A stretch of 64,000 nucleotides of DNA. Origin: Ulota crispa (lineage: Eukaryota; Streptophyta; Bryopsida; Orthotrichales; Orthotrichaceae). A model generated the notes under the pieces. That model searched no databases, was not told where the DNA came from, and saw only the letters and a program-made list of their open reading frames with translations. The position numbers were made by a program, and so were the translations under genes. Shown one piece after another: positions 1 through 64,000 of the stretch (positions within the stretch are counted from its first letter, which is position 1; each line of letters starts with the position of its first letter). The stretch covers positions 2,186,727 to 2,250,726 of the forward strand of contig OY987245.1 in assembly GCA_963920765.1 (NCBI GenBank). The letters run 5' to 3'.

Positions 1-145
1 TCCGCTGAGGAAGAAGAATCCAGAGTGTCACAACTGCTTGTTATGGGTCAATTGTATTAGCAAGTTGACTTGTGTTATCTACAGGTTTATGGTTTCCTTA
101 AGTAACCGCTGGTACCACCAAGGCTTTTCTATACTTGGGCATGCA

Positions 146-423
146 GCCCATTACAATTTTTGACTAAGGATTTTGACTACCAAAACACTAAGACGACTAG
201 GCTTTTGTGACTAGTATTTATGACCACATGTAGTCATAATAATTTAATTTAGGACTATGTGTAGTCATAAATAAAATTACTTATGACGAAATGAAATTAT
301 TCAATCATAAATTAATTATTTATGACTACATGTGGTCATAAATACTAGTCATGAAAGTGTAGTTGTCTTAGTCTTTTTTGTTGTCAAAATCCTTAGTAAA
401 AAATGGCCCTTTTTCTAATAGTG
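146..423. mobile_element. CACTA-like MITE, left end decayed
   Basis: Two inverted arms of about 80 bp (roughly 163-240 and 322-400) share ACTAAGGATTTTGAC and ATTTATGACCACATGTAGTC. The right end reads ...CTTTTTCTAATAGTG, the reverse complement of CACTATTAGAAAAAG, which is also the terminus of the element at 53168-53287. The left terminus no longer matches, so the duplication cannot be scored here. No coding capacity. Confidence 0.7.
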
Positions 424-477
424 AAAATCAGCTACCCATCCCAATTGAACTAGCACCACGTTACCTCCGCCGCACCA

Positions 478-699
478 CATTAGAAAAGTTTTGAGCCCTC
501 TAGAAGGCCCCTACCATTACATGAGAGATGTGCATATAGAGAAAAAAGTTGCCATTTCTGCACAAATTTCAACATCTGCGAGCTGTCAGATCATGTGCCA
601 CAACGGTTTTAGTTATTTATTTATTTATTTTTATACCTCCATAATGTACCGCACTACCATTTGTAGGGGCCTTCTGGAGGGCTCAGAATTTCTCTAATG
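478..699. mobile_element. Inverted-repeat element, CATTAGAAAA family
   Basis: Terminal inverted repeats of about 35 bp: the left arm runs from CATTAGAAAAG through GAGCCCTCTAGAAGGCCCC, and the right arm is its near reverse complement ending at CTAATG. The inside has no significant coding capacity. The same terminus (CATTAGAAAAAATGGGAGCCC) bounds the element at 52602-52888, so this is a family. No clear flanking duplication was found. Confidence 0.65.
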
Positions 700-796
700 G
701 AACCCCTTCCATTAGACTTCAAGACTTTTACACTCTTTTAGCCAAAATTCTAGAAGAGTCAATCCATTATTTAGAAGTCTGCTAGAGCAAAAACTA

Positions 797-2312
797 GACA
801 TGAGCAATGGCAAAAGAAATACAATCCATCAATAGTAATGAGACTTGTGAAGTAGTGGAACGCCAACCCCCATATGCAACCCATAATGGCTAAATGGATC
901 TTTAAAGTCAAGACAAATTCATTCGGAAAACCTACACGCTACAAAGCAAGAATAGTGGCTAGAGGATTTCAACAGAAACCTAGAATTAATTACAATGATA
1001 TCTTTGCCCTAGTGGTTCGATGGTCCTCAATAAAAATTATTTTTGCACTTGCCGCCAAGTATAGGTGGAAATTGACTCAAATGGATGTAATCACAGTGTT
1101 CTTAAATAGTCATATTGATGATAAAGTATTCATGGAAATCCTTGATGGATTTTTAGGAGTAGGCGATCCCACAAAAGTCTATAAAGTGAAACATGCACTG
1201 TATGGCCTAAAGTAGTCACACCGCGCTTGGTATTTGCTTCTCAACAAGTGGCTCACAAACAAGGGACTTACTAGAAGCCAAGAAGACTCAAATTTATACT
1301 ATTCTAACAAAGACAACAAGCTAGCTATAATCCTAGTTTACGTGGATGATATCCTGATCACGGGTGATGACTTATTAGAATTTAGTCAACTAAAAATTGC
1401 CCTCCAGAAACAATTTTGAATGACGGATCTTGAAACCTCAAAGAACTATCTCAGTATTGAGCTAGAGTACCACACGTCTAGAATCTTTATTCACTAGCAA
1501 AGCTATATTACAAAGCTCTTGAATAGATTTGGCCTCAAAAACTGTAACCCCATGTGCCTACTAATGGATTTGAAACTACAACTAACCAAAAAAACTAACA
1601 CTAAAAAGATTGACTTTTACATGTACAGATTAATGGTGGAGAGCTTGAGATACCTGACAAATACTCATCTTGATATTTGCCATACTGTGAGCTGCATCAG
1701 TAGATTCATGCAATCCCCTAAAGATACTCACCTGCAAGCCGCAAAATGAATATTGTGTTACCTGAGTGGAACAATTGACCGGGGTATCCAATTTTCTTCA
1801 AACAATTCTAGTAAACTGCACACATTCACAAATGCTAACTGGAAAAGGGATGTAGACACTCAATGATCTACTTCAGGAATATTGCACAAATTAGGAAATT
1901 CAAGTATCTCGTGGTCAAGCAATTTACAACAAATTGTGCCACTCTCAGCAACCAAGGCGAATATAGGGTACTCACTGAGGCAACAATTTAAGACATAACA
2001 TATTTACAAACTCTATTGCAAGAGCTGGGATAACTATTTGATTTTCCAACCAAAATTTCAACAGATAATCAATCAAGCATCAAACTAGTCAACAACACTA
2101 TCCTTCATTCCCATACAAACCATATCAAAATGCAACACCATTTTATTCAAGAAAGGGTGAAGGACAATACAATTCAACTTTCCTATGTACCAACTATACA
2201 ATAAGAAGCAGATTTCCTAACGAAACCCCTACCATACCCAGCCTTTGTTGTCAACCAACATAGAATTGGAGTAAAACCTCTATCTAGCTCTCTTATGTTT
2301 GGGAAACCCTAG
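797..2312 (+). pseudogene. Ty1/copia retrotransposon pol remnant (reverse transcriptase and RNase H)
   Basis: A decayed copia polyprotein. The reverse transcriptase start reads as MAKEIQSI..NETCEVVE, then the frame shifts into KWIFKVKTN...YKARIVARGF (about 880-970). The conserved YGLK block at 1201-1212 is followed by a TAG stop. The catalytic YVDD motif is intact near 1336-1350 (LVYVDDILITG). RNase H follows, with a stop after the block at 1519-1749, another shift near 2000, and the usual end STDNQSSIKL...EADFLTKPL finishing at a TAG at 2310-2312. At least five stops and two frameshifts make it inactive. I see no LTRs, integrase or gag, so it is a truncated copy. The frame before 880 is the least certain part. 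Confidence 0.9.
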
Positions 2313-2649
2313 AAGTATTAGCCTCAAATTCAAGAGTTGACTTAACCCACTTGGGTTTTTTTTGGCCATTAATCCATAGAACTCTCTCTAATCTACAGTT
2401 CTTGAAGTCTAGCGCATTAGAGTTATTTTTGGAAGCACAATTGTCCCACCACTTGGAAGGATTGCTAAAGTGATCCCTCCATTTTTCATCATCAGATTGC
2501 ACCACAGCACCCAATTGCTCTCTTGCAACACCAAACAAAACTCTCGCAACACCCGTTTGAGCTCCCGCAACACCCAACTCAACTCTCTCTTCCCAACCTT
2601 TAGTTGTTTCCAACAAATAGGACTCCAATTCTTGTCCACTTGACTTCAT
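2293..2649 (-). pseudogene. OSB-like PDF-motif fragment (organellar ssDNA-binding protein family)
   Basis: An uninterrupted frame on the - strand; the first ATG is at 2649 and the open frame reaches back to 2730 without an ATG. Its C-terminal half reads KWRDHFSNPSKWWDN, then DFK, then LWINGQKKPKWVKSTL. This follows the PDF motif of plant OSB proteins (W..FF.NP..WWDNR...PDFK...LW....P.WV...L), which bind single-stranded DNA in organelles. The OB-fold that should precede it is missing. In its place is a low-complexity GVA/GVAREQ stretch from a degenerate repeat of about 24 bp. It overlaps the last 20 bases of the copia remnant on the opposite strand. Being intronless and partial, it is probably a gene fragment rather than a working gene. 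The domain call is from memory of the motif. Confidence 0.5.
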
Positions 2650-2730
2650 TCCACCCAAACAACCAGACAATGGGCCTCCAAATTTGGTGCCTTTGCACAA
2701 ATCAAGAGCTTTTTTTTTGGTAGAGTTCAC

Positions 2731-3118
2731 GGTTTAAAAAAAATCAAATCAAATACAATTTATAATACTAAATTAAACACGCAAAAATACAAAATGCTTG
2801 AAAATGGTTGTCTAGTATTATATTTTAAAATCTTTACTCTAAATTTTATAAAACTTAATTCAAAATTTTATTAATCAACATTTTCATATCTAAAAATCTA
2901 CATGATTGAACATAACATTAAACTTACCATTGAATTTTCAATTATTAAAATAAAAACTAAATTACTCAAATAAAAAATCCAAATATCAAATTTCTATGTG
3001 CATTTATGTAATTTTAAATTCAAAAAAAAATTGTAACAATAAATTACATCCTTGTAATGATAAAACTGAAAAATAAGCACCTCAAAAAATTTGAAAAAAT
3101 TTTGATTTTCTAAAATAC
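2731..3118. other. AT-rich stretch, nothing recognised
   Basis: Very AT-rich, without an open frame or repeat arms that I can see. Confidence 0.6.
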
Positions 3119-3122
3119 AACT

Positions 3123-3370
3123 AACACCATATTTGTTAAATTGGGAAAAAGAGTATATTTTGGGACTTTGAGGTGATCACCTCAAATCAAGCTCGTAGCG
3201 TTTTTTTGGTAAACTTGCCCTCACCTAAGAAGAGGAATTTGCGTGGGAAAAAATTTTAGTGGCTTAGACTGAATCTGATACCTTCAAATTTGATTTAAAG
3301 TGACTTTTTGGGTTTGAGGGGGAATACAAGTTGGGACACCTGTTTTTCCCAAATTAACGAATATGGTGTT
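3123..3370. mobile_element. MITE, AACACCATATT family, copy 1
   Basis: Ends are AACACCATATTTGTTAA at the left and TTAACGAATATGGTGTT at the right, each followed inward by an oligo-A/T run after TTGGG or CCCAA. The four bases outside each end are AACT on both sides. Related copies lie at 18671-18918, 37231-37487 and 52311-52550. The inside contains the 18-bp palindrome TTGAGGTGATCACCTCAA. No transposase. Confidence 0.65.
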
Positions 3371-3622
3371 AACTTTAAAAAAAACAAGACTTGTGATGCT
3401 ACAAAACCTAGCTTTGTGATTAACAATTAACTTACTTATATAAAAATAAATATTTGTTAATAAAATATACATGTAGAATGGGGAATTATTATAGTAAGGT
3501 TTTGTTTGGTAAATGGTATATCTTTATAACAGCAAAGGATTAGAGCATATAATGTTAAAATATAAATAGTCAAGATTAATAAAATCTACTTTGTAATAAT
3601 TAATCACTTTGTTGTAAATTCT

Positions 3623-3856
3623 TTAACCCCTAAAGGACTGAGCGTGCTACTGCGACCAATACAATACGGGGTATTTTTCTTGTATTTGGAATGGATCCAC
3701 ACCTCTATTACATTTGAGATCAATAAAGAAATTGGAGAATAGATCAAAGCAATTCTAATGAGCTACTTGAGATCCCAAATTAAAACTTCTTATTAGTAGC
3801 AAATATTGATTATACAGCAGCGTATATACTATGCCCTATGATCCTTTAAGGGTTAA
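3623..3856. mobile_element. TTAA-flanked CCCCTAAA element, short copy (226 bp)
   Basis: TTAA precedes CCCCTAAAGGACTGAGCG (from 3627). The right end is GGATCCTTTAAGGG (to 3852), followed by TTAA. Only the terminal 12 or so bases are clearly inverted. The inside has no coding capacity and little similarity to the longer copies. Confidence 0.55.
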
Positions 3857-3876
3857 CAACAAAAATGTCACTTTTG

Positions 3877-3878
<2 letters not shown>

Positions 3879-3919
<41 letters not shown>
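3879..3919. repeat. (TA)n microsatellite
   Basis: About twenty uninterrupted TA dinucleotides. Apparent IYIY coding on both strands here is an artefact of the repeat. Confidence 0.95.
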
Positions 3920-3924
<5 letters not shown>

Positions 3925-3925
<1 letters not shown>

Positions 3926-4163
3926 TCCCTTGTACTTCCTTCATGGATAGACTGAGACCTAACACTATGTTTCTAAATCTTCTCACAATTTGGGCTACCC
4001 AAAAAATGTGTACATTCGATGAGGATGTTTTTTTTTTGTCTTCCATCCATGGTAAACCATGTCTTCATAGTCACTTCTACAAAAAATGAGATAAAAATTA
4101 GTTTTTCTCCATCCCACAGCATTTTTTCAATAACCGTTGGACAATTCCCGTCCGCCTTGTCAT
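3925..4163. repeat. Dispersed repeat, right part of a CCCCTAAA element
   Basis: Homologous to 21400-21637: both contain ACCTAACAC(T/C)ATG, AAATCTTCTCACAA and TGACCACTTCTA/AGTCACTTCTA blocks in the same order. At 21637 the unit ends in CATTTAGGGG then TTAA. Here the matching end is cut to CATTTAAG, which is also the start of the next element. Confidence 0.6.
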
Positions 4164-4830
4164 TTAAGCCCTCATCACCCATGCTGGTTTGGAGTATCTT
4201 AGAATTTGCTTGAAAGTGAACAAAATGCCAACTTTTTTATCAATCTTATCAAAATTCTCTGAAGCGCAATTGTACAAATTCAAAGTAGACATGTTATAGA
4301 TCACATAGGAAAAGAAACCACAACTATATCACTTATGGATTGAAAGATTATAATGTTTGATCATGAGGGTGTTAAAACTGCAAAAGTGATTTGAAGCCTT
4401 CCAATCCTCTTTTTGCATCTCAAACCTAAAATTGAGGGTACCAAAATAATATGAGTATGTAAAGTATAACATGCATAACCCCAATCAATTTACGGCTTCT
4501 CAAAATCTATTCTACAATTTTTTTAATTGAATTTTTAATGTGATTTTTTCTCCAAGTTCTAGTGTACTTGTAAGCCCATTTCGAAGAGCCTTCAACACTA
4601 GAAAGTGAAGATTTGCAATGGACACCCTTGCACAAATTCTTAAATAGACAAATCACTTTAATTCATTTTCAAAATCAGACTCCTGATGCTGAAACTAGAC
4701 TTCAATAAGAGTTTAAAAATAATAATAATCAATACAAAAAATTTGTAGAAAAAATTTGTAGAAAAGTTGAGCATCCCTGAATAAAATTCAGAGAAGCCCG
4801 ATTTGGGCCCCTTCGGCGGTGAGGGGTTAA
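4164..4830. mobile_element. TTAA-flanked element, 650-bp subfamily, copy 1
   Basis: Starts at TTAAGCCCTCATCACCC and ends GGTGAGGGG followed by TTAA. The inside matches the cleaner copy at 40185-40825 over most of its length; for example ATGAGGGTGTTAAAACT and AAAAGTGATTTGAAG occur in both. The left end is altered and abuts the truncated end of another family member. Confidence 0.6.
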
Positions 4831-5797
4831 GGGTTAAGAAAAGATTCATACACAAAAGGTTCACTTCAGTTTGCAATAGAAGTTATCTCCCAGTGTCCAA
4901 AAACTGTCCAGAAAATGAACACCAAGATGCATTGGGAACCAAGCAACAAGAAGAGAAACCATGCTATGAAAAATTGCAAAACCCTACAAACTCTCACATG
5001 CAGAAGTAAAAATGGTATCATAGTCCACAAGCAAACAATGATACTTCAGCAAGTGGATAACTGAAGCTTCTCTGTGACTAGAGCTTACAAAAGTTCTAAA
5101 TTTGCTAAACCCGAACTGAGGTTTCTCAACACTGCAACGTGCTCTATTGTACAGAAGATCTCGGAAAGCAAAACTTCCTGATCAGGATCTCTACCTTCAA
5201 TTTATCATCACATTCTGCTCAACTACGGTACAGTTTCATACCCCAATCCTGAAGCACTATCACTTTGAACCTGCTCCAGAAGCTCAACCCCCTCCAGCCT
5301 ACGCACATGAGTAACTGCAAGCACAAGTTGCTTACATATGTTGGAATTCGTTTAATTGATTCTTGCATGAATCCCCTTTCCAAGCCTCAATAGATTGCAC
5401 TGTGTCCGCATATGGAAGAGCTTGAAGTTAGTCTCACTGCAGCAAACCAGAAGAAGGGCGTTCGATCCATTTGCACTTGCAAGAAAACATTATGCCACGT
5501 CTGGTGTTTGGGAAGACTTGCCACTGTCTCATTGGCTGCTCAAAAGAGATTTGTAGCTCATACCCCTTCTGCTAATTCTAAACTCTTGGATCAACCAAAA
5601 ATGTACAGATCTGGGCATGCTTCATTGAGTAGAACTACTTGACATTATGTACAATAATGCTCTCGAAGTCTCCCAAGTCTTGAGCATTATTAGTTCATAA
5701 TGTTGTGCTCTGTGCCCATCCACTAACACACTGTAGATGGAACAGTGTGTAGAAAGCAGTGTGGGATTTAGGATTCAGGGTTTACGGTGGTATGATA
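4831..5797. other. 3' flank of the receptor kinase gene
   Basis: No recognisable gene. Short open frames here have no known motif. The 3' UTR of the receptor kinase presumably begins just below 5798 on the - strand, but I see no clear polyadenylation signal. Confidence 0.5.
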
Positions 5798-8700
5798 CTA
5801 TCTGGGGGAAATTGTACTGTTATGAGTACGGGTGGTCGGATTGGCACTGAACGATTGGGTGGAAGAACCGCCTGTTGTGGAACTAGTGAAGGCGGATTCG
5901 TTGTCTGCAGTGGAAGTAGTGTCGGAGGGGTCCATCCACGTTGTTGTTTGAGGCTTATCAGCGTCTTGGAGTAGGGGTTCCAATACACCCACAACAGTCT
6001 GCACAAGAAAGCGCCAGTTCTCTAAGTATCTTACAATAAGGTTTTCAAAGCAAATAGATTGTTGAAGGAAAATTCAAAATAATCTTCTTAATGACTCAAG
6101 AAGTCTCCACAGTCAAATTGATCATATTATAGGAAACTTTCTACCACGATCATTATGATAAAAGAGAGACCACTATATGCATGACGAGAAGGGTTTTTCT
6201 TTATGCTTTTGTCAAAAAATTCGTGAAACCCTATTGTGTACTCGAGGTTGCCAGTAAGCAGATCAAGCTATAGTAGATGGTATAATGATCGAAATTTGCC
6301 ACAGGAGTGTTACCTTCATTGAGGGTCGGTCTTTCTTTTCAGATGCACTGCACTGAATGGCAAGGTTTGCCATCCGCAGGAAAACATCGCGAGGGTAGTT
6401 GCCTTCAAGCTTAGGGTCTACTACCAAGTCAATTCCACCCTCCCTTAATCTCGGCTCCACCTACAGCAACGAAACAAGATTAGTAATGGTGATAAATCTC
6501 TACGTACAAAATGTACCAATAGAAAGAAAAAATTCGATCTCAAATTTTGTTTTAACAACAAAGTTCTTTAGGAAAGTTATTGTAATTCTCTATTAGCCTC
6601 AAAGAGGCTAATAGAATTCAAGGATAAATTAGTGAATTAAGTGGTACACTGCATGAAAAAAAGGCTTCGTTGGTAACTAGTAGACCTGGAGGAATGAAGA
6701 TGTAGTGAACTGGGTTGCAGTGATTACTTACCCACTTAATCAGATTGTACTCTTCACCCCGTGAAACGTGATCAATAACTTTCTGGCCTGTTAGGACCTC
6801 AAGGAGAACCACTCCAAAGCTGTACACGTCGCTGGCTGTTGTCAGCCTCTGGGATACGAAGTACTCTGGATCGAAGTAGCCAATAGTGCCGGCCGGGTTG
6901 GTAGAGACGTGTGTTTGTAACTCGACTGACTCCTTGGAGATGCCGAAGTCCGCCACCTTAGCTACAAAATTGTCATCCAACAAGATGTTGCTTGGCTTCA
7001 CATCTCGGTGAATCACGGGTGGATCCTACAAATTCAACAGAGAGGCAAATTCAGGGCAGATCATTTCAGAAGGTTGGACCACCTGAAATCAAAAACTATC
7101 ATTTTCTAAGATTTGTGATTTGAATTGAAAGCGTACGAATGACACCATAGCATTCTAAAATAGAAATACAACATGCACCCTTTCCACTTCAGCACATGAA
7201 GTATCTGAAGCACTAAAACTTTGAAGAACTGACCCACTTCTAAAGCAATTTGTTCCATGGCCAGGCATGCAATCACTGTCAGATGAGCTCATATGCACAC
7301 CGAGGATGATGGAAGGAATGAACCATTCTAATATGAGTCGCACCCTCGATTAGAAATATATCCTGAAGCTTGTAATCAGTATTGTTTTCCTTGGCTCACT
7401 GTTCATTGATTTCAATGTTATGGCCGACTGAGGTTCAAATCCTGCGGTTGTGATTCCCAAAGATTTTGTCTAAAAGGGTTGGTATCACCAAAGAGCAGAA
7501 AACTCGGGAAAATTAGACTTACTGCAAAAGAGTGGAGATACTCCAAGCCTTGAGCTATTTGCACTGCTATCTCCAATCTCTTATACCAGTTCAAGTACTT
7601 TCCCGCACTTTTTCCTACACCAACATCACCAGAAGTTAAGGGAAGATCGCATAAATTAGAATAAACTGGTATGCTTCATGCCTTTCAACATACATTTCAA
7701 TAAAAACTAAGAAGATCTTGGTCATGACTTACTGAAGAGATGATTGTGAAGGTTCCCATTTGGCATGTACTCGTACACCAGTATCTGTTCACCAGCGTAA
7801 CAAGAATCTCGTTAGCAATCCACTTTAAACAATTACAAAATTACACAATCCAAGTCCGCTGCACAGCAAACATCCAGTTTGAGGCAATTTCTAGGAAATC
7901 ATCAGCCCTCAAGACTGAAATGGATCTAATCACTCCTAACAATCCAATGGCAAAACTGATCTCAATATCACCCATCGCATCGAGATCAGTGTGGTAATCT
8001 AGCAATACATGGCAAGTGCCCCTTAGCTGGTTCACAACAAGCATGACCAAACTTGTCAATAATTAGTGAGTACGAATCAAATCACCTGTAACTCGTTCTC
8101 ATCACAAAATCCTTCCAGGCGGACCAGATATTTGTGGTGCAACCGGCTTAACAGCAGCACCTGTAGGACAATAAAAACACAAGACAAGCATGTGAGTAAA
8201 CATAACAACCAGAAAAAAACCCAAATTTTCCTGAGTAGTAGGAGATACCAAACTGAATTGTTGTTTTTAAAACACCTTCTTGAATAAATCATCCCCAAAC
8301 TTAGAGAACTTGGCACCTCATCCGTATCTGCTGAAGCTATATATCCACCTAAAGGGGCGAGAAACTGGTAGGTGGTTGAGAGAATGTGGCTCTGTTTCCC
8401 CCATTGTCGATATCTCTATAATTCCGAAGGTTTCATTCAACCAGCCACCTTCCAAATCATGACACCCACCAGGGAGTGTATTGAAAATACCAGTTATTTG
8501 AAACTGCTCCACTTTCTCTACTCCAAGTTTTGCAGGTGAATTTTGTGACAAGACACACGAGTAGTCACTCGTTGGTGTGAACCTGAAGGACCAAAAATAT
8601 GAACCAAAACCTAAAACCGTCCAGTAACTCACTGTGGCTGGCACTCCCTCCTCACAATCAGGCTTTTCAAAATGATTGAAAGTGTTTTAAGCATTATGGT

Positions 8701-11700
8701 TAAGGAAATGACCTCGTTCCGGAATTGCGTTTGGCTGTTATCACTGGTGGATGTGGAGGCACGTTTGATAGCCAACGTCTTGTTCCCCGGGAAGTTCCCA
8801 TAGAAGACCTTCCCAAACCCTCCCGACCCAATCTCATGCTCCTTGTTGAAGTTGTTGGTGGCGCGCGAGAGGTCATCCAAAGTGTAGCGATGGACTCCCT
8901 TGGGATGCTCCCACGGCTCCTCTTTATCACCTGCAATCACCAGTATGAGCAGGTGCTTAAAAACGACACAATCCTTACAACATTTAAATGTTATCCAAAG
9001 TGTGATCTCTCCACATATTCATTTGGATTTTCCAAAACCCTAAACCTGGTAAAAAAAGTCTGTAAATTTCTTTTCTTACGACATGTCATTCACAGTGTCC
9101 ATCTAAGTTGCTCTCCTCACTTGTGACTCCATGTAAAATTACGATGTAATTCATTTCCTATTAAACTCTCCACATATTCCTTCGGATTTCTGAACCCTAA
9201 ACCTAAAAAAGGAATGTCTGCGAGGTTTTTTTTGGTTGAGGAGAAATTACCATTGCGCACAGTGTAGAAGACATCATAACGAGGGTCGTGTCTTCTTCGT
9301 CGTCGAAGGCAACAGAAGCCGACGAGGAGAAGAGCTATTGTTGCCAGTACTAATCCTCCTACTACACCTCCCACAATGGCGCCAATTGAAGTTTTCTTCT
9401 TGGAAATTGCCTTGTCTGCGTCAAAATATCAGGATGATGAGGAGCTCGGATCAATCAATCAATGGACAAAAAACTGCTTCAAAAACATCAACCCCAGGAC
9501 TTCGGGGATGTGAGAGTGCGAAACTTGCACCCTCCACTGAGAGAGCAATTCTGTAATGAAACTTTCAAAGGAATGGCTCGTACTCCAAACCGTCTCACCT
9601 AGGGTTTAGTCAAGTATAGAATTCCTAGGGGATGATGTTATTGACATCCTTGATTTATTGTAAGTCAATGGGTTCCTCTATACTTCCAATTGGACTCCTT
9701 TATCTTCCATACCAATACATATTGTTGGATTTGCAAATGTAGGGTCCTCAATATTATTCATATCCTTCATAACCGACCTCACTAAAAGTCAAACTTAATG
9801 CCCAAGCAATATCAAAACTATAAAACAAACGTATACCACTATCATTGCATATGTATACATACAACAAGGAAATGATGAATTGAAACATCCGAGTTAGCAT
9901 TCATACACTGCATCATCGACTATCAGTATCTCTCATACAAATATCGGTGAGATCAGCAAATTCAACCATTTTCTCACCCAGTTTTTTTAAAGTATGAAGG
10001 GCAGCTCAAAATATATCCCACATCCCAACTTTACAAGTCCCACTCCAAGGCCTTTTTCTAAATTTGCTAAGTTACAAGGAAGAGAGGAAAACATCGAAAA
10101 AAAAGGCTCAAACATTATATCTACAATTTCTGTTGCAACTTGGTTCCCCAAGTAATAGGAAAGTCCCACATTCTTGGCGCCATGTTTACCAAAAAGCCCC
10201 AACCAGATGTTGAGAAATCCAGTGCGACTTAAGACTTGGTGTGAACCACCCCCAAGGTAAGGAGGTTTCAAAAAGACGTAAGACAAGGGCAAAAAAGAGA
10301 CCAAATAAAAAGTTTAAAAAAAAATGAAGGCTGGCTTTAGATCCTCACCCCCATAACAGATGCAAAGCATTTGGTTGGCGATGTACTGGCCGTCGGGACA
10401 CGGCGGGCACCCGCCATTGGAGCTCAAGGACTTTTGGAAGGGAATGCAGCTGAGCTTGCGCCCACACTGCACGTCCAGAGTGCCATTCGCTCCCGGGTTG
10501 TCGTAACAATTTGCATCCAGTTCTGAAAGTCTGCACCCCCCATGGGCCCCTTGTCAGCTTCCACTGTGCTTGCATTTTGCGAAGCTTTGGTTTCGGAATG
10601 GTTTGATCAACACTTACGTGATACTGTCGCCAAGGATTGGATACTGGCCCGTGAAATAATTGCACATGACAAGGAGCTGGGTTAGGTTAGAATTTGTTCG
10701 ATTGATGAAGGGGGGCAGACTGTTGTGAAGCTGGTTGAAGTTCAAGATCAACGTCTCGAGCATTGGCAGTTCAACCAAGTAGGGCTCCACGGAGCCAAAC
10801 AAGTTGTTTGTTTCCAGTCTCCTAAAAAGAAAGGGAACAAAAAACATGAAAATCCAGAGTCAGTTTATGAACATGCTGAAGAGGACATAAACGCAAGTTC
10901 CTCTTAAAATGAGGTTCGAGTATAAAACTTACAGTTCCTTCAAGTTTGTCAAGCTTCGGTACTCGTCTGGGATTGGGCCTGTGAGAGTGTTCTTATAAAG
11001 ATCCCTGAAATAAAAATAGCCAACCCAACACTTTATGACCAAGGGTTTAGAGGTAGATTGCATCAAAACAAGCTAAGGGAGGAAATTGCAAAACCAGTAG
11101 GGTTCTAAAATGGAAAGATATACCCACGGGGATTATCTCAGGACATAAATGCACACCCACTATCCCTGTCTTCACTTTTGGTCCCAACTAGTATGAATTA
11201 ATTCTTACATACATAATTTGTTACTTTTTAAGAATCGACCCTGGTCCTTTAAATGAACTAAAATACCTCTGCATTGCAGCTACACTAAAAATAAAAATAT
11301 AGCTTCTAGCCGAGCTTCTGGCCCTCTCATAGCTGCTTAGAGTCAATATCCAGTTCTCTTTGCTATGGAATGCAAAACATTCTTGCATCTCTGACTTTTG
11401 ATATCAAGTATTTCCCACTTAGTTTCTATAACTAACTCACATTTTTTGCAAGTTCGTGAGCTTCCCGTACTCGGGGGGGAGACCTCCCCACAGAAGGCAC
11501 CGATTGCAGTTCCTGAACAAAAAAACAATAACGTCAAGTTTGTTAAGAACATAGTTGTTTAACCAGCCCTTTAAATTTGATTGCACTAAGGAAAGTATAA
11601 CTTCACTGGAAAAATGGTTCTCACCATTTAGATCAGACGAAGAACGTTGCAAGTATTGGTTCAAAATAAGCAGTTTTTTTTCAACAATCAGACTCTTCGT

Positions 11701-14634
11701 ATAAATTCAAACCTTGTAAAAAAAGAAAAACATGAAACCAAATATAGATTCTCAACCCTTAAAATGTAAAAATGCCAAAGCTTCACGAAACGGGCACTTT
11801 CCAGACACCACCAGATCAATACCTGTCCCTACTTTACAAAATTTAACCATCAATGCAGTTGTCACTATGACAAGAAACAGTGAGATTTTTCTCAAGTGAA
11901 TCTCAGTTCAAGCAGTGAACAGTTCAAAAAAGTGAAATATCAGAGTTACTGTCAGGAGCCACTCACAAATATGTCAGGTTTGCAAGATTGCCCAGTTCTG
12001 GAGGAAGCTTACAATTAAAACTATTGCCCCATATAGTCCTGCAAACCTCCCATAAACCACAGGATGTAAGACCTTTTTTTCAACCTCTCCGGGTATTCCT
12101 GTTCGTCCAATAGCAGGCCCCATTTCACACCAAATTACGACTTCTTCATGTGCGTACATCACTGGGTTCAAAGCACTCAAAGGAATGACATGTGTCACTT
12201 GTTTTCAAAAAAGTGATTACATCTGGACAAACCCTACATTTTGCTACAGTCATAAAAAATAAGAAACTCTACCTGTAAAAGTCAGAGTAAATGAAAGGTA
12301 ATTCTATTAGCTAAGCCTCATGAAGCCACGGGGACTTAGATAGCAAGTGCTACTTTTGAAACAGCATATCTATGTGCTAATAATGAGTTTTGATTCCATG
12401 TACTTACAGTTCTTTTAAGGCGATCATCCCTCCAAGTTCTGCAGGAATTGGTCCAGTGAAACTGTTATTTCCCAGATACCTGCAATTGATCATTCGGTTA
12501 ATAATTTAATAGTGTCGTCTTGCAGCCGCTTTGCTCTAAATCGTTGCACTGATAGCACATACAAACTCACAATTTTGTTCTCACTGTCAGTTACAAACTT
12601 TGCAATAACACTCAACCCGTTGCAAGAGCTCCAGCCAGTGGAATTTGAATCCAAGGCTCTATAACCATGTTAACTATGTAAATGATAAATTATGCTTTGG
12701 ATGAAAATGAGCCTATCCACGAAGCACAACGTAGTGCCAACGTCCATTTTGTATAATGGATGTCAAAATTGTAAGCAGGTTTTTCTCATTCAAGAGATCA
12801 AAATGTTCGCAGCAGGTATTTTCAGTCATTTACAGTCTTGTCAAACTGACCAAAACTGGGCTCAGTCCCCAAATTTCAGCTTTCTTTAAACCACGGACTG
12901 CCTGAAAAGACTTGTGACTTACATGTATTCAAGCTTTGTCAGATTTGTGAGCCCAACTGGGAAAGGACCTGGGATCATAGTGTTGTCAATTGTCCTTCAA
13001 AAATCACAGACCACACAATTCAGGTAAATGGTAATAAACCTGTGTCTTCATTTTTTTCTGTCTTTTTTTCAAGAAAAACCCCACTTGATAGTTACCACTC
13101 ACCACCCCAACAATTCCAATCCCAAAAAAAAAAAAAACCCCAACTGGTTTCAGAACCTTAAAGTTCTGGGATTCGATAGTCAACTTACAAAGAGGTCATG
13201 TTTAGAAGCGTGGAGATGACCTCCGGAAACTTGCTGACGCCGAGAACATTCCTTGATGCATTTCTGTGAGAATTGAAAAAATGTCGTGAGCAAATTCAAT
13301 ACCATAAAACGTAAATTCAATCAAATTTCGTGGAGAAACACGTAGTCACAAGGATAGATGTGCGTATTTAATGCAGAAAGAACGGTCTTCTTTACTTACA
13401 TGAGCTGGAGATTCTGGAGTGGGGCCAAAGCTGCCATGTCACCGGTAACATTATTTAAGTTGGTAGAACTGTACTTAACGTTGCTGATGTCTAAATATTG
13501 CAAGCTTGTTAGGCTCCCTATTGCCGTCGGTACAGGCCCGTGTAAATTTGAATTCGTCAGGTTCCTGATCAACACCATACAGTAGAATCTTACGACACGA
13601 TGCACATGTGCAAATCTAAGGAGATCCTTCTAGTGTTTAAAAAAAAAAGTTCAACCCTGGACAAAAAAAGGCTTGCAGAAAACTCTAAAAAACCTTGTTT
13701 GTAGTATGACCTCTCCATGGGCTTTGTGGGTTTTGTGCCAGAATTAACAGTTTCTAGATTCTATGTTTAAATCCCAATCCTGTTGCTTTCATCACCACAT
13801 GGTGCATTGCGGTTGGAAAAGAGAAGCGTTCAAGGTCATAGCCCAGTCCCCTTTGCACTCTTAGAAAGTTGCAAATCTCCAATCTATGACATGTTTTTAA
13901 CTAATTCTGAGTATGAAAGATAAATCTGGACAGTGCAAGGCCATGCTGATTGGCGATATTTCAACGTCATTTACATCCTTAGAACTGAACTCTCTAAGCA
14001 CAGATTGGTCCCTTTTGCTCATGTATTGTCACAAACACAGGAAAACTCTACTTTTGTGCCCTATGGCATGCTTTATATTTTGAGGTTTTGGATTGTTCTG
14101 AATTAGTTCGGGACGATATAGGTATAAGAATGTTCCTACAGGGTTATGTTCTATAACTGACTCAAGCCTCCCGGCTTTCGACCTCGACCAGTTTCCTAGT
14201 GCGTGTACTAGTTATCCATAACCGCAGAAATTGCAGAAGAGTAACAATGAGCTTACAAAGATACGACGTTAAGGTTTTGCGCATCACATCCCACTCCAAA
14301 CCACGCAGATTTGCAGGGATCAGTTCCAGATATCCAGGTTGGAACAGTTGCCTGCCAGTCTTTTGCCATCTGTATCAGTGCATCCCCTGCTCATGGCCAC
14401 CCACAGATTCCCATAGTAATAAGATGATGGAATCTTCAAAAGAAATCTAATCAACTGAAAGAAGTCGCTTTTTGAAATAACTCTCTCGAACTAACAGACC
14501 CATCAGGCTTATGAAAGCAAGCACAACATCAGAATACTCGTGCTTGTACCTTGAGGAGTGGCAACGACCGAAGAGCAAAGAAGAAGAAGAAGATGCACGA
14601 CTGCAGTGACAGTTGGTCTTAAATAATACGCCAT
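5798..14634 (-). CDS. LRR receptor-like protein kinase, 19 exons
   Basis: A membrane receptor kinase of about 828 residues. Exons, first to last: 14634-14550, 14389-14257, 13564-13400, 13263-13189, 12994-12923, 12479-12408, 12038-11967, 11512-11441, 11004-10933, 10821-10618, 10530-10349, 9415-9251, 8930-8713, 8160-8086, 7784-7733, 7614-7523, 7025-6732, 6460-6314, then about 6041-5798. In order: signal peptide (1-26), an LRR cap with SGTDPC, then LRRs, mostly one per phase-2 exon of 72 nt. A Cys-rich block ([13 protein letters not shown], about 385-400) and a membrane segment (about 412-438, then RRRRR) follow. The kinase has GSGGFGKV (491), LAIKRA, HRD (608-610), DFG (628-630), [10 protein letters not shown] and [16 protein letters not shown]. 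All catalytic residues are present, so it should be an active RD kinase. The ligand is unknown. The last splice site is irregular (see findings). Confidence 0.9.
8318..8644 (-). other. Long open frame inside a kinase intron
   Basis: A 108-codon open frame lies in the 552-bp intron between the P-loop exon and the alpha-C exon of the receptor kinase. It has no domain I recognise. Splicing it out gives a perfect kinase sequence (QTQFRNE joined to [13 protein letters not shown]), so it is most likely intron. An alternative exon is possible but unsupported. Confidence 0.25.
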
Positions 14635-15432
14635 ATTGCCAACCCGCCTGCGCTCAAAAGTTCAAAAAACCGACATAAATTGTACCCTTCCAAGCACATC
14701 TAACGCTTCCACAATACACAGCATCTGTGTACTAATCTACACCTATTTTCAAGCCCCGTCACCGGCCATGTTTCCGTACAAAAATGCCGCATAACTCCAT
14801 AGCCAGTTAAAGAGACCATTCAAAAACTGAAGAGCTCTCAGGAAGAGAGAGTAAGTCCCCCTTACAGCGAAATCTCCACGACGACTATCTGGTGAGTTAG
14901 CTCATGTAGCTTTTAAGTTGAGCGCCATCGACAAGCTTCGCCATGAACACCTTTTGCACAGTTCCTTCAAAAACGGTTCCGAGAAGATGATGATGCTCCA
15001 GACTGTAACAAGAATCAGGATTGTTTGTACGGAGGTGGAATAAACTAGTTCGAGGCGCTCTGTTGCCTGACGTGAATCGGAAGCCTGTACGGCTGTACCT
15101 GCCCCAGCTGTTGCTTGTCAAGGCCAAAGTGGCGAGAGCCACTTAAAATTAGCATCATGACTAAGTTCAGGCTACTCTATAAACTCACCAGTCACCACTT
15201 CTCATACCATTTTTCTCATAAAGTTCTGTGGCTCCTCCCACCACTTCCACGTTCCTGCAAGGTCACTACGACAATACCGGAACTTTATTCCGGCTAAACA
15301 ACACCACCCGCACAATCAAATAGACTCTCAATAAATTCCAACAGAAACAGCAACGCTGCGCTCATCATAAAAGATGCTCTCTTCACGAAAAGCAGATAGT
15401 TTTGGTAACCCTTGCAAACCCAAAAGCTACAG
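14635..15432. promoter_or_regulatory. 5' flank or leader of the receptor kinase gene
   Basis: No protein motif is recognisable. The stretch is less AT-rich than the deep intergenic DNA and leads from the kinase ATG to the foldback element at 15436. It probably holds 5' UTR, leader intron or promoter sequence. An 81-codon frame at 14897-15142 (- strand) resembles nothing known to me. Confidence 0.35.
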
Positions 15433-15936
15433 TAAGGGCATCATCAATACAGCACTGGGTATTTGGCAGGGCCTGGGACTGCAAAAACACTGCTATTTTT
15501 TGACTAGTGTATAATTAGAAAATGAGATTACTATCATTGGAAGCGTATAAAATGACATATGGTATTGGAGATTGGACCAACAAACTAATGCCCATTGAAA
15601 AAATAGTTAACGGACAAACAACACGGCAAACCATGCCTAATAAAGAATAATTAGACAGTGGCACTCTAAATTCAAAATTTGGAATGCCACTATCTAATTA
15701 TTCTTTATTAGGCATGGTTTGCCGTGTTGTTTGTCCGTTAACTATTTTTTCAATGGGCATTAGTTTGTTGGTCCAATCTCCAATACCATATGTCATTTTA
15801 CTTGTTTGATGAGTTTTTGTATACGCTTCCAATGATAGTAATCTCATTTTCTAATTATACTATAGTCAAAAAATAGCAGTGTTTTTGCAGTCCCAGGCCC
15901 CGCCAAATACCCAGTGCTGTATTGATGATGCCCTAA
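15433..15936. mobile_element. Harbinger-like foldback MITE, near-perfect palindrome (498 bp)
   Basis: The element (15436-15933) is one long inverted repeat. Each arm is about 230 bp and starts GGGCATCATCAATACAGCAC. The arms differ by a few substitutions and by about 20 bp present only in the right arm near 15803-15822. The spacer between arms is a few bases around 15670. Both sides are flanked by TAA, matching the 3-bp duplication of PIF/Harbinger (Tourist) elements. No coding capacity. A diverged relative lies at 57309-57896. Confidence 0.88.
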
Positions 15937-16204
15937 ATCCTCGGTGTCACTGGAACCCACGTCTACTGAATGAACTTCCTGGACATCCTCTTCTACCCCG
16001 AAAGACAACTATATTAGTATTAGCTCTGCTGAAAATAGCCACTTGCTGATATTAACTTATCTATCAAGGGAACGTTCAAGATATGAACTGATGACGGGCT
16101 CTCCTGATTGTTGCTTTCGCTAGAGCAGGGTAAACACTTTGATGAGAACCTGGAGAACATTTCTTCGACTGCAGACAAAAGAGCAGGGATCCCGGGAGGC
16201 CTGG

Positions 16205-16213
16205 TATTTATAG
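16205..16213 (-). promoter_or_regulatory. TATA-like box, - strand
   Basis: CTATAAATA on the - strand, in a locally GC-richer stretch (16100-16450). It is the best TATA-like match upstream of the receptor kinase, about 1.6 kb from its ATG. If it serves that gene, the leader would be long or spliced and would include the foldback element. It could instead serve an unknown transcript, such as the unrecognised short frame at 16020-16170. Confidence 0.3.
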
Positions 16214-16559
16214 TATGGCCATCAGGCCATGGCGTGGAGCACGTCAGCCATGTCAGCTTGTCCACAAGTGAGTGGACCTTGCACTTCTGCGGCAGCGGGT
16301 TTTCCGTGAAAGCCCCTGCACCTTGATCAGCGCCTGTTGATCATACAAGGATTCTGATCATGAGGAAGCGGCCACCGCCACGTATGGGCCTCGGGAGCTG
16401 GAAAACCGACATTTTACCCACGTGCTGTGGAATCTGGGCCAGGGTCAACTGACCCCCTCATTGCCAGGGTTCTCTTTTCTGGCAAAATTTTGTCAAAATC
16501 TACCACACTTGCTATCATGACACTAAAAAAAAGAGTTGGTGAAACAATGGATGAAATTG

Positions 16560-16944
16560 GCAAATGGATGGAGTGGAGCTGTTAGATTCCTATCCAATAA
16601 AACACCAAGTTTGTCAAATTTTGGATGAAAGTTACTAATATCAATAAGTTATATGGGTGAATGTGCACATATTGTTGATTTTATCCAATTTTATCTGTTT
16701 TGTCCATACTTGCTTGCATTGTTGGATGTGTTGTTCTGTCAACAAAAACAAAACAAAAAGAGAATCTTGTCATTGTTCCATGCCTAGATGATTTAGGACC
16801 TACTTTATGAGTTTGTGGGGTCAAGGTAAAAAGCTCTCCTATTTTGCTTTCTAAAAATTGTGAGAGTTTATAACCTACCATCGGAAGATTGAATTTGGGG
16901 ATTCTTAATTCACCTTTGGAATCAAAGTCTCTACTTTGTTTCAA
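16560..16944. repeat. Dispersed repeat left of a TTAA element
   Basis: Shares GTCAAATTTTGGATGAAA and neighbouring sequence with 46690-46860 and, more loosely, with 22320-22545. The 16.6-kb and 22.3-kb copies both directly precede a CCCCTAAA element on its left side. Confidence 0.5.
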
Positions 16945-17876
16945 CCCCTAAATCCCTGAGTGTCCCCTCGAGGGACAAATGGGATTTCGGGCAGGTACCT
17001 ACAGCCTCAATGTTTGTCCTAATTTTTTTGAAACTTTTCTGATAATAGGAAAACACATTAGCTTTTGGGGAATATAATTTTTATTTCAATCAATGCCCAA
17101 AAGCAAAAGTTATGCCTAGATAAGCAAAAAAAATATGCAAATTGGCAGCAAAAAAAATTTACAAAAACTTGAACTTTTATTTTATTTTATTTTATTTTTC
17201 CTCATAGGTTATGGTTTTGTCTACAAGTGAAGCTTTGATCCTTTCCATTTGGACTAATTATGAGAAAGTTATGGACAATCTTGTTTTTCGGGCAGTTCAA
17301 GCATCTTCTTGAAAAAATTACTTATAAACTTCATTTTTGATTGCAAGTTTAACAATTTAAAAAAAAAGATTGTTGGAGAGGGTGAAATTTGCTTGCTAGA
17401 ACAATCTCACCATTGAGATTATTGAGTTTCAATTCCTTTGTAAAGTTATTGACAATTTAAGTTTTTGTTCAATCTCGTACCTTCTTCTACCTATTGTTTT
17501 TTTTAAGAATGAAAATTATGTATTTTTTGTTTTGATTTTTTTCCAAAGATTCTCAAATCAATTTCCCCCCATGAAAAAATAAACCTCAAAACTCCGTGGT
17601 GCAAAATTTTCAAGTTAAAAAAGTTCAAAATCAAATAGTCTAATCATGCAAGGTGCAAAAAAGTCTATTTTTTACACTTTGAATGCAAATGTCTTACAAT
17701 CTGTGCGGTCAAAAATTTTGAATTTTTATTTCCACATTCTTATACTAGTCTAGTACAAGATCCTACGGTTAGATATGCAAAAAGATCAATTTTCAAAAAA
17801 AATTACTCTTTACAATAAAAATGACAATTTTGAGTGTCTTTTGACAAAATAAAGGCCCCAGAAATTTAAGGGTTAA
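16941..17876. mobile_element. TTAA-flanked CCCCTAAA element, 930-bp subfamily
   Basis: Left end CCCCTAAATCCCTGAG from 16945, preceded by TCAA (one change from TTAA). Right end AAATTTAAGGG to 17872, followed by TTAA. Just inside the left end is GTCCCCTCGAGGGACAAATG then TTTCGGGCAGGTACC, diagnostic of the subfamily and shared with 22550 and the inverted copy at 24918-25873. No long open frame. Confidence 0.75.
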
Positions 17877-18125
17877 ACTCCAAATGGGAATAGAATTAGC
17901 CAATTCCGAAATAGGAACAAGGCAGCTAAGTAAAGGCGTAGATATTGCTGTGCTACCTTTAAGTACTTCTCATAAGTGACACTGTGTCACTCACTTGATG
18001 TTTTAGTCTTCAAATCTTTCAAGGGTAGTTTTGACAAGCACAAATATGACTTCATGAATGATAATCCATCATGGAGCAATGGAAATCTTAGTAAATTGGC
18101 AGTGGTCGGTTTTGCTGCTCTGAAG

Positions 18126-18482
18126 TGAACCCCTAAACGTTGGCACGGACAAAAAAACATTTGCTACCTTCGAAAAAAAACTCAGTATCACATAAAAAGA
18201 CCGATTTTGATCTGATTTTTTTCAAAAGTGATCGTAAAAGCGTAGTGTATCATGGAAGGCATAAAAATTCCTCTTGGGATACATTCATTTTATTTTGTAA
18301 CCCAAATTGTGATACATGGTGTTAGCTCCCGAGCTGCCCTTCTTGCAATTTTCATGAGGGCACCGTGCACTATTTACTTTTCCAACTTTTTGAAGCAATA
18401 CTACTAGTGCCCATGTGCAAAACACTGTAGAATGCTACAGGCAGGGCAAGCCACGGTGATCCATCCATCCTTTAAGGGTTAA
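18126..18482. mobile_element. CCCCTAAA element, short copy (349 bp)
   Basis: Left end CCCCTAAACGTTGGCACGG from 18130, preceded by TGAA. Right end ATCCTTTAAGGG to 18478, followed by TTAA. Likely an internally deleted family member; the inside shows no coding capacity. Confidence 0.55.
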
Positions 18483-18670
18483 TTGAGAAGAATATTTTTC
18501 ATGCAAAAAGAATAGAAAATGATGTCATCAAACAAACAAACGTGAAAAGCAAGCTAACAATAGACTGGAAATAGAAGAGGGAAAAAAAGAAAAGAAATAT
18601 AGAAGGAAAGGAAGAAAGCCTTAAATAAAATGACCAAAGCAAGGTATTTGAAGAATGATATAGAGTTGAA

Positions 18671-18918
18671 AACGCAATATTTGTAAATTTGGGAAAAAAT
18701 CTCAATTTTGGGACTTCTAAACTTTTTTTTAAAATTTTAGGTGATATAGAGTGAATTTTATGATGATTTCTTTAAGACCTTATATCAACAATGAAATATC
18801 TTGAAGGAATTATCACAATCTCACTTTAAATCATCAAATATTCTCACAAACGCAAAATTTAGTATCATCAAAATCTGTTTTGAGAAAGTAGTTCCCCCAA
18901 ATTAACAAATATAGTGTT
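18671..18918. mobile_element. MITE, AACACCATATT family, diverged copy
   Basis: The left end AACGCAATATTTGTAAA and the right end AACAAATATAGTGTT keep the family pattern, including the inward TTGGGAAAAAA and CCCAAATTAA blocks. No flanking duplication is preserved. Confidence 0.5.
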
Positions 18919-21399
18919 CAAAGGAGCTACTAGGATAGTGTAGAGCAGTGTAGAGCTAGGAGGTCATTTATTAGTCCTTTTGTTGTTTCAGGAAAATCTT
19001 TGAATTGATGTTGAATTTGATTGTGTGATTTTACAAAACAAATCATGTTTGATTTGGGCGAGTTATAACTTGAACAAATATGAGCAATTTTGGGACCCTA
19101 GTAATTAACTTAAAATATCAACTTTTCCACTTCTAGCATTTCGAAAAAAAATGAATCCTATATATTGTCAAAAAAACGTTTCAAATTTGGGAAAAAAACA
19201 AGAAAACTAGACTTTTGCCATTTTGAAGAAATTTATACAAATTTTTTTTTTTTCTCCCTTATATTGTTTGATTGAGGCCCACGTGAGCACTGAGAATGCC
19301 AACTACTCTACAGTGCATTTAGGTTGTCCCATACTAATTTCTTGACCTTTCACACTATTCAAATATTTATTAAGACTATAATAACTTTTGTCAATAATTC
19401 TTGTGATAAATATGGAGGAAGCAAGCAAAGGTTGGGCGCAACATCAAACGCCAAAACTAAGGAGCAATAAAGCTAAAATCTTACACAAAATCAGAAATTA
19501 TTATAACATAAAAAGAGTTGCATGCCCTTTTAGGTGACAAAGGAGGAATTTTGAAGTAACTTTGCCAAGGTAAAGCAACCTAATTTTTAAGGCAACCAAA
19601 ATGCACTGTTTGGTGTAGTAGTTGTGTGGAAGGAATCACTACCAATTGAATTCATAGTTTACCAGTAAGTCTAATTAGGCAATGCACGCAGGCATCTGAA
19701 CGTGTCGTCATTCACAGGTAGAAGTCCAACTTTTCGATCTGTTCCTTTTTTAGGGAAGTGGTTTAAAAATTTCGCTGAGGCTACCAACTTTGACGAATTT
19801 TATTCAATGCTTGTATTATTTTGGAGCTGCAACATAATCTATGCCGACTTACAACAAATCTTTTGTTACTTCTACTGAATAATCATGTTTTTTTCTCTCT
19901 TGAATTTCAGCAAACCAGGAGCTAGAGCATTTTGCAGTACTGAACATCAAAAAATATAGGTACAAGAAATTGTGTCCTAATTGACATGTCCAAATTGATT
20001 AAATTTGTCCAAAATGACAAAAAATTGTCAAATTGGACAATTTCTGTAAATTTGGCCATGTTGATTTGGACATATTTTTGTCATTTTGGACAATTTTCCT
20101 TATAGTCGATCATTATCTTGGAATTCGAGAGGTGTAACATTTTGCCTTTGGCAAGAGTTGAAAATTTGACAAACGAGTTTGTAAATAAGAAAAAATTGAC
20201 ATTCACAAACAAAAAGAACTAAGAATTCAAAAAAAAAAACTAACATCAAGTAATTGAAACATTTTTTAATCAAGCAAGGAAAAAAAAAAGAATGAGTGGA
20301 CCTTTGTTTGGTGCTTAATTCTTTTTTATGCTGCATGCACTCAAAAGACATTCTAGTCCCACTACTAAGAAGTGCTACAATTGAACTATGATTGAGGAGC
20401 AAGGCCAAGTTGGAGCTAAATCACAAAAAAAAAAAAAAAAAATCCTCTAATGTGTTCTCCTCAATACTTTGGCTTTACAAAAATACATTTAACAAACTAT
20501 AGCAAATGCATTGAACATGGTTATGTTGCTAGTACAAGGGGTTTTAAAGCTACAGGAATAATTTGTTCCTTATTAGATGATTAGATGATTGATATTTGGT
20601 AACTTGACCTCAAAACCAAATTTTATTGTCCACTTTCTTCACCTATGGTAGATAAGGCAATATTGCTTGCAAGCAAGAAACATGAGAATGAGGAACGCTA
20701 AACATGTATCAGTATGATAGTACAATATTATACTAGAATCCAAAGCATTAAATTTCATATGCAATTACAATTCCACACCAAAAACTGTTTTATCAAAATA
20801 GACTTTTCTAATTCTTTTGTTGTTATCAAATCGAAATAAATATGTGTCAAATCATGCGTATCTTCAGCGATAAAAAAGTTTTTAATTCGATACCCAAAAT
20901 ATCTGAACGTTCTGGACTCACAGACTGCACGAAACCCACGAAAGTGATTCGCACCTTTCTATATTAAAGGTGACGTTTTCAGAGATGGGTCTGTAAAGAT
21001 TTATGTGTTGACCAAAAGTAATTATTGGTCTGGGCCTAAAAAGGCTAGGATTCTTTACCTGATAAATAACCCTACTCTAAATATTGCATTTAAGTCGCAT
21101 CACATTGATTTCTTAACATTTTCCATTATATAAATACTTACTTATAGGAATAGTAATTTTTGTCAATAAAATTTGCAATGAGCAATTTTTTAAGGACCTA
21201 CCAACTACAATAAAGTTACAAAAAAATAAACTAGCAACATTCAAGTTGTAAATCATGTAAAATTCTAGTATTTAATGCGACTGGTCCCGTGGATGCCCAC
21301 TACATTTGCTTTATAGTGCTATATAGTGGTGTAGCATGTGTCTACACAATAAATATTGTCCCTAATATTTGTAAAAGTCGATAATGCATGTTGCCCTCA
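18919..21399. other. AT-rich intergenic DNA with a small inverted repeat
   Basis: No gene seen. Around 20005-20095 the motif TTTGTCCAAAATGACAAAAA recurs inverted as TTTTTGTCATTTTGGACAA, a small foldback. A 19-A run lies near 20428. The rest is unassigned. Confidence 0.5.
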
Positions 21400-21641
21400 C
21401 AAAAATTGCAACAAAGGTAGCATGGGACCTAACACCATGCTTGCAAATCTTCTCACAAATTGGAGTTCTTATAAACATGTGGACATTCAATGAGGCTATT
21501 TTTGACATTCCAAAATGGAGCACTTCTCCATGACCACTTCTATAAGAAGATCACATGTAAAAAGACTTTTTTCCCATCTTATAAGATATTTTTTGAGTAG
21601 TGAGGGGACAATCTTTATCCCCTTGGACATTTAGGGGTTAA
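21400..21641. mobile_element. Partial CCCCTAAA element with intact right end
   Basis: Ends CCTTGGACATTTAGGGG at 21637, followed by TTAA at 21638-21641. Homologous to 3925-4163. I could not find its left terminus. Confidence 0.5.
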
Positions 21642-21986
21642 AAGTTTGCATGTGCCTCCAAGTGGCCAAGCAATGAGTCACAAGATAACTTTCAAGAATA
21701 AGCAACCTAATTGATAAAGCAACCTAAATGCAATCTTTAGTGTAGTTTTAGGAGTTTACTACCAGACCATTGAATTTGGAAAGTTTGGTTTACAAGTTCG
21801 GATTTAGATCCTATACCATGAAGTTGTGTAAAGCTACGGGAGGAGATATAATTGACCAACTACAAAAATATCTCTTTATCTTATAACGTAAGAAGACCTA
21901 AGCTCTTCCGCCCCAAGTCCACAATTACGTATGGTCCCAAGCACAGATTTCTTTTAGACTAACTTTTGCCACAATCTTACCTCGTT

Positions 21987-22310
21987 TAAGGTGGGAACAC
22001 CCATAAGCATTAGTATCCCCATAACCGTCACCTCTAAAATCTTGGAAAACCTGTGACAGTAAATAGATGTAATTATAAGGATATACAACATATGAACATG
22101 AAACCTTAGTGTTGATTATGGGTGCAATGACAATTTGCTCTTTAAAATTTCACAACATATTCTCACAATATCCAAATAATACACTAAAAAATACAAACTT
22201 ATTATTTTTTTGTTCCTAAATCCTAATAGGATCTTATAATTTGCTAGATGTTTATTAATAGTCATCATGTTTAAAACCCTTAGCTTCACGCTTATGGGTG
22301 CTCCTACGTA
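21987..22310. mobile_element. TA-flanked MITE, family B, copy 1
   Basis: Starts AGGTGGGAACACCCATAAGC at 21989 and ends GCTTATGGGTGCTCCTACG near 22308, with TA on both sides. About 80% alike over its whole 320 bp to the copy at 36310-36623; for example, both contain CACCTCTAAAATCTTGGAAA and ATAATTTGCTAGATGTTTA. TA duplications suggest Tc1/mariner. Confidence 0.75.
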
Positions 22311-22319
22311 AGACTGAGG

Positions 22320-22545
22320 CTAAATAAACATTAGAAATTTGAGTGAAAAAATAGATGAAAAAGTCAAGTCCCAGGTTCCAAAGAGACACCCGGTTTGCCA
22401 AATTATGGATGCATTTTACTAACGTTAGTGTAATTTATAAATGAATTTGCACACATGGACAGTTCCATTCATTTTTTTCCTTTATTTGCATGCATTCTTA
22501 GATCTACGGTGTTGAAAGAAACTCACATGAGATCAAATGAATACT
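22320..22545. repeat. Dispersed repeat left of a TTAA element, copy 2
   Basis: Loosely similar to 16560-16944 (GCCAAATTATGGATG, then TTTGCACACAT) and ends at the TTAA that starts the next element, as in that copy. Confidence 0.4.
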
Positions 22546-23486
22546 TTAACCCCTAAACGCCCAAAAGTCCCCTTGGGGACAAATGGACCTCGGGCATGTA
22601 TCTGTGACTAAATCAGTTTTTATAATTTTTATGAAATTTTTGAAGATTGTGGGGAATTCAAAGATGTACGTGTACATCTAATTTTTTCTTCATTTTGACA
22701 TTTATTGAAGAATTTATGCATGAATTTTTGGACAACAAGAGAGGGTTGGTAGTTTGGGCAGCTCAAAAAACTACTTTAAAATTTTTATTTTTCAAAATTA
22801 AAAATTTGAAATCAATTCTTTAGATTTTTACAAATGTGGGAAGCTTTGAATCATTCAACTTAGATTTATGAGTGAGAAGTTTTGGTTATCGGGTAGGTAT
22901 GGGATTCACGAACCTCCATTCCTTTTGCCCCTTGTAAAATTTGGTCCTTGACTTTTTTTTTGACTTTTTTTTCTTCCAAATTGTAGTAGACTAAGATTCC
23001 TTGATTTTCACCATTTGGATCAAAGTTATTTAGATTTCTCAATTTTACATATATCCTCCAAGTTTGCCAAGAGTATATGCAAATTTCATGGGCTTCTAGC
23101 ATAGCAAGATTTTACAAAGTATGTATCACACCTCCAGTTCATTTGAAAATTCTCCCACACATACCGAACTTGGTCTTCTACATGGGAAAAATACACTTCA
23201 ACTTTGCGTAGAGCAACGTTTTTGATATAGGAGAGGTCGAAGGCATCTAAATTTTTTGGGCAACAGAGATTTTTTTTTTCTTCTAACTTTAGATGTGAAG
23301 ATCTCACTCATTTACATTTAGAATGAGCTGGTTTTTTTCCCACAAGTACCACCCATAGTCTAGGGCAAGATCATACAGTTGGATTTTCCAAAAAAATATA
23401 AATTCCTACCTTTCTACTCATTCCCCCAAAAGTGGCAGTTTTGAGTGACTTTCACAGAGAAAAGGGCTTGGGCTTTTAGGGGTTAA
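22546..23486. mobile_element. TTAA-flanked CCCCTAAA element, 930-bp subfamily, intact ends
   Basis: TTAA at 22546-22549, CCCCTAAACGCCC from 22550, GGGCTTTTAGGGG to 23482, TTAA at 23483-23486. Inside the left end: GTCCCCTTGGGGACAAATGG and CGGGCATGTA. The inside matches the reverse complement of 24918-25873 along its length. A - strand frame at 22866-23102 has a counterpart in that copy, but the codon differences I compared give no sign of protein-level selection. Confidence 0.8.
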
Positions 23487-23672
23487 CTTTGATTAGTATG
23501 AAGTATTAACAATTGGCTTGTCAATTGTTTTTTTATCAAGGGATGCCTACTATGATCTATACTTTTTCCTGAAAAATTAGTCTTCAAAAAAGCTTGGGGT
23601 ATTAAATTTATTGCTTTGAATAGAGTAAAGAAATTTTTGTTTTTATCAGTATAATTTTTTATTTGAGAGAGA

Positions 23673-24082
23673 GAGAGATTATGTGTGTACCACACCCTTT
23701 CAATTATTGTACCACATTCTAGAGTAATATTTAGATTTCTATCATCAAAAAGCTGAATTTGCGAATTTGGAATTTAGATTTGGACTCAAAGACCATGATT
23801 TAGTTTAAAACCACAAAAGAAGTTGCAATTTGACAACACCCAACGAAAAAGCTTATCTTTTGTACAATCAAAAGAAAAAGTAACACTTTTCTCCTTAGCT
23901 AAATTTTTTCATTGGGTGATGTTGAATTACAATTTTTTTTATGGTTCTAGACTAAATCATGATCTCTAAATCCAAATTTGAATTCCAAATTCTCAAATTC
24001 AGCTTTTTGATGTTAGAAATCTAAATTTTACTCTAGGCTATGGTATAGTAATTAAAAAGGTGTGGTATACACATCAATTCTC
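23673..24082. mobile_element. Mutator-like foldback MITE, copy 1
   Basis: Long inverted arms: GTGTGTACCACACCCTTT at the left matches the reverse complement of the right end near 24050-24080. The arms run through TCAAAAAGCTGAATTTGCGA and its reverse complement. A close relative at 38397-38797 has clean ends. Here the left end is blurred by a GA microsatellite, so no duplication can be read. Confidence 0.7.
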
Positions 24083-24118
24083 ATATACAATGTATATGTA
24101 TGTCTATATATATATACA

Positions 24119-24523
24119 GAATTACTATAGCGACACCCTAATTTGCTAATAAGACACCCCCTTTGAGCATGAAATTTGATAATTTAGTGCTGATTTTGAT
24201 TTATTAAGTGGTCTATCATTCATTCAATCATGACATTATCACCTCTTTGAAAGAAACATGACAAACACAAAAAAAAAATTGAAATATTATTGCACCAATA
24301 CAATTTTTTGATATAATTTTGCTTTAAGTAACTCAAAAGTCCTATATTTTTAATTTGAAATTTAAGCACACCTATTTTTTTGTAGTATAGCCTTAGAATG
24401 ATAAAGGTGAAACAAATCTTTTGATCCAAATTAAAAAATAGCAAAATCAGTATTAAAAATCACATTTTCATGCTCAAAAGGGGTGTCCCGTTAGTAATTT
24501 AGGGTGTCACTGTAGTAATTCCC
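24119..24523. mobile_element. Inverted-repeat element, GAATTACTA family
   Basis: The left end GAATTACTATAGCGACACCC matches the reverse complement of the right end (GAATTACTACAGTGACACCC). Both arms continue through TTTGAGCATGAAA. About 405 bp. Only one copy was seen. The flanks are TA-rich and do not give a secure duplication. Confidence 0.65.
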
Positions 24524-24536
24524 TCTATCAATATCG

Positions 24537-24634
24537 ATATCTATATCTATATCTATATCTATATCTATATCTATATCTATATCTATATCTATATCTATAT
24601 CTATATCTATATCTATATCTATATCTATATCTAT
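24537..24634. repeat. (CTATAT)n hexanucleotide microsatellite
   Basis: About sixteen nearly perfect tandem copies of CTATAT directly beside the preceding inverted-repeat element. Apparent Asp-Ile and Tyr-Arg repeat coding on the - strand is an artefact. Confidence 0.95.
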
Positions 24635-24913
24635 GTGCACATTGAAAATGATATATATAAGGTGTTTTTGGACAATCACACCATGTTAGAAATGCCTTTG
24701 GTCCTTTTCCTTCTTTTAAGAAAAAATTAAGAAAGCAATAAGATTGATTACGTTTTTGATTGATCACAATTTTAATACAACGCCACGAGTATAATAAAAT
24801 AGAAACCACGCTTCTTTTTAATTTATAATGTGAATGTAGATGTAACGGTTTTTTCATTTTTTCATTTTTCTCTTACCAATGTGAAATTTTTGTTCATTTA
24901 AATTGAAATTGCC

Positions 24914-25877
24914 TTAACCCCTAAAGGACCAAGCTCTTTTTCTTTTGAAAATCACTAAAAACTACCACTTTTAAGGGAATGAATAGAAATGTAGGGAAAA
25001 ATGTTTTTTTTGAAAATTCAACCATAAAATCTTGCCCCAGACTATGGGTGGTACTTGTGGGAAAAAAATCAGCTCATTCTAAAAGCAGAGGAGTGAGATA
25101 TTGACATCTAAAGTGAAAAAAAAAAGTCTTTTCCGTGTTGCCCAAAAACTTCAGAAGCCTTTGACGGCTACTATATTAAAAATATTGCTCTACGCAAAGT
25201 TGAGGTTTATTTTTTCCATGTAGAAGACCAAGTTAGGTAAATGTGGAAGAATGTTCAAATGAATTGGAGGTGTGGATCATACTTTGTGAAATCTTGCAAT
25301 GTTGTATGGCCATGAAATTTGCATATACACTAGGCAAAATTGGAGGATTTATGTAAAACTTAGAAATTTGAATTACTTTGATCCAAATGGTAAAAATCAA
25401 GGAATCTTAGTCTACTACAATTTGGAAAATAAAGTAAAAAAAAAAAAAATACAAAGAGCTCAAAAAAGGAAAGCAACAAATTTTACAAGGGGCAAAAAGA
25501 ATGGAGGTTTGGGAGTCCCATTCCTACCCACAAACTAAAACTTCTCATAACTTTCATCTCATCAATCAAAATTGAATGATTCAAAGATTCCCACATTAAT
25601 TTTGTATATAACTAAAGAACCGATTTCAGATTTTTATTTTTTTAAATGCGAGTTTGATTTTTTTTGGTGGATTGCCCACCCTCCCCCTTTTTCAAAACTT
25701 CTTGCATAACTTCTTCAATAAATTTTGGAATGAAGTAAAAACTAGATGCCCACGTAAATTTTTGAATTCCCCACCTTCAATAAAAGTTTCAGAAAATCAC
25801 AAAAAGTAAATTAGCTGTAGGTACATGCCCGAAATCCATTTGTCCCCTGAGGGGATAGTTGATCCTTTAGGGGTTAA
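24914..25877. mobile_element. TTAA-flanked CCCCTAAA element, 956 bp, inverted relative to 22550
   Basis: TTAA at 24914-24917, CCCCTAAAGGACCAAG from 24918, TTGATCCTTTAGGGG to 25873, TTAA at 25874-25877. The subfamily block with GGGGACAAATGG is at the right end, so this copy lies opposite to the one at 22550-23482. It appears to be inserted in a Mutator-like MITE whose right half resumes directly after it. Confidence 0.82.
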
Positions 25878-26016
25878 GGCTCTAAACTAAATGAAGGTCT
25901 ATAAGTCCAAATCTAAATTCAAAGATTTCAAATTCATCTTTTTGATGGTAAAAATCTAGAATTTACCCCAAGGGGTGTGCATATTTCAAACCCCGGGTGT
26001 GCCCATGTTGATTCCC
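25878..26016. mobile_element. Right half of a Mutator-like MITE
   Basis: Matches the right arm of 38397-38797: CTCTAAACTAAATG, AAATTCAAAGATTTCAAATTC, TTTTTGATGGTAAAAATCTA, ACCCCAAGGGGTGTG and an end GTTGATTCCC. Only the last 35 bp or so before 24914 resemble the matching left half, so the interruption by the TTAA element is inferred. Confidence 0.55.
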
Positions 26017-26982
26017 TTCTTTTTTCTTTGAAGAACTTCTAAATAATGTACAAGGTGAGCTGAGAAGTAATTAAAAGTCAGCCAAATGAACAGTGAAAAA
26101 AGTTGAGTGAAATTGAAATCACTTGGTTAAAAACCAATTTAATTTTTTTATTTTTGGTGCTTAGATTAGAGAGCCAAATGAAAATGAGTGGGGTGCGGCC
26201 AAGGATGGGGCCCATGGTGTAGTGTCTCGAGTGGTGGGCCATGTGGTGGATCTAGCAAAAACTGTGGTGGATCTAGCAAAAACTGTGCTGGATATAACAA
26301 TTCCCCAAAATTAAACTCTGGCCTGACTCCATTGACAAACTTTTTTTTGTTTTTTGGGTCGTATATAGGCTTTTGGCAATTAATAAATTCATAAGTTTTC
26401 AGTATGAATGTGAACTCATGTATGATTTTTTGTTGCCTACATAAAGTACTGAGTGAAAGCTGAAGATTGAAATGAATTGAGGGCAAACACTAATCTTTTT
26501 CCAGTAGCTTTGATTTTCGCCAAGCTCGCATGAGGTACCATTTCCACCCTGCTCGTACAGTACCATCGATGGTCGCCGGTGTATCTTTCAACAAGGAGGT
26601 GCGTACGATTCCAGGTCAGGAGTGGCAATTAGATCTAGGTGCACCATCCATTCCATCTTTTTGCTTGTTGTGTTGTCGAGAGTGATGGCCCCTCCGATCA
26701 AAGCCTTTACCATGATTATCTTCAAATTCAACAGCGCAGCTATAGTACTTGGCCAATTGTTGAAGAACCTCGTGCTGACTTAGTTTTGCCAGGCATCACC
26801 AGACACTGGAGAAAAAAACAAATTGAGGATGACAAGTACGATGGCATGATATAAGCTTACATGCACTCCCAATCATATTTTGATCCTGTAATGAGAAGGA
26901 AGTTTCAAAAAACCATTGGCCTTATGTATCAAAAAAGGGCACTGATAGCGAATAGCAAGACTAAAAGTGTGGATTCACAATC
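26017..26982. other. Intergenic; short tandem repeat at 26243-26300
   Basis: GTGGATCTAGCAAAAACTGT occurs about two and a half times in tandem at 26243-26300. The surrounding DNA (26190-26860) is less AT-rich, but no frame has a recognisable domain. Confidence 0.5.
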
Positions 26983-27907
26983 TTAACCCCTAAATGACCA
27001 AACAACGTTTTCACCAAAAATTCTCCAAAACTGTCAATTTTAGAGCATCAGTCAAATTTGAAAACAAAAACATCTTTATGCATATGTGATCATAGGATCA
27101 TGTAGTAGAATAATTTTGTATGATGTGAAAAAAAATTCAGAATTTTCTACTGCATGGATTGGAAGATAGAATGGTTTCAATATTCAAAAACATCTTGTGA
27201 AAAATCAGGCAGCTACCCTTTAGAAGGTAAAATTTCTAAGGAAAAAGATCACATGGGTGGTGCTTCTCTAGATTCATTGAATTGCCTAAGTAGGGTACAT
27301 GTTGAAATAGTTTTAAATCATTTGGGGTTGTATAACATATGGGAAAAAAGTAATAAGTAAAAAGAAGTAGAGAATGATTGAGAACACAAAATTGTTAAGA
27401 ATTGAATTATGGAAATGAAATATGCCAATCCCAATGGTTGTAATGTTGTAATAAAAAATTTGCATCCTTTGGCTTTGGTATTTTTTCAAAATAATGAAAA
27501 TTGAGTAAAATAAAGGACTTCAAAGTTTATTTTTAGCTTAGAGAATCCATAACTGCCCGCAAACTAAAACTCCTCATAACTTTCATCTCATTGATCTAAA
27601 CGGAATGCTTTAAAAGCTTTCTACATTCATCTAAATCTCCTAAAACAATTTCAAAATTTTGTTTTTGAAAAAATTAAAAATTAATAAATTTCCTAGACCG
27701 CCAAGCCCTAGGAAAAAAACAACATGTTAGATTATATCTTCTTATTCATAATTCCAAATGTCATGAAATTTAGTGCGTATGAAAGATAAATCTTGTTCCC
27801 ACATTTTGTTAAAATTTTAGCCTAAAATATGAAAATCTCCAATCATAAGTACCTGCCCAAAATTGCTATGTTGCTAAAAAAAGGGGACTTGGTCCTTTAG
27901 GGCTTAA
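26983..27907. mobile_element. TTAA-flanked CCCCTAAA element, subfamily 2, copy 1 (917 bp)
   Basis: TTAA, then CCCCTAAATGACC from 26987. The right end is GGTCCTTTAGGGC at 27903, followed by TTAA. Most of it matches 28175-29098 in the same orientation (for example AAAGAAGTAGAGAAT and CTCCTCATAACTTTCATCTC). Confidence 0.78.
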
Positions 27908-28170
27908 GATATTGCAAAAAAGCAAAAGAGCAAAAAAGCAAAAAGATAGTAGGTAAACACTAGGGGTAGTCACACCTCTTTCACCTCATTCTCAAATTTT
28001 AGAGTCTCCTTGACTAATTTGTGGAGGGTTCATTTTTTGAAAATTGAGGAGTTTTTCTCTTCACCTCTAGAGGAGAAGAATGGGTGTGAAGGAGATTTAG
28101 CATGTGAAATTTTGATCCACGTGTATCTCTTTTTCATTTAACTCTTCTTGTTTTCATCCACCTTGTAAAT

Positions 28171-29102
28171 TTAACCCCTAAAGCACTAAGCTCAAATTTT
28201 CACAAAAACAGCTCTAAAACTGCCATTCTAGTACAAGTACCAAATTTTAAAAAAAAAACCTTTTTTGACAAATGTAACCATAAGATCTTGTACTACACTA
28301 GTATCAAAAGATGTATAAAAAAAATTCAAAAAATTTCACCATTTAGATTGTTAGATATTTGGGTTTGAATTGAAAAAAAGCCATTCTTTGTCTTTGCAAA
28401 AATTTTGCTAGTTGCACTTCACAAGGTCATATTTGTAAAAAAAACTCCAAATTGATTGTAATTTTTTGGATTTGTTCTTCAAAGCAAGTTGGATACACAC
28501 TTGAAAATTTTCAAATCATTTGGAGTTGTATAACATATGGAAAAAACTTAGTAAGTAAAAAGAAGTAGAGAATCATTCAAACCACTAAATTGTTAAGAAC
28601 TTAATCATGGAAATGAAAAATTCCAATCCCAATGGTTGCAATGTTGTGATATACAATCTACATCTTTCCGTTTTGTTTTTTTTTCCTAAAATGTTGAAAA
28701 TTGAGTAAATTAATGAACTTCAAAGTTCATTTTAGAGTAGAGAATCCATAACTGCCCGCAAACAAAATCTCCTCATAACTTTCATCTCATTGATCAAATT
28801 GGAATGATTCAAAGCTTCCCAAGTACATATAAATCTAAAAAACCAATTTCAAAAAAAAAAATTCAAAAAATGAAATCTTTAAAGAAGTTTTTTGGCTGCC
28901 CTTGAGCAAAGAAAAGTACATATCATGCAATAACTTTTGAACCATGAAGTCAAAAGTTATGAAAATTGTTGGGCCTTAAAGCTACTCCTTGAACAAATGA
29001 TGTGTGAAAATCTCAAAGAAAAACAATGAAAACGCCATTGGTAGTGAGTTGCCCAAAATTGCTATATTGTCAAAAAAAGGTGTTTAGTGCTTTAGGGGTG
29101 AA
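28171..29102. mobile_element. TTAA-flanked CCCCTAAA element, subfamily 2, copy 2 (924 bp)
   Basis: TTAA, then CCCCTAAAGCACTAAGC from 28175. The right end is TTTAGTGCTTTAGGGG at 29098, followed by TGAA (one change from TTAA). The terminal 16 bp are near-perfect inverted repeats. A direct repeat of the copy 270 bp to its left. Confidence 0.78.
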
Positions 29103-30287
29103 ACCTTGATTGAGTGTGTGAATGCAACTTGCTTTCTTATTGCATCATTACTCTTTTGAGGTACACACATTCTCCATTCTTTATCGCCCACAAAAGGAAA
29201 GTCGCACCTTCTCCATGGAGAAATGCTCCCATTGGCTCATATTTCCACTCCAAAACTTCTCATTCTTCACAAAAGTTTCATTCTTGAAGAAGGTGTGATT
29301 ACCCCTACTATCTTAGAGGTGAAGATATCGATGTCACATAACAATCTCGTAGACATGTTTGTTGTGATGAAAGCCCTCCAACAGCATGTCGTTGGTGCAT
29401 GGTGGCCCATTCTATCATGGACAGATCACCCAAAGGAAGTGTCAGGATTTCTCTTAGAGTCGTAGTTGGATGCCACTACGCCTGACAGCAGCACCATACA
29501 TTCTACGAAAGAAGAGCTGTACTTCAAGCTTACCTTGATGTTGACCATAGACCGTTCTTGAGCTAGTTCTTGAGCTAGCAACTTTAACGCTATAGGGCAG
29601 ATAATGCTCTTTTGTGTTTTCCCCATTTTTGTTTATGCAAGGATTGCTGACTAGCATATTGTAACACACTCGTGGCAGATCCATATTTCAGAGTTCAGAC
29701 GAGTCGCAGGAAAATAACATTCATATTGAAGTCACGAGTGACTGATTTTATGAGTTTGACGGTGCAAATACTAACGTGTTTACCGTGCTTTCTAATTTTG
29801 TGTTTGGACATAGTTTAATTTGGATTCCTTAGTGAGGTTTGATGACATGAAGGTGTGGTGAAACTAAACTAAAAGTGTTTGTTTGATTACTATGATTATT
29901 GAAATTGTCTATTTAAACATTTTTGATGAGAGCTTGAACTAAATTAATTTGCCTTTAGGTTGGCAAGTTGATTAATAGCCTAAAGTAGTGACAAAGTGCA
30001 AACAATCATATATGATAGGTTTTGTCAATACAACTGATGTTGAAATGTTATGTGTACATGACTTCAAGCTATTCACTAATTTGTGTTATTGGATGACTAC
30101 ATTGCAAAGTGTGAATATGGCTTTGAGCAATAAATTTAATCTGAATGATATGTGAAATAGTGATTTGTTGGTAAAATCATGCATGTGAGCAAAACACAAT
30201 TCAAAAATTTCATTTTGAAATGATTTATTTTTGGAAACAAAAATTAAATAAAATTTTCATGATTTGAATAAAGCATGGTATCTAATA
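29103..30287. other. Intergenic, no gene recognised
   Basis: An 80-codon frame at 29223-29465 (+) and overlapping - strand frames at 29426-29684 lack known motifs. The rest is AT-rich. Confidence 0.5.
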
Positions 30288-30625
30288 CACTGGTGCTTGG
30301 TTAGCATCAACCTTTGTAAGAGCAACAATTGGATAAGATCATAGCCCCACCCCCATTTTGCTCAAAAGCATGTATTTTGAGCTTGGTTAAGGTTAAGTGC
30401 TTGCATATGGTCAACGTTTTCTTTTCATCAATTCCCAATTTGAGTCATCAATTAGAAAAGTGTTTGGTTAGAGTATCAAAAACATGAGTGGAATAGCACC
30501 TCCAAAGTTGCAACCCCTAAAACTAGGAAAAGTAATACAAATGGAGGGTTTGGTTATAATCAATGCTGGGATAAGGTCAACACTTTTTACAAGCCCAAAG
30601 TGTTGATGCTAACCAAGCACCACTG
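30288..30625. mobile_element. Inverted-repeat element, CACTGGTGCTTGG family (338 bp)
   Basis: The left end CACTGGTGCTTGGTTAGCAT matches the reverse complement of the right end (CAGTGGTGCTTGGTTAGCAT), and both continue CAAC. The CA(G/C)TGGTG ends recall hAT termini, but the flanking 8 bp do not match, so the class is open. No coding capacity. Confidence 0.6.
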
Positions 30626-30743
30626 TATATACATTTTCTAAACATGAGTTGATATTTGACTTCATTATAGGTGAATGAAAAATTGAAATAGAATGAGACA
30701 AATGTATGTTATAATAAGATTGTTTATACTTGTTTTCACAAGT

Positions 30744-30879
30744 ACTCACTACAAGAAAACCATGGTCAAATTTACAAAAAGTTTACAAAAATTGTGACCT
30801 CATCTATAGTATATTGTGGATTAGGTCACAATCTTTGTTAACTTTTTGTAGATTTGACCATGGTTTCCTTGTAGTGACT
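30744..30879. mobile_element. CACTA MITE with canonical ends and ACT duplication (130 bp)
   Basis: The element runs 30747-30876 from CACTACAAGAAAACCATGG to CCATGGTTTCCTTGTAGTG and is inverted-repeat almost throughout, with a short spacer near 30810. CACTACAAGAAAA is the classic plant En/Spm terminus. ACT flanks both sides as a 3-bp target duplication. No coding capacity. Confidence 0.9.
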
Positions 30880-31889
30880 AAGTAGATTGAAACAACCTTG
30901 ATAGATCAATTGTTGCTTAAAACAGTCATAAAAATGATTGTCAAAACTGTTGTAATGTAACAAGAGATTATTTTGTACTTGAGACTGCATTAAAACAGTA
31001 TCAAGTTTGCTTAAGGTGTTCAATGACAGCAAAGAATCAAACTTATGCTAAAAGTTCATGTTACAAAACCCAATATTTTAGGCTATATCATCAAAATAGT
31101 ATAATTGAAAAACAATATAATTAAGCGTAGATGTTAATCTGTAAATGTGTATGGTTGTAGTTATAGATTACAAGAGATAAAAAAAAATATTGCCTAGTAG
31201 TGTGAGATTGTGTATGTCTATTAAGTTAGCATCAAGATAATGAAATTTTGTCTATAAACATATTGTTGTTGTATAGGGAGTAAGTCTTATAGACTACAAG
31301 TCATACGCAATTGGAGAATTGTTGGTTCAGCTCTTGTAGAGTTTATTTGTTTATTTTGTCTAAGGCTACAATTTGACAATGAAATGCATTTTTTTATGGT
31401 GTAAAGGCATACTTGAATATTGAACTCCCTTACATACTAGGGGTTAGAATATATTTTGCAACATTGTCAAACTCCTCTCAAAGAAACACTTCATGTCTCA
31501 AATCTTGAATAACACTTCATTATATTAGGAGATATTGTAGATGAGCTTTCAGTCATTGATGACTACATCCATTTTTTCTCTTACTTGCATGAGTGCATGG
31601 TTATGTGATAGGGGTTTTTTTTGGCTCTTTGTAGCCAAATTCAAAGTTGCCTTATTTGATTTCAACCAATGCATCTGCCTCCCTTGAAAAATTCTCTATA
31701 CATGGGAGGGTAGGCAAGCTTCTTCTTGTTCATCTATAGTGCCAAAAAACAAAAAACCCTAGTGTGTGCTACCAATTGGTAAACAAAAACAAATAAAAAT
31801 TCACCGTGGCAGCTTGCTTGGATTGTCTCACTTAGACCCTACCTCTCATGACACTGAATTAAGGCTCCAATACAACAAAATTTCTAGTG
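30880..31889. other. AT-rich intergenic DNA
   Basis: No gene, RNA gene or repeat structure recognised. Confidence 0.5.
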
Positions 31890-32117
31890 TAAGGTAGGTA
31901 TACCCAATTTAGATCATGAACCTAATGCCTCTCATATGTACTCAATGTATACTTTAGATCTCAAATGTAGGCAAACCATAAATAGCTTATCTTTTCTGTC
32001 ACAAAAAATAAGCTATCTATGAAATGCCTACATTTGAGATCTAATAGAAACATTGTGTGTAGTGTGTACATATGAGTGGCATTAGGTTCATGATCTAGAT
32101 AAGGTATACCTACCTTA
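31890..32117. mobile_element. TA-flanked MITE, family A, copy 1 (224 bp)
   Basis: The element (31892-32115) begins AGGTAGGTATACCCAATTT and ends with the inverted form GGTATACCTACCT; TA flanks both sides. The arms stay inverted nearly to the centre (CTCAAATGTAGGCA / TGCCTACATTTGAG). Relative at 39091-39308. TA duplication suggests Tc1/mariner. Confidence 0.85.
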
Positions 32118-32402
32118 TCCTTGCCACAGTCCGCAAAGTTCTTTTAGCTTAACCGGCCAATATCCGACATTCTCTTGGGCCAGTCGGTTGTCTAGAATAT
32201 ACTCTCAGCTATGTCTATAGAGAATAAAGGATATTCTAATTTTTTCCTCCTAAATGGTTGGTTTTTTTTCCTAAACTTTTGAACTCAATTTAGCAATCTT
32301 CAAAATCAACCGGCTAGCTTGTAACTAACTGCCGGTACTCCCCGTATATTAACCCCCGCTCCCCACTCCCAAGGGGAATATACCATATAACAATGTCCCA
32401 AT

Positions 32403-32980
32403 ACATACCCTGAACATACCCTGGACACTATACCATGGCACTATACCCTGAACACTATACCCTGAACACTATACCTTGAACACTATACCATGGCACTATA
32501 CTTGGACACTATACCATGGCACTATATCTGGACACTATATCTGGACACTATACTTGGACACTATACCATGGCACTATACCATGGCACTATACCTGGACAT
32601 TATACCATGGCACTATACCTGGACACTATACCATGGCACTATACTTGGACACTATACCATGGCACTATACTTGTACACTATACTTGGACACTATACTTGA
32701 ACACTATACCTGGACACTATACCTGGACACTATACCTGAACACTGTACCATGGCACTATACCATGGCACTATACCTGGCCACTATACCTGGCCACTATAC
32801 CTCGACACTATACCGCGACACTATACCTCCACACTATACCTCGACACTATACCTCCACACTATACCTCGACACTATACCCTGGCACTATACCCTGGCACT
32901 ATACCCTGGCACTATACCCTGGCACTATACCCTGGCACTATACCCTGGCACTATACCCTCGTACTATACACCCTGGGATA
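32403..32980 (+). repeat. 13-bp minisatellite, about 44 units
   Basis: Tandem CACTATACCnnGG-type units of 13 bp. Variants occur in blocks (ATGG, TGGA, TTGGA, TCGA, then about seven CCTGG units at the right), which indicates local expansion. The unit lacks stop codons and 13 is not a multiple of 3, so all three + frames read the same 13-residue repeat (HYTWTLYLDTIPG-like) for over 200 codons. I regard those frames as artefacts. The array ends about 220 bp before the ATG of the LLG gene. Confidence 0.93.
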
Positions 32981-33199
32981 CCATGGCGCCGGGGCTCGCC
33001 CTGTGCAACGTTGTTTCCTTCCCAGAACAATCGGCTGCGGAGCGGCGCCCTCCGTAATTGCAGGGGCGCCCACACCTCCCATCTCCATAGCAAGGCCTCG
33101 CCCTCGAATTCTCATCTCACTCCCGAGCTCCGACGTCGCCCAGTGAAGGAGGCATTGCACAACCCGTAGAACAACAACCTGGGTCGACCTCCTCTCATT

Positions 33200-35448
33200 A
33201 TGGCTGCCCACTTCTCAAGATCCGCTCAGCTGGGAGTCCTCTTCGCTGTTGCGTTTCTCTGTATCGCCTCCGCTGCTGGTGAGCAATATTTTCCTGTCAT
33301 TGCTCATTCTTCTGCGGTATTTATGACCCTTTTTTCATCAACTTCAGTGTTTTAGGCCCTTCTTCTAGAACTTAGTGTAGGGCTCTTTTAAACGTCGCTA
33401 CGCAATGTGGAGAAGTCAATGCGCGTCTGTCCAGTCCTTGGACTCTGTGGTGTGGAATTGGTTGGCACGATGGATCATTACAGTGCACATTGTACGCAGA
33501 GTATTCGAGAAGTACAATCTGTGTTGGTTTGCTATCCATCTTGCTAGAGGGTACAGTCAAGAAGAATAGTGTTCCAGAATGTCTTTGCTTTCTAGATCAA
33601 CGCTAATTTGATCGTTGTTTTCTCTCCAATTGCATTTGAGAGGTTACAGCTCAAATACACAGGCTACTGCAAAAGAAAAAGTAGACGAAAATGTAAAGCA
33701 AACCTAGAATATTTCATCATGTTTCGTGACAATGGCTAGGGATGTGAGGGATATCATTATAAGATCTATGATCGAGTTTCAAGCACTAGTACTTTTGGAT
33801 TATTGAGTGGTATAGCGTATACTCAGTTTCTATGTACAAAGGCGAGAATACATTTTTTATAATATGATACTTTTCGTGAATGTATAGTTTTGAAGGTCTT
33901 TGGATGGCAAGAATTAACTAGGGTTTAAAAATAGCGTGTGTTAGTTTTTCTGGGATTTGGAAGTTCGTGCCTTGCAAATGTTCAACTTCAGTGAAGAATG
34001 TACAATGTGTGCTCAGCTGGATGTGGCAATGGTTACGCAGGTAATGGAGAAAATGAAGCTGGGGCGATGGACGTGGGAGTTCCTACCAGACATCTTCTTC
34101 AAACTGAGACACGTGAGCTTCTGACCCCTTAATTTTGTTGTCGAGGGTTTAGGGTTGGGGTTGTAGCACTATTGCTTAGTGTTGTATTTCACCTCTTTTT
34201 CAACTGTTTCTTCTGATAAGATACTGTCTAAACTAAAACTAAACCACTGTTTTAAACAAGGACACATAGACAGATTTTTCGAAATTTTGCATGATGCTGA
34301 CATATTTAGGGCAGCTTGGTGAGTACTCACTTATTTATTGGGTTAGAAATAGTTTATAGAACACACCATGCAGACCTATGGGTATTGAAGGCGACAAAAT
34401 CTTATATGAAGTTAACGGTTTTAGTGTTTTTATTTAAACCCAAGTTCTATGCGAGCACTTCCTGGAGCAACCTTTTCTTCATATATACTTTTTTTATTGG
34501 ACTGTTACTGCGCCTGACTGCACAGCCTAGTGGCTGTTCTGGCTGTGGCAGAAATCCTACTCACTCTTACGAGTCTCTTCGAAAAGCACCCAAGCCAAGA
34601 TTAGGGTAATAAATGGAATCTCCAAAACATCGGACCTAGAGGAAAAAGTCCCATGATATATTGCGTTTCCTCCGCGTAACTACAAACAAAAACTGGCCAA
34701 TGTGCGTTGTATGTGATGGCATGTCGTTACTTTGCTTTTGTTAGTATAGAACTACAACATCTGACGAGCATTACGTTAGAAGCACATTACAGTAACGAGT
34801 AACCCCAACAGGACCAGATATTACAAAATTGTGGACAGAAGCCTACAGATACAGGATCAAGGATCCATAGTTTCAAGATATCGTTAGTTCCTGAAAGAGT
34901 AATACTCCAGGTGGGGCCTAATATGGTATCGTCAGAGCATTGCTTGTGTTGTTCAGAAAATAAAGAAACATGAAGTCAGAATTTGGACTCGATTGTGCAC
35001 AGTTAGCATCTTGTTTCTGAGAGTGCTGCTGCAGTGCAGACTTGGAATGATGTGTGGGGGTAAATGTGAATGTGGTGGGGAGATGTGTGCAGCTTGCCCG
35101 GTGGACTTCGGCACGCAGAACTACACGGGGGTGACGAGCGTGTGCAACGGCACGAATCCCAACACCACGGCGTGTTGCGAGGCGTTCGTCGTCTTCGCAT
35201 GCCCCTTCGCGTCCTACATCAACGACCAGTCCACCAACTGCGACACCACTATGTTCTCGTACCTCAACATGGCGGGCAACTACCCACCGCAGCTGTTCCA
35301 GACTTGCCAAGGCGACGAAAACGGGCTTCCCTGCCCTCTGGTGCCGGCGCCCTCGCCTAACCCTTCCAGTGCCGCCATGGGTGCTGTGCCTTGGAGGCTC
35401 CTCGCGTCTCTTGTGATTCTCTCTATCACACTCGTTTGGCACTCCTGA
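33200..35448 (+). CDS. LORELEI-like (LLG) GPI-anchored protein, 3 exons
   Basis: A secreted, GPI-anchored protein of 168 residues, the usual LLG length. LLG proteins chaperone FERONIA-type receptor kinases and act with them as RALF peptide co-receptors at the plasma membrane. Exons: 33200-33278, 34041-34112, 35093-35448, all joining in phase 1. Exon 1 encodes the signal peptide (MAAHFSRSAQLGVLFAVAFL...). Exon 2 carries the RHLLQTET linker. Exon 3 starts at CPVDF and keeps the family core: eight cysteines including the ACC pair, FACPFASYINDQSTNC, TMFSYLN and YPPQLF. The C-terminal hydrophobic tail (WRLLASLVILSITLVWHS) is the GPI signal. The exon 3 acceptor at 35091-35092 was chosen because it gives the family sequence QTETPCPVDF; an upstream in-frame acceptor would add extra cysteines. 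Confidence 0.9.
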
Positions 35449-36307
35449 TGATGCTTGGACTCTGTTGCAGGATTTCTAGATCAGTCCTTCATTTATCAGG
35501 ATTTTTTTATACTTTTCTGTTCGGTCATCTACCGAGGTTTGGACATTTCTCTGGTTCGAAGTTCATTACTTTGTCCTTTGTCTTGTAAAATTAGTTTACG
35601 AAGCTCTGGTAACGCCAGGCTTCAGAAGTAAAGTGGTGGGATTCTATTGACACTTGGTTGTCATTGTTTTGGATATGACTTTGTTTAATTCGAATGTTAA
35701 GATTAGTACTGAGCGTTCTATGTAGAAAAGTTTTTGTGTTGTTATTGGTTTTCTCTCGGTTATACCCTTTTATTTATGAGTTTTTTTGGTTGAGGGTGAG
35801 ATTTTGCTTCTTTACAGTAGTGGTGTGCTGCTCTTGTGTCTCCGAACTCAATTTTGATAGATGTACTTGCTTGTACCGGGATATTGGATGAAATCGTACT
35901 TTAGAACAAGAAGGGTTTTGTTCGAGAGGCCTCTAGGATTTTGTTCCTTACAAGTACTGTAGGATAGTGTGATAAGTACCTCCACGATTAGTACTTTTGT
36001 ATAAGCTTAACGATAGGAATGTTAATGAAGGTATTTCTGTAGCACTGTTGCAGACGCCTAAAACGTGAGCATGAATGGTGAAGGACATAGTGATATTAAA
36101 GAAGTCAGTGAAAAGGTGTGATTTTATTTTCAGTTATTGGTGATTTGTTGAGAGGAACTTAAGCACATGTTTCTTCATTCTTGAGATGAAGTTTTCTATT
36201 TCCATTTGAACAAATCTTCTATTCCATCCAAATTGACCTGAGGTTCTACTTAACTGCACTTAAGTGACAATTATAAGAGCTCATATCTTACTCATTTGTT
36301 GGTTATG
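35449..36307. other. 3' flank of the LLG gene
   Basis: Contains the presumed 3' UTR. No further gene recognised; short frames at 35694-35891 and nearby have no motif. Confidence 0.5.
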
Positions 36308-36625
36308 TAAGGTAGGAACACCCATAAGCGTTAGTGTCCCCATAATTGTCACCTCTAAAATCTTGGAAAATTTGTGGAAGGAACTAGATATAATTACAAG
36401 GATGTATAACATGTGAACATGAAATCTTAATGTTGGTTATGAGTGCAATGGCAGTTTGCTTTTTAAAAATTCACAGCTTATTCTCACAGTATACAAATAA
36501 TACATTTGATAGTGCAAACTCATTTTTTGTGTGTTCCTAATAGGATCCTATAATTTGCTAGATGTTTATTAGTAGTCATCATGTTCAAAACCCTTAGTTT
36601 GATGCTTATGGGTGCTCCTATCTTA
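36308..36625. mobile_element. TA-flanked MITE, family B, copy 2 (314 bp)
   Basis: The element (36310-36623) starts AGGTAGGAACACCCATAAGC and ends GCTTATGGGTGCTCCTATCT, with TA on both sides. Counterpart of 21989-22308. Only the ends are inverted; the inside is not palindromic. Confidence 0.82.
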
Positions 36626-37230
36626 GTCATATATTCAAACTGATGACATATGTCATGACAACCATCCAAAGTTCAAGAAAAGACTCCATTGTGGGCATAT
36701 GTTATTGTGCGAAAAGGAACAAGCAAGGGTAGAAAAAAGATCAAGAAAGTCAAGAGGCAAACCTTGTTTTGAGGATAAAAAATAGATATGAAAAGAAACG
36801 TGGAGTACACAAAATACTTTTATGCATTGCTTCACAAAAGGATTACATTTATTTTTATATATTTCTTTCAATTTTGTTTGAATGCCAAGTAGAAGCCATA
36901 CCTAATCATTTAAAATCTAATTAAGTTAGTTGCGGGGTTTTTTTTTATTCCCCTACTTCAAATCTTACTAAATCAGTTTTGAAGTTTTGAAAATGGAATT
37001 GAAGTTGCTCTAAAGGTGGTCCTACCTTGAAATACTTTGTTTCCAACTCATTGAAAAATTCAATGGGCGTCTATGCAACAAAAGATGTATTTAGAACAAG
37101 GTTAATACCAAAAAACCTTGCTTTAGAGATAGCATCTATTTTAACCATTTTAATGACAATAACTAACCCACAAATTTCTTTACAAAAATGCTAACATTTG
37201 AATGTTTTCCAATGAGATGTGCATACAACA

Positions 37231-37487
37231 AACCCCATATTAGATAAACTGGGAAAAATATTATAGTCTAGGACTTTCACTATTTTTGTTATTATGTAAA
37301 ATTTAGCATATTACCAAAAAACAAGTGTGCACTTTCTTGTACAATAGTGAAGTCTCAATGATTGCCTTCAAGAATTTCAAACAATTACAACTTTGAGCTG
37401 TAGCTATGCTTACATTTGCTGTATGTATGTTTAAGGTGGAGTACAAAATGATCCCTCTGTTTTTCTCAATTTACCTACTATGGTGTT
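37231..37487. mobile_element. MITE, AACACCATATT family, copy 3
   Basis: Left end AACCCCATATTAGATAAACT, right end CTACTATGGTGTT. AACA lies directly outside both ends, a possible 4-bp duplication. Contains GGTGGAGTACAAAATGAT in common with the copy at 52311. Confidence 0.6.
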
Positions 37488-38387
37488 AACATGAGTAATT
37501 CTTCAATTGCTTATTCCTTAAAAAGATTTGCATTACTTTTGAGCAAAAAACTTTTTCATAAAAAAACTTGTCTAAACAATGAAATTAAATGTGACATAGA
37601 GCTATTGAAGCTTTGAACATTGCATTAACAAAGTAAAGAAATGAGCTAGATAGATATCTTAGCAACAACAAAGATACAATTTTGTTCAAGGTTGTGTCCA
37701 AAACACAAATTTTATACAAAAATTGACTACTCCAAAGTGGAGTTTGAGAATTCTCTTTAGGAAAATTATGTCCATGTTTTGCAAATATATAGCACTAGAC
37801 TTTAATCACAAATGGCAACGTGAAGAAGAAAAAAACAGGTTATATGCAAATTAAAAGAGAACAATTTCTTCAAAAAATAGTCTTCTTGACTTTTTGTTAT
37901 TATTTTTGCATCGAAGTTTGTTGTTTGCAAATTACTTGTTGTGTGCTTTAAGGTTGCTAAAACCTTGAAACCTTTTCTTACCATGATGCTTTCAATTATA
38001 ATAAAGTGAACATCCATCCATGAACTTGTTTGTTTTTATGAGCACAATATGCTTTGGCATTTCAAATTCCATTACTTTGCATGTCATCTTGTAACTTTTT
38101 TCCTAGAGTGCTGTACATTGGAAAGTGACATTTGAGCTTTGAAAGGCAAAGTTTTTCTAGGCAAAATATTCAAATCCCTCCAATACAAAACTTGGGCAAA
38201 TTCTATTATGTATATCTATAAAAAGGAGCCAATTGATACTATAAACTTAGCAAGAGCACCAAAAACTTTTGTTCACAATTTCACAAACAAGCTGCTTGAT
38301 TTTTAACATAAAATGAAAAGCCCTTGCAAGCTAAACAACAGGGCTACCTTGAAGTAGTGAAAGATGATTAATAATCAATTAAGAAAG
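37488..38387. other. AT-rich intergenic DNA
   Basis: No gene or structured repeat recognised. Confidence 0.5.
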
Positions 38388-38806
38388 GGCATTGATATGT
38401 GTACCACACCCTTTGAACTACTGTATCACACTCCTAGGGTATGTTTTAGATTTCTAGCATCAAAAAACTGAATTTGAGAATTTTGAATTCAGGTTTGAAC
38501 TTAGAGACCATGATTTAGCCTAGAACCATGAAAAAATTTGTAATTCAACAACACCTAATGAAAAAGCTTATCTTTTTTTACAAACAAAAATATAAGTAAC
38601 ACTTTTTCCCTAGTTAAAATTTTTCATTGGGAGTTGTTGAATTGCATCTTTTTTATGATTCTAGACTAAATCATGGTCTCTAAGTTCAAACCTGAATTCA
38701 AAATTCTCAAATTCAGTTTTTTGATGCTAGAAATCTAAAACATACCCCAAGGATGTGGTAAAGTAGTTCAAAGGGTGTGGTACACATATCAATTCCCATT
38801 AGGAAA
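38388..38806. mobile_element. Mutator-like foldback MITE, 9-bp duplication
   Basis: The element (38397-38797) has arms of about 190 bp: GGGCATTGATATGTGTACC at the left against the reverse complement GGGAATTGATATGTGTACC at the right, continuing through CACACCCTTTGAACTAC and CAAAAAACTGAATTTGAGAA. ATTAAGAAA precedes and ATTAGGAAA follows, a 9-bp duplication with one mismatch as expected for Mutator-type elements. No transposase. Confidence 0.82.
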
Positions 38807-39088
38807 TTGTGCAAAGATTTGGAAGATCCAAATGGTGTGAGTACCCCTCCTACAAAAAGTAGTGACACATTCCTATAGAAAAGAGTGCTCAGTCTCATTA
38901 TATTTTTCTTGTATTTTGGATACGCCCCAAATAGGCCTCAATGTGGCTATAGATGCGCATGTGGTTGCAATCCATGAGCTTCTCAAATCTCTCTTCCAAG
39001 CTTATCCAATGCAAGTGTATTTGGTGGCATTGCTGCTTATGAGTGTGGCTTTGAAGTCGCCTAGAAATCCTTCCTTCCAAAGTAGGTA

Positions 39089-39310
39089 TAAGGTAGGTAT
39101 ACCCAATCTCTATAAGGAACCTAATGCTGTCACTATGTATACACAATGTTTATTTTAGAACCCAATTCTAGGTACTCCATAGATAGTTTATTTTTTGTGT
39201 CATAGAAGACAAACTATCTATGATTTACCTAGATTTGAGGTAAAAATGAACGCCTTGTGTACATAGTGATGGCATTAAGTTCATGATTGGGATTGGGTAT
39301 ACCTACCTTA
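39089..39310. mobile_element. TA-flanked MITE, family A, copy 2 (218 bp)
   Basis: The element (39091-39308) begins AGGTAGGTATACCCAATCTC and ends GGGTATACCTACCT, with TA on both sides. It is inverted-repeat nearly throughout; the central arms differ from copy 1 (31892-32115) but keep the same layout. Confidence 0.85.
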
Positions 39311-40180
39311 GTATAAGTTCAACTTTGGATCCTTGTGTGTACAATTGAGAGTTTGTGGAACTTAAGTTAGACTCCATTTGTGAACTTGCAATGTCAAAAC
39401 ATGTGCCCACATGTAAACATAAAATGACTGCAATGGTTTCTTACAATTACACCTAATTTTCTTTTTTAATATTTTTCTTGCAATCTAAAAATTATTGGCA
39501 ATACCTTGGATGTGGAGACCTAAAGCAAGAAAAAATGAGAAGTCTTAAATACTTTATCAACAACATAGGGCAAAGAGTGCAATTGCTCAATTACAATAGC
39601 TATGGGAAGAAGTTGTATGTAATTTTGACTAATATAATTATAACATGTAAGTAAATATATGAAGGCAAGACAAATTAAGGCCAAAGCATTTGCATACTAG
39701 AGCATTATACTATGTTAAAGAAGGTTGGATTAGGATCTTTTTGACTTGAACCTCAATTCTCTTGTGCCAAACCTCCAAATAACATAGTAGCTTGCTCTAG
39801 AAAGCAATCTTGGGACAAAAAAATAATTGTGCCTTTTTAAAACTTGGCTCTACCCACAAATAATGAGATTTCCATAAATAGTTAACACACTTTACAGTGA
39901 TTTAAAGAAGCTTCTTGCTTGTACTTGTGGAAGGTGATGTTTTCAACCATAAATTAGAGGAATATTTGTTTTGTTGACTTTCACTACAATGTTACATAGT
40001 GTAAAAATGATGGAGCTTGCTCAATGCAAGGTCAAGCAAAGTCTTGGATGGCACAAACTTCTATGGACTCATGATGTGAATGCTTTTACTAGAAAACCAA
40101 ATATTTCTTCATATTTATATATTCTACCAACATACTCTTGTCAAGAATAGTTAATACTTTTAGTACCTCACCCAATATTA
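39311..40180. other. AT-rich intergenic DNA
   Basis: Nothing recognised. Confidence 0.5.
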
Positions 40181-40829
40181 TTAACCCCTAAATGCCCAAG
40201 GCCTTTCTGAACTTCTTCGCATTTTCACGAAAGTGAATAATCAACCAACTATTTCAAAAATCTCATCAAGTTATTTTAAACAGTAACTGTACAAATTGAA
40301 ACTTGACATGTTCGAGATTACAGAGAAAAAGAAAACACAACATCACTTATAGTTTGAAAGATTATAACGTTTGAACATGAGGGTGTTAAAACTACAAAAG
40401 TGATTTGAAGTTTTCTAATCTTCATTTCACATGTCAAATCTAAAAAGTTGGTCATCAAAAAAATGTGAGGTTTAAGGTCATTACATGTTTAACCTCAACC
40501 AATTTACGATTTTCAAAATCTACTCATGCATTTTTTTAAGTGGATTTCTAATGTGGATTTTTCTCCAAGCTCTAGTGTGTTTGAGGCTCATTTTCAAGAT
40601 CCTCCAACACTAGAAAACTCAAGATTGCAGTGGACACCCTTGTACAAAATCTTGAATGAAAAAATCATGAACATTCATTTTCATAATCAGATTTTTGATA
40701 CTGAAAATAGACTTCAAAACAAACTTGTGTTCAAAAGAAAATACCAAAAATAGTGATTTGATAAGATTTTATATGTCTTCAAAGTTTTGCAAACACCCAA
40801 ATTGGGTGCCCTGGGCATTTAGGGGTTAA
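40181..40829. mobile_element. TTAA-flanked CCCCTAAA element, 650-bp subfamily, intact ends
   Basis: TTAA at 40181-40184, CCCCTAAATGCCCAAGG from 40185, CTGGGCATTTAGGGG to 40825, TTAA at 40826-40829. The terminal 14 bp are perfect inverted repeats. The inside matches the older copy at 4164-4830. Confidence 0.85.
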
Positions 40830-41652
40830 GCAAGTTAGCACGTCCTTACAATAAATAGTCAAAGTTTTTTTTTTTTTGCAAAAGTCAAAATTCTTACTTT
40901 AAGAAAATAGAAATTAGCAAACTACACTACTCAAACACACTATTCACCAATAGCACACCCCCAAGCATAAATCAAAAATGCCCCCCGCATCCTTCATGTC
41001 TATTAGTCCTAGTCTTTTGAGAATTATCTCAAAGGGACCTAGTAGTGCCAAATTAAACACAAAAGTGACCTTGTCCTTGATTTGCCATTCACTGATTGTC
41101 ATTCCCTAGCTAACAATTTCGTAGTAAATAGACAACCTGAGAACAATAGATCGTCACCAAAATTGATGAAACTTATATACTTGCTCCGAGCTATTTTCCG
41201 AACCTTGATCCTATGATACGAGAAATAGCAAGAGATGGTAACAATGACAAATGCTTGAATCACAACAAAATTTTGAGAGCTGTGCTTTTTATCATTCGTA
41301 GTAACACTGCCAAATGACTATCTGAGGAATGCAGAATTGTCTTCGTGCTGTTGGAGATCTTTCTAAGCTGTCGTCACAATATCTAGTTTTCATGTCAGGT
41401 GTCCAGATTATGTCCGGGTGACCTATTCAAAGGTCATTCTGTGAAAAAATGAGACTAAAATATTTACATAGATCCAGGCATGCATCGAGATTTGAGCGAT
41501 CAGCCTCTGTAGTCTGTCCTTGGGTTCTTGAAGTCGACTCAAGTGCACATGGATAACGCTAACAAAATCTCACCATATACTCTATAAGCAAGCCATGACT
41601 TAAGCAAACTACTTTCATCAATGCGCACGATCAGCGACTCATGACTTCTTGA
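40830..41652. other. 3' flank of the MBD gene
   Basis: Includes the presumed 3' UTR of the - strand gene that ends at 41653. No other gene seen. Confidence 0.45.
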
Positions 41653-43487
41653 TCATCGAGTACCTCTGTCGGTCTCCAATGTCTCCCTTTTAACTGTCAT
41701 GAGCGGGCGATGAGGTGCACTCTTTGTAGCACGTACCTTCTCCGGATAGGGTTTATCTTGACGCAAAGCACTTGACTTCGATGCAGAAAGCTTTTCTGAC
41801 TTCACTGGAGTTCCAGTACCAAGAAGAGGTCGAGGACGCGGCGGTTGGCCATGACCTGGAGCTTTGGCACGCTCAGGGTTTGGTATGCTACCTTTCATAC
41901 GTTTACGAGGCTCGGGGCCGGGCTGTGTTCCATCCTTCATAGCCCTCTTTGAGGATACGCCTGTTCCCATAGCTTCCGCTTTGCCTTTCGGGCTTGTGAA
42001 AGAGAACTGACAAATTTTTGCGTCAATATCAGGATGCTCTTCTAAATACCTGTACACATAAAGTTTAGAGCAGAATTGATCTCAGTATAGTCCATATAAG
42101 AAAAATTAGCATTGGACACAGCGCCCATGAACTCCGACGTTAATTTTGACAAGCATACTGAAAGAATGAGAATCCATAATGATGCGGAGCAACTAGTTAT
42201 CAAAGCATAGAAAAGAACTGGACAGAATAGACAGTGGACAGACGGTAGGTGAGGCGAGCACTTACTTCAGGACTTGAACATTAGAGCGTAGGGTTTTCCC
42301 ACACGGTGTTTTGTAATAGCTGAGGAAATATACAGAATTAGGGAATGTAAGCAAGCAATAACAACAGCCTCCGTTCACAAGCAAGAAATAAGACTTCAGT
42401 ATTGCTGTCAACAATTGCTCTGTGCTCTGTACTAATGCTTTCATGCCAACTCTGATACTGCATGCTGAACAGATAATCCGCAGTAGACAAGAGAATTTGA
42501 ACTGAAAGCAATCCAAATATTAAACATCAGAAAAAAGTTTGGTTTGAAGTAGTGCAATTTCTAATATGGACAGAACAAGAAAACTGTCATGTATTGTCAA
42601 TGAGGAACCTCGAAGCTTTTGAGGGGTCAGAACTCACATATCAGCAAATTTCTTAGCGTTCTCGGCTCGAAGGACAACTTTTCTGTAAAATCCTTTTGGA
42701 GGACAAGGAATGTTGTGCTTATCAATTGCCCACAATACGGTAGGTTCATTCTCGTCAAGATCCGCGGGAGCATCGCAAGTTATGTCCTTTTTCCAGTCTT
42801 GGGCGGCGGCACAAACGAATGGCTGCTCCAGTATATGTTCACCTATAGCCTCGTACTTCTCCTTTGACGGTATAATCCTCCATTTAAAGCAAGAGTTACA
42901 TTGAATTGCATATGTCTCTACTCCCGATGACATCCATCTGCCCATGTACAAAACGTGTCGTCAGTAACCACCAGGCTGATGCAGAACGAGCAAGAGATAT
43001 GGTTCTATGCTCACCAGTCAATGCACAATATATATATATATATATATACGTAATAGTTATGCTTAATTGTGAGAAGGAGAGTTTCAAGATCGTATAATTA
43101 GTTTGACGAACATGTCAGGAAGAGAGTAGAACAAAGACTAAGTATTAAGCATTAGCGAAGAGTTTGAGAGTGAAAAAACGGCAGTACAGCAAATAAAAGA
43201 GATGCAAATCTGTAGCGGTGGTACCTAGGAGCATCGTGCTCAGAATCAGAAGCCTCTGTTGTGTCCTTTTCTGCTACACCTCCCTCCTCTTCCCTGTCTA
43301 TTGTGCCTATATCAGAAGTGTGTTCCGCTCTAGCCTCTACTTTCTCCGTTGATACTCCGCCAGTAAGTGGCGCTTCATCCGAGGTGCTTTCAACCGTTGA
43401 ATCTTTCACGTCTACATTTATATTGGTTTTCACGACAGCCAATGGTACAGGTTCATTTGAAACCGCTTCCTGCTCTGAGCTTTCCAT
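41653..43487 (-). CDS. CW zinc finger plus methyl-CpG-binding-domain protein (MBD2/MBD4-like)
   Basis: A nuclear chromatin protein of about 337 residues, like plant MBD1/2/4/12, which pair a CW-type zinc finger (a histone-tail reader fold) with an MBD. Exons: 43487-43225, 42937-42638, 42319-42266, 42049-41653, all joining in phase 2. The N-terminus (1-87) is acidic and disordered. The CW domain follows: YAIQCNSCFKWRIIP, then FVCAAAQDWKKDITC, giving the C..C...C...C set with the expected tryptophan. The MBD starts at WAIDKHNIPCPPKGF and runs through KFADIYYKTPCGKTLRS to LEEHPD and CQFSF. The tail is basic and proline-rich, with KRMK and RPRP. The frame stays open upstream of the chosen ATG to an acceptor at 43519, so a coding upstream exon is not excluded. 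Methyl-CpG binding cannot be decided from this sequence. Confidence 0.88.
43030..43049. repeat. (TA)n microsatellite in the first intron of the MBD gene
   Basis: About ten TA dinucleotides. Confidence 0.85.
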
Positions 43488-43518
43488 CTTTTTGTCGTCC
43501 TTGATGCTCGCAACTGAT

Positions 43519-45809
43519 CTGACAAACAGAAAAATGTGCTTCCTGGATGTTGAGCTTGTCGAAAGAGCAAGGTAAGAACTCCAGTATACCGTTATTCAGA
43601 AATTTTCCCCGATAGAAACTATAATAAACTGTATGATGTAAACTGCCTACTTTCCAACCAAATGAAAAAGAAGGACCAAATGATAAGCCAATACAACTAT
43701 TTGGACTATATGGAATGTATATCCCGCTGATTCAATGCACTACAGTTTGAGTATCTTCGCACTGAAAGACGTCAAGGACGAAATCCAACGATCAACGAGC
43801 TAAAACCAACCGAACCTGCTTGCCAGCAACGACAAGTTTTTTGAAACTCATAGAGAGGGACCCGGACCTGAATACATCCTCAAAATAGTTCTAGGAGCTA
43901 TTCAATGCATCCAGACCTGGACCCTAAATAGTTGCCAAGACCACCAATTTCCGGGCTAGTCCCTGTTCTGGTCCCAAAATCTCAACATGCCTACAACTTC
44001 GCCCGTTTCAGCATTATTGAAACAGAGGTGCTCTCCAGGAATATGGACTTTGTGGCAAACCTTCCCATGCCGGGAATTTGAAATTTCAGGGATAAAACTA
44101 GTCATTGAAAAGCAAGAACATTCCGAGCTAATTAATTGTATTGAAGCATAGTTAGCTACAATAAGAATTTGTTATCTGCACTAAAAGCAAGTTCTAAATT
44201 GTTTAAGTTGCACTTCACACACTCCAAGCTACCTTAGTTTTCTCCATACGATGTAATTAGAGACTACGACATTTTCAATTAGGCTCTCCCTGCAGCTATA
44301 GAGGATGGTTCGAATATTCCATCCAGTCAATGGCTAAGTAATCCGGAAAACGTCGAAAAACTTCACCTCCATGATGAGCGTGCGACAGAGGCGAGGTCAA
44401 TCAGAAAACCAATGAGGAATAGCTTCAGGGAGCAGTAATGCAAGAATACTCAACTGATAGTAGTCAGCAATAGCACACAACTGAGTTACAGCAAACCTGA
44501 AATCCAGAAATCGAATCAAATAAATGCCAAAGTAACCACTTTGTGAACTCCGAAACTCAACGAACTGACCACACGATAATTTCTCCTCTACACGGTAAAA
44601 AATAACCGCAACCTCACCGACAGAATTTACAACCATCTGCTTAATATTCCCTTGTCCACCACTTCCCACCTCCTCGAGCGTAACATACATTCTTGTAACG
44701 CGCCACCATTGTAATCACATTGCACTGACGTAAATTCGACAGGCATGGACACAAAGTACATCGCCAAAAGTATTGTTGTCCAAACATCCTCAAAAACAAA
44801 ACAAAAAGACTGCAGCCACAGAATTACTGTATTGGCGCATTCTCCAAGAGCTTCACGCCAGTTAAATTTAAAAACTGATTCCAACTCACCTGAAGAACTC
44901 TTCAATCTAAGGACTCGAAACCATGAGTTGACTCAGTTGAATCATCGCTAGGAACTTGCGGGAGTTCTGTCCCTCCAATAAAAACGCATCGCACGTTACG
45001 TTACGTTCCAAAGCATGACCAAGGTAGAAACTTTGAGATGATACTGCGAAAATCACGAATGATCAAAACTAAAAGAGACGTAGTGGATTACATTGCTAAG
45101 GAACGTCTGGAGAAACTGACCAGCAGCAGCTCTCCGTTGCAAGAGCGCGAACCGCGAACCTCATGCGCCTCCCATGGCAAGCGTTTCCCAAAATGCGACT
45201 CGCACCGCCCGGGACGCTCACCACCACCACCACTCACACGTTTCAATCCATCTGCACCAGTACAAGTACAGTACAGGGCGCGCCCGGCCACCAGTGTCAC
45301 AGTCGGCCCCCGTGGGAACCGAGCAGGTCGAGTGGCCACGCCTTTCGTGAAGATCCCCGCCTGAAGAAACTGAAGCAAATGGTGCGAGTATGCGCTACTA
45401 ATTTAGAGCTCGACGCTCCGGACGACGAGGAGCACAGTCATTAGGGTTTGGGCGAAACCGGTTTGATGACGACGGTATGTTCTGACAAGTGGAATGGTCC
45501 AGAAGAATCATAAACCAAGCTTAATTTAGACGCAATACCGGTATCTCTACTTAATGGAAACACTACGAGGAACCTGGGAGGTTGTGCATGGAGGAGGTAC
45601 TGTCAGTACTGTATGAGTCCAGATGAAAGTCATCCACGTGTAACGAAATCTAACGAACGATAGTTTATTGGCTCTGGACCAAAGGGGCTAGCTCAGTGTT
45701 TTTTTTTTTTTTTTTTTTTTTTCTCACGAGGCCACCTTGTCAGAATATGAGCCAATGTACCTCCCTCCCTCTCAGAATTCTCCATTTTTGAAGGATACGT
45801 GGCTGGTGT
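43519..45809. promoter_or_regulatory. 5' flank of the MBD gene with a GC-richer CpG-containing block
   Basis: From about 45090 to 45480 the DNA becomes clearly GC- and CpG-richer than its surroundings, with overlapping open frames on both strands and no known domain. That fits a promoter or untranslated first exon for the - strand MBD gene, or an unknown divergent transcript. The stretch from 43520 to 44400 looks like intron or leader. A run of about 25 T lies at 45700-45722. Confidence 0.35.
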
Positions 45810-45829
45810 TAGGTGAAAAAAAGTAGCTA

Positions 45830-46251
45830 GCCACTAGCTACACCCATTAGCGTGAATGTCCTCATGTGGTCACTGGCAATGTCAATGAGTGACAGATAGA
45901 AAAGCAAATAGTTATGGGTGATCAAGTGATGGTTGTGAGTGACAAAATGATGGTTATAGGAACAAAGTGGTGGTTTTGAGAGACTAACATGATAATTTTG
46001 AGTGTCCCATCTCACTATTTAAGAACCAAATAAGTATATTTTTTAGCATCTCTTACACACAACTATACAATTTTAATGATTTGGACTTTGAAAAAGTCTT
46101 CGTGAACAAATGCTTGCAATTGGAACTTTGAAATTGATGCCAATATTTTTGGTTTATTCTTCCTAATTTGACAATATTATTTTCCAAATTCATCAATTGA
46201 TTTTCCTACTCCAAACTCCTTAGTTTGATGCTTATAGGTGCTGCTACCTTA
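45830..46251. mobile_element. TA-flanked MITE, family B, diverged copy
   Basis: The left side TACACCCATTAGCGTGAATG and the right end GATGCTTATAGGTGCTGCTACCT followed by TA match the termini of family B. The inside contains degenerate GTGATGGTTGTGAGTGAC-like repeats (45890-46010). The left boundary is approximate. Confidence 0.5.
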
Positions 46252-48420
46252 GTAGGTTTGAAAACAAGGTGTTTTCCATGCAAAAATGGGAAACATTTCA
46301 TGCGTAGTCAAGTCTAAAAGTTTTGCGCTTTTATCAAGGTGTGTAAAATGTGCAAGCATGGCTTGAAAAAAAATTAGAAGCATGGACTTGTTCAAGTGAG
46401 ATAATGAAGAAATGACAAGTATAGATCTTGAAACCCCCATTACATTCAAAATGCTTAAAAACAATTTTTGTACGTTATTTAATTATATAATATTTTGAAC
46501 TTTGCATGTATCATGATTTTATGCTGAGCTATAAACCAATTTGGATAGAGGTAGAAAAAAGAATTTTCTTTTGTAAAAATACGAGATTTAATTTTGGAAT
46601 CTTTTGAACCATAATTTATTTTGCTTTAAAAAGTTCTAGATCCAAATGCTTCATCTGCTTAGGCACACTTAAAGATTAACCATGAAAATTTTGGGTGAAA
46701 AATGGATGAAATATTTAAATAATACTATAAAAAATAGATGTGTCAAATTTTGGATGAAATTTACTAATAGTAATTGATTCTATGATTGATATGCACATAT
46801 AAATGATTTACATGCATTACAAAGAGTTTGTTACTCAACTAATAAAGAGGACAAAAAACATAACAAGGAAAACAATCGTTACCTTTGTTCTCAAATAAAA
46901 CAAGCACTTAGATTACAAGAGATTATATTTTTGGAGTATTGAATTGTTTTATGAATAAATTATGTACTCAAACTTTGTCTAATTAGCTTTTTTTAATGCA
47001 AAATGTTGTCCCTTATCCCTTGCTATCAAATTGCAACAAAGAAGGCATTTGTTGACTCCCATCTTGTTTTTATGCAAGTCAAGCCTTGTCATTTTTTGAT
47101 AAAAAATTGTAAGAATATGAAGCTTTTTAATACTTTGTGCAATAGATAAATATTGTTTGTTTTTTATAATAAGTTGTCTAATTACAAGATTGGAAGTATT
47201 TTGTATAATATGCAAGCATTTGCCACTTCTTCATGATAAATTATTTAGTTATGAAGATGATTGATATTGTACAATGAACAAGCATCACTTCAATTCTTGA
47301 GTATAACTTGATGGTTACTAGGTTGATGGGTAATTTGCATAATCAACTTGCATTAGTCACTTTCCAATGATATGATGGTATGTTAGAAGGTTGACGATAC
47401 TTTTATACAATAATAATGTATAATTATGTTACTTTTTGAAAATAAGTTGGTGAACTCATTGAAACTTTGTAATAAACCAACACAATCATGTCTTTGTTTA
47501 ATGATAAATTGTTCAATAGCATGGTTGATTGGTCGTTTCCACACCAAACATGCATCAATCACTTTTTGACAAAAATTATTAAGTTATCAAGTGTTCCTAT
47601 TTGCACAATGGGCAAGCATTAGTCATGTCTCAAACATAAAATTGTTGATTCCAACATGATAGAAAACTTGTATAATATAGTCAACTATTTGTTTCATTTT
47701 GGTAATTAGTGTTTAGCTACAAGTGCAACATATGCTTTCTATCAAGCTTTCTACAATGATTACAAATTTGTCATTGTTCTAACATTGGAGTGATGAATTA
47801 AAAAGTCAATAGTTGTTTTGTACAATAGACAAATGTGCACTTAACATTTTTTGATGATGTGCTTTTAAGTTCAAAGGTTGATGTGTATTTTCTACCTTAC
47901 CTTTTTGGAATAATGTTATAAATGAATCATAGTTTTCTCATAAAGGTGATTATTTATCAAAATTGTAAGTTAAATAAAAATCTTTATTGAATAGTCTTTA
48001 CACATATGTGTTAGTATGGAGCACCTAGTTGAACATGAAGTGAATGTATGTAAATTTTTGTGACTTTTAGTTTGTTTATATTTTACTCATAAAGTTCTAA
48101 ATGAATGCTCTAGTAGTTTGATATTTATTGAGCTTACACTTTCCTTTCAATTAAATTTTATCCTATCCAATCTTAATAAATAATGCTATTCTTTAAGCCA
48201 TACCAATCCTAACAAATTTTGATGAGCAACATAATATATCTTCTCCTTCAATAGAATTAAGATAAATTAAAAGCTTGGACTTCAAATCAGCAGTGTTTAC
48301 TCAATTATGATGTTTGATCTTTAGAAGTGCCTTTGCACAAATATCCGGAGAAAATCCAAAGTGAATCTTGGCATTTTCAACATTTTCATGTAGGAAGCCA
48401 CACCATATTTTAATGTATTG
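46252..48420. other. AT-rich intergenic DNA
   Basis: No gene seen. 46690-46860 shares GTCAAATTTTGGATGAAA and its surroundings with 16613-16690. Confidence 0.5.
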
Positions 48421-48972
48421 GAACAATCATAGAACTGGAGATTGTGTGTCAAGCCAAGAGAGGATTGATCATGGAACTTGAGGTTATGTGTCAAAATAAG
48501 AGAGGATTGATTGTAGAATTGGAAATTGTGTATCAAGGCAAGAGATGATTGATCATGGAATTGGAGATTATGCGTCAAGGCAAGAGATGATTGATCATGG
48601 AATTGGAGGTTATGTGTCAAAATAAGAGAGGATTGATTGTAGAATTGGAAATTGTGTATCAAGGCAAGAGATGATTGATCATGGAATTGGAGATTATGCG
48701 TCAAGCCAAGAGAGGATTGATCATGGAACTTGAGGTTATGTGTCAAAATAAGAGAGGATTGATTGTAGAATTGGAAATTGTGTATCAAGGCAAGAGATGA
48801 TTGATCATGGAATTGGAGATTGTGCATCAAGGCAAGAGAGGACTGGTCATGGAACTAGAGATTGTGTGTCAAGATAAGAGAGGATTGATTGTAGAATTGG
48901 AAATTGTGCGTCAAGGCAAGAGATGACTGATCATGGAATTGGATATTATGTGTTAAGGCAAGAGAGATTGAT
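48421..48972 (-). repeat. 42-bp minisatellite with 126-bp higher-order unit
   Basis: About thirteen tandem 42-bp units such as AAGGCAAGAGATGATTGATC plus TGGAATTGGAG. Two unit types alternate so that a three-unit (126 bp) block recurs: AAAATAAGAGAGGATTGATT appears at about 126-bp spacing. As 42 is a multiple of 3, a - strand frame from 48830 to 48321 reads twelve or so 14-residue repeats (HNLQFHDQSSLALI, HNFQFYNQSSLILT) before a unique tail. No homologue or promoter is known to me. Confidence 0.9.
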
Positions 48973-50483
48973 TGTCACAATAAACTAGTATTGAAAGCAA
49001 CTGGACAAAATCAAATTTGACCAAGAAATGTCTTATCCATATTATTTACTTTGAGTTAGTATTTGTGGTATTATTTTCTCATTGTATAGAAGATAGTGCA
49101 AATAGTAATATTCATTGCTACAAGACAAGACCGTCTGCAATATGGACATAACACTTTTAGGTTGAATGACATATATTTAGGTCACCAAGTCACATCAATC
49201 CAAGATTTAAAAAATATTTTTTGAATATTAGGTAGTCTGTTTATAAGGTGAGGCTTAAGAGTCAATGGGGTTCAAGTATTGTAATATAAATTTATGGTAG
49301 GACCATTGTTTAGGCTCAATTGGTTATAAATGGGGCTAAATGATTTAGTGAGCAGAAAATATTTGGTTAAGTGCAAGTGACAAGAATTTTATCAAATATC
49401 AATTGCACTAATAAAAGGTTTAGATTGATTTTTGTTTTTGTTTTGCAAGAAGTAAAGGACACTATATCTTTTGTATATTCAAAACTAGTTTCAATAAAGT
49501 TTCACTTCACATTTATTAAATAATATTTCTATAAAATAACATGTAGGGCACATATGTATGAAAATTTGAGCTCTAGATTTCACTAGGTCCCTTTTAATAA
49601 TTGGAGGATTTTCTTGTACTCTTTAAAACAATATATCTTGAAATTAAGTGATTAAATAGCTCTCAAGAGTCCGTAGGAGGCTAGGATTAAAACAAAGGGG
49701 CACTTGTGATCATATATGTAAATACTAGTGTGCACAAATAAATTATAGATTAAGAGACTAGAGTATCATTTGATTCACAAAAAGCCATGTGGAATTTATG
49801 TAAAATACTTGTAATATATGTACTTTGTGATAAATGTAGTTGTTTGGTCAATGTTAGTTGAATTTGTTGTGCCCAACCACCCCATTGTATAGCAAATGTT
49901 TCTAGTATTGTTCATAGATAATGGAGATGGAAGTTGACATTTGTGTGTTTTTGAATACTATAAGTCATTCCATGAAAATTTTCAATAATACTTTAGAAGT
50001 TTGTTTTTCATAGTAAACAACTTGAGCTCAAGATCATTGACTTTAATAATGCATATTTTTTTTTAGCAACCTCCAAACTCCTATTTCTAGAGTACTTATT
50101 GAAAATTCAAACTTTTCCATGCAATATTACAATGAATGTTTTCATTAAACTTGCAAATCTTCATTATGTATGGATGAAACTTTTCCATAATGTTTTTCAA
50201 AGATGAAACCACATGTCTTTTATAGTCATAAAAATTTCAATGCTTTTGGCAAAAATGAAAATTGTTGTTATTTTCTAAATAAATAGTTGAAAAATAGTCG
50301 TATCAAGTGATAACCATGTTTGAATAATAAAAAAACCTTACCACAAAATAAGGGTGTAAACCAAACTTTGACCTCAGTCTAAATTTTGGATTGTAGCATT
50401 AGGGTTAAATTTTCAAATTGCAATATCAAATTTTCCTAAGAAAGGATAAATTAGAAATGATGAATTTTGTATGCTAATTTCCC
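48973..50483. other. AT-rich intergenic DNA
   Basis: No gene or clear repeat recognised. Confidence 0.5.
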
Positions 50484-51209
50484 TTAACCCCTAAAGGATT
50501 GTTGTTCCTTTGGGGGAAAAATAGGATTTTGGGCATGTAGTTAACACTAAACTACTTTGTGTGATTTTTTGAAATTTTTGAGGAAGGTGGAGAATTCAAA
50601 TATATGCGTGGGCATCTAAATTTTTCTTCATTTTGACATCTTTTGAAGAAGTTATGTATGAATTTTTGGAAAATGGGAGAGGGTAGGGAGTCCAAAAATC
50701 TCTCTAGTTTTTATTTTTGTTTTAGATAAAAATTTGAAATTAGTTTTTTAGATTTACATGTATGTGGGAAGCTTTGAATCATTCTATTTTGATTGACGAG
50801 ATGAAAGTTGTGAGAAGTTTTGGTTCGTGGGTAGGCATGGTTTTGAGAGACTCCATACCTACCCACAAACTAAAATTTCTCATAACTTTCATCTCATTAA
50901 TCAAAATTGAATGATTCAAAGCTTCCCACATACATGTAGATCCAAAGAACCAATTTCAGATTTTTATTTAAAAAATGCAATTTTAGAAGAAGTTATTGGG
51001 CTGCCCGCCTTCCCCCATTTTCTAGAAATTTATGCATAACTTCTTCAACAAATGTGGGAGTGAAGAAAAAATTAGATGCTCACGTATACCTCTAAATTCC
51101 CCACCTTCCATAAAAGTTTCAGATTATCACACAAAGTTGTTTAATTGTAAGTACATGCCTAAAATCCCATTTGTCCCCCGAAGGGGATAGTTGAGTCTTT
51201 AGAGGTTAA
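50484..51209. mobile_element. Palindromic derivative of the CCCCTAAA family (718 bp)
   Basis: TTAA then CCCCTAAAGGATTG from 50488; right end GAGTCTTTAGAGG at 51205, then TTAA. Unlike the 930-bp copies, both halves are the same half-element in opposite directions: GGCATGTA, ATTTTTTGAAG-type blocks, GTGGGAAGCTTTGAATCATT and GAGATGAAAGTT occur in the left arm and again reversed in the right arm, meeting near 50850. Confidence 0.8.
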
Positions 51210-52212
51210 GGAATTATTTTCTGAAAATCAATGTGGGTTTTAGAACAAAACTTGAATGAATTAAAACATAATATACTACATAAATATGTCTTATTTTTCA
51301 TTGTAAATTATTCCAAGTTCAATAAAATCATAACCAATGGTACTTGAACAAAGTTGTACACAAAAATAGATGAAAATTTGCTCATTCATTACTCAATTAC
51401 GCAATTGTATATTTATCATCTATAAGGCACTTTTTACTTTAATGACATTAGAAGGTTGAAGGGTCAAAATACACATACCAATTTTTGATATGAAATTGGA
51501 CATTTTGGATGTAGCAAAAAAAACACTTCTTATTTAGTATCTATCATGTCTAGTATAACGTATCAAGCGTTTGATTGTTGCTGGAAATTTGAAATTCTCT
51601 ATTAGAGAGGAGGGAGGAAGAGGATAAGGTAAGCTTACAAAAAGGGAGGCTGAAAACTCACCAGAGAGGGGAAGAAGAGGAAAAGGGACGGAAATGATGG
51701 GTGATAATGGAAAACTCGAAAGGAATATCTTGGACAAAACAAATAGTAAAAAGAGAGAAAAAAAAAGTAAGTGATGTTGTGCAAAGTGCAAGCGAGGCAT
51801 ATTCGTTTGAATGTAGATATATTTCGGACTATGTCTAAACTTATTCAAAGCTCAAACATGTTCAACGCACTTACCAAGACTCAAACTACAGACAATGCTT
51901 TCAATGGCAATTAGAAAGATATCTACGTTATGGAGCTTCAAACCTTGTGGACAAAAAAAACAACTGTTTACTAGTTTTTTCAAGAGGGAATTAATTACAC
52001 TTTTCTCACACGAAAGAGCAATTTCTCATGAGAAAACTAAATTTTTGCACACACAACAAGGGGCAGAAACAAACAAGCATGGGCTCATTTCCTCAAGAAA
52101 ACAAGGAGTAGAACAAAAACAAACCTGCCTGTAGACCACCACAAGAAATCTAGATTTCCTTGTGCAAAAAAGACCTTGTGAAAGGAAAATCAAGTTTGTA
52201 TTAGGTAATCAC
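51210..52212. other. Intergenic, no gene recognised
   Basis: Several short frames (51534-51848 -, 51895-52134 +) are low-complexity or lack motifs. Confidence 0.45.
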
Positions 52213-52303
52213 TTTCTTAGAACTAGTCACCAATGCACAACTGGTTCTGCTGAGCACCAGCTCAGCAAAACCGGTTGTGCATTGATGACCACTTCTAAGA
52301 AAA
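52213..52303. repeat. 91-bp hairpin
   Basis: TTTCTTAGAACTAGTCACC and ATGCACAACTGGTTCTGCTG pair with the reversed arm (CAGCAAAACCGGTTGTGCAT and GGTCATCAATGC-type reverse), with a 4-base loop near 52258. The stem is about 43 bp with few mismatches. It lies 7 bp from the next MITE. It could be a tiny MITE or an RNA foldback. Confidence 0.7.
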
Positions 52304-52310
52304 TGAATAC

Positions 52311-52550
52311 GACACCATATTCGTTAATCTGCTTTGGGATTCTCAAGGTTTTAGAAGATCTCCTAAAATCAAGTTCAACGTTTTTTTTGTACACGTGCCC
52401 TCACTTGAGAGGAAGGATTTGCAAGGGAAAAAAACTTAGTGGCTCAGATTGAGTCTGATACCTTGGAATATGGTTTAAGGTAACTTTTTGAGTTTAAGGT
52501 GGAGTACAAAATGATACCTCCATTTTTCCCAAATTAACGAATATGGTGTT
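52311..52550. mobile_element. MITE, AACACCATATT family, copy 4
   Basis: Left end GACACCATATTCGTTAA, right end TTAACGAATATGGTGTT. Shares TGCCCTCACTTGAGAGGAAG- and CTTAGTGGCTCAGA-type blocks with 3123-3370. Flanks are ATAC and TTAC. Confidence 0.65.
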
Positions 52551-52601
52551 TTACCACACACAACTGATTTCAATAATAAAAAGCCAATTGCTAAATGACA
52601 C

Positions 52602-52888
52602 CATTGGAAAAAATCTCGGCCCTCAATAAGGCCCTGAGTTCCCAAGCATGGGAACCTTGGGCTCATTACACCAAACTCTGCACATGTGCAATTTGACGTG
52701 GCACCATTGGTGCCACGTCATTTTATTAGTAAAATAAAATATAATGAATTTTTTTTAAAATTTCTTTCTAAGACTTTTTTTTTTTAATTAATATTTTCAA
52801 GCGACCAACAAGGCTGGTTTGGAGTTAGTTCCCACATTGGGAACAAAATTTATTAAGGCCTTATTGAGGGCTCCCATTTTTTCTAATG
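52602..52888. mobile_element. Inverted-repeat element, CATTAGAAAA family, copy 2 (287 bp)
   Basis: The left end CATTGGAAAAAATCTCGGCC continues CTCAATAAGG; the right end is its near reverse complement, ending TTCTAATG. Related to 478-699. Its middle holds a perfect 25-bp palindrome, GACGTGGCACC-ATT-GGTGCCACGTC (52695-52719), which includes two GACGTGGC boxes resembling G-box/ABRE cores. Confidence 0.65.
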
Positions 52889-53164
52889 ATTAGCAAGCAA
52901 GACATTGCTTATAGATGAGATTCATCTTTGAAAATGTCCCATCATTGCCTAGTTGACAACTCATTCAAATTGTTCATGATCGTTTATTATAAACTAGTTA
53001 TCTATTGTGGACTGCGTGAGCCAATCGCTAAGCAACACGTCAGTGGAACTCACTAATAAATCGATAATAAACTGGTCATGATATAGAAATGTACCGAGCT
53101 TTGAGACTCCTATCAAATGGTTTTGGATTGTATAAGGTAGTACACTCATAAATTGTTTGCACAT

Positions 53165-53290
53165 TTTCACTATTAGAAAATGAGCATTTTATGATTTTGA
53201 TTTATGATTGTTGTGAGTCATTCATAATTCTAAATGACTCACAATAGTCATAAATTAGAGTCATAAAATGCCCATTTTTTAATAGTGTTT
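53165..53290. mobile_element. CACTA-like MITE with TTT duplication (120 bp)
   Basis: The element (53168-53287) runs from CACTATTAGAAAATGAGCAT to ATGCCCATTTTTTAATAGTG and is inverted-repeat throughout, with TTT outside both ends. It shares its terminus with the larger element at 146-423. Confidence 0.85.
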
Positions 53291-54236
53291 GAACCATCTA
53301 GTAACTTGTTGTGAAATGGTGCACTAGTGGTTCTTACATTGGCCTCTTACAACTCATTGAATGCATGGAAGAAAAGGTGTTTTTAATAACAAGAGCCAAA
53401 CATTCTCCTTGCTTTCCCAAATCTCTTCACAACTTACAAGTGAAAAGTTCTTGGAAGGTTTAAAATTATTAATAGGTACCTATGACACATGCACTTTGAG
53501 AATTCATATATAACTCAAAAATACTTCAAAAAATTTGAAACAACTTGTGTTGCATTCAGCATCTATTTCTCTTTGTCTGAAAAATGAACTAAAAATCCTC
53601 CCATCCACGGAAAACCATGAAAGCGGTTTTCGAGCTTACTACCTTAGGAGGTGAGGGTGCGAGAAGGCTGCAGAACGATGGGTTCACGTTTTTCCACGTA
53701 TACTTTCTTTTCTCTGGCAAGAATTTTGTTCCGAATTCCAAGTGCAGGCAGGAGATGCCGTTGATGTCATGAAGCTCGAAAGAAGCAAGCTACGTTCTCC
53801 TCACCAATTGGCTTCCAACGACGCAATACAGGCCTTTCGTGCACACTAAAGTTCGAAGTGCTGACAGGGGGACGCCGCTAAGCTTAGTTCGGAAGAAGCG
53901 ATCGAGGTGCTTCTCATCAATGGGCTTCCAACGATGCAAGGCAAGCTTTGCGGATCGAGTCCATGCCAACCACAACGAGCTTCAAGACCCACAGAGATCG
54001 GCGAAGTGCACTTTCACAAAACGATGGTGCAAAAAAAGCTCGTATTCAATATGTGCATCATCGCACGAGAATTATGAGTCAGTTCTACTCATCCAAGTGC
54101 TCTCTTGCTACACTTTAATCCATCCTAAAACCGCACTCGCGAATTCCTCTCATATATATATATACACCGCGTGCAGCGTCCGATCAACATCTGCAACAGC
54201 AATCCTTTAACTAAAGACTTACAATCTAAGCCTAGT
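53291..54236. other. 3' flank of the GT92 gene, with a two-copy repeat
   Basis: 53800-53950 contains TTGGCTTCCAACGACGCAA and, about 120 bp later, GGGCTTCCAACGATGCAA, a degenerate two-copy repeat. A short (TA)n at 54150-54165 probably lies in the 3' UTR. Open frames here have no known domain. Confidence 0.45.
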
Positions 54237-56232
54237 TTACAAGATAAATGGGAGAGTTCCAATGGTTTGGCGCTCGTAAGCTTTGATGAGATCCGCTGTC
54301 TTTGCCAACGTCTCGTCAATGCGGTGGTGATGTCTGCGATGGAACTGCGGTTCCGTTTTGTTCTCCGTCGAGATGAACGTGCTGCAGAGCTCGTGCCGCC
54401 TGTTGATCGTATCGTGGTAGTGGTAGTACCTGATTTTATCCCCCTTGGGATACACGTTCTTCCCCTTCTTCATGTTCATGGACATGTGTATCCCTGTCGC
54501 AGCGGCGTGGCGGGCTTGCACCACAAACTTGCGGTCGTAGCGCACGTTTCTCTTCGTCACTCTTCGGTACACCAGCTTCTCAAATGTCCATTTTCTGCAG
54601 CATCGAATCATTCTTGTCAGACCACTAAGGAAGAAGAAGTTGCAAAACCATTTAGTAGGGACATGGTCCCGTGATCGAGGTGACCAACAGCAACTCGTCA
54701 CACTTCCTATGCATTCGGTTGACTTTTACTTTTGGCAAGCTCAGGGTGAAAAGGCATGGCATGCTAAATTTGTCAAGGGCAGCTCAGCTTTGAATGGAAA
54801 ATGCGGCTGTGTTCTCATATCCATTCCATAGTGAAGCTTATCCACCATTTGCAACTATGAATGATGGCATAAGAATTCTCAAGAGAGTTCAGCTCTTGCA
54901 CCCAAAGAGATCGCTCTATTAACCCATTATCGACCAGGCCACCAGAATGTGGTCGATTTCTCGTGTATTCACTGAACCCGCCTGGTCGTTAATGGGTTAA
55001 GAGATCTCCCAGTCACGGAGCATTTTGAACCATAGCCGAGAATGGCAAAGCACTTGATCCTACCTTGCATGGCTGTCGACGGTGGTGTTGTCGGCCACGC
55101 AGAGCTCGTTGGAGATGGCGACCTGCTCGAACGTGATTTGAGTGACTTTGGGATCCTCATTAAGGACCTTCGCCAGAGTCGTGGTCGGCGGCACATGAAC
55201 ATACTCATCGACGTCGAAGAAAAACGTCCATTTCGCCAGAAATCGCGACCGAAACAGGCAATCGTTCACGACCAAGAACTGATTGTGGTAATACCCGTCG
55301 TAAAGCTCCTGCTGCCGGATGTTCTGTACCGTCACTCGCCCCGTCTTGATCCAGGGATCCAGTACTTTCCAAACGTCAGGGTGAAAACCTCCCGCATCAT
55401 GTAACATGAAGTGCGACCTGTCGCCCAAGAAATACATGTGATACGCCAGCCACTCGCGCATCCGCTGCGGGCTCACGTCGCCGTAAATCGAGGATCCACA
55501 GTATACGTAGTCGTAAGGGTACGGTGGGTTGAACATCGTCGCATTGTACTCCCCCGGCTTCTCCGTGAGGACCGTCACTCTCTCCGGTTGCCTGTACCTG
55601 TCGCCATAGCTGACGCGCAACACGAGCTCCCCGCCTTCTCGTTCCGCGCCGACGTCCTCTTCAAACGTGCAGGTGATCACCACCACGGTATACAGCTTGC
55701 CGTAGTTCCAATCCGGCAAGATCTTGCTCGAGTTTCCCCGGATTTTCCGAGCTCCAATCCACTCACAAGCGTAGGGCGGCTCATAGAACTCCTCGAACGG
55801 CTTTGCTACGAGCCCTACAATTGAAAACTCTCGTGGACTGCCGCGGTAGGCGCCCATTTCGATGTACAGGTGGGTTGCTAAGCCGTGAGGCTTAAACACT
55901 CGGAGCTCCCCTTTGGTGGTGTCCATGGTGGAGGTGTTGATCTTCTCATGGAGCAAATCTGTCGAGAACGGGTTGAAATTCTCGAGGTCGCATGGCCATG
56001 ACCACTTGCTCGTGTCCAAAGTGCAAAACTGAGCGACCATGAAGAAGAGACCGCAGGCGACAACCAAGCCATAAATGACGTTCAACCGGATTTCGGAGCA
56101 GGCGGACATCTGAAACTTGATGGCAGCGTGGCATCCCATCTCCTTCCTCCACTTGTTCGGATACTCCTCCACTCTCTCCGCTCCCTTCTCCACCTTGATC
56201 ACCGCGTCCGGCTTCACCTTCCCCACCACCAT
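54237..56232 (-). CDS. GT92 family (DUF23) glycosyltransferase, beta-1,4-galactan synthase-like
   Basis: A type II Golgi membrane enzyme of 508 residues (Arabidopsis GALS proteins are close to 500). In GALS enzymes this family adds beta-1,4-linked galactose from UDP-galactose to pectic rhamnogalacturonan I side chains. Exons: 56232-55064 and 54594-54237, joining in phase 2 (HA-R-KWTFEK). In order: cytosolic tail; membrane anchor LNVIYGLVVACGLFFMVAQF (51-70); a lumenal domain with HDAGG (278-282), DGYYHNQF (314-321), VVNDCL and the metal-binding DxD as FFFDVDE (337-343). Exon 2 has YDRKFVVQ, ATGIHMS, KIRYYHYH and a C-terminal helix. All motifs known to me are present, so it should be functional. 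Galactan specificity is inferred from similarity. The single intron holds a TTAA-flanked palindrome. Confidence 0.92.
54919..55000. mobile_element. 74-bp TTAA-flanked palindromic mini-element in the GT92 intron
   Basis: TTAA, then CCCATTATCGACCAGGC from 54923. The right arm GCCTGGTCGTTAATGGG ends at 54996, followed by TTAA. The arms are 17-18 bp with one or two mismatches and a spacer of about 40 bp. The ends are CCC/GGG like the larger TTAA family, but the rest of the terminus differs, so it may be an unrelated foldback. Confidence 0.6.
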
Positions 56233-57305
56233 GTCTCGCCTCCTACTGTGATTCCACTACTCCCTCGTTGCAAAATTCAATGCTCTCTTGTTGCAGATCC
56301 CGGGTTACAACAGTACCATAATCATCTTGGCTGCTTCAGCATTCATCAACTTCACCACAATAGTTCAAAAGTAAACAGCCAACTCCCGGGTTTTGGAACT
56401 TTTTTCACTCACTGAAGAGCCTTTCTCCTCAATTATCTCATTGCCTCCATCTCTGTTCAAACCCTGCTTCAGGAAAATCAATCACAAATCAATTACAGAA
56501 GAGGATCGCAGCTCAAAAGAGAGCTGAAACCACACCGAGCTGGCTTGACCCTGACGGCTCCGGGAGCTACAAGCAGAGTTCAAGCAAAATCGCTCTATCC
56601 ATCAGGTAATTTGAGCTTCATGGCTAGACTACTAGAGGATGTCAAAGTTAGAAACTTGAGCTCCGAGAATGAAGTGAACTTGGGCGACACGAGTTGACAG
56701 CTCTATATGCGGCCAAGTACAATAACATGAGATTCGGAGCTCTGAATTGCGCAGGACTGGATTCAATGAAGAAACAGCAGAGTAGCGTCGCTGAAATCGT
56801 GAATTGTGACACCCTTACTAAAAACTGAACACAACAAGTCCTCACAAAGGTGTGATTGATAAGATACTCGTACACCAGCTACACCAGCTAGCTGGTGAAC
56901 TAATTAGGCGAGATTTCTCGAAATCTTGAACACCACTAGACCTTCGGACTTTTAAGTCGATCGGTACACTACAATCTTCTTCTCCGACATCCCTCTATAT
57001 CTCTCTCGCTCTCTCGTGGAGGAAACAACCGACATGTGAAGTGATGTTGCCTTTTAGAAGAGGGACTCCGAACTTTCACTTAAAGTGGCAAGACACATGA
57101 TGCCGCCCTCACTTGTAAGCTGCTCACAGGAGCATGACAATGTTCAGCCTGTCTTCGGGAGACACAGCTATTTCCACGTGTCTGGGATTTGTAGAGTGCC
57201 ACTGGGTCACGAAGGTCCACCAACAGGCGGTGTGCAATCTCTCAGTGCCTGCCAAGTGTTTTGTTTGCGAATGTTCATCTGGAGTCCCGGCGGAAGTAAG
57301 CTTCC
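56233..57305. promoter_or_regulatory. 5' flank of the GT92 gene
   Basis: Upstream region and probable 5' UTR of the - strand GT92 gene. No TATA box I would commit to. A short CT-rich run (TCTCTCTCGCTCTCTCG, 57000-57016) is present. No other gene recognised. Confidence 0.4.
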
Positions 57306-57899
57306 TCAGAGCACCATCAATCCAGCACTGGCATCATCAATCCAGCACTGGCACCACCATTTTAGCACTGGCATCACCAATTTAGCACTGGCATCATCAA
57401 TCCAGCACTTGGAAAGACTCACCAAAAATATTACTATGTTCTGATTTGGTGTATAACTAGAAATTGTGATTACTATCATTGGAATCCTGTACAAAAATTT
57501 TAAAATATTAAAATAGAGAAAATAATATATGGAATTGGAAATTGGACATTCAAAGTAAAGTTCATTGAAAGCAAGTTAAAGACAAAAGGGTTGACAAATC
57601 AAGTTTCATAGGGGAATCTATGATAATGGCACACAAAATTTGCAAAATTTGGTGTGTCATTCATTATCTTGAACTTTTTTTCGTAGGCATAGTTTGTTGT
57701 GTTGTTTGGATTTTAACTTGCTTTCAATGGGCATTATTTTGTCTGTCCAATTTCTATTTCCATATATTATATTGTTTTATTTACAAGGTTTTTGTATAAG
57801 CTTCCAATGATAGTAATCACACTTTCTTATTATACACCAATCAAAAAATAGTAATATTTTGAGTGAGTTGTTTTGAGTACTAGATTGATAATGCTCTCA
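57306..57899. mobile_element. Harbinger-like foldback MITE, copy 2 (588 bp), TCA duplication
   Basis: The element (57309-57896) begins GAGCACCATCAATCCAGCAC and ends GATTGATAATGCTC, with TCA on both sides. The inside parallels the copy at 15436 (ACTATCATTGGAA, ATATGGAATTGGAAATTGGA, GGCATAGTTTGTTGTGTTGT) but the arms are more diverged. Near its left end a 20-bp unit (CATCATCAATCCAGCACTGG) occurs about five times in tandem (57312-57412), absent from the right end. Confidence 0.82.
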
Positions 57900-59150
57900 A
57901 AGCGTCTTGTGCAGCACGCTACCTAAGCCCCGCACTCCCTAGCCGTAATAGCTTCCTTGTTTTCAATCCCCAATAACACTCAACATAGGTCATGGGGCCT
58001 TTAGATTGAGCCGCATTCCAATCAAATTTTGGCTTTCAACAAGTCCCCTTCAAGGTCCTTGGCAAGCACTATTCACGCACAACCCCACTCCATAGCCAGG
58101 TGTACCCAAGCGATTTGTTGTAACACAAGTGCAAGCCTTGCAAGAGAACTTCAAGCCTTGCCTTGAAGGTTCGGGCCATTCTCATTGTGAAATCTCATTT
58201 ATCTAGTTGTTGCAAAGTGTGCTGGAGGAGATGCCCTCAGTCATTCATTCCAGAACCCACACCATTGTTGATACCCTTGCCTCCACCAGAGGCTTTCATT
58301 GTTGAGACTTGAGAAGTAGCGTTTGGAATGGAGGGAAGCTATTTTGCGAGCGTAGAGCAATGAGCCATGAGCTGTGAGCATAGATTTGTGAGCATAATCT
58401 TTTTTTGGCATAAAATGGAAATGAAAACTAAGAAAAAAAAAGTATTGATTTAATGTGGACCTTTTTAGATTTGGCGGTTTTAGGATAAATTTTTTTATGA
58501 TTGAGAATGCCAAAATCCTATAACCATTTTTTTATGCTTGTACATGGATGCAAAAAATCGTATAACCATGAAAATAAGACTAGTACTTGGTGAAAGATGC
58601 ATGAATGTTGCTAGCAGGACAATAATGATTTGTAGACAAGAAAGTTACATGTAATATTACAAAATTGAAATATTAGAAGTGATTACGATATATGATCTTA
58701 AGAAAAACAAAGATAAGAAATACGTCAATGAATTACAAGCAATTTCTAAACATAATTGCTATGGGGTAGACAACAAGTAATGAAACACAAGTTCATTATT
58801 GCTTTTACGTATTTCAACAAGAATCAGAAATTTTTTAAAATATTTTTTATGGGCATTATTATATTATAAACATTTTATTCGATTAATGAGAACTTCAAAG
58901 AAAGAAGAAAAACAAGACAAATAAAATGAGAACTAGTGAAGGGAGTGTAAACCACAAAATTAGCTTTAATAAAGATAATAAGCAATGTAGGATTTAGGAT
59001 CTGCATTTGATTGGTTTGCTGGAACAAAAGAAGTAAGGGCAAATATGACTTGTAAAATAAATCAATTAAACTTAGAGTAGATATTAGTTCAAAGAAAATC
59101 GTAATCCTTAAAAGGGTGATAACTTCAAATAACTAACTCAATATATTGAG
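57900..59150. other. Intergenic, no gene recognised
   Basis: No gene seen. The DNA shifts from moderately GC-rich (to about 58270) to AT-rich. Confidence 0.45.
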
Positions 59151-60088
59151 TTAACCCTTAAAGGTCCAAAGGGTGTTTTCACCAAAAACTACCAAATTTT
59201 GTGTTTTTTCAATATGCTAATGTGAATTTAAAACTATTTTTGAAACTTAAATTGTACGAAATTGTAGTAAACTATTTAAGTATTGAGTGTGAAAAATTTC
59301 AACCCATTTTACCACACAAATTGAAAGATTATAGCATTTGAAATTTATATAAGAGTTTTTTTTGTCCCTACCCAAATGGGTCAGCAGATTTTGAGCCTCT
59401 TTGAAGTCTAATTTTTGGTAGGCATGAATTAAAGCTTTTTTTCCACTGATATCAAAAATTCAAAATCTTGTTAGGCACACTCATGAAAAGCTTACTCTAA
59501 ATTGCCCTGCATTATAAGGAGGTTAAGTGAATTGGCAATACAATAGTCATTCTTTCATGATTTCTTGTGCACTAAGGACATTTTTTATTTGAAATTTGAA
59601 TGATGAAAAGTTAGAGACAAACATTTGGAATGTTTGAAAAAAAATTCAAGAGCTTTGGATTTATAAATTGAAAGATAATAGGCCCTGAAGTTAGAAGAAA
59701 ACATTTTTTCTTGAAACTGCCAGAACATAGTTAACAAAGTTTGACTCCCATTAGAATGTGATATGAGACCTCAATTTATTTATTTTTTGACAATTGTACA
59801 CCATGTATTTTTAGTTACATATTTGCCAATTTTCAGAAGTTGATGAGAGTTTTAGCATAAGATTCTCCAAAGATGCCCAAAGTGCCCAAGTTGCCCAAAT
59901 TCTTTTGGGTAGCATATCTTTTGAATTGAGCATCCAATTGGGGAAAAAACTATATTTCCACTTGGAGGATTCATATTTACACCTTGTGTAATAGTTTTGA
60001 GAACATCCAATAAAAATTAACTCTATATGACTCTACTTGAGTTCTCAAGTGGTTGTTGGAAGGACACTTGGGCCTTTATGGCCGTTAA
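59151..60088. mobile_element. TTAA-flanked CCCTTAAA element (930 bp), diverged
   Basis: TTAA, then CCCTTAAAGGTCCAAAGG from 59155. The right end is TTGGGCCTTTATGGCCG at 60084, followed by TTAA. The early inside (GTGTTTTCACCAAAAACTACC) is like subfamily 2 at 26987. It is the most diverged long copy. Confidence 0.6.
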
Positions 60089-61639
60089 AGTAGGGAAAAT
60101 GTAGATTAACACAAATGTGTTTATGCATGCATCTACAATGCAAGAACTAACCGTAGACGTTCAACTTCTGAAAAACTAAATGATGGAGCATGGATAAATA
60201 TGTCCGTGCTTGGATCCATCCCACAAACTACTATGAACAAGTAATACAAGTGTTTACAGTTAGACCACTGCCTTTGTTTCCTAAGAGCTCCAGTCAACAT
60301 CTCTTTAAAGTAAGGGCACAAACACTTGGGGAAGGAACAAATAGTCAAAGAGTAATGCTCACCCTTGCTATTGCCCTTTGAAAGGAAAAAGATGATGCAC
60401 CCAAACCTTGAGCAAGGAACGCTAGTGTTTGGTCAATTTGGCCTTGCACCAAAGATGCGTAAGCACAGTTATTTAACAATTTTGTTGTAGGTTTAAATAG
60501 GAGCTCTTCAAGCATCACATGAAGTAAGAGATAATCTTTTCTTGACAACAACTAATAGACATCCAATACTTTTGCGGTAAATATTCAAATATATTTGTTT
60601 GAACTAAAAATTGTATTTGATCACTATATTGGAAACCTTGTTTCAAACTTTTGTATTATCTGGCAACGTTTTGACTAGTCTACATATAAGGGTCATTGAG
60701 TCACCATATGTATATCTGATTTATTGGAAATCTCTATCACGGTATTCTTGTGCCTCTGACTAGGAAGAAAACCAAAATGAAATTAGAATGCACAACACAA
60801 TGATGCTTAATATCATAATGAAAGTTAGATGTAATTCTACTTTACTGGTTAAACTTGGCCCTGGAATACTATAGCATTGTACAATTTTTTTTGGTGTTCA
60901 TCCAAAAAATCAAAACTCCAAAAAAGCAAAAACTCTAAGGATCAGTTTTCAAAATGCACGTTAGGATTAGACCTCCATGCAGGGCAATTTATCCTATTAT
61001 CATTGGGCCTTAATTCAAATATTAATAAAAAAACTCTACAATACACCAAAAGTCATGATTATGGTATCATCTAAAAGATAATCAAGCAAGGTTTTGTATT
61101 AAGTTCCAAATTTTTAAATGAATAAAGTGTGAGTTACTTATCAAGGTTTCAATGAAGTAAGGTCAAGGTTCTGCTCAAATAAGAAATTGCCCTGTTATCA
61201 ATTCCTTAGAGGTTTTCATTGTCATGCATGATTATATTTTGTCATTTTCATCTTTGGATTTCTTTTTTCTTTCCTTAGCTTTTGTGATCATCCATAAGTG
61301 CTCACTTAGTAGAAAAATTTCATTTGTTTTTGGTATTTTGCAATTGACATTACTAAAGCTAAGGCATTGGGGCAATAAATTGTATGTCTAACTAAGGTCT
61401 TCATAGCTAATGCGCTATATCTTTTGCAAATTTTGGTCAAATGGGAAAAGAACTGCATTACTAGTAAAGGACTCTAAGAATTTTCTTGCAATACTTATAA
61501 ACTTAAATTTGAAACTAAACTCTAAAAGATATGAATTTTTGAAGGTAAAAAAGTGATAATAGGGACAAAGTGATAATAGGGTAAACTACCTACAATCTTT
61601 TTTGGGGCAACGACTCAATGCAAGTGCAGCGGACGGAGT
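60089..61639. other. AT-rich intergenic DNA
   Basis: No gene or structured repeat recognised; short frames near 60133-60551 lack motifs. Confidence 0.45.
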
Positions 61640-61765
61640 CTTTAACTCTATATTTGATGAATATGAAGTTATATGTTATATATAGAGTGTATTTGGACCA
61701 ATGCAATGTCCAAATACACTCCATATGTAACATGCAACTCGATATTGATCTAATATGGGTTCTTT
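61640..61765. repeat. Hairpin with about 50-bp arms
   Basis: GAGTGTATTTGGAC and its reverse complement GTCCAAATACACTC are separated by about 8 bases near 61704. Pairing continues outwards imperfectly through ATGTTA(T/C)ATAT and beyond. It could be a small MITE or an RNA foldback. Confidence 0.6.
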
Positions 61766-61919
61766 GTTTGCTGGCATGCAACAAGGAACACTGGTGAGTG
61801 ATCCTCCACCATTTGCTAGTTTGCATGACCTTTCACAAGAAACACAGAGCTTTTCTTACCGCAAAAGCAAACAACAAACTGAGTACCGTTGAGGAATCAA
61901 AACATCAGCTCACCTGAGT

Positions 61920-63200
61920 TCTTGCTTGTTATTTGAGCAGGAGCCCTAACTTACGGCTCGGAGGAATTGGGAGTTTCGTGAGGTAAGAAATTTTCCTGTA
62001 TTTGAAGTTCGTATGTTTTTCTCTCACTTCCTGCAAGCGGCAGTCACAGCTTTGCAGGCGCGTATAGGTAGTTCGATCCCGCTTCACAGAGGAGCCGCTA
62101 ACTTATTGCTCGGGTTAGTTGGGTAGTTTCTAAACTTGTAGCATTAGGATTTAATTGTAATGCCTCCCCCTCGTCCCCTTGCGGACTTGCACATTCGGCT
62201 TTTTCATTTTCATGAATGAGTTTGTGGTTCAATTTTCCAGAATTGAACTGGTTTTGCAATCAAACTCCTTGCTCACCATGATTTGGATTTCGACCAAAGC
62301 TCATATTTCATCCGCCAAGTCTCTCTGATTTGTTTCCGAACTGCCTCTTGGCACGAGAATTTTGAGCTGAAGATTCTCTTGTATCTGTCGGCCTCCTGCA
62401 TTGCTTCGAAATCAGTTGCCCAGGTTGCCTTCGTTTGTGGAGCTTAACACAACGCGCGCCCTCTTGCATCCTCAGTTTGCAATAAATCGAGAATGCTTGA
62501 GGATAGACCTGCTTCTCCGGGTCGCTCGCTCGTGAGGCCTTGGCGTGCAAGCTTGGCAATGTCCGACCGTAGAAGGGGCGGAATTCTAGGATAGATCCCT
62601 TTGAAATTGCCAAAATCAGTTTGGGAAAAATCCGATTGCAAGCCTCTCCCAGCAAGTGGCAATCACTAATTCGGAGGCACAGCAAGGGTCTTGGCGCTCC
62701 GGGAGAGGAGCTCAATATCAGCTCGTCTCTCCCTGTGCTTGGTGGCGACTTCTTCGGAGGCGCAGCAAGGGTCCATTCGCAGCGGGAGAGCCTCATTTAG
62801 GTGATTCAATCAAACTTGTCGTTTTTTCCTAGCAGTATCCAATTCATCGTCACTCCCTGCTCGTACACCTGCAGCCTTCGGAGGCGCAAGCTAGGTCAGC
62901 TAGCACCGGGAGAGCATTGCAGGCTAGGTTAGCTGGTGCTGAGAGAGCATCCACTGCTTGCTGGAAAAAATTGCCGCAGGTAGATCACCGTTTCCGTTGC
63001 ACCCAGTGCCCGCGGCTCTGCAGCTTTTGGGAGCGCTGGCGGGGTCTGCCGACGCGAGGAGAGCGGCCGTTTGTTGCCTCAACAACTACACGGGCAGGTA
63101 GAATTCAAATTTTGCTGCACCCCCTGTTCAAGGCCCTGCAGCCTTCGGAGGCGCAAGTCAGGTTTTCAGGCGCCAGGGGAGGCTTCACCTCCTGCCTATG
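61920..63200. repeat. GC-richer block of degenerate repeats
   Basis: Variants of GCAGCCTTCGGAGGCGCAAG followed by GCGCC/GGGAGAG recur around 62660-62700, 62750-62790, 62872-62935 and 63138-63185. A second motif (GAGCCC/GCTAACTTA-CGGCTCGG, then GGGTAGTTT or GGGAGTTT) occurs near 61940 and 62093. Open frames such as 62308-62796 (-) span these repeats and have no known domain. I cannot say whether this is a satellite-like array, a transposon end or an untranslated exon. Confidence 0.5.
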
Positions 63201-64000
63201 CAGTGAGTCAGGGCATTTTTGTTTTGTTTTTGGTGGTCAGCCACTATGGCTCCTTGTTTGAAAAATACAGAGCCGGACAGGCAATTGTTTTTATTTGCAA
63301 GGAGAAAACGTATGACATCGAGTGAAAAGTGTAGACAGTATTCTGGTGACAAAGTAAAAGTTTTGAATACAACTACAAGCAAAATGTCTTCAGAGAAGTA
63401 TAATTTTAATGCTTACAATAATACAATTTTTACCTAGTGACTATAATAATACAATTTTCAATGTATTTTTGTCACTTGTGGCGGGGCTTGCATTCAATGT
63501 TCCTTACAAAAATCAATAACTTCAAAGACGCAAGACAAACATGACAATCTTTCTACATAATACTGCGATTGTGCAAAAAAAAATGAGCAATTAAACACAC
63601 AATGAAACCCTAAACTAGCACATCGTAACTTCATAAGCCTCTCATCAACAACAACAACTTCAAAGTTTTACTGTGTGCAGCCACCAATCACCATTGTTGT
63701 AAGTCCTGACGCAACACGTATTTAGCACAACTACAAAATTGGCAATCACACAAGTGTAACGAAGCAACTTGCAAAGATTGCATTAACATAAAGAAATCCA
63801 TAACTTAGGCAGGAAGCGCAACTGCGCAATTAAGAGCTCGCAATATGGCGCTTCAAAAGTGACGACCAAAAAATAATAAGCAACAAGCAACAATGCGCTA
63901 GTGCAAAGTGGCAAAGCCACTCTCAACGCACCAGTCTTGTCTGCAAAACCAACTAGTAACTCCGTCAAAAATAAAAGTGACAAACAAAGCCACGTGGCAA
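63201..64000. other. Intergenic to the window end
   Basis: No gene recognised. Confidence 0.45.

Follow-up and report, generated by a model that had tools for sequence, protein, structure and literature searches.

TTAA-bounded non-autonomous elements, very probably of the piggyBac superfamily, in the genome of the moss Ulota crispa

Among the closest described counterparts of the elements reported here are the piggyBac MITEs of corals (CMITE), which the available portion of PMC2872659 describes as TTAA-flanked with CC[C/T]T ends, the TIR of family I being that of the genomic piggyBac AmiPB1 (CCCTTTCCCGTCC); an allele without the element is also recorded there. The same portion gives ~12–19 bp and a terminal CC[C/T]T motif as the criterion for a piggyBac TIR, and the 16-bp CCCCTAAA(G/T)GCCCAAG described below agrees with it in both respects. 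The AmiPB1 TIR differs from that of Ulota crispa, and the coral host is an animal, whereas Ulota crispa is a moss. Compared with piggyBac of T. ni (6x67) and piggyBat (9c0f), the Ulota crispa system is alike in its alignable DDE_Tnp_1_7 core, its TTAA target and its CCC-starting TIR, but differs in its moss host, in the 5.5–5.7 kb length of the transposase-bearing element and in the long low-complexity reading frames that lie upstream of the core.

Native plant piggyBac has so far been represented, in the partial texts at hand, by small repeat-table counts or by general mention. Piggybac-labelled repeats are present in other land plants too, as repeat-table counts only: 1230 copies amounting to 122 kb in the fern Ceratopteris (excerpt of PMC6890710) and one copy of 75 bp in Stipa (excerpt of PMC8319324). 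Passages of PMC8086355 and PMC10813416 mention piggyBac in plants beside fungi and animals, and insect piggyBac appears, again in partial text, as an introduced tool in rice. For the moss Physcomitrium, the main text of a paper on expressed elements does not contain the word 'piggyBac', and a Niphotrichum paper (PMC10619864) was rejected as a piggyBac report since, of its two matches to the word, the one displayed reads 'piggybacking'. No study of native moss piggyBac was among the matches listed from the open-licence literature, a search of titles and abstract openings made outside any repeat database, and the 12-mer TTAACCCCTAAA was found in no paper of the open-licence literature searched.

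The region examined, here called the window, is the whole 64-kb stretch at bases 2186727–2250726 of Ulota crispa contig OY987245.1. The genome searched comprised 274.8 Mb in 157 contigs, a version from which small pieces of assembly cbUloCris4.1 (408 scaffolds and 275.00 Mb according to the part of PMC11803377 available) are absent. About 12 repeat elements were identified in the window, with both ends readable in 10, one decayed copy and one copy represented by its right end. Their ends read CCCCTAAA...TTTAGGGG and are bounded by TTAA, the TIR reading CCCCTAAA(G/T)GCCCAAG (16 bp). When up to two mismatches are allowed, the window has 28 occurrences of TTAACCCCTAAA, 11 of them exact, whereas 100 shuffles averaged 9.9 and never exceeded 16. 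Termini at which TTAA is directly succeeded by 11 or more matches to the 16-base TIR number 16, where 100 Markov runs averaged 0.41 and never exceeded 3. Of these 16, 15 are accounted for by the elements listed below, a terminus at 55000 being the exception. This excess over the ~0.4 expected establishes as real the TTAA-flanked family that an earlier note on this DNA had described, and the host, which that note had taken to be a land plant, is one. Window positions of the elements, to which no strand was assigned, are as follows.

3623–3856: probable piggyBac-type element, non-autonomous, 234 bp with both TTAA counted; left end TTAACCCCTAAAGGACTGAG, right end (reverse complement) TTAACCCTTAAAGGATC
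4164–4830: decayed copy, ~667 bp, recognised as such because it is 77.5% identical over 511 bp to the related element at 40181–40829; ends diverged (start GCCCTCATC; reverse-complement right end CCCCTCACCGCC, also given as CCCCTCACC)
16941–17876: non-autonomous element, 936 bp; TSD TCAA at left, TTAA at right
18126–18482: non-autonomous element, 357 bp; TSD TGAA at left, TTAA at right
21300–21641: truncated element, right end only, TIR CCCCTAAATGTCCAAG; 21300 marks an arbitrary cut and not a left limit
22546–23486: non-autonomous element of an abundant family, 941 bp; TTAA on both sides
24914–25877: inverted member of the 22546–23486 family, 964 bp, 77.9% identical over 981 bp; TTAA on both sides
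26983–27907: non-autonomous element, 925 bp, 71% identical to 28171–29102 over 942 bp; TTAA on both sides
28171–29102: non-autonomous element, 932 bp, in which the TTAA on the right has become TGAA
40181–40829: non-autonomous element, 649 bp, flanked by TTAA on each side; the left TIR, CCCCTAAATGCCCAAG, is identical in the transposase-bearing family
50484–51209: palindromic non-autonomous element, 726 bp, 79% identical to its own inverse over 682 bp; TTAA on both sides
59151–60088: non-autonomous element, 938 bp; left end TTAACCCTTAAAGG, right end irregular

The earlier note had counted at least eleven two-ended copies; both ends were read for ten, but the copy placed at 4168 is decayed with diverged ends. 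Its statement that the ends lie between TTAA tetranucleotides holds for most of them, the exceptions being three sites at which TTAA is mutated (TCAA at 16941, TGAA at 18126 and TGAA to the right of 29102). The right end of 59151–60088 is irregular. The copy said to have its right end alone, at 21637, is real: its TIR matches at 15 of 16 bases, and the interior of 21300–21641 is similar to other loci. Length classes of ~930, 650 and 230–350 bp accommodate the elements with the exception of the near-full palindrome of 726 bp at 50484, which fits none, and the proposed total of ~8 kb agrees with the ~8.3 kb of 64 kb obtained by summing all lengths other than that of the right-end copy at 21641. 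As MITEs do, the window elements are short (234–964 bp), carry TIRs, are free of a transposase frame and have high copy number. That no transposase would be visible was borne out for the window, where a tblastn search with 20 transposase stretches (E 1e-3) found no piggyBac transposase, the same queries recovering 20 of 20 control loci, and where none of the 120 listed matches to the PF13843 profile is located.

Genome-wide, exact TTAACCCCTAAA is present 30,972 times (15,477 forward and 15,495 reverse), compared with 77 (41 and 36) for the control read backwards. Exact CCCCTAAAGGCCCAAG is present 1727 times and is directly preceded by TTAA in 1448 instances (84%). When the 941-bp element at 22546–23486 was used as a query, 7804 first-look candidates were returned and 40 were scored; 38 of the 41 matches listed, itself included, were near full length, with identities of 86–90% for those other than itself. 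At the 18 ends of nine further copies, TTAA was found at 17 and exact TTAACCCCTAAAGGCCCAAG at 11. With 11 exact 12-mers per 64 kb, against 30,972 per 274.8 Mb in the genome, the window is ~1.5 times richer than average; scaling its 8.3 kb of elements per 64 kb by this density gives a share of ~8%, so that non-autonomous elements would make up roughly 8% of the genome, a figure extrapolated from one window rather than counted.

In a profile search with PF13843 (DDE_Tnp_1_7), 116 of the genome's 527 first-look candidates were scored and gave 120 matches, the best with an E value of 1.3e-73; none of the 14 control genomes gave a match. Broken copies prevail, the matched stretch being free of stops in only 10 of the 120 listed rows, several of which are partial. 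Twenty transposase stretches fell into nine groups at 50% protein identity, and the 20 loci were examined for ends; an alignment-defined CCCCTAAA end was obtained for only three. Three of the 20 loci, L030, L040 and L046, constitute one transposase-bearing family. L030 is 5746 bp long and runs from TTAA to TTAA, L040 is 5456 bp and runs from TTAA to TTGA, both with the TIR CCCCTAAATGCCYAAG, and alignments between the two start and stop at the element ends. L046 stops at this right end too and retains most of the left terminal region, its left TIR being lost; all three copies read are broken or partial. The L030 transposase resembles piggyBat 9c0f (1.7e-16) and piggyBac 6x67 (3e-13), and DDE_Tnp_1_7 is the sole Pfam domain reported for it. 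Two of its Asp residues align with Asp residues of 9c0f and 6x67, and a third, in the motif GVDVADQ, sits in the next reading frame, outside the alignment; the three are candidates for the catalytic Asp triad of the superfamily. A Cys-rich tail is visible in the L030 and L046 frames, with no Pfam domain reported for that of L030. The earlier note had assigned the window elements to piggyBac and proposed a search for a genomic DDE_Tnp_1_7 gene with the same ends; the genome has such transposases, and the L030/L040/L046 family bears TTAA-CCCCTAAA ends.

A genome search with the whole of L030, in which 40 of 6140 candidates were scored, gave many matches limited to the two ends in addition to transposase copies: 37 matches reached the right end (query 5809–5830), three of them at transposase copies. 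The left end (query 61–70) was matched by 29, every one of which pairs with a right-end match at the same locus and on the same strand, spanning 905–1064 bp overall; among the 34 right-end matches outside transposase copies, the left end is thus also present in 29. Judged by their sequence, these paired-end copies of 905–1064 bp are internal-deletion forms of the piggyBac element, and they are about the size of the 930-bp class of the window. Since the long right-end block of L030 is matched by no window element, none of the latter belongs to the L030 deletion family. Resemblance goes further at 40181–40829, whose left end has a 16-base TIR identical to that of the L030 family and whose right end matches the L030 left end at 89% over 37 bp, and L040 and L046 at 100% over 20 and 21 bp, respectively. 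The commonest end of the 22546 family shares 15 of 16 TIR bases with the transposase-bearing family. Most window families are linked to a transposase-bearing element by the TIR only.

One further transposase locus, L029 (C7:11819342), was considered as the transposase-bearing parent of the 22546 family, to which its right end is 81% identical over 58 bp; its last ~590–650 bp match 38 other places. Its apparent left end belongs to a multicopy element of 926 bp nested there, and the alignment with a C10 paralogue, interrupted by 160 bp that C10 alone has, resumes for ~120 bp just past the right end. For these two reasons L029 was rejected as proof, and the link is unproven.

Kolobok and Sola3 also target TTAA. 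One of these superfamilies could have made the window families, piggyBac merely sharing the target, and it is in keeping with this that a transposase-bearing parent has not been identified for most window families; however, several window ends match the TIR of the piggyBac family at 15–16 of 16 bases, and the internal-deletion series of the piggyBac element has the same size and form as the window elements, making such an origin very improbable.

The target site was investigated by joining the flanks across elements and comparing the 21 joins with ~361 kb of DNA, which was partly redundant. Spanning matches that hold a single TTAA were found for three of the 21 joined flank pairs, those of the non-autonomous copies L010, L011 and L012, and two of the paralogous sites lie within the window itself.

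28511–28900, + strand: empty paralogous site for the L011 insertion, with a single TTAA, inside 28171–29102; 87% identical over 393 columns
45929–46222, + strand: empty paralogous site for the L010 insertion, with a single TTAA; 79% identical over 297 columns

A single TTAA was read at all three paralogous empty sites of L010, one of them 45929–46222, and at both of those of L012. For the transposase-bearing copy L030, both paralogous sites read have a single TTAA, with flanks matching at 85–86% on each side, and the 5746-bp element is wholly absent from them. The earlier note had also asked for empty sites carrying one TTAA, and L030, L010 and L012 supply them; L011 does so less clearly, its six relatives reading TTAA once (window 28511–28900), ATAA four times and GTAA once, and the joined flanks of 24914–25877 proved to be a repeat whose relatives read TTCAT, without TTAA. 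For 40181–40829, a C8 paralogue was matched by the joined flanks in two pieces 373 bp apart, with the break ~15 bases off the TTAA, and gave no clean empty site. Insertion at TTAA, like the sharing of ends, is demonstrated.

Tourist-like MITEs of the PIF/Harbinger superfamily are common in plants, and a 3-bp TTA or TAA duplication within a preferred TTAA context could produce similar flanks, since TTAA flanks alone cannot tell a TTAA duplication from one of TAA, TTA or TA. The ATAA at four of the six L011 relatives would also fit a TAA duplication. However, L030, L010 and L012 each have empty sites with all four TTAA bases in place, and PIF/Harbinger is largely refuted because the same ends bound elements that encode a DDE_Tnp_1_7 transposase; we consider this origin very unlikely. 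Least credible of all is a composite origin of the L030-type elements, in which unrelated TTAA elements would have swallowed a piggyBac gene and the ends would agree by coincidence: nesting does occur, as at the left end of L029, and by our estimate two such ends would, at this density, not infrequently come to lie within a few kb of each other by chance, but the alignments of three transposase copies agree in both end regions (the left terminal bases of L046 being lost), the right end recurs at two more transposase copies, and the entire 5746-bp L030 element is missing from two paralogous sites with one TTAA.

The window elements are very probably non-autonomous members of the piggyBac superfamily of DNA transposons in Ulota crispa, some of them MITEs and others longer deletion forms. 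As such they are an addition to that superfamily on a scale, itself extrapolated, that is unusual for a land plant. In the mechanism that we propose for these piggyBac elements, a transposase encoded elsewhere in the genome would act in trans, recognising the ~16-bp inverted end CCCCTAAA(G/T)GCCCAAG and inserting the element at TTAA. Each window family would have been mobilised by the L030-type transposase or a close sibling of it, movement would follow the cut-and-paste mode of known piggyBac, excision being seamless, and copy number may have been raised mainly through transposition. A broader proposition, to which we give an even chance, is that piggyBac has been a major builder of the Ulota crispa genome, with tens of thousands of non-autonomous copies, or ~8% of the DNA, driven by diverse resident transposases, some with open frames, so that piggyBac would have been present in working form in a land-plant lineage and may be so still. 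Given its many transposases and its TTAA-bounded ends in the tens of thousands, such a moss could offer a piggyBac system native to plants for work on amplification, silencing and a possible horizontal origin, and repeats listed as 'unknown' in moss assemblies could be labelled with the Ulota crispa elements as reference family.

By protein similarity, L042, L031 and L043 constitute a second transposase family. Since the right end of L042 is TTAACCCTTTAGCGACC and its copies are few (51 first-look candidates), this family was set aside as a parent of the window elements and is regarded as a different piggyBac family.

Two piggyBac transposase loci elsewhere in the genome were each matched in two pieces by the DDE_Tnp_1_7 profile (PF13843):

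L044 4410-5696 (C1:1180709-1181995), piggyBac transposase locus
L043 4287-5516 (C8:19570986-19572215), piggyBac transposase locus

In this genome search the pieces at both loci were free of stops within each piece, and the split matches look as if an intron interrupted them. Over the 10 kb of sequence retrieved for L044, no CCCCTAAA end was found next to the transposase copy. L044 and L043 are possibly host-adopted genes or spliced transposases.

In L030 and L046, two members of one transposase-bearing family, the transposase core is preceded by long reading frames of low complexity, 430 and 464 aa in length and with a high content of Glu and Gln. The N-terminal stretches of these frames resemble each other, and the frames are perhaps a fast-changing N-terminal portion of the transposase. 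Among the PF13843 matches listed, in-frame stops judged by eye were predominantly TAG and TGA with few TAA, an excess that fits expectation if methylated cytosines decayed to T.

At C1:886890-887828, two elements appear to adjoin, with one TTAA common to both: a derivative has its end at 887820, and from 887817 a further TTAACCCCTAAA begins.

The window also contains other repeats and two protein-coding stretches identified with Pfam:

6621-7025, minus strand, protein kinase fragment
15435-15934, almost perfect palindrome with 97-98% complementarity between its arms
32386 to about 33050, tandem array of a 13-bp unit
48384-49055, tandem array of a 42-bp unit
55063-56256, minus strand, glycosyltransferase family 92 frame

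The palindrome is related to 57509-57860 and is taken as a separate, younger-looking inverted-repeat element. Two reading frames stay open across the 13-bp array.
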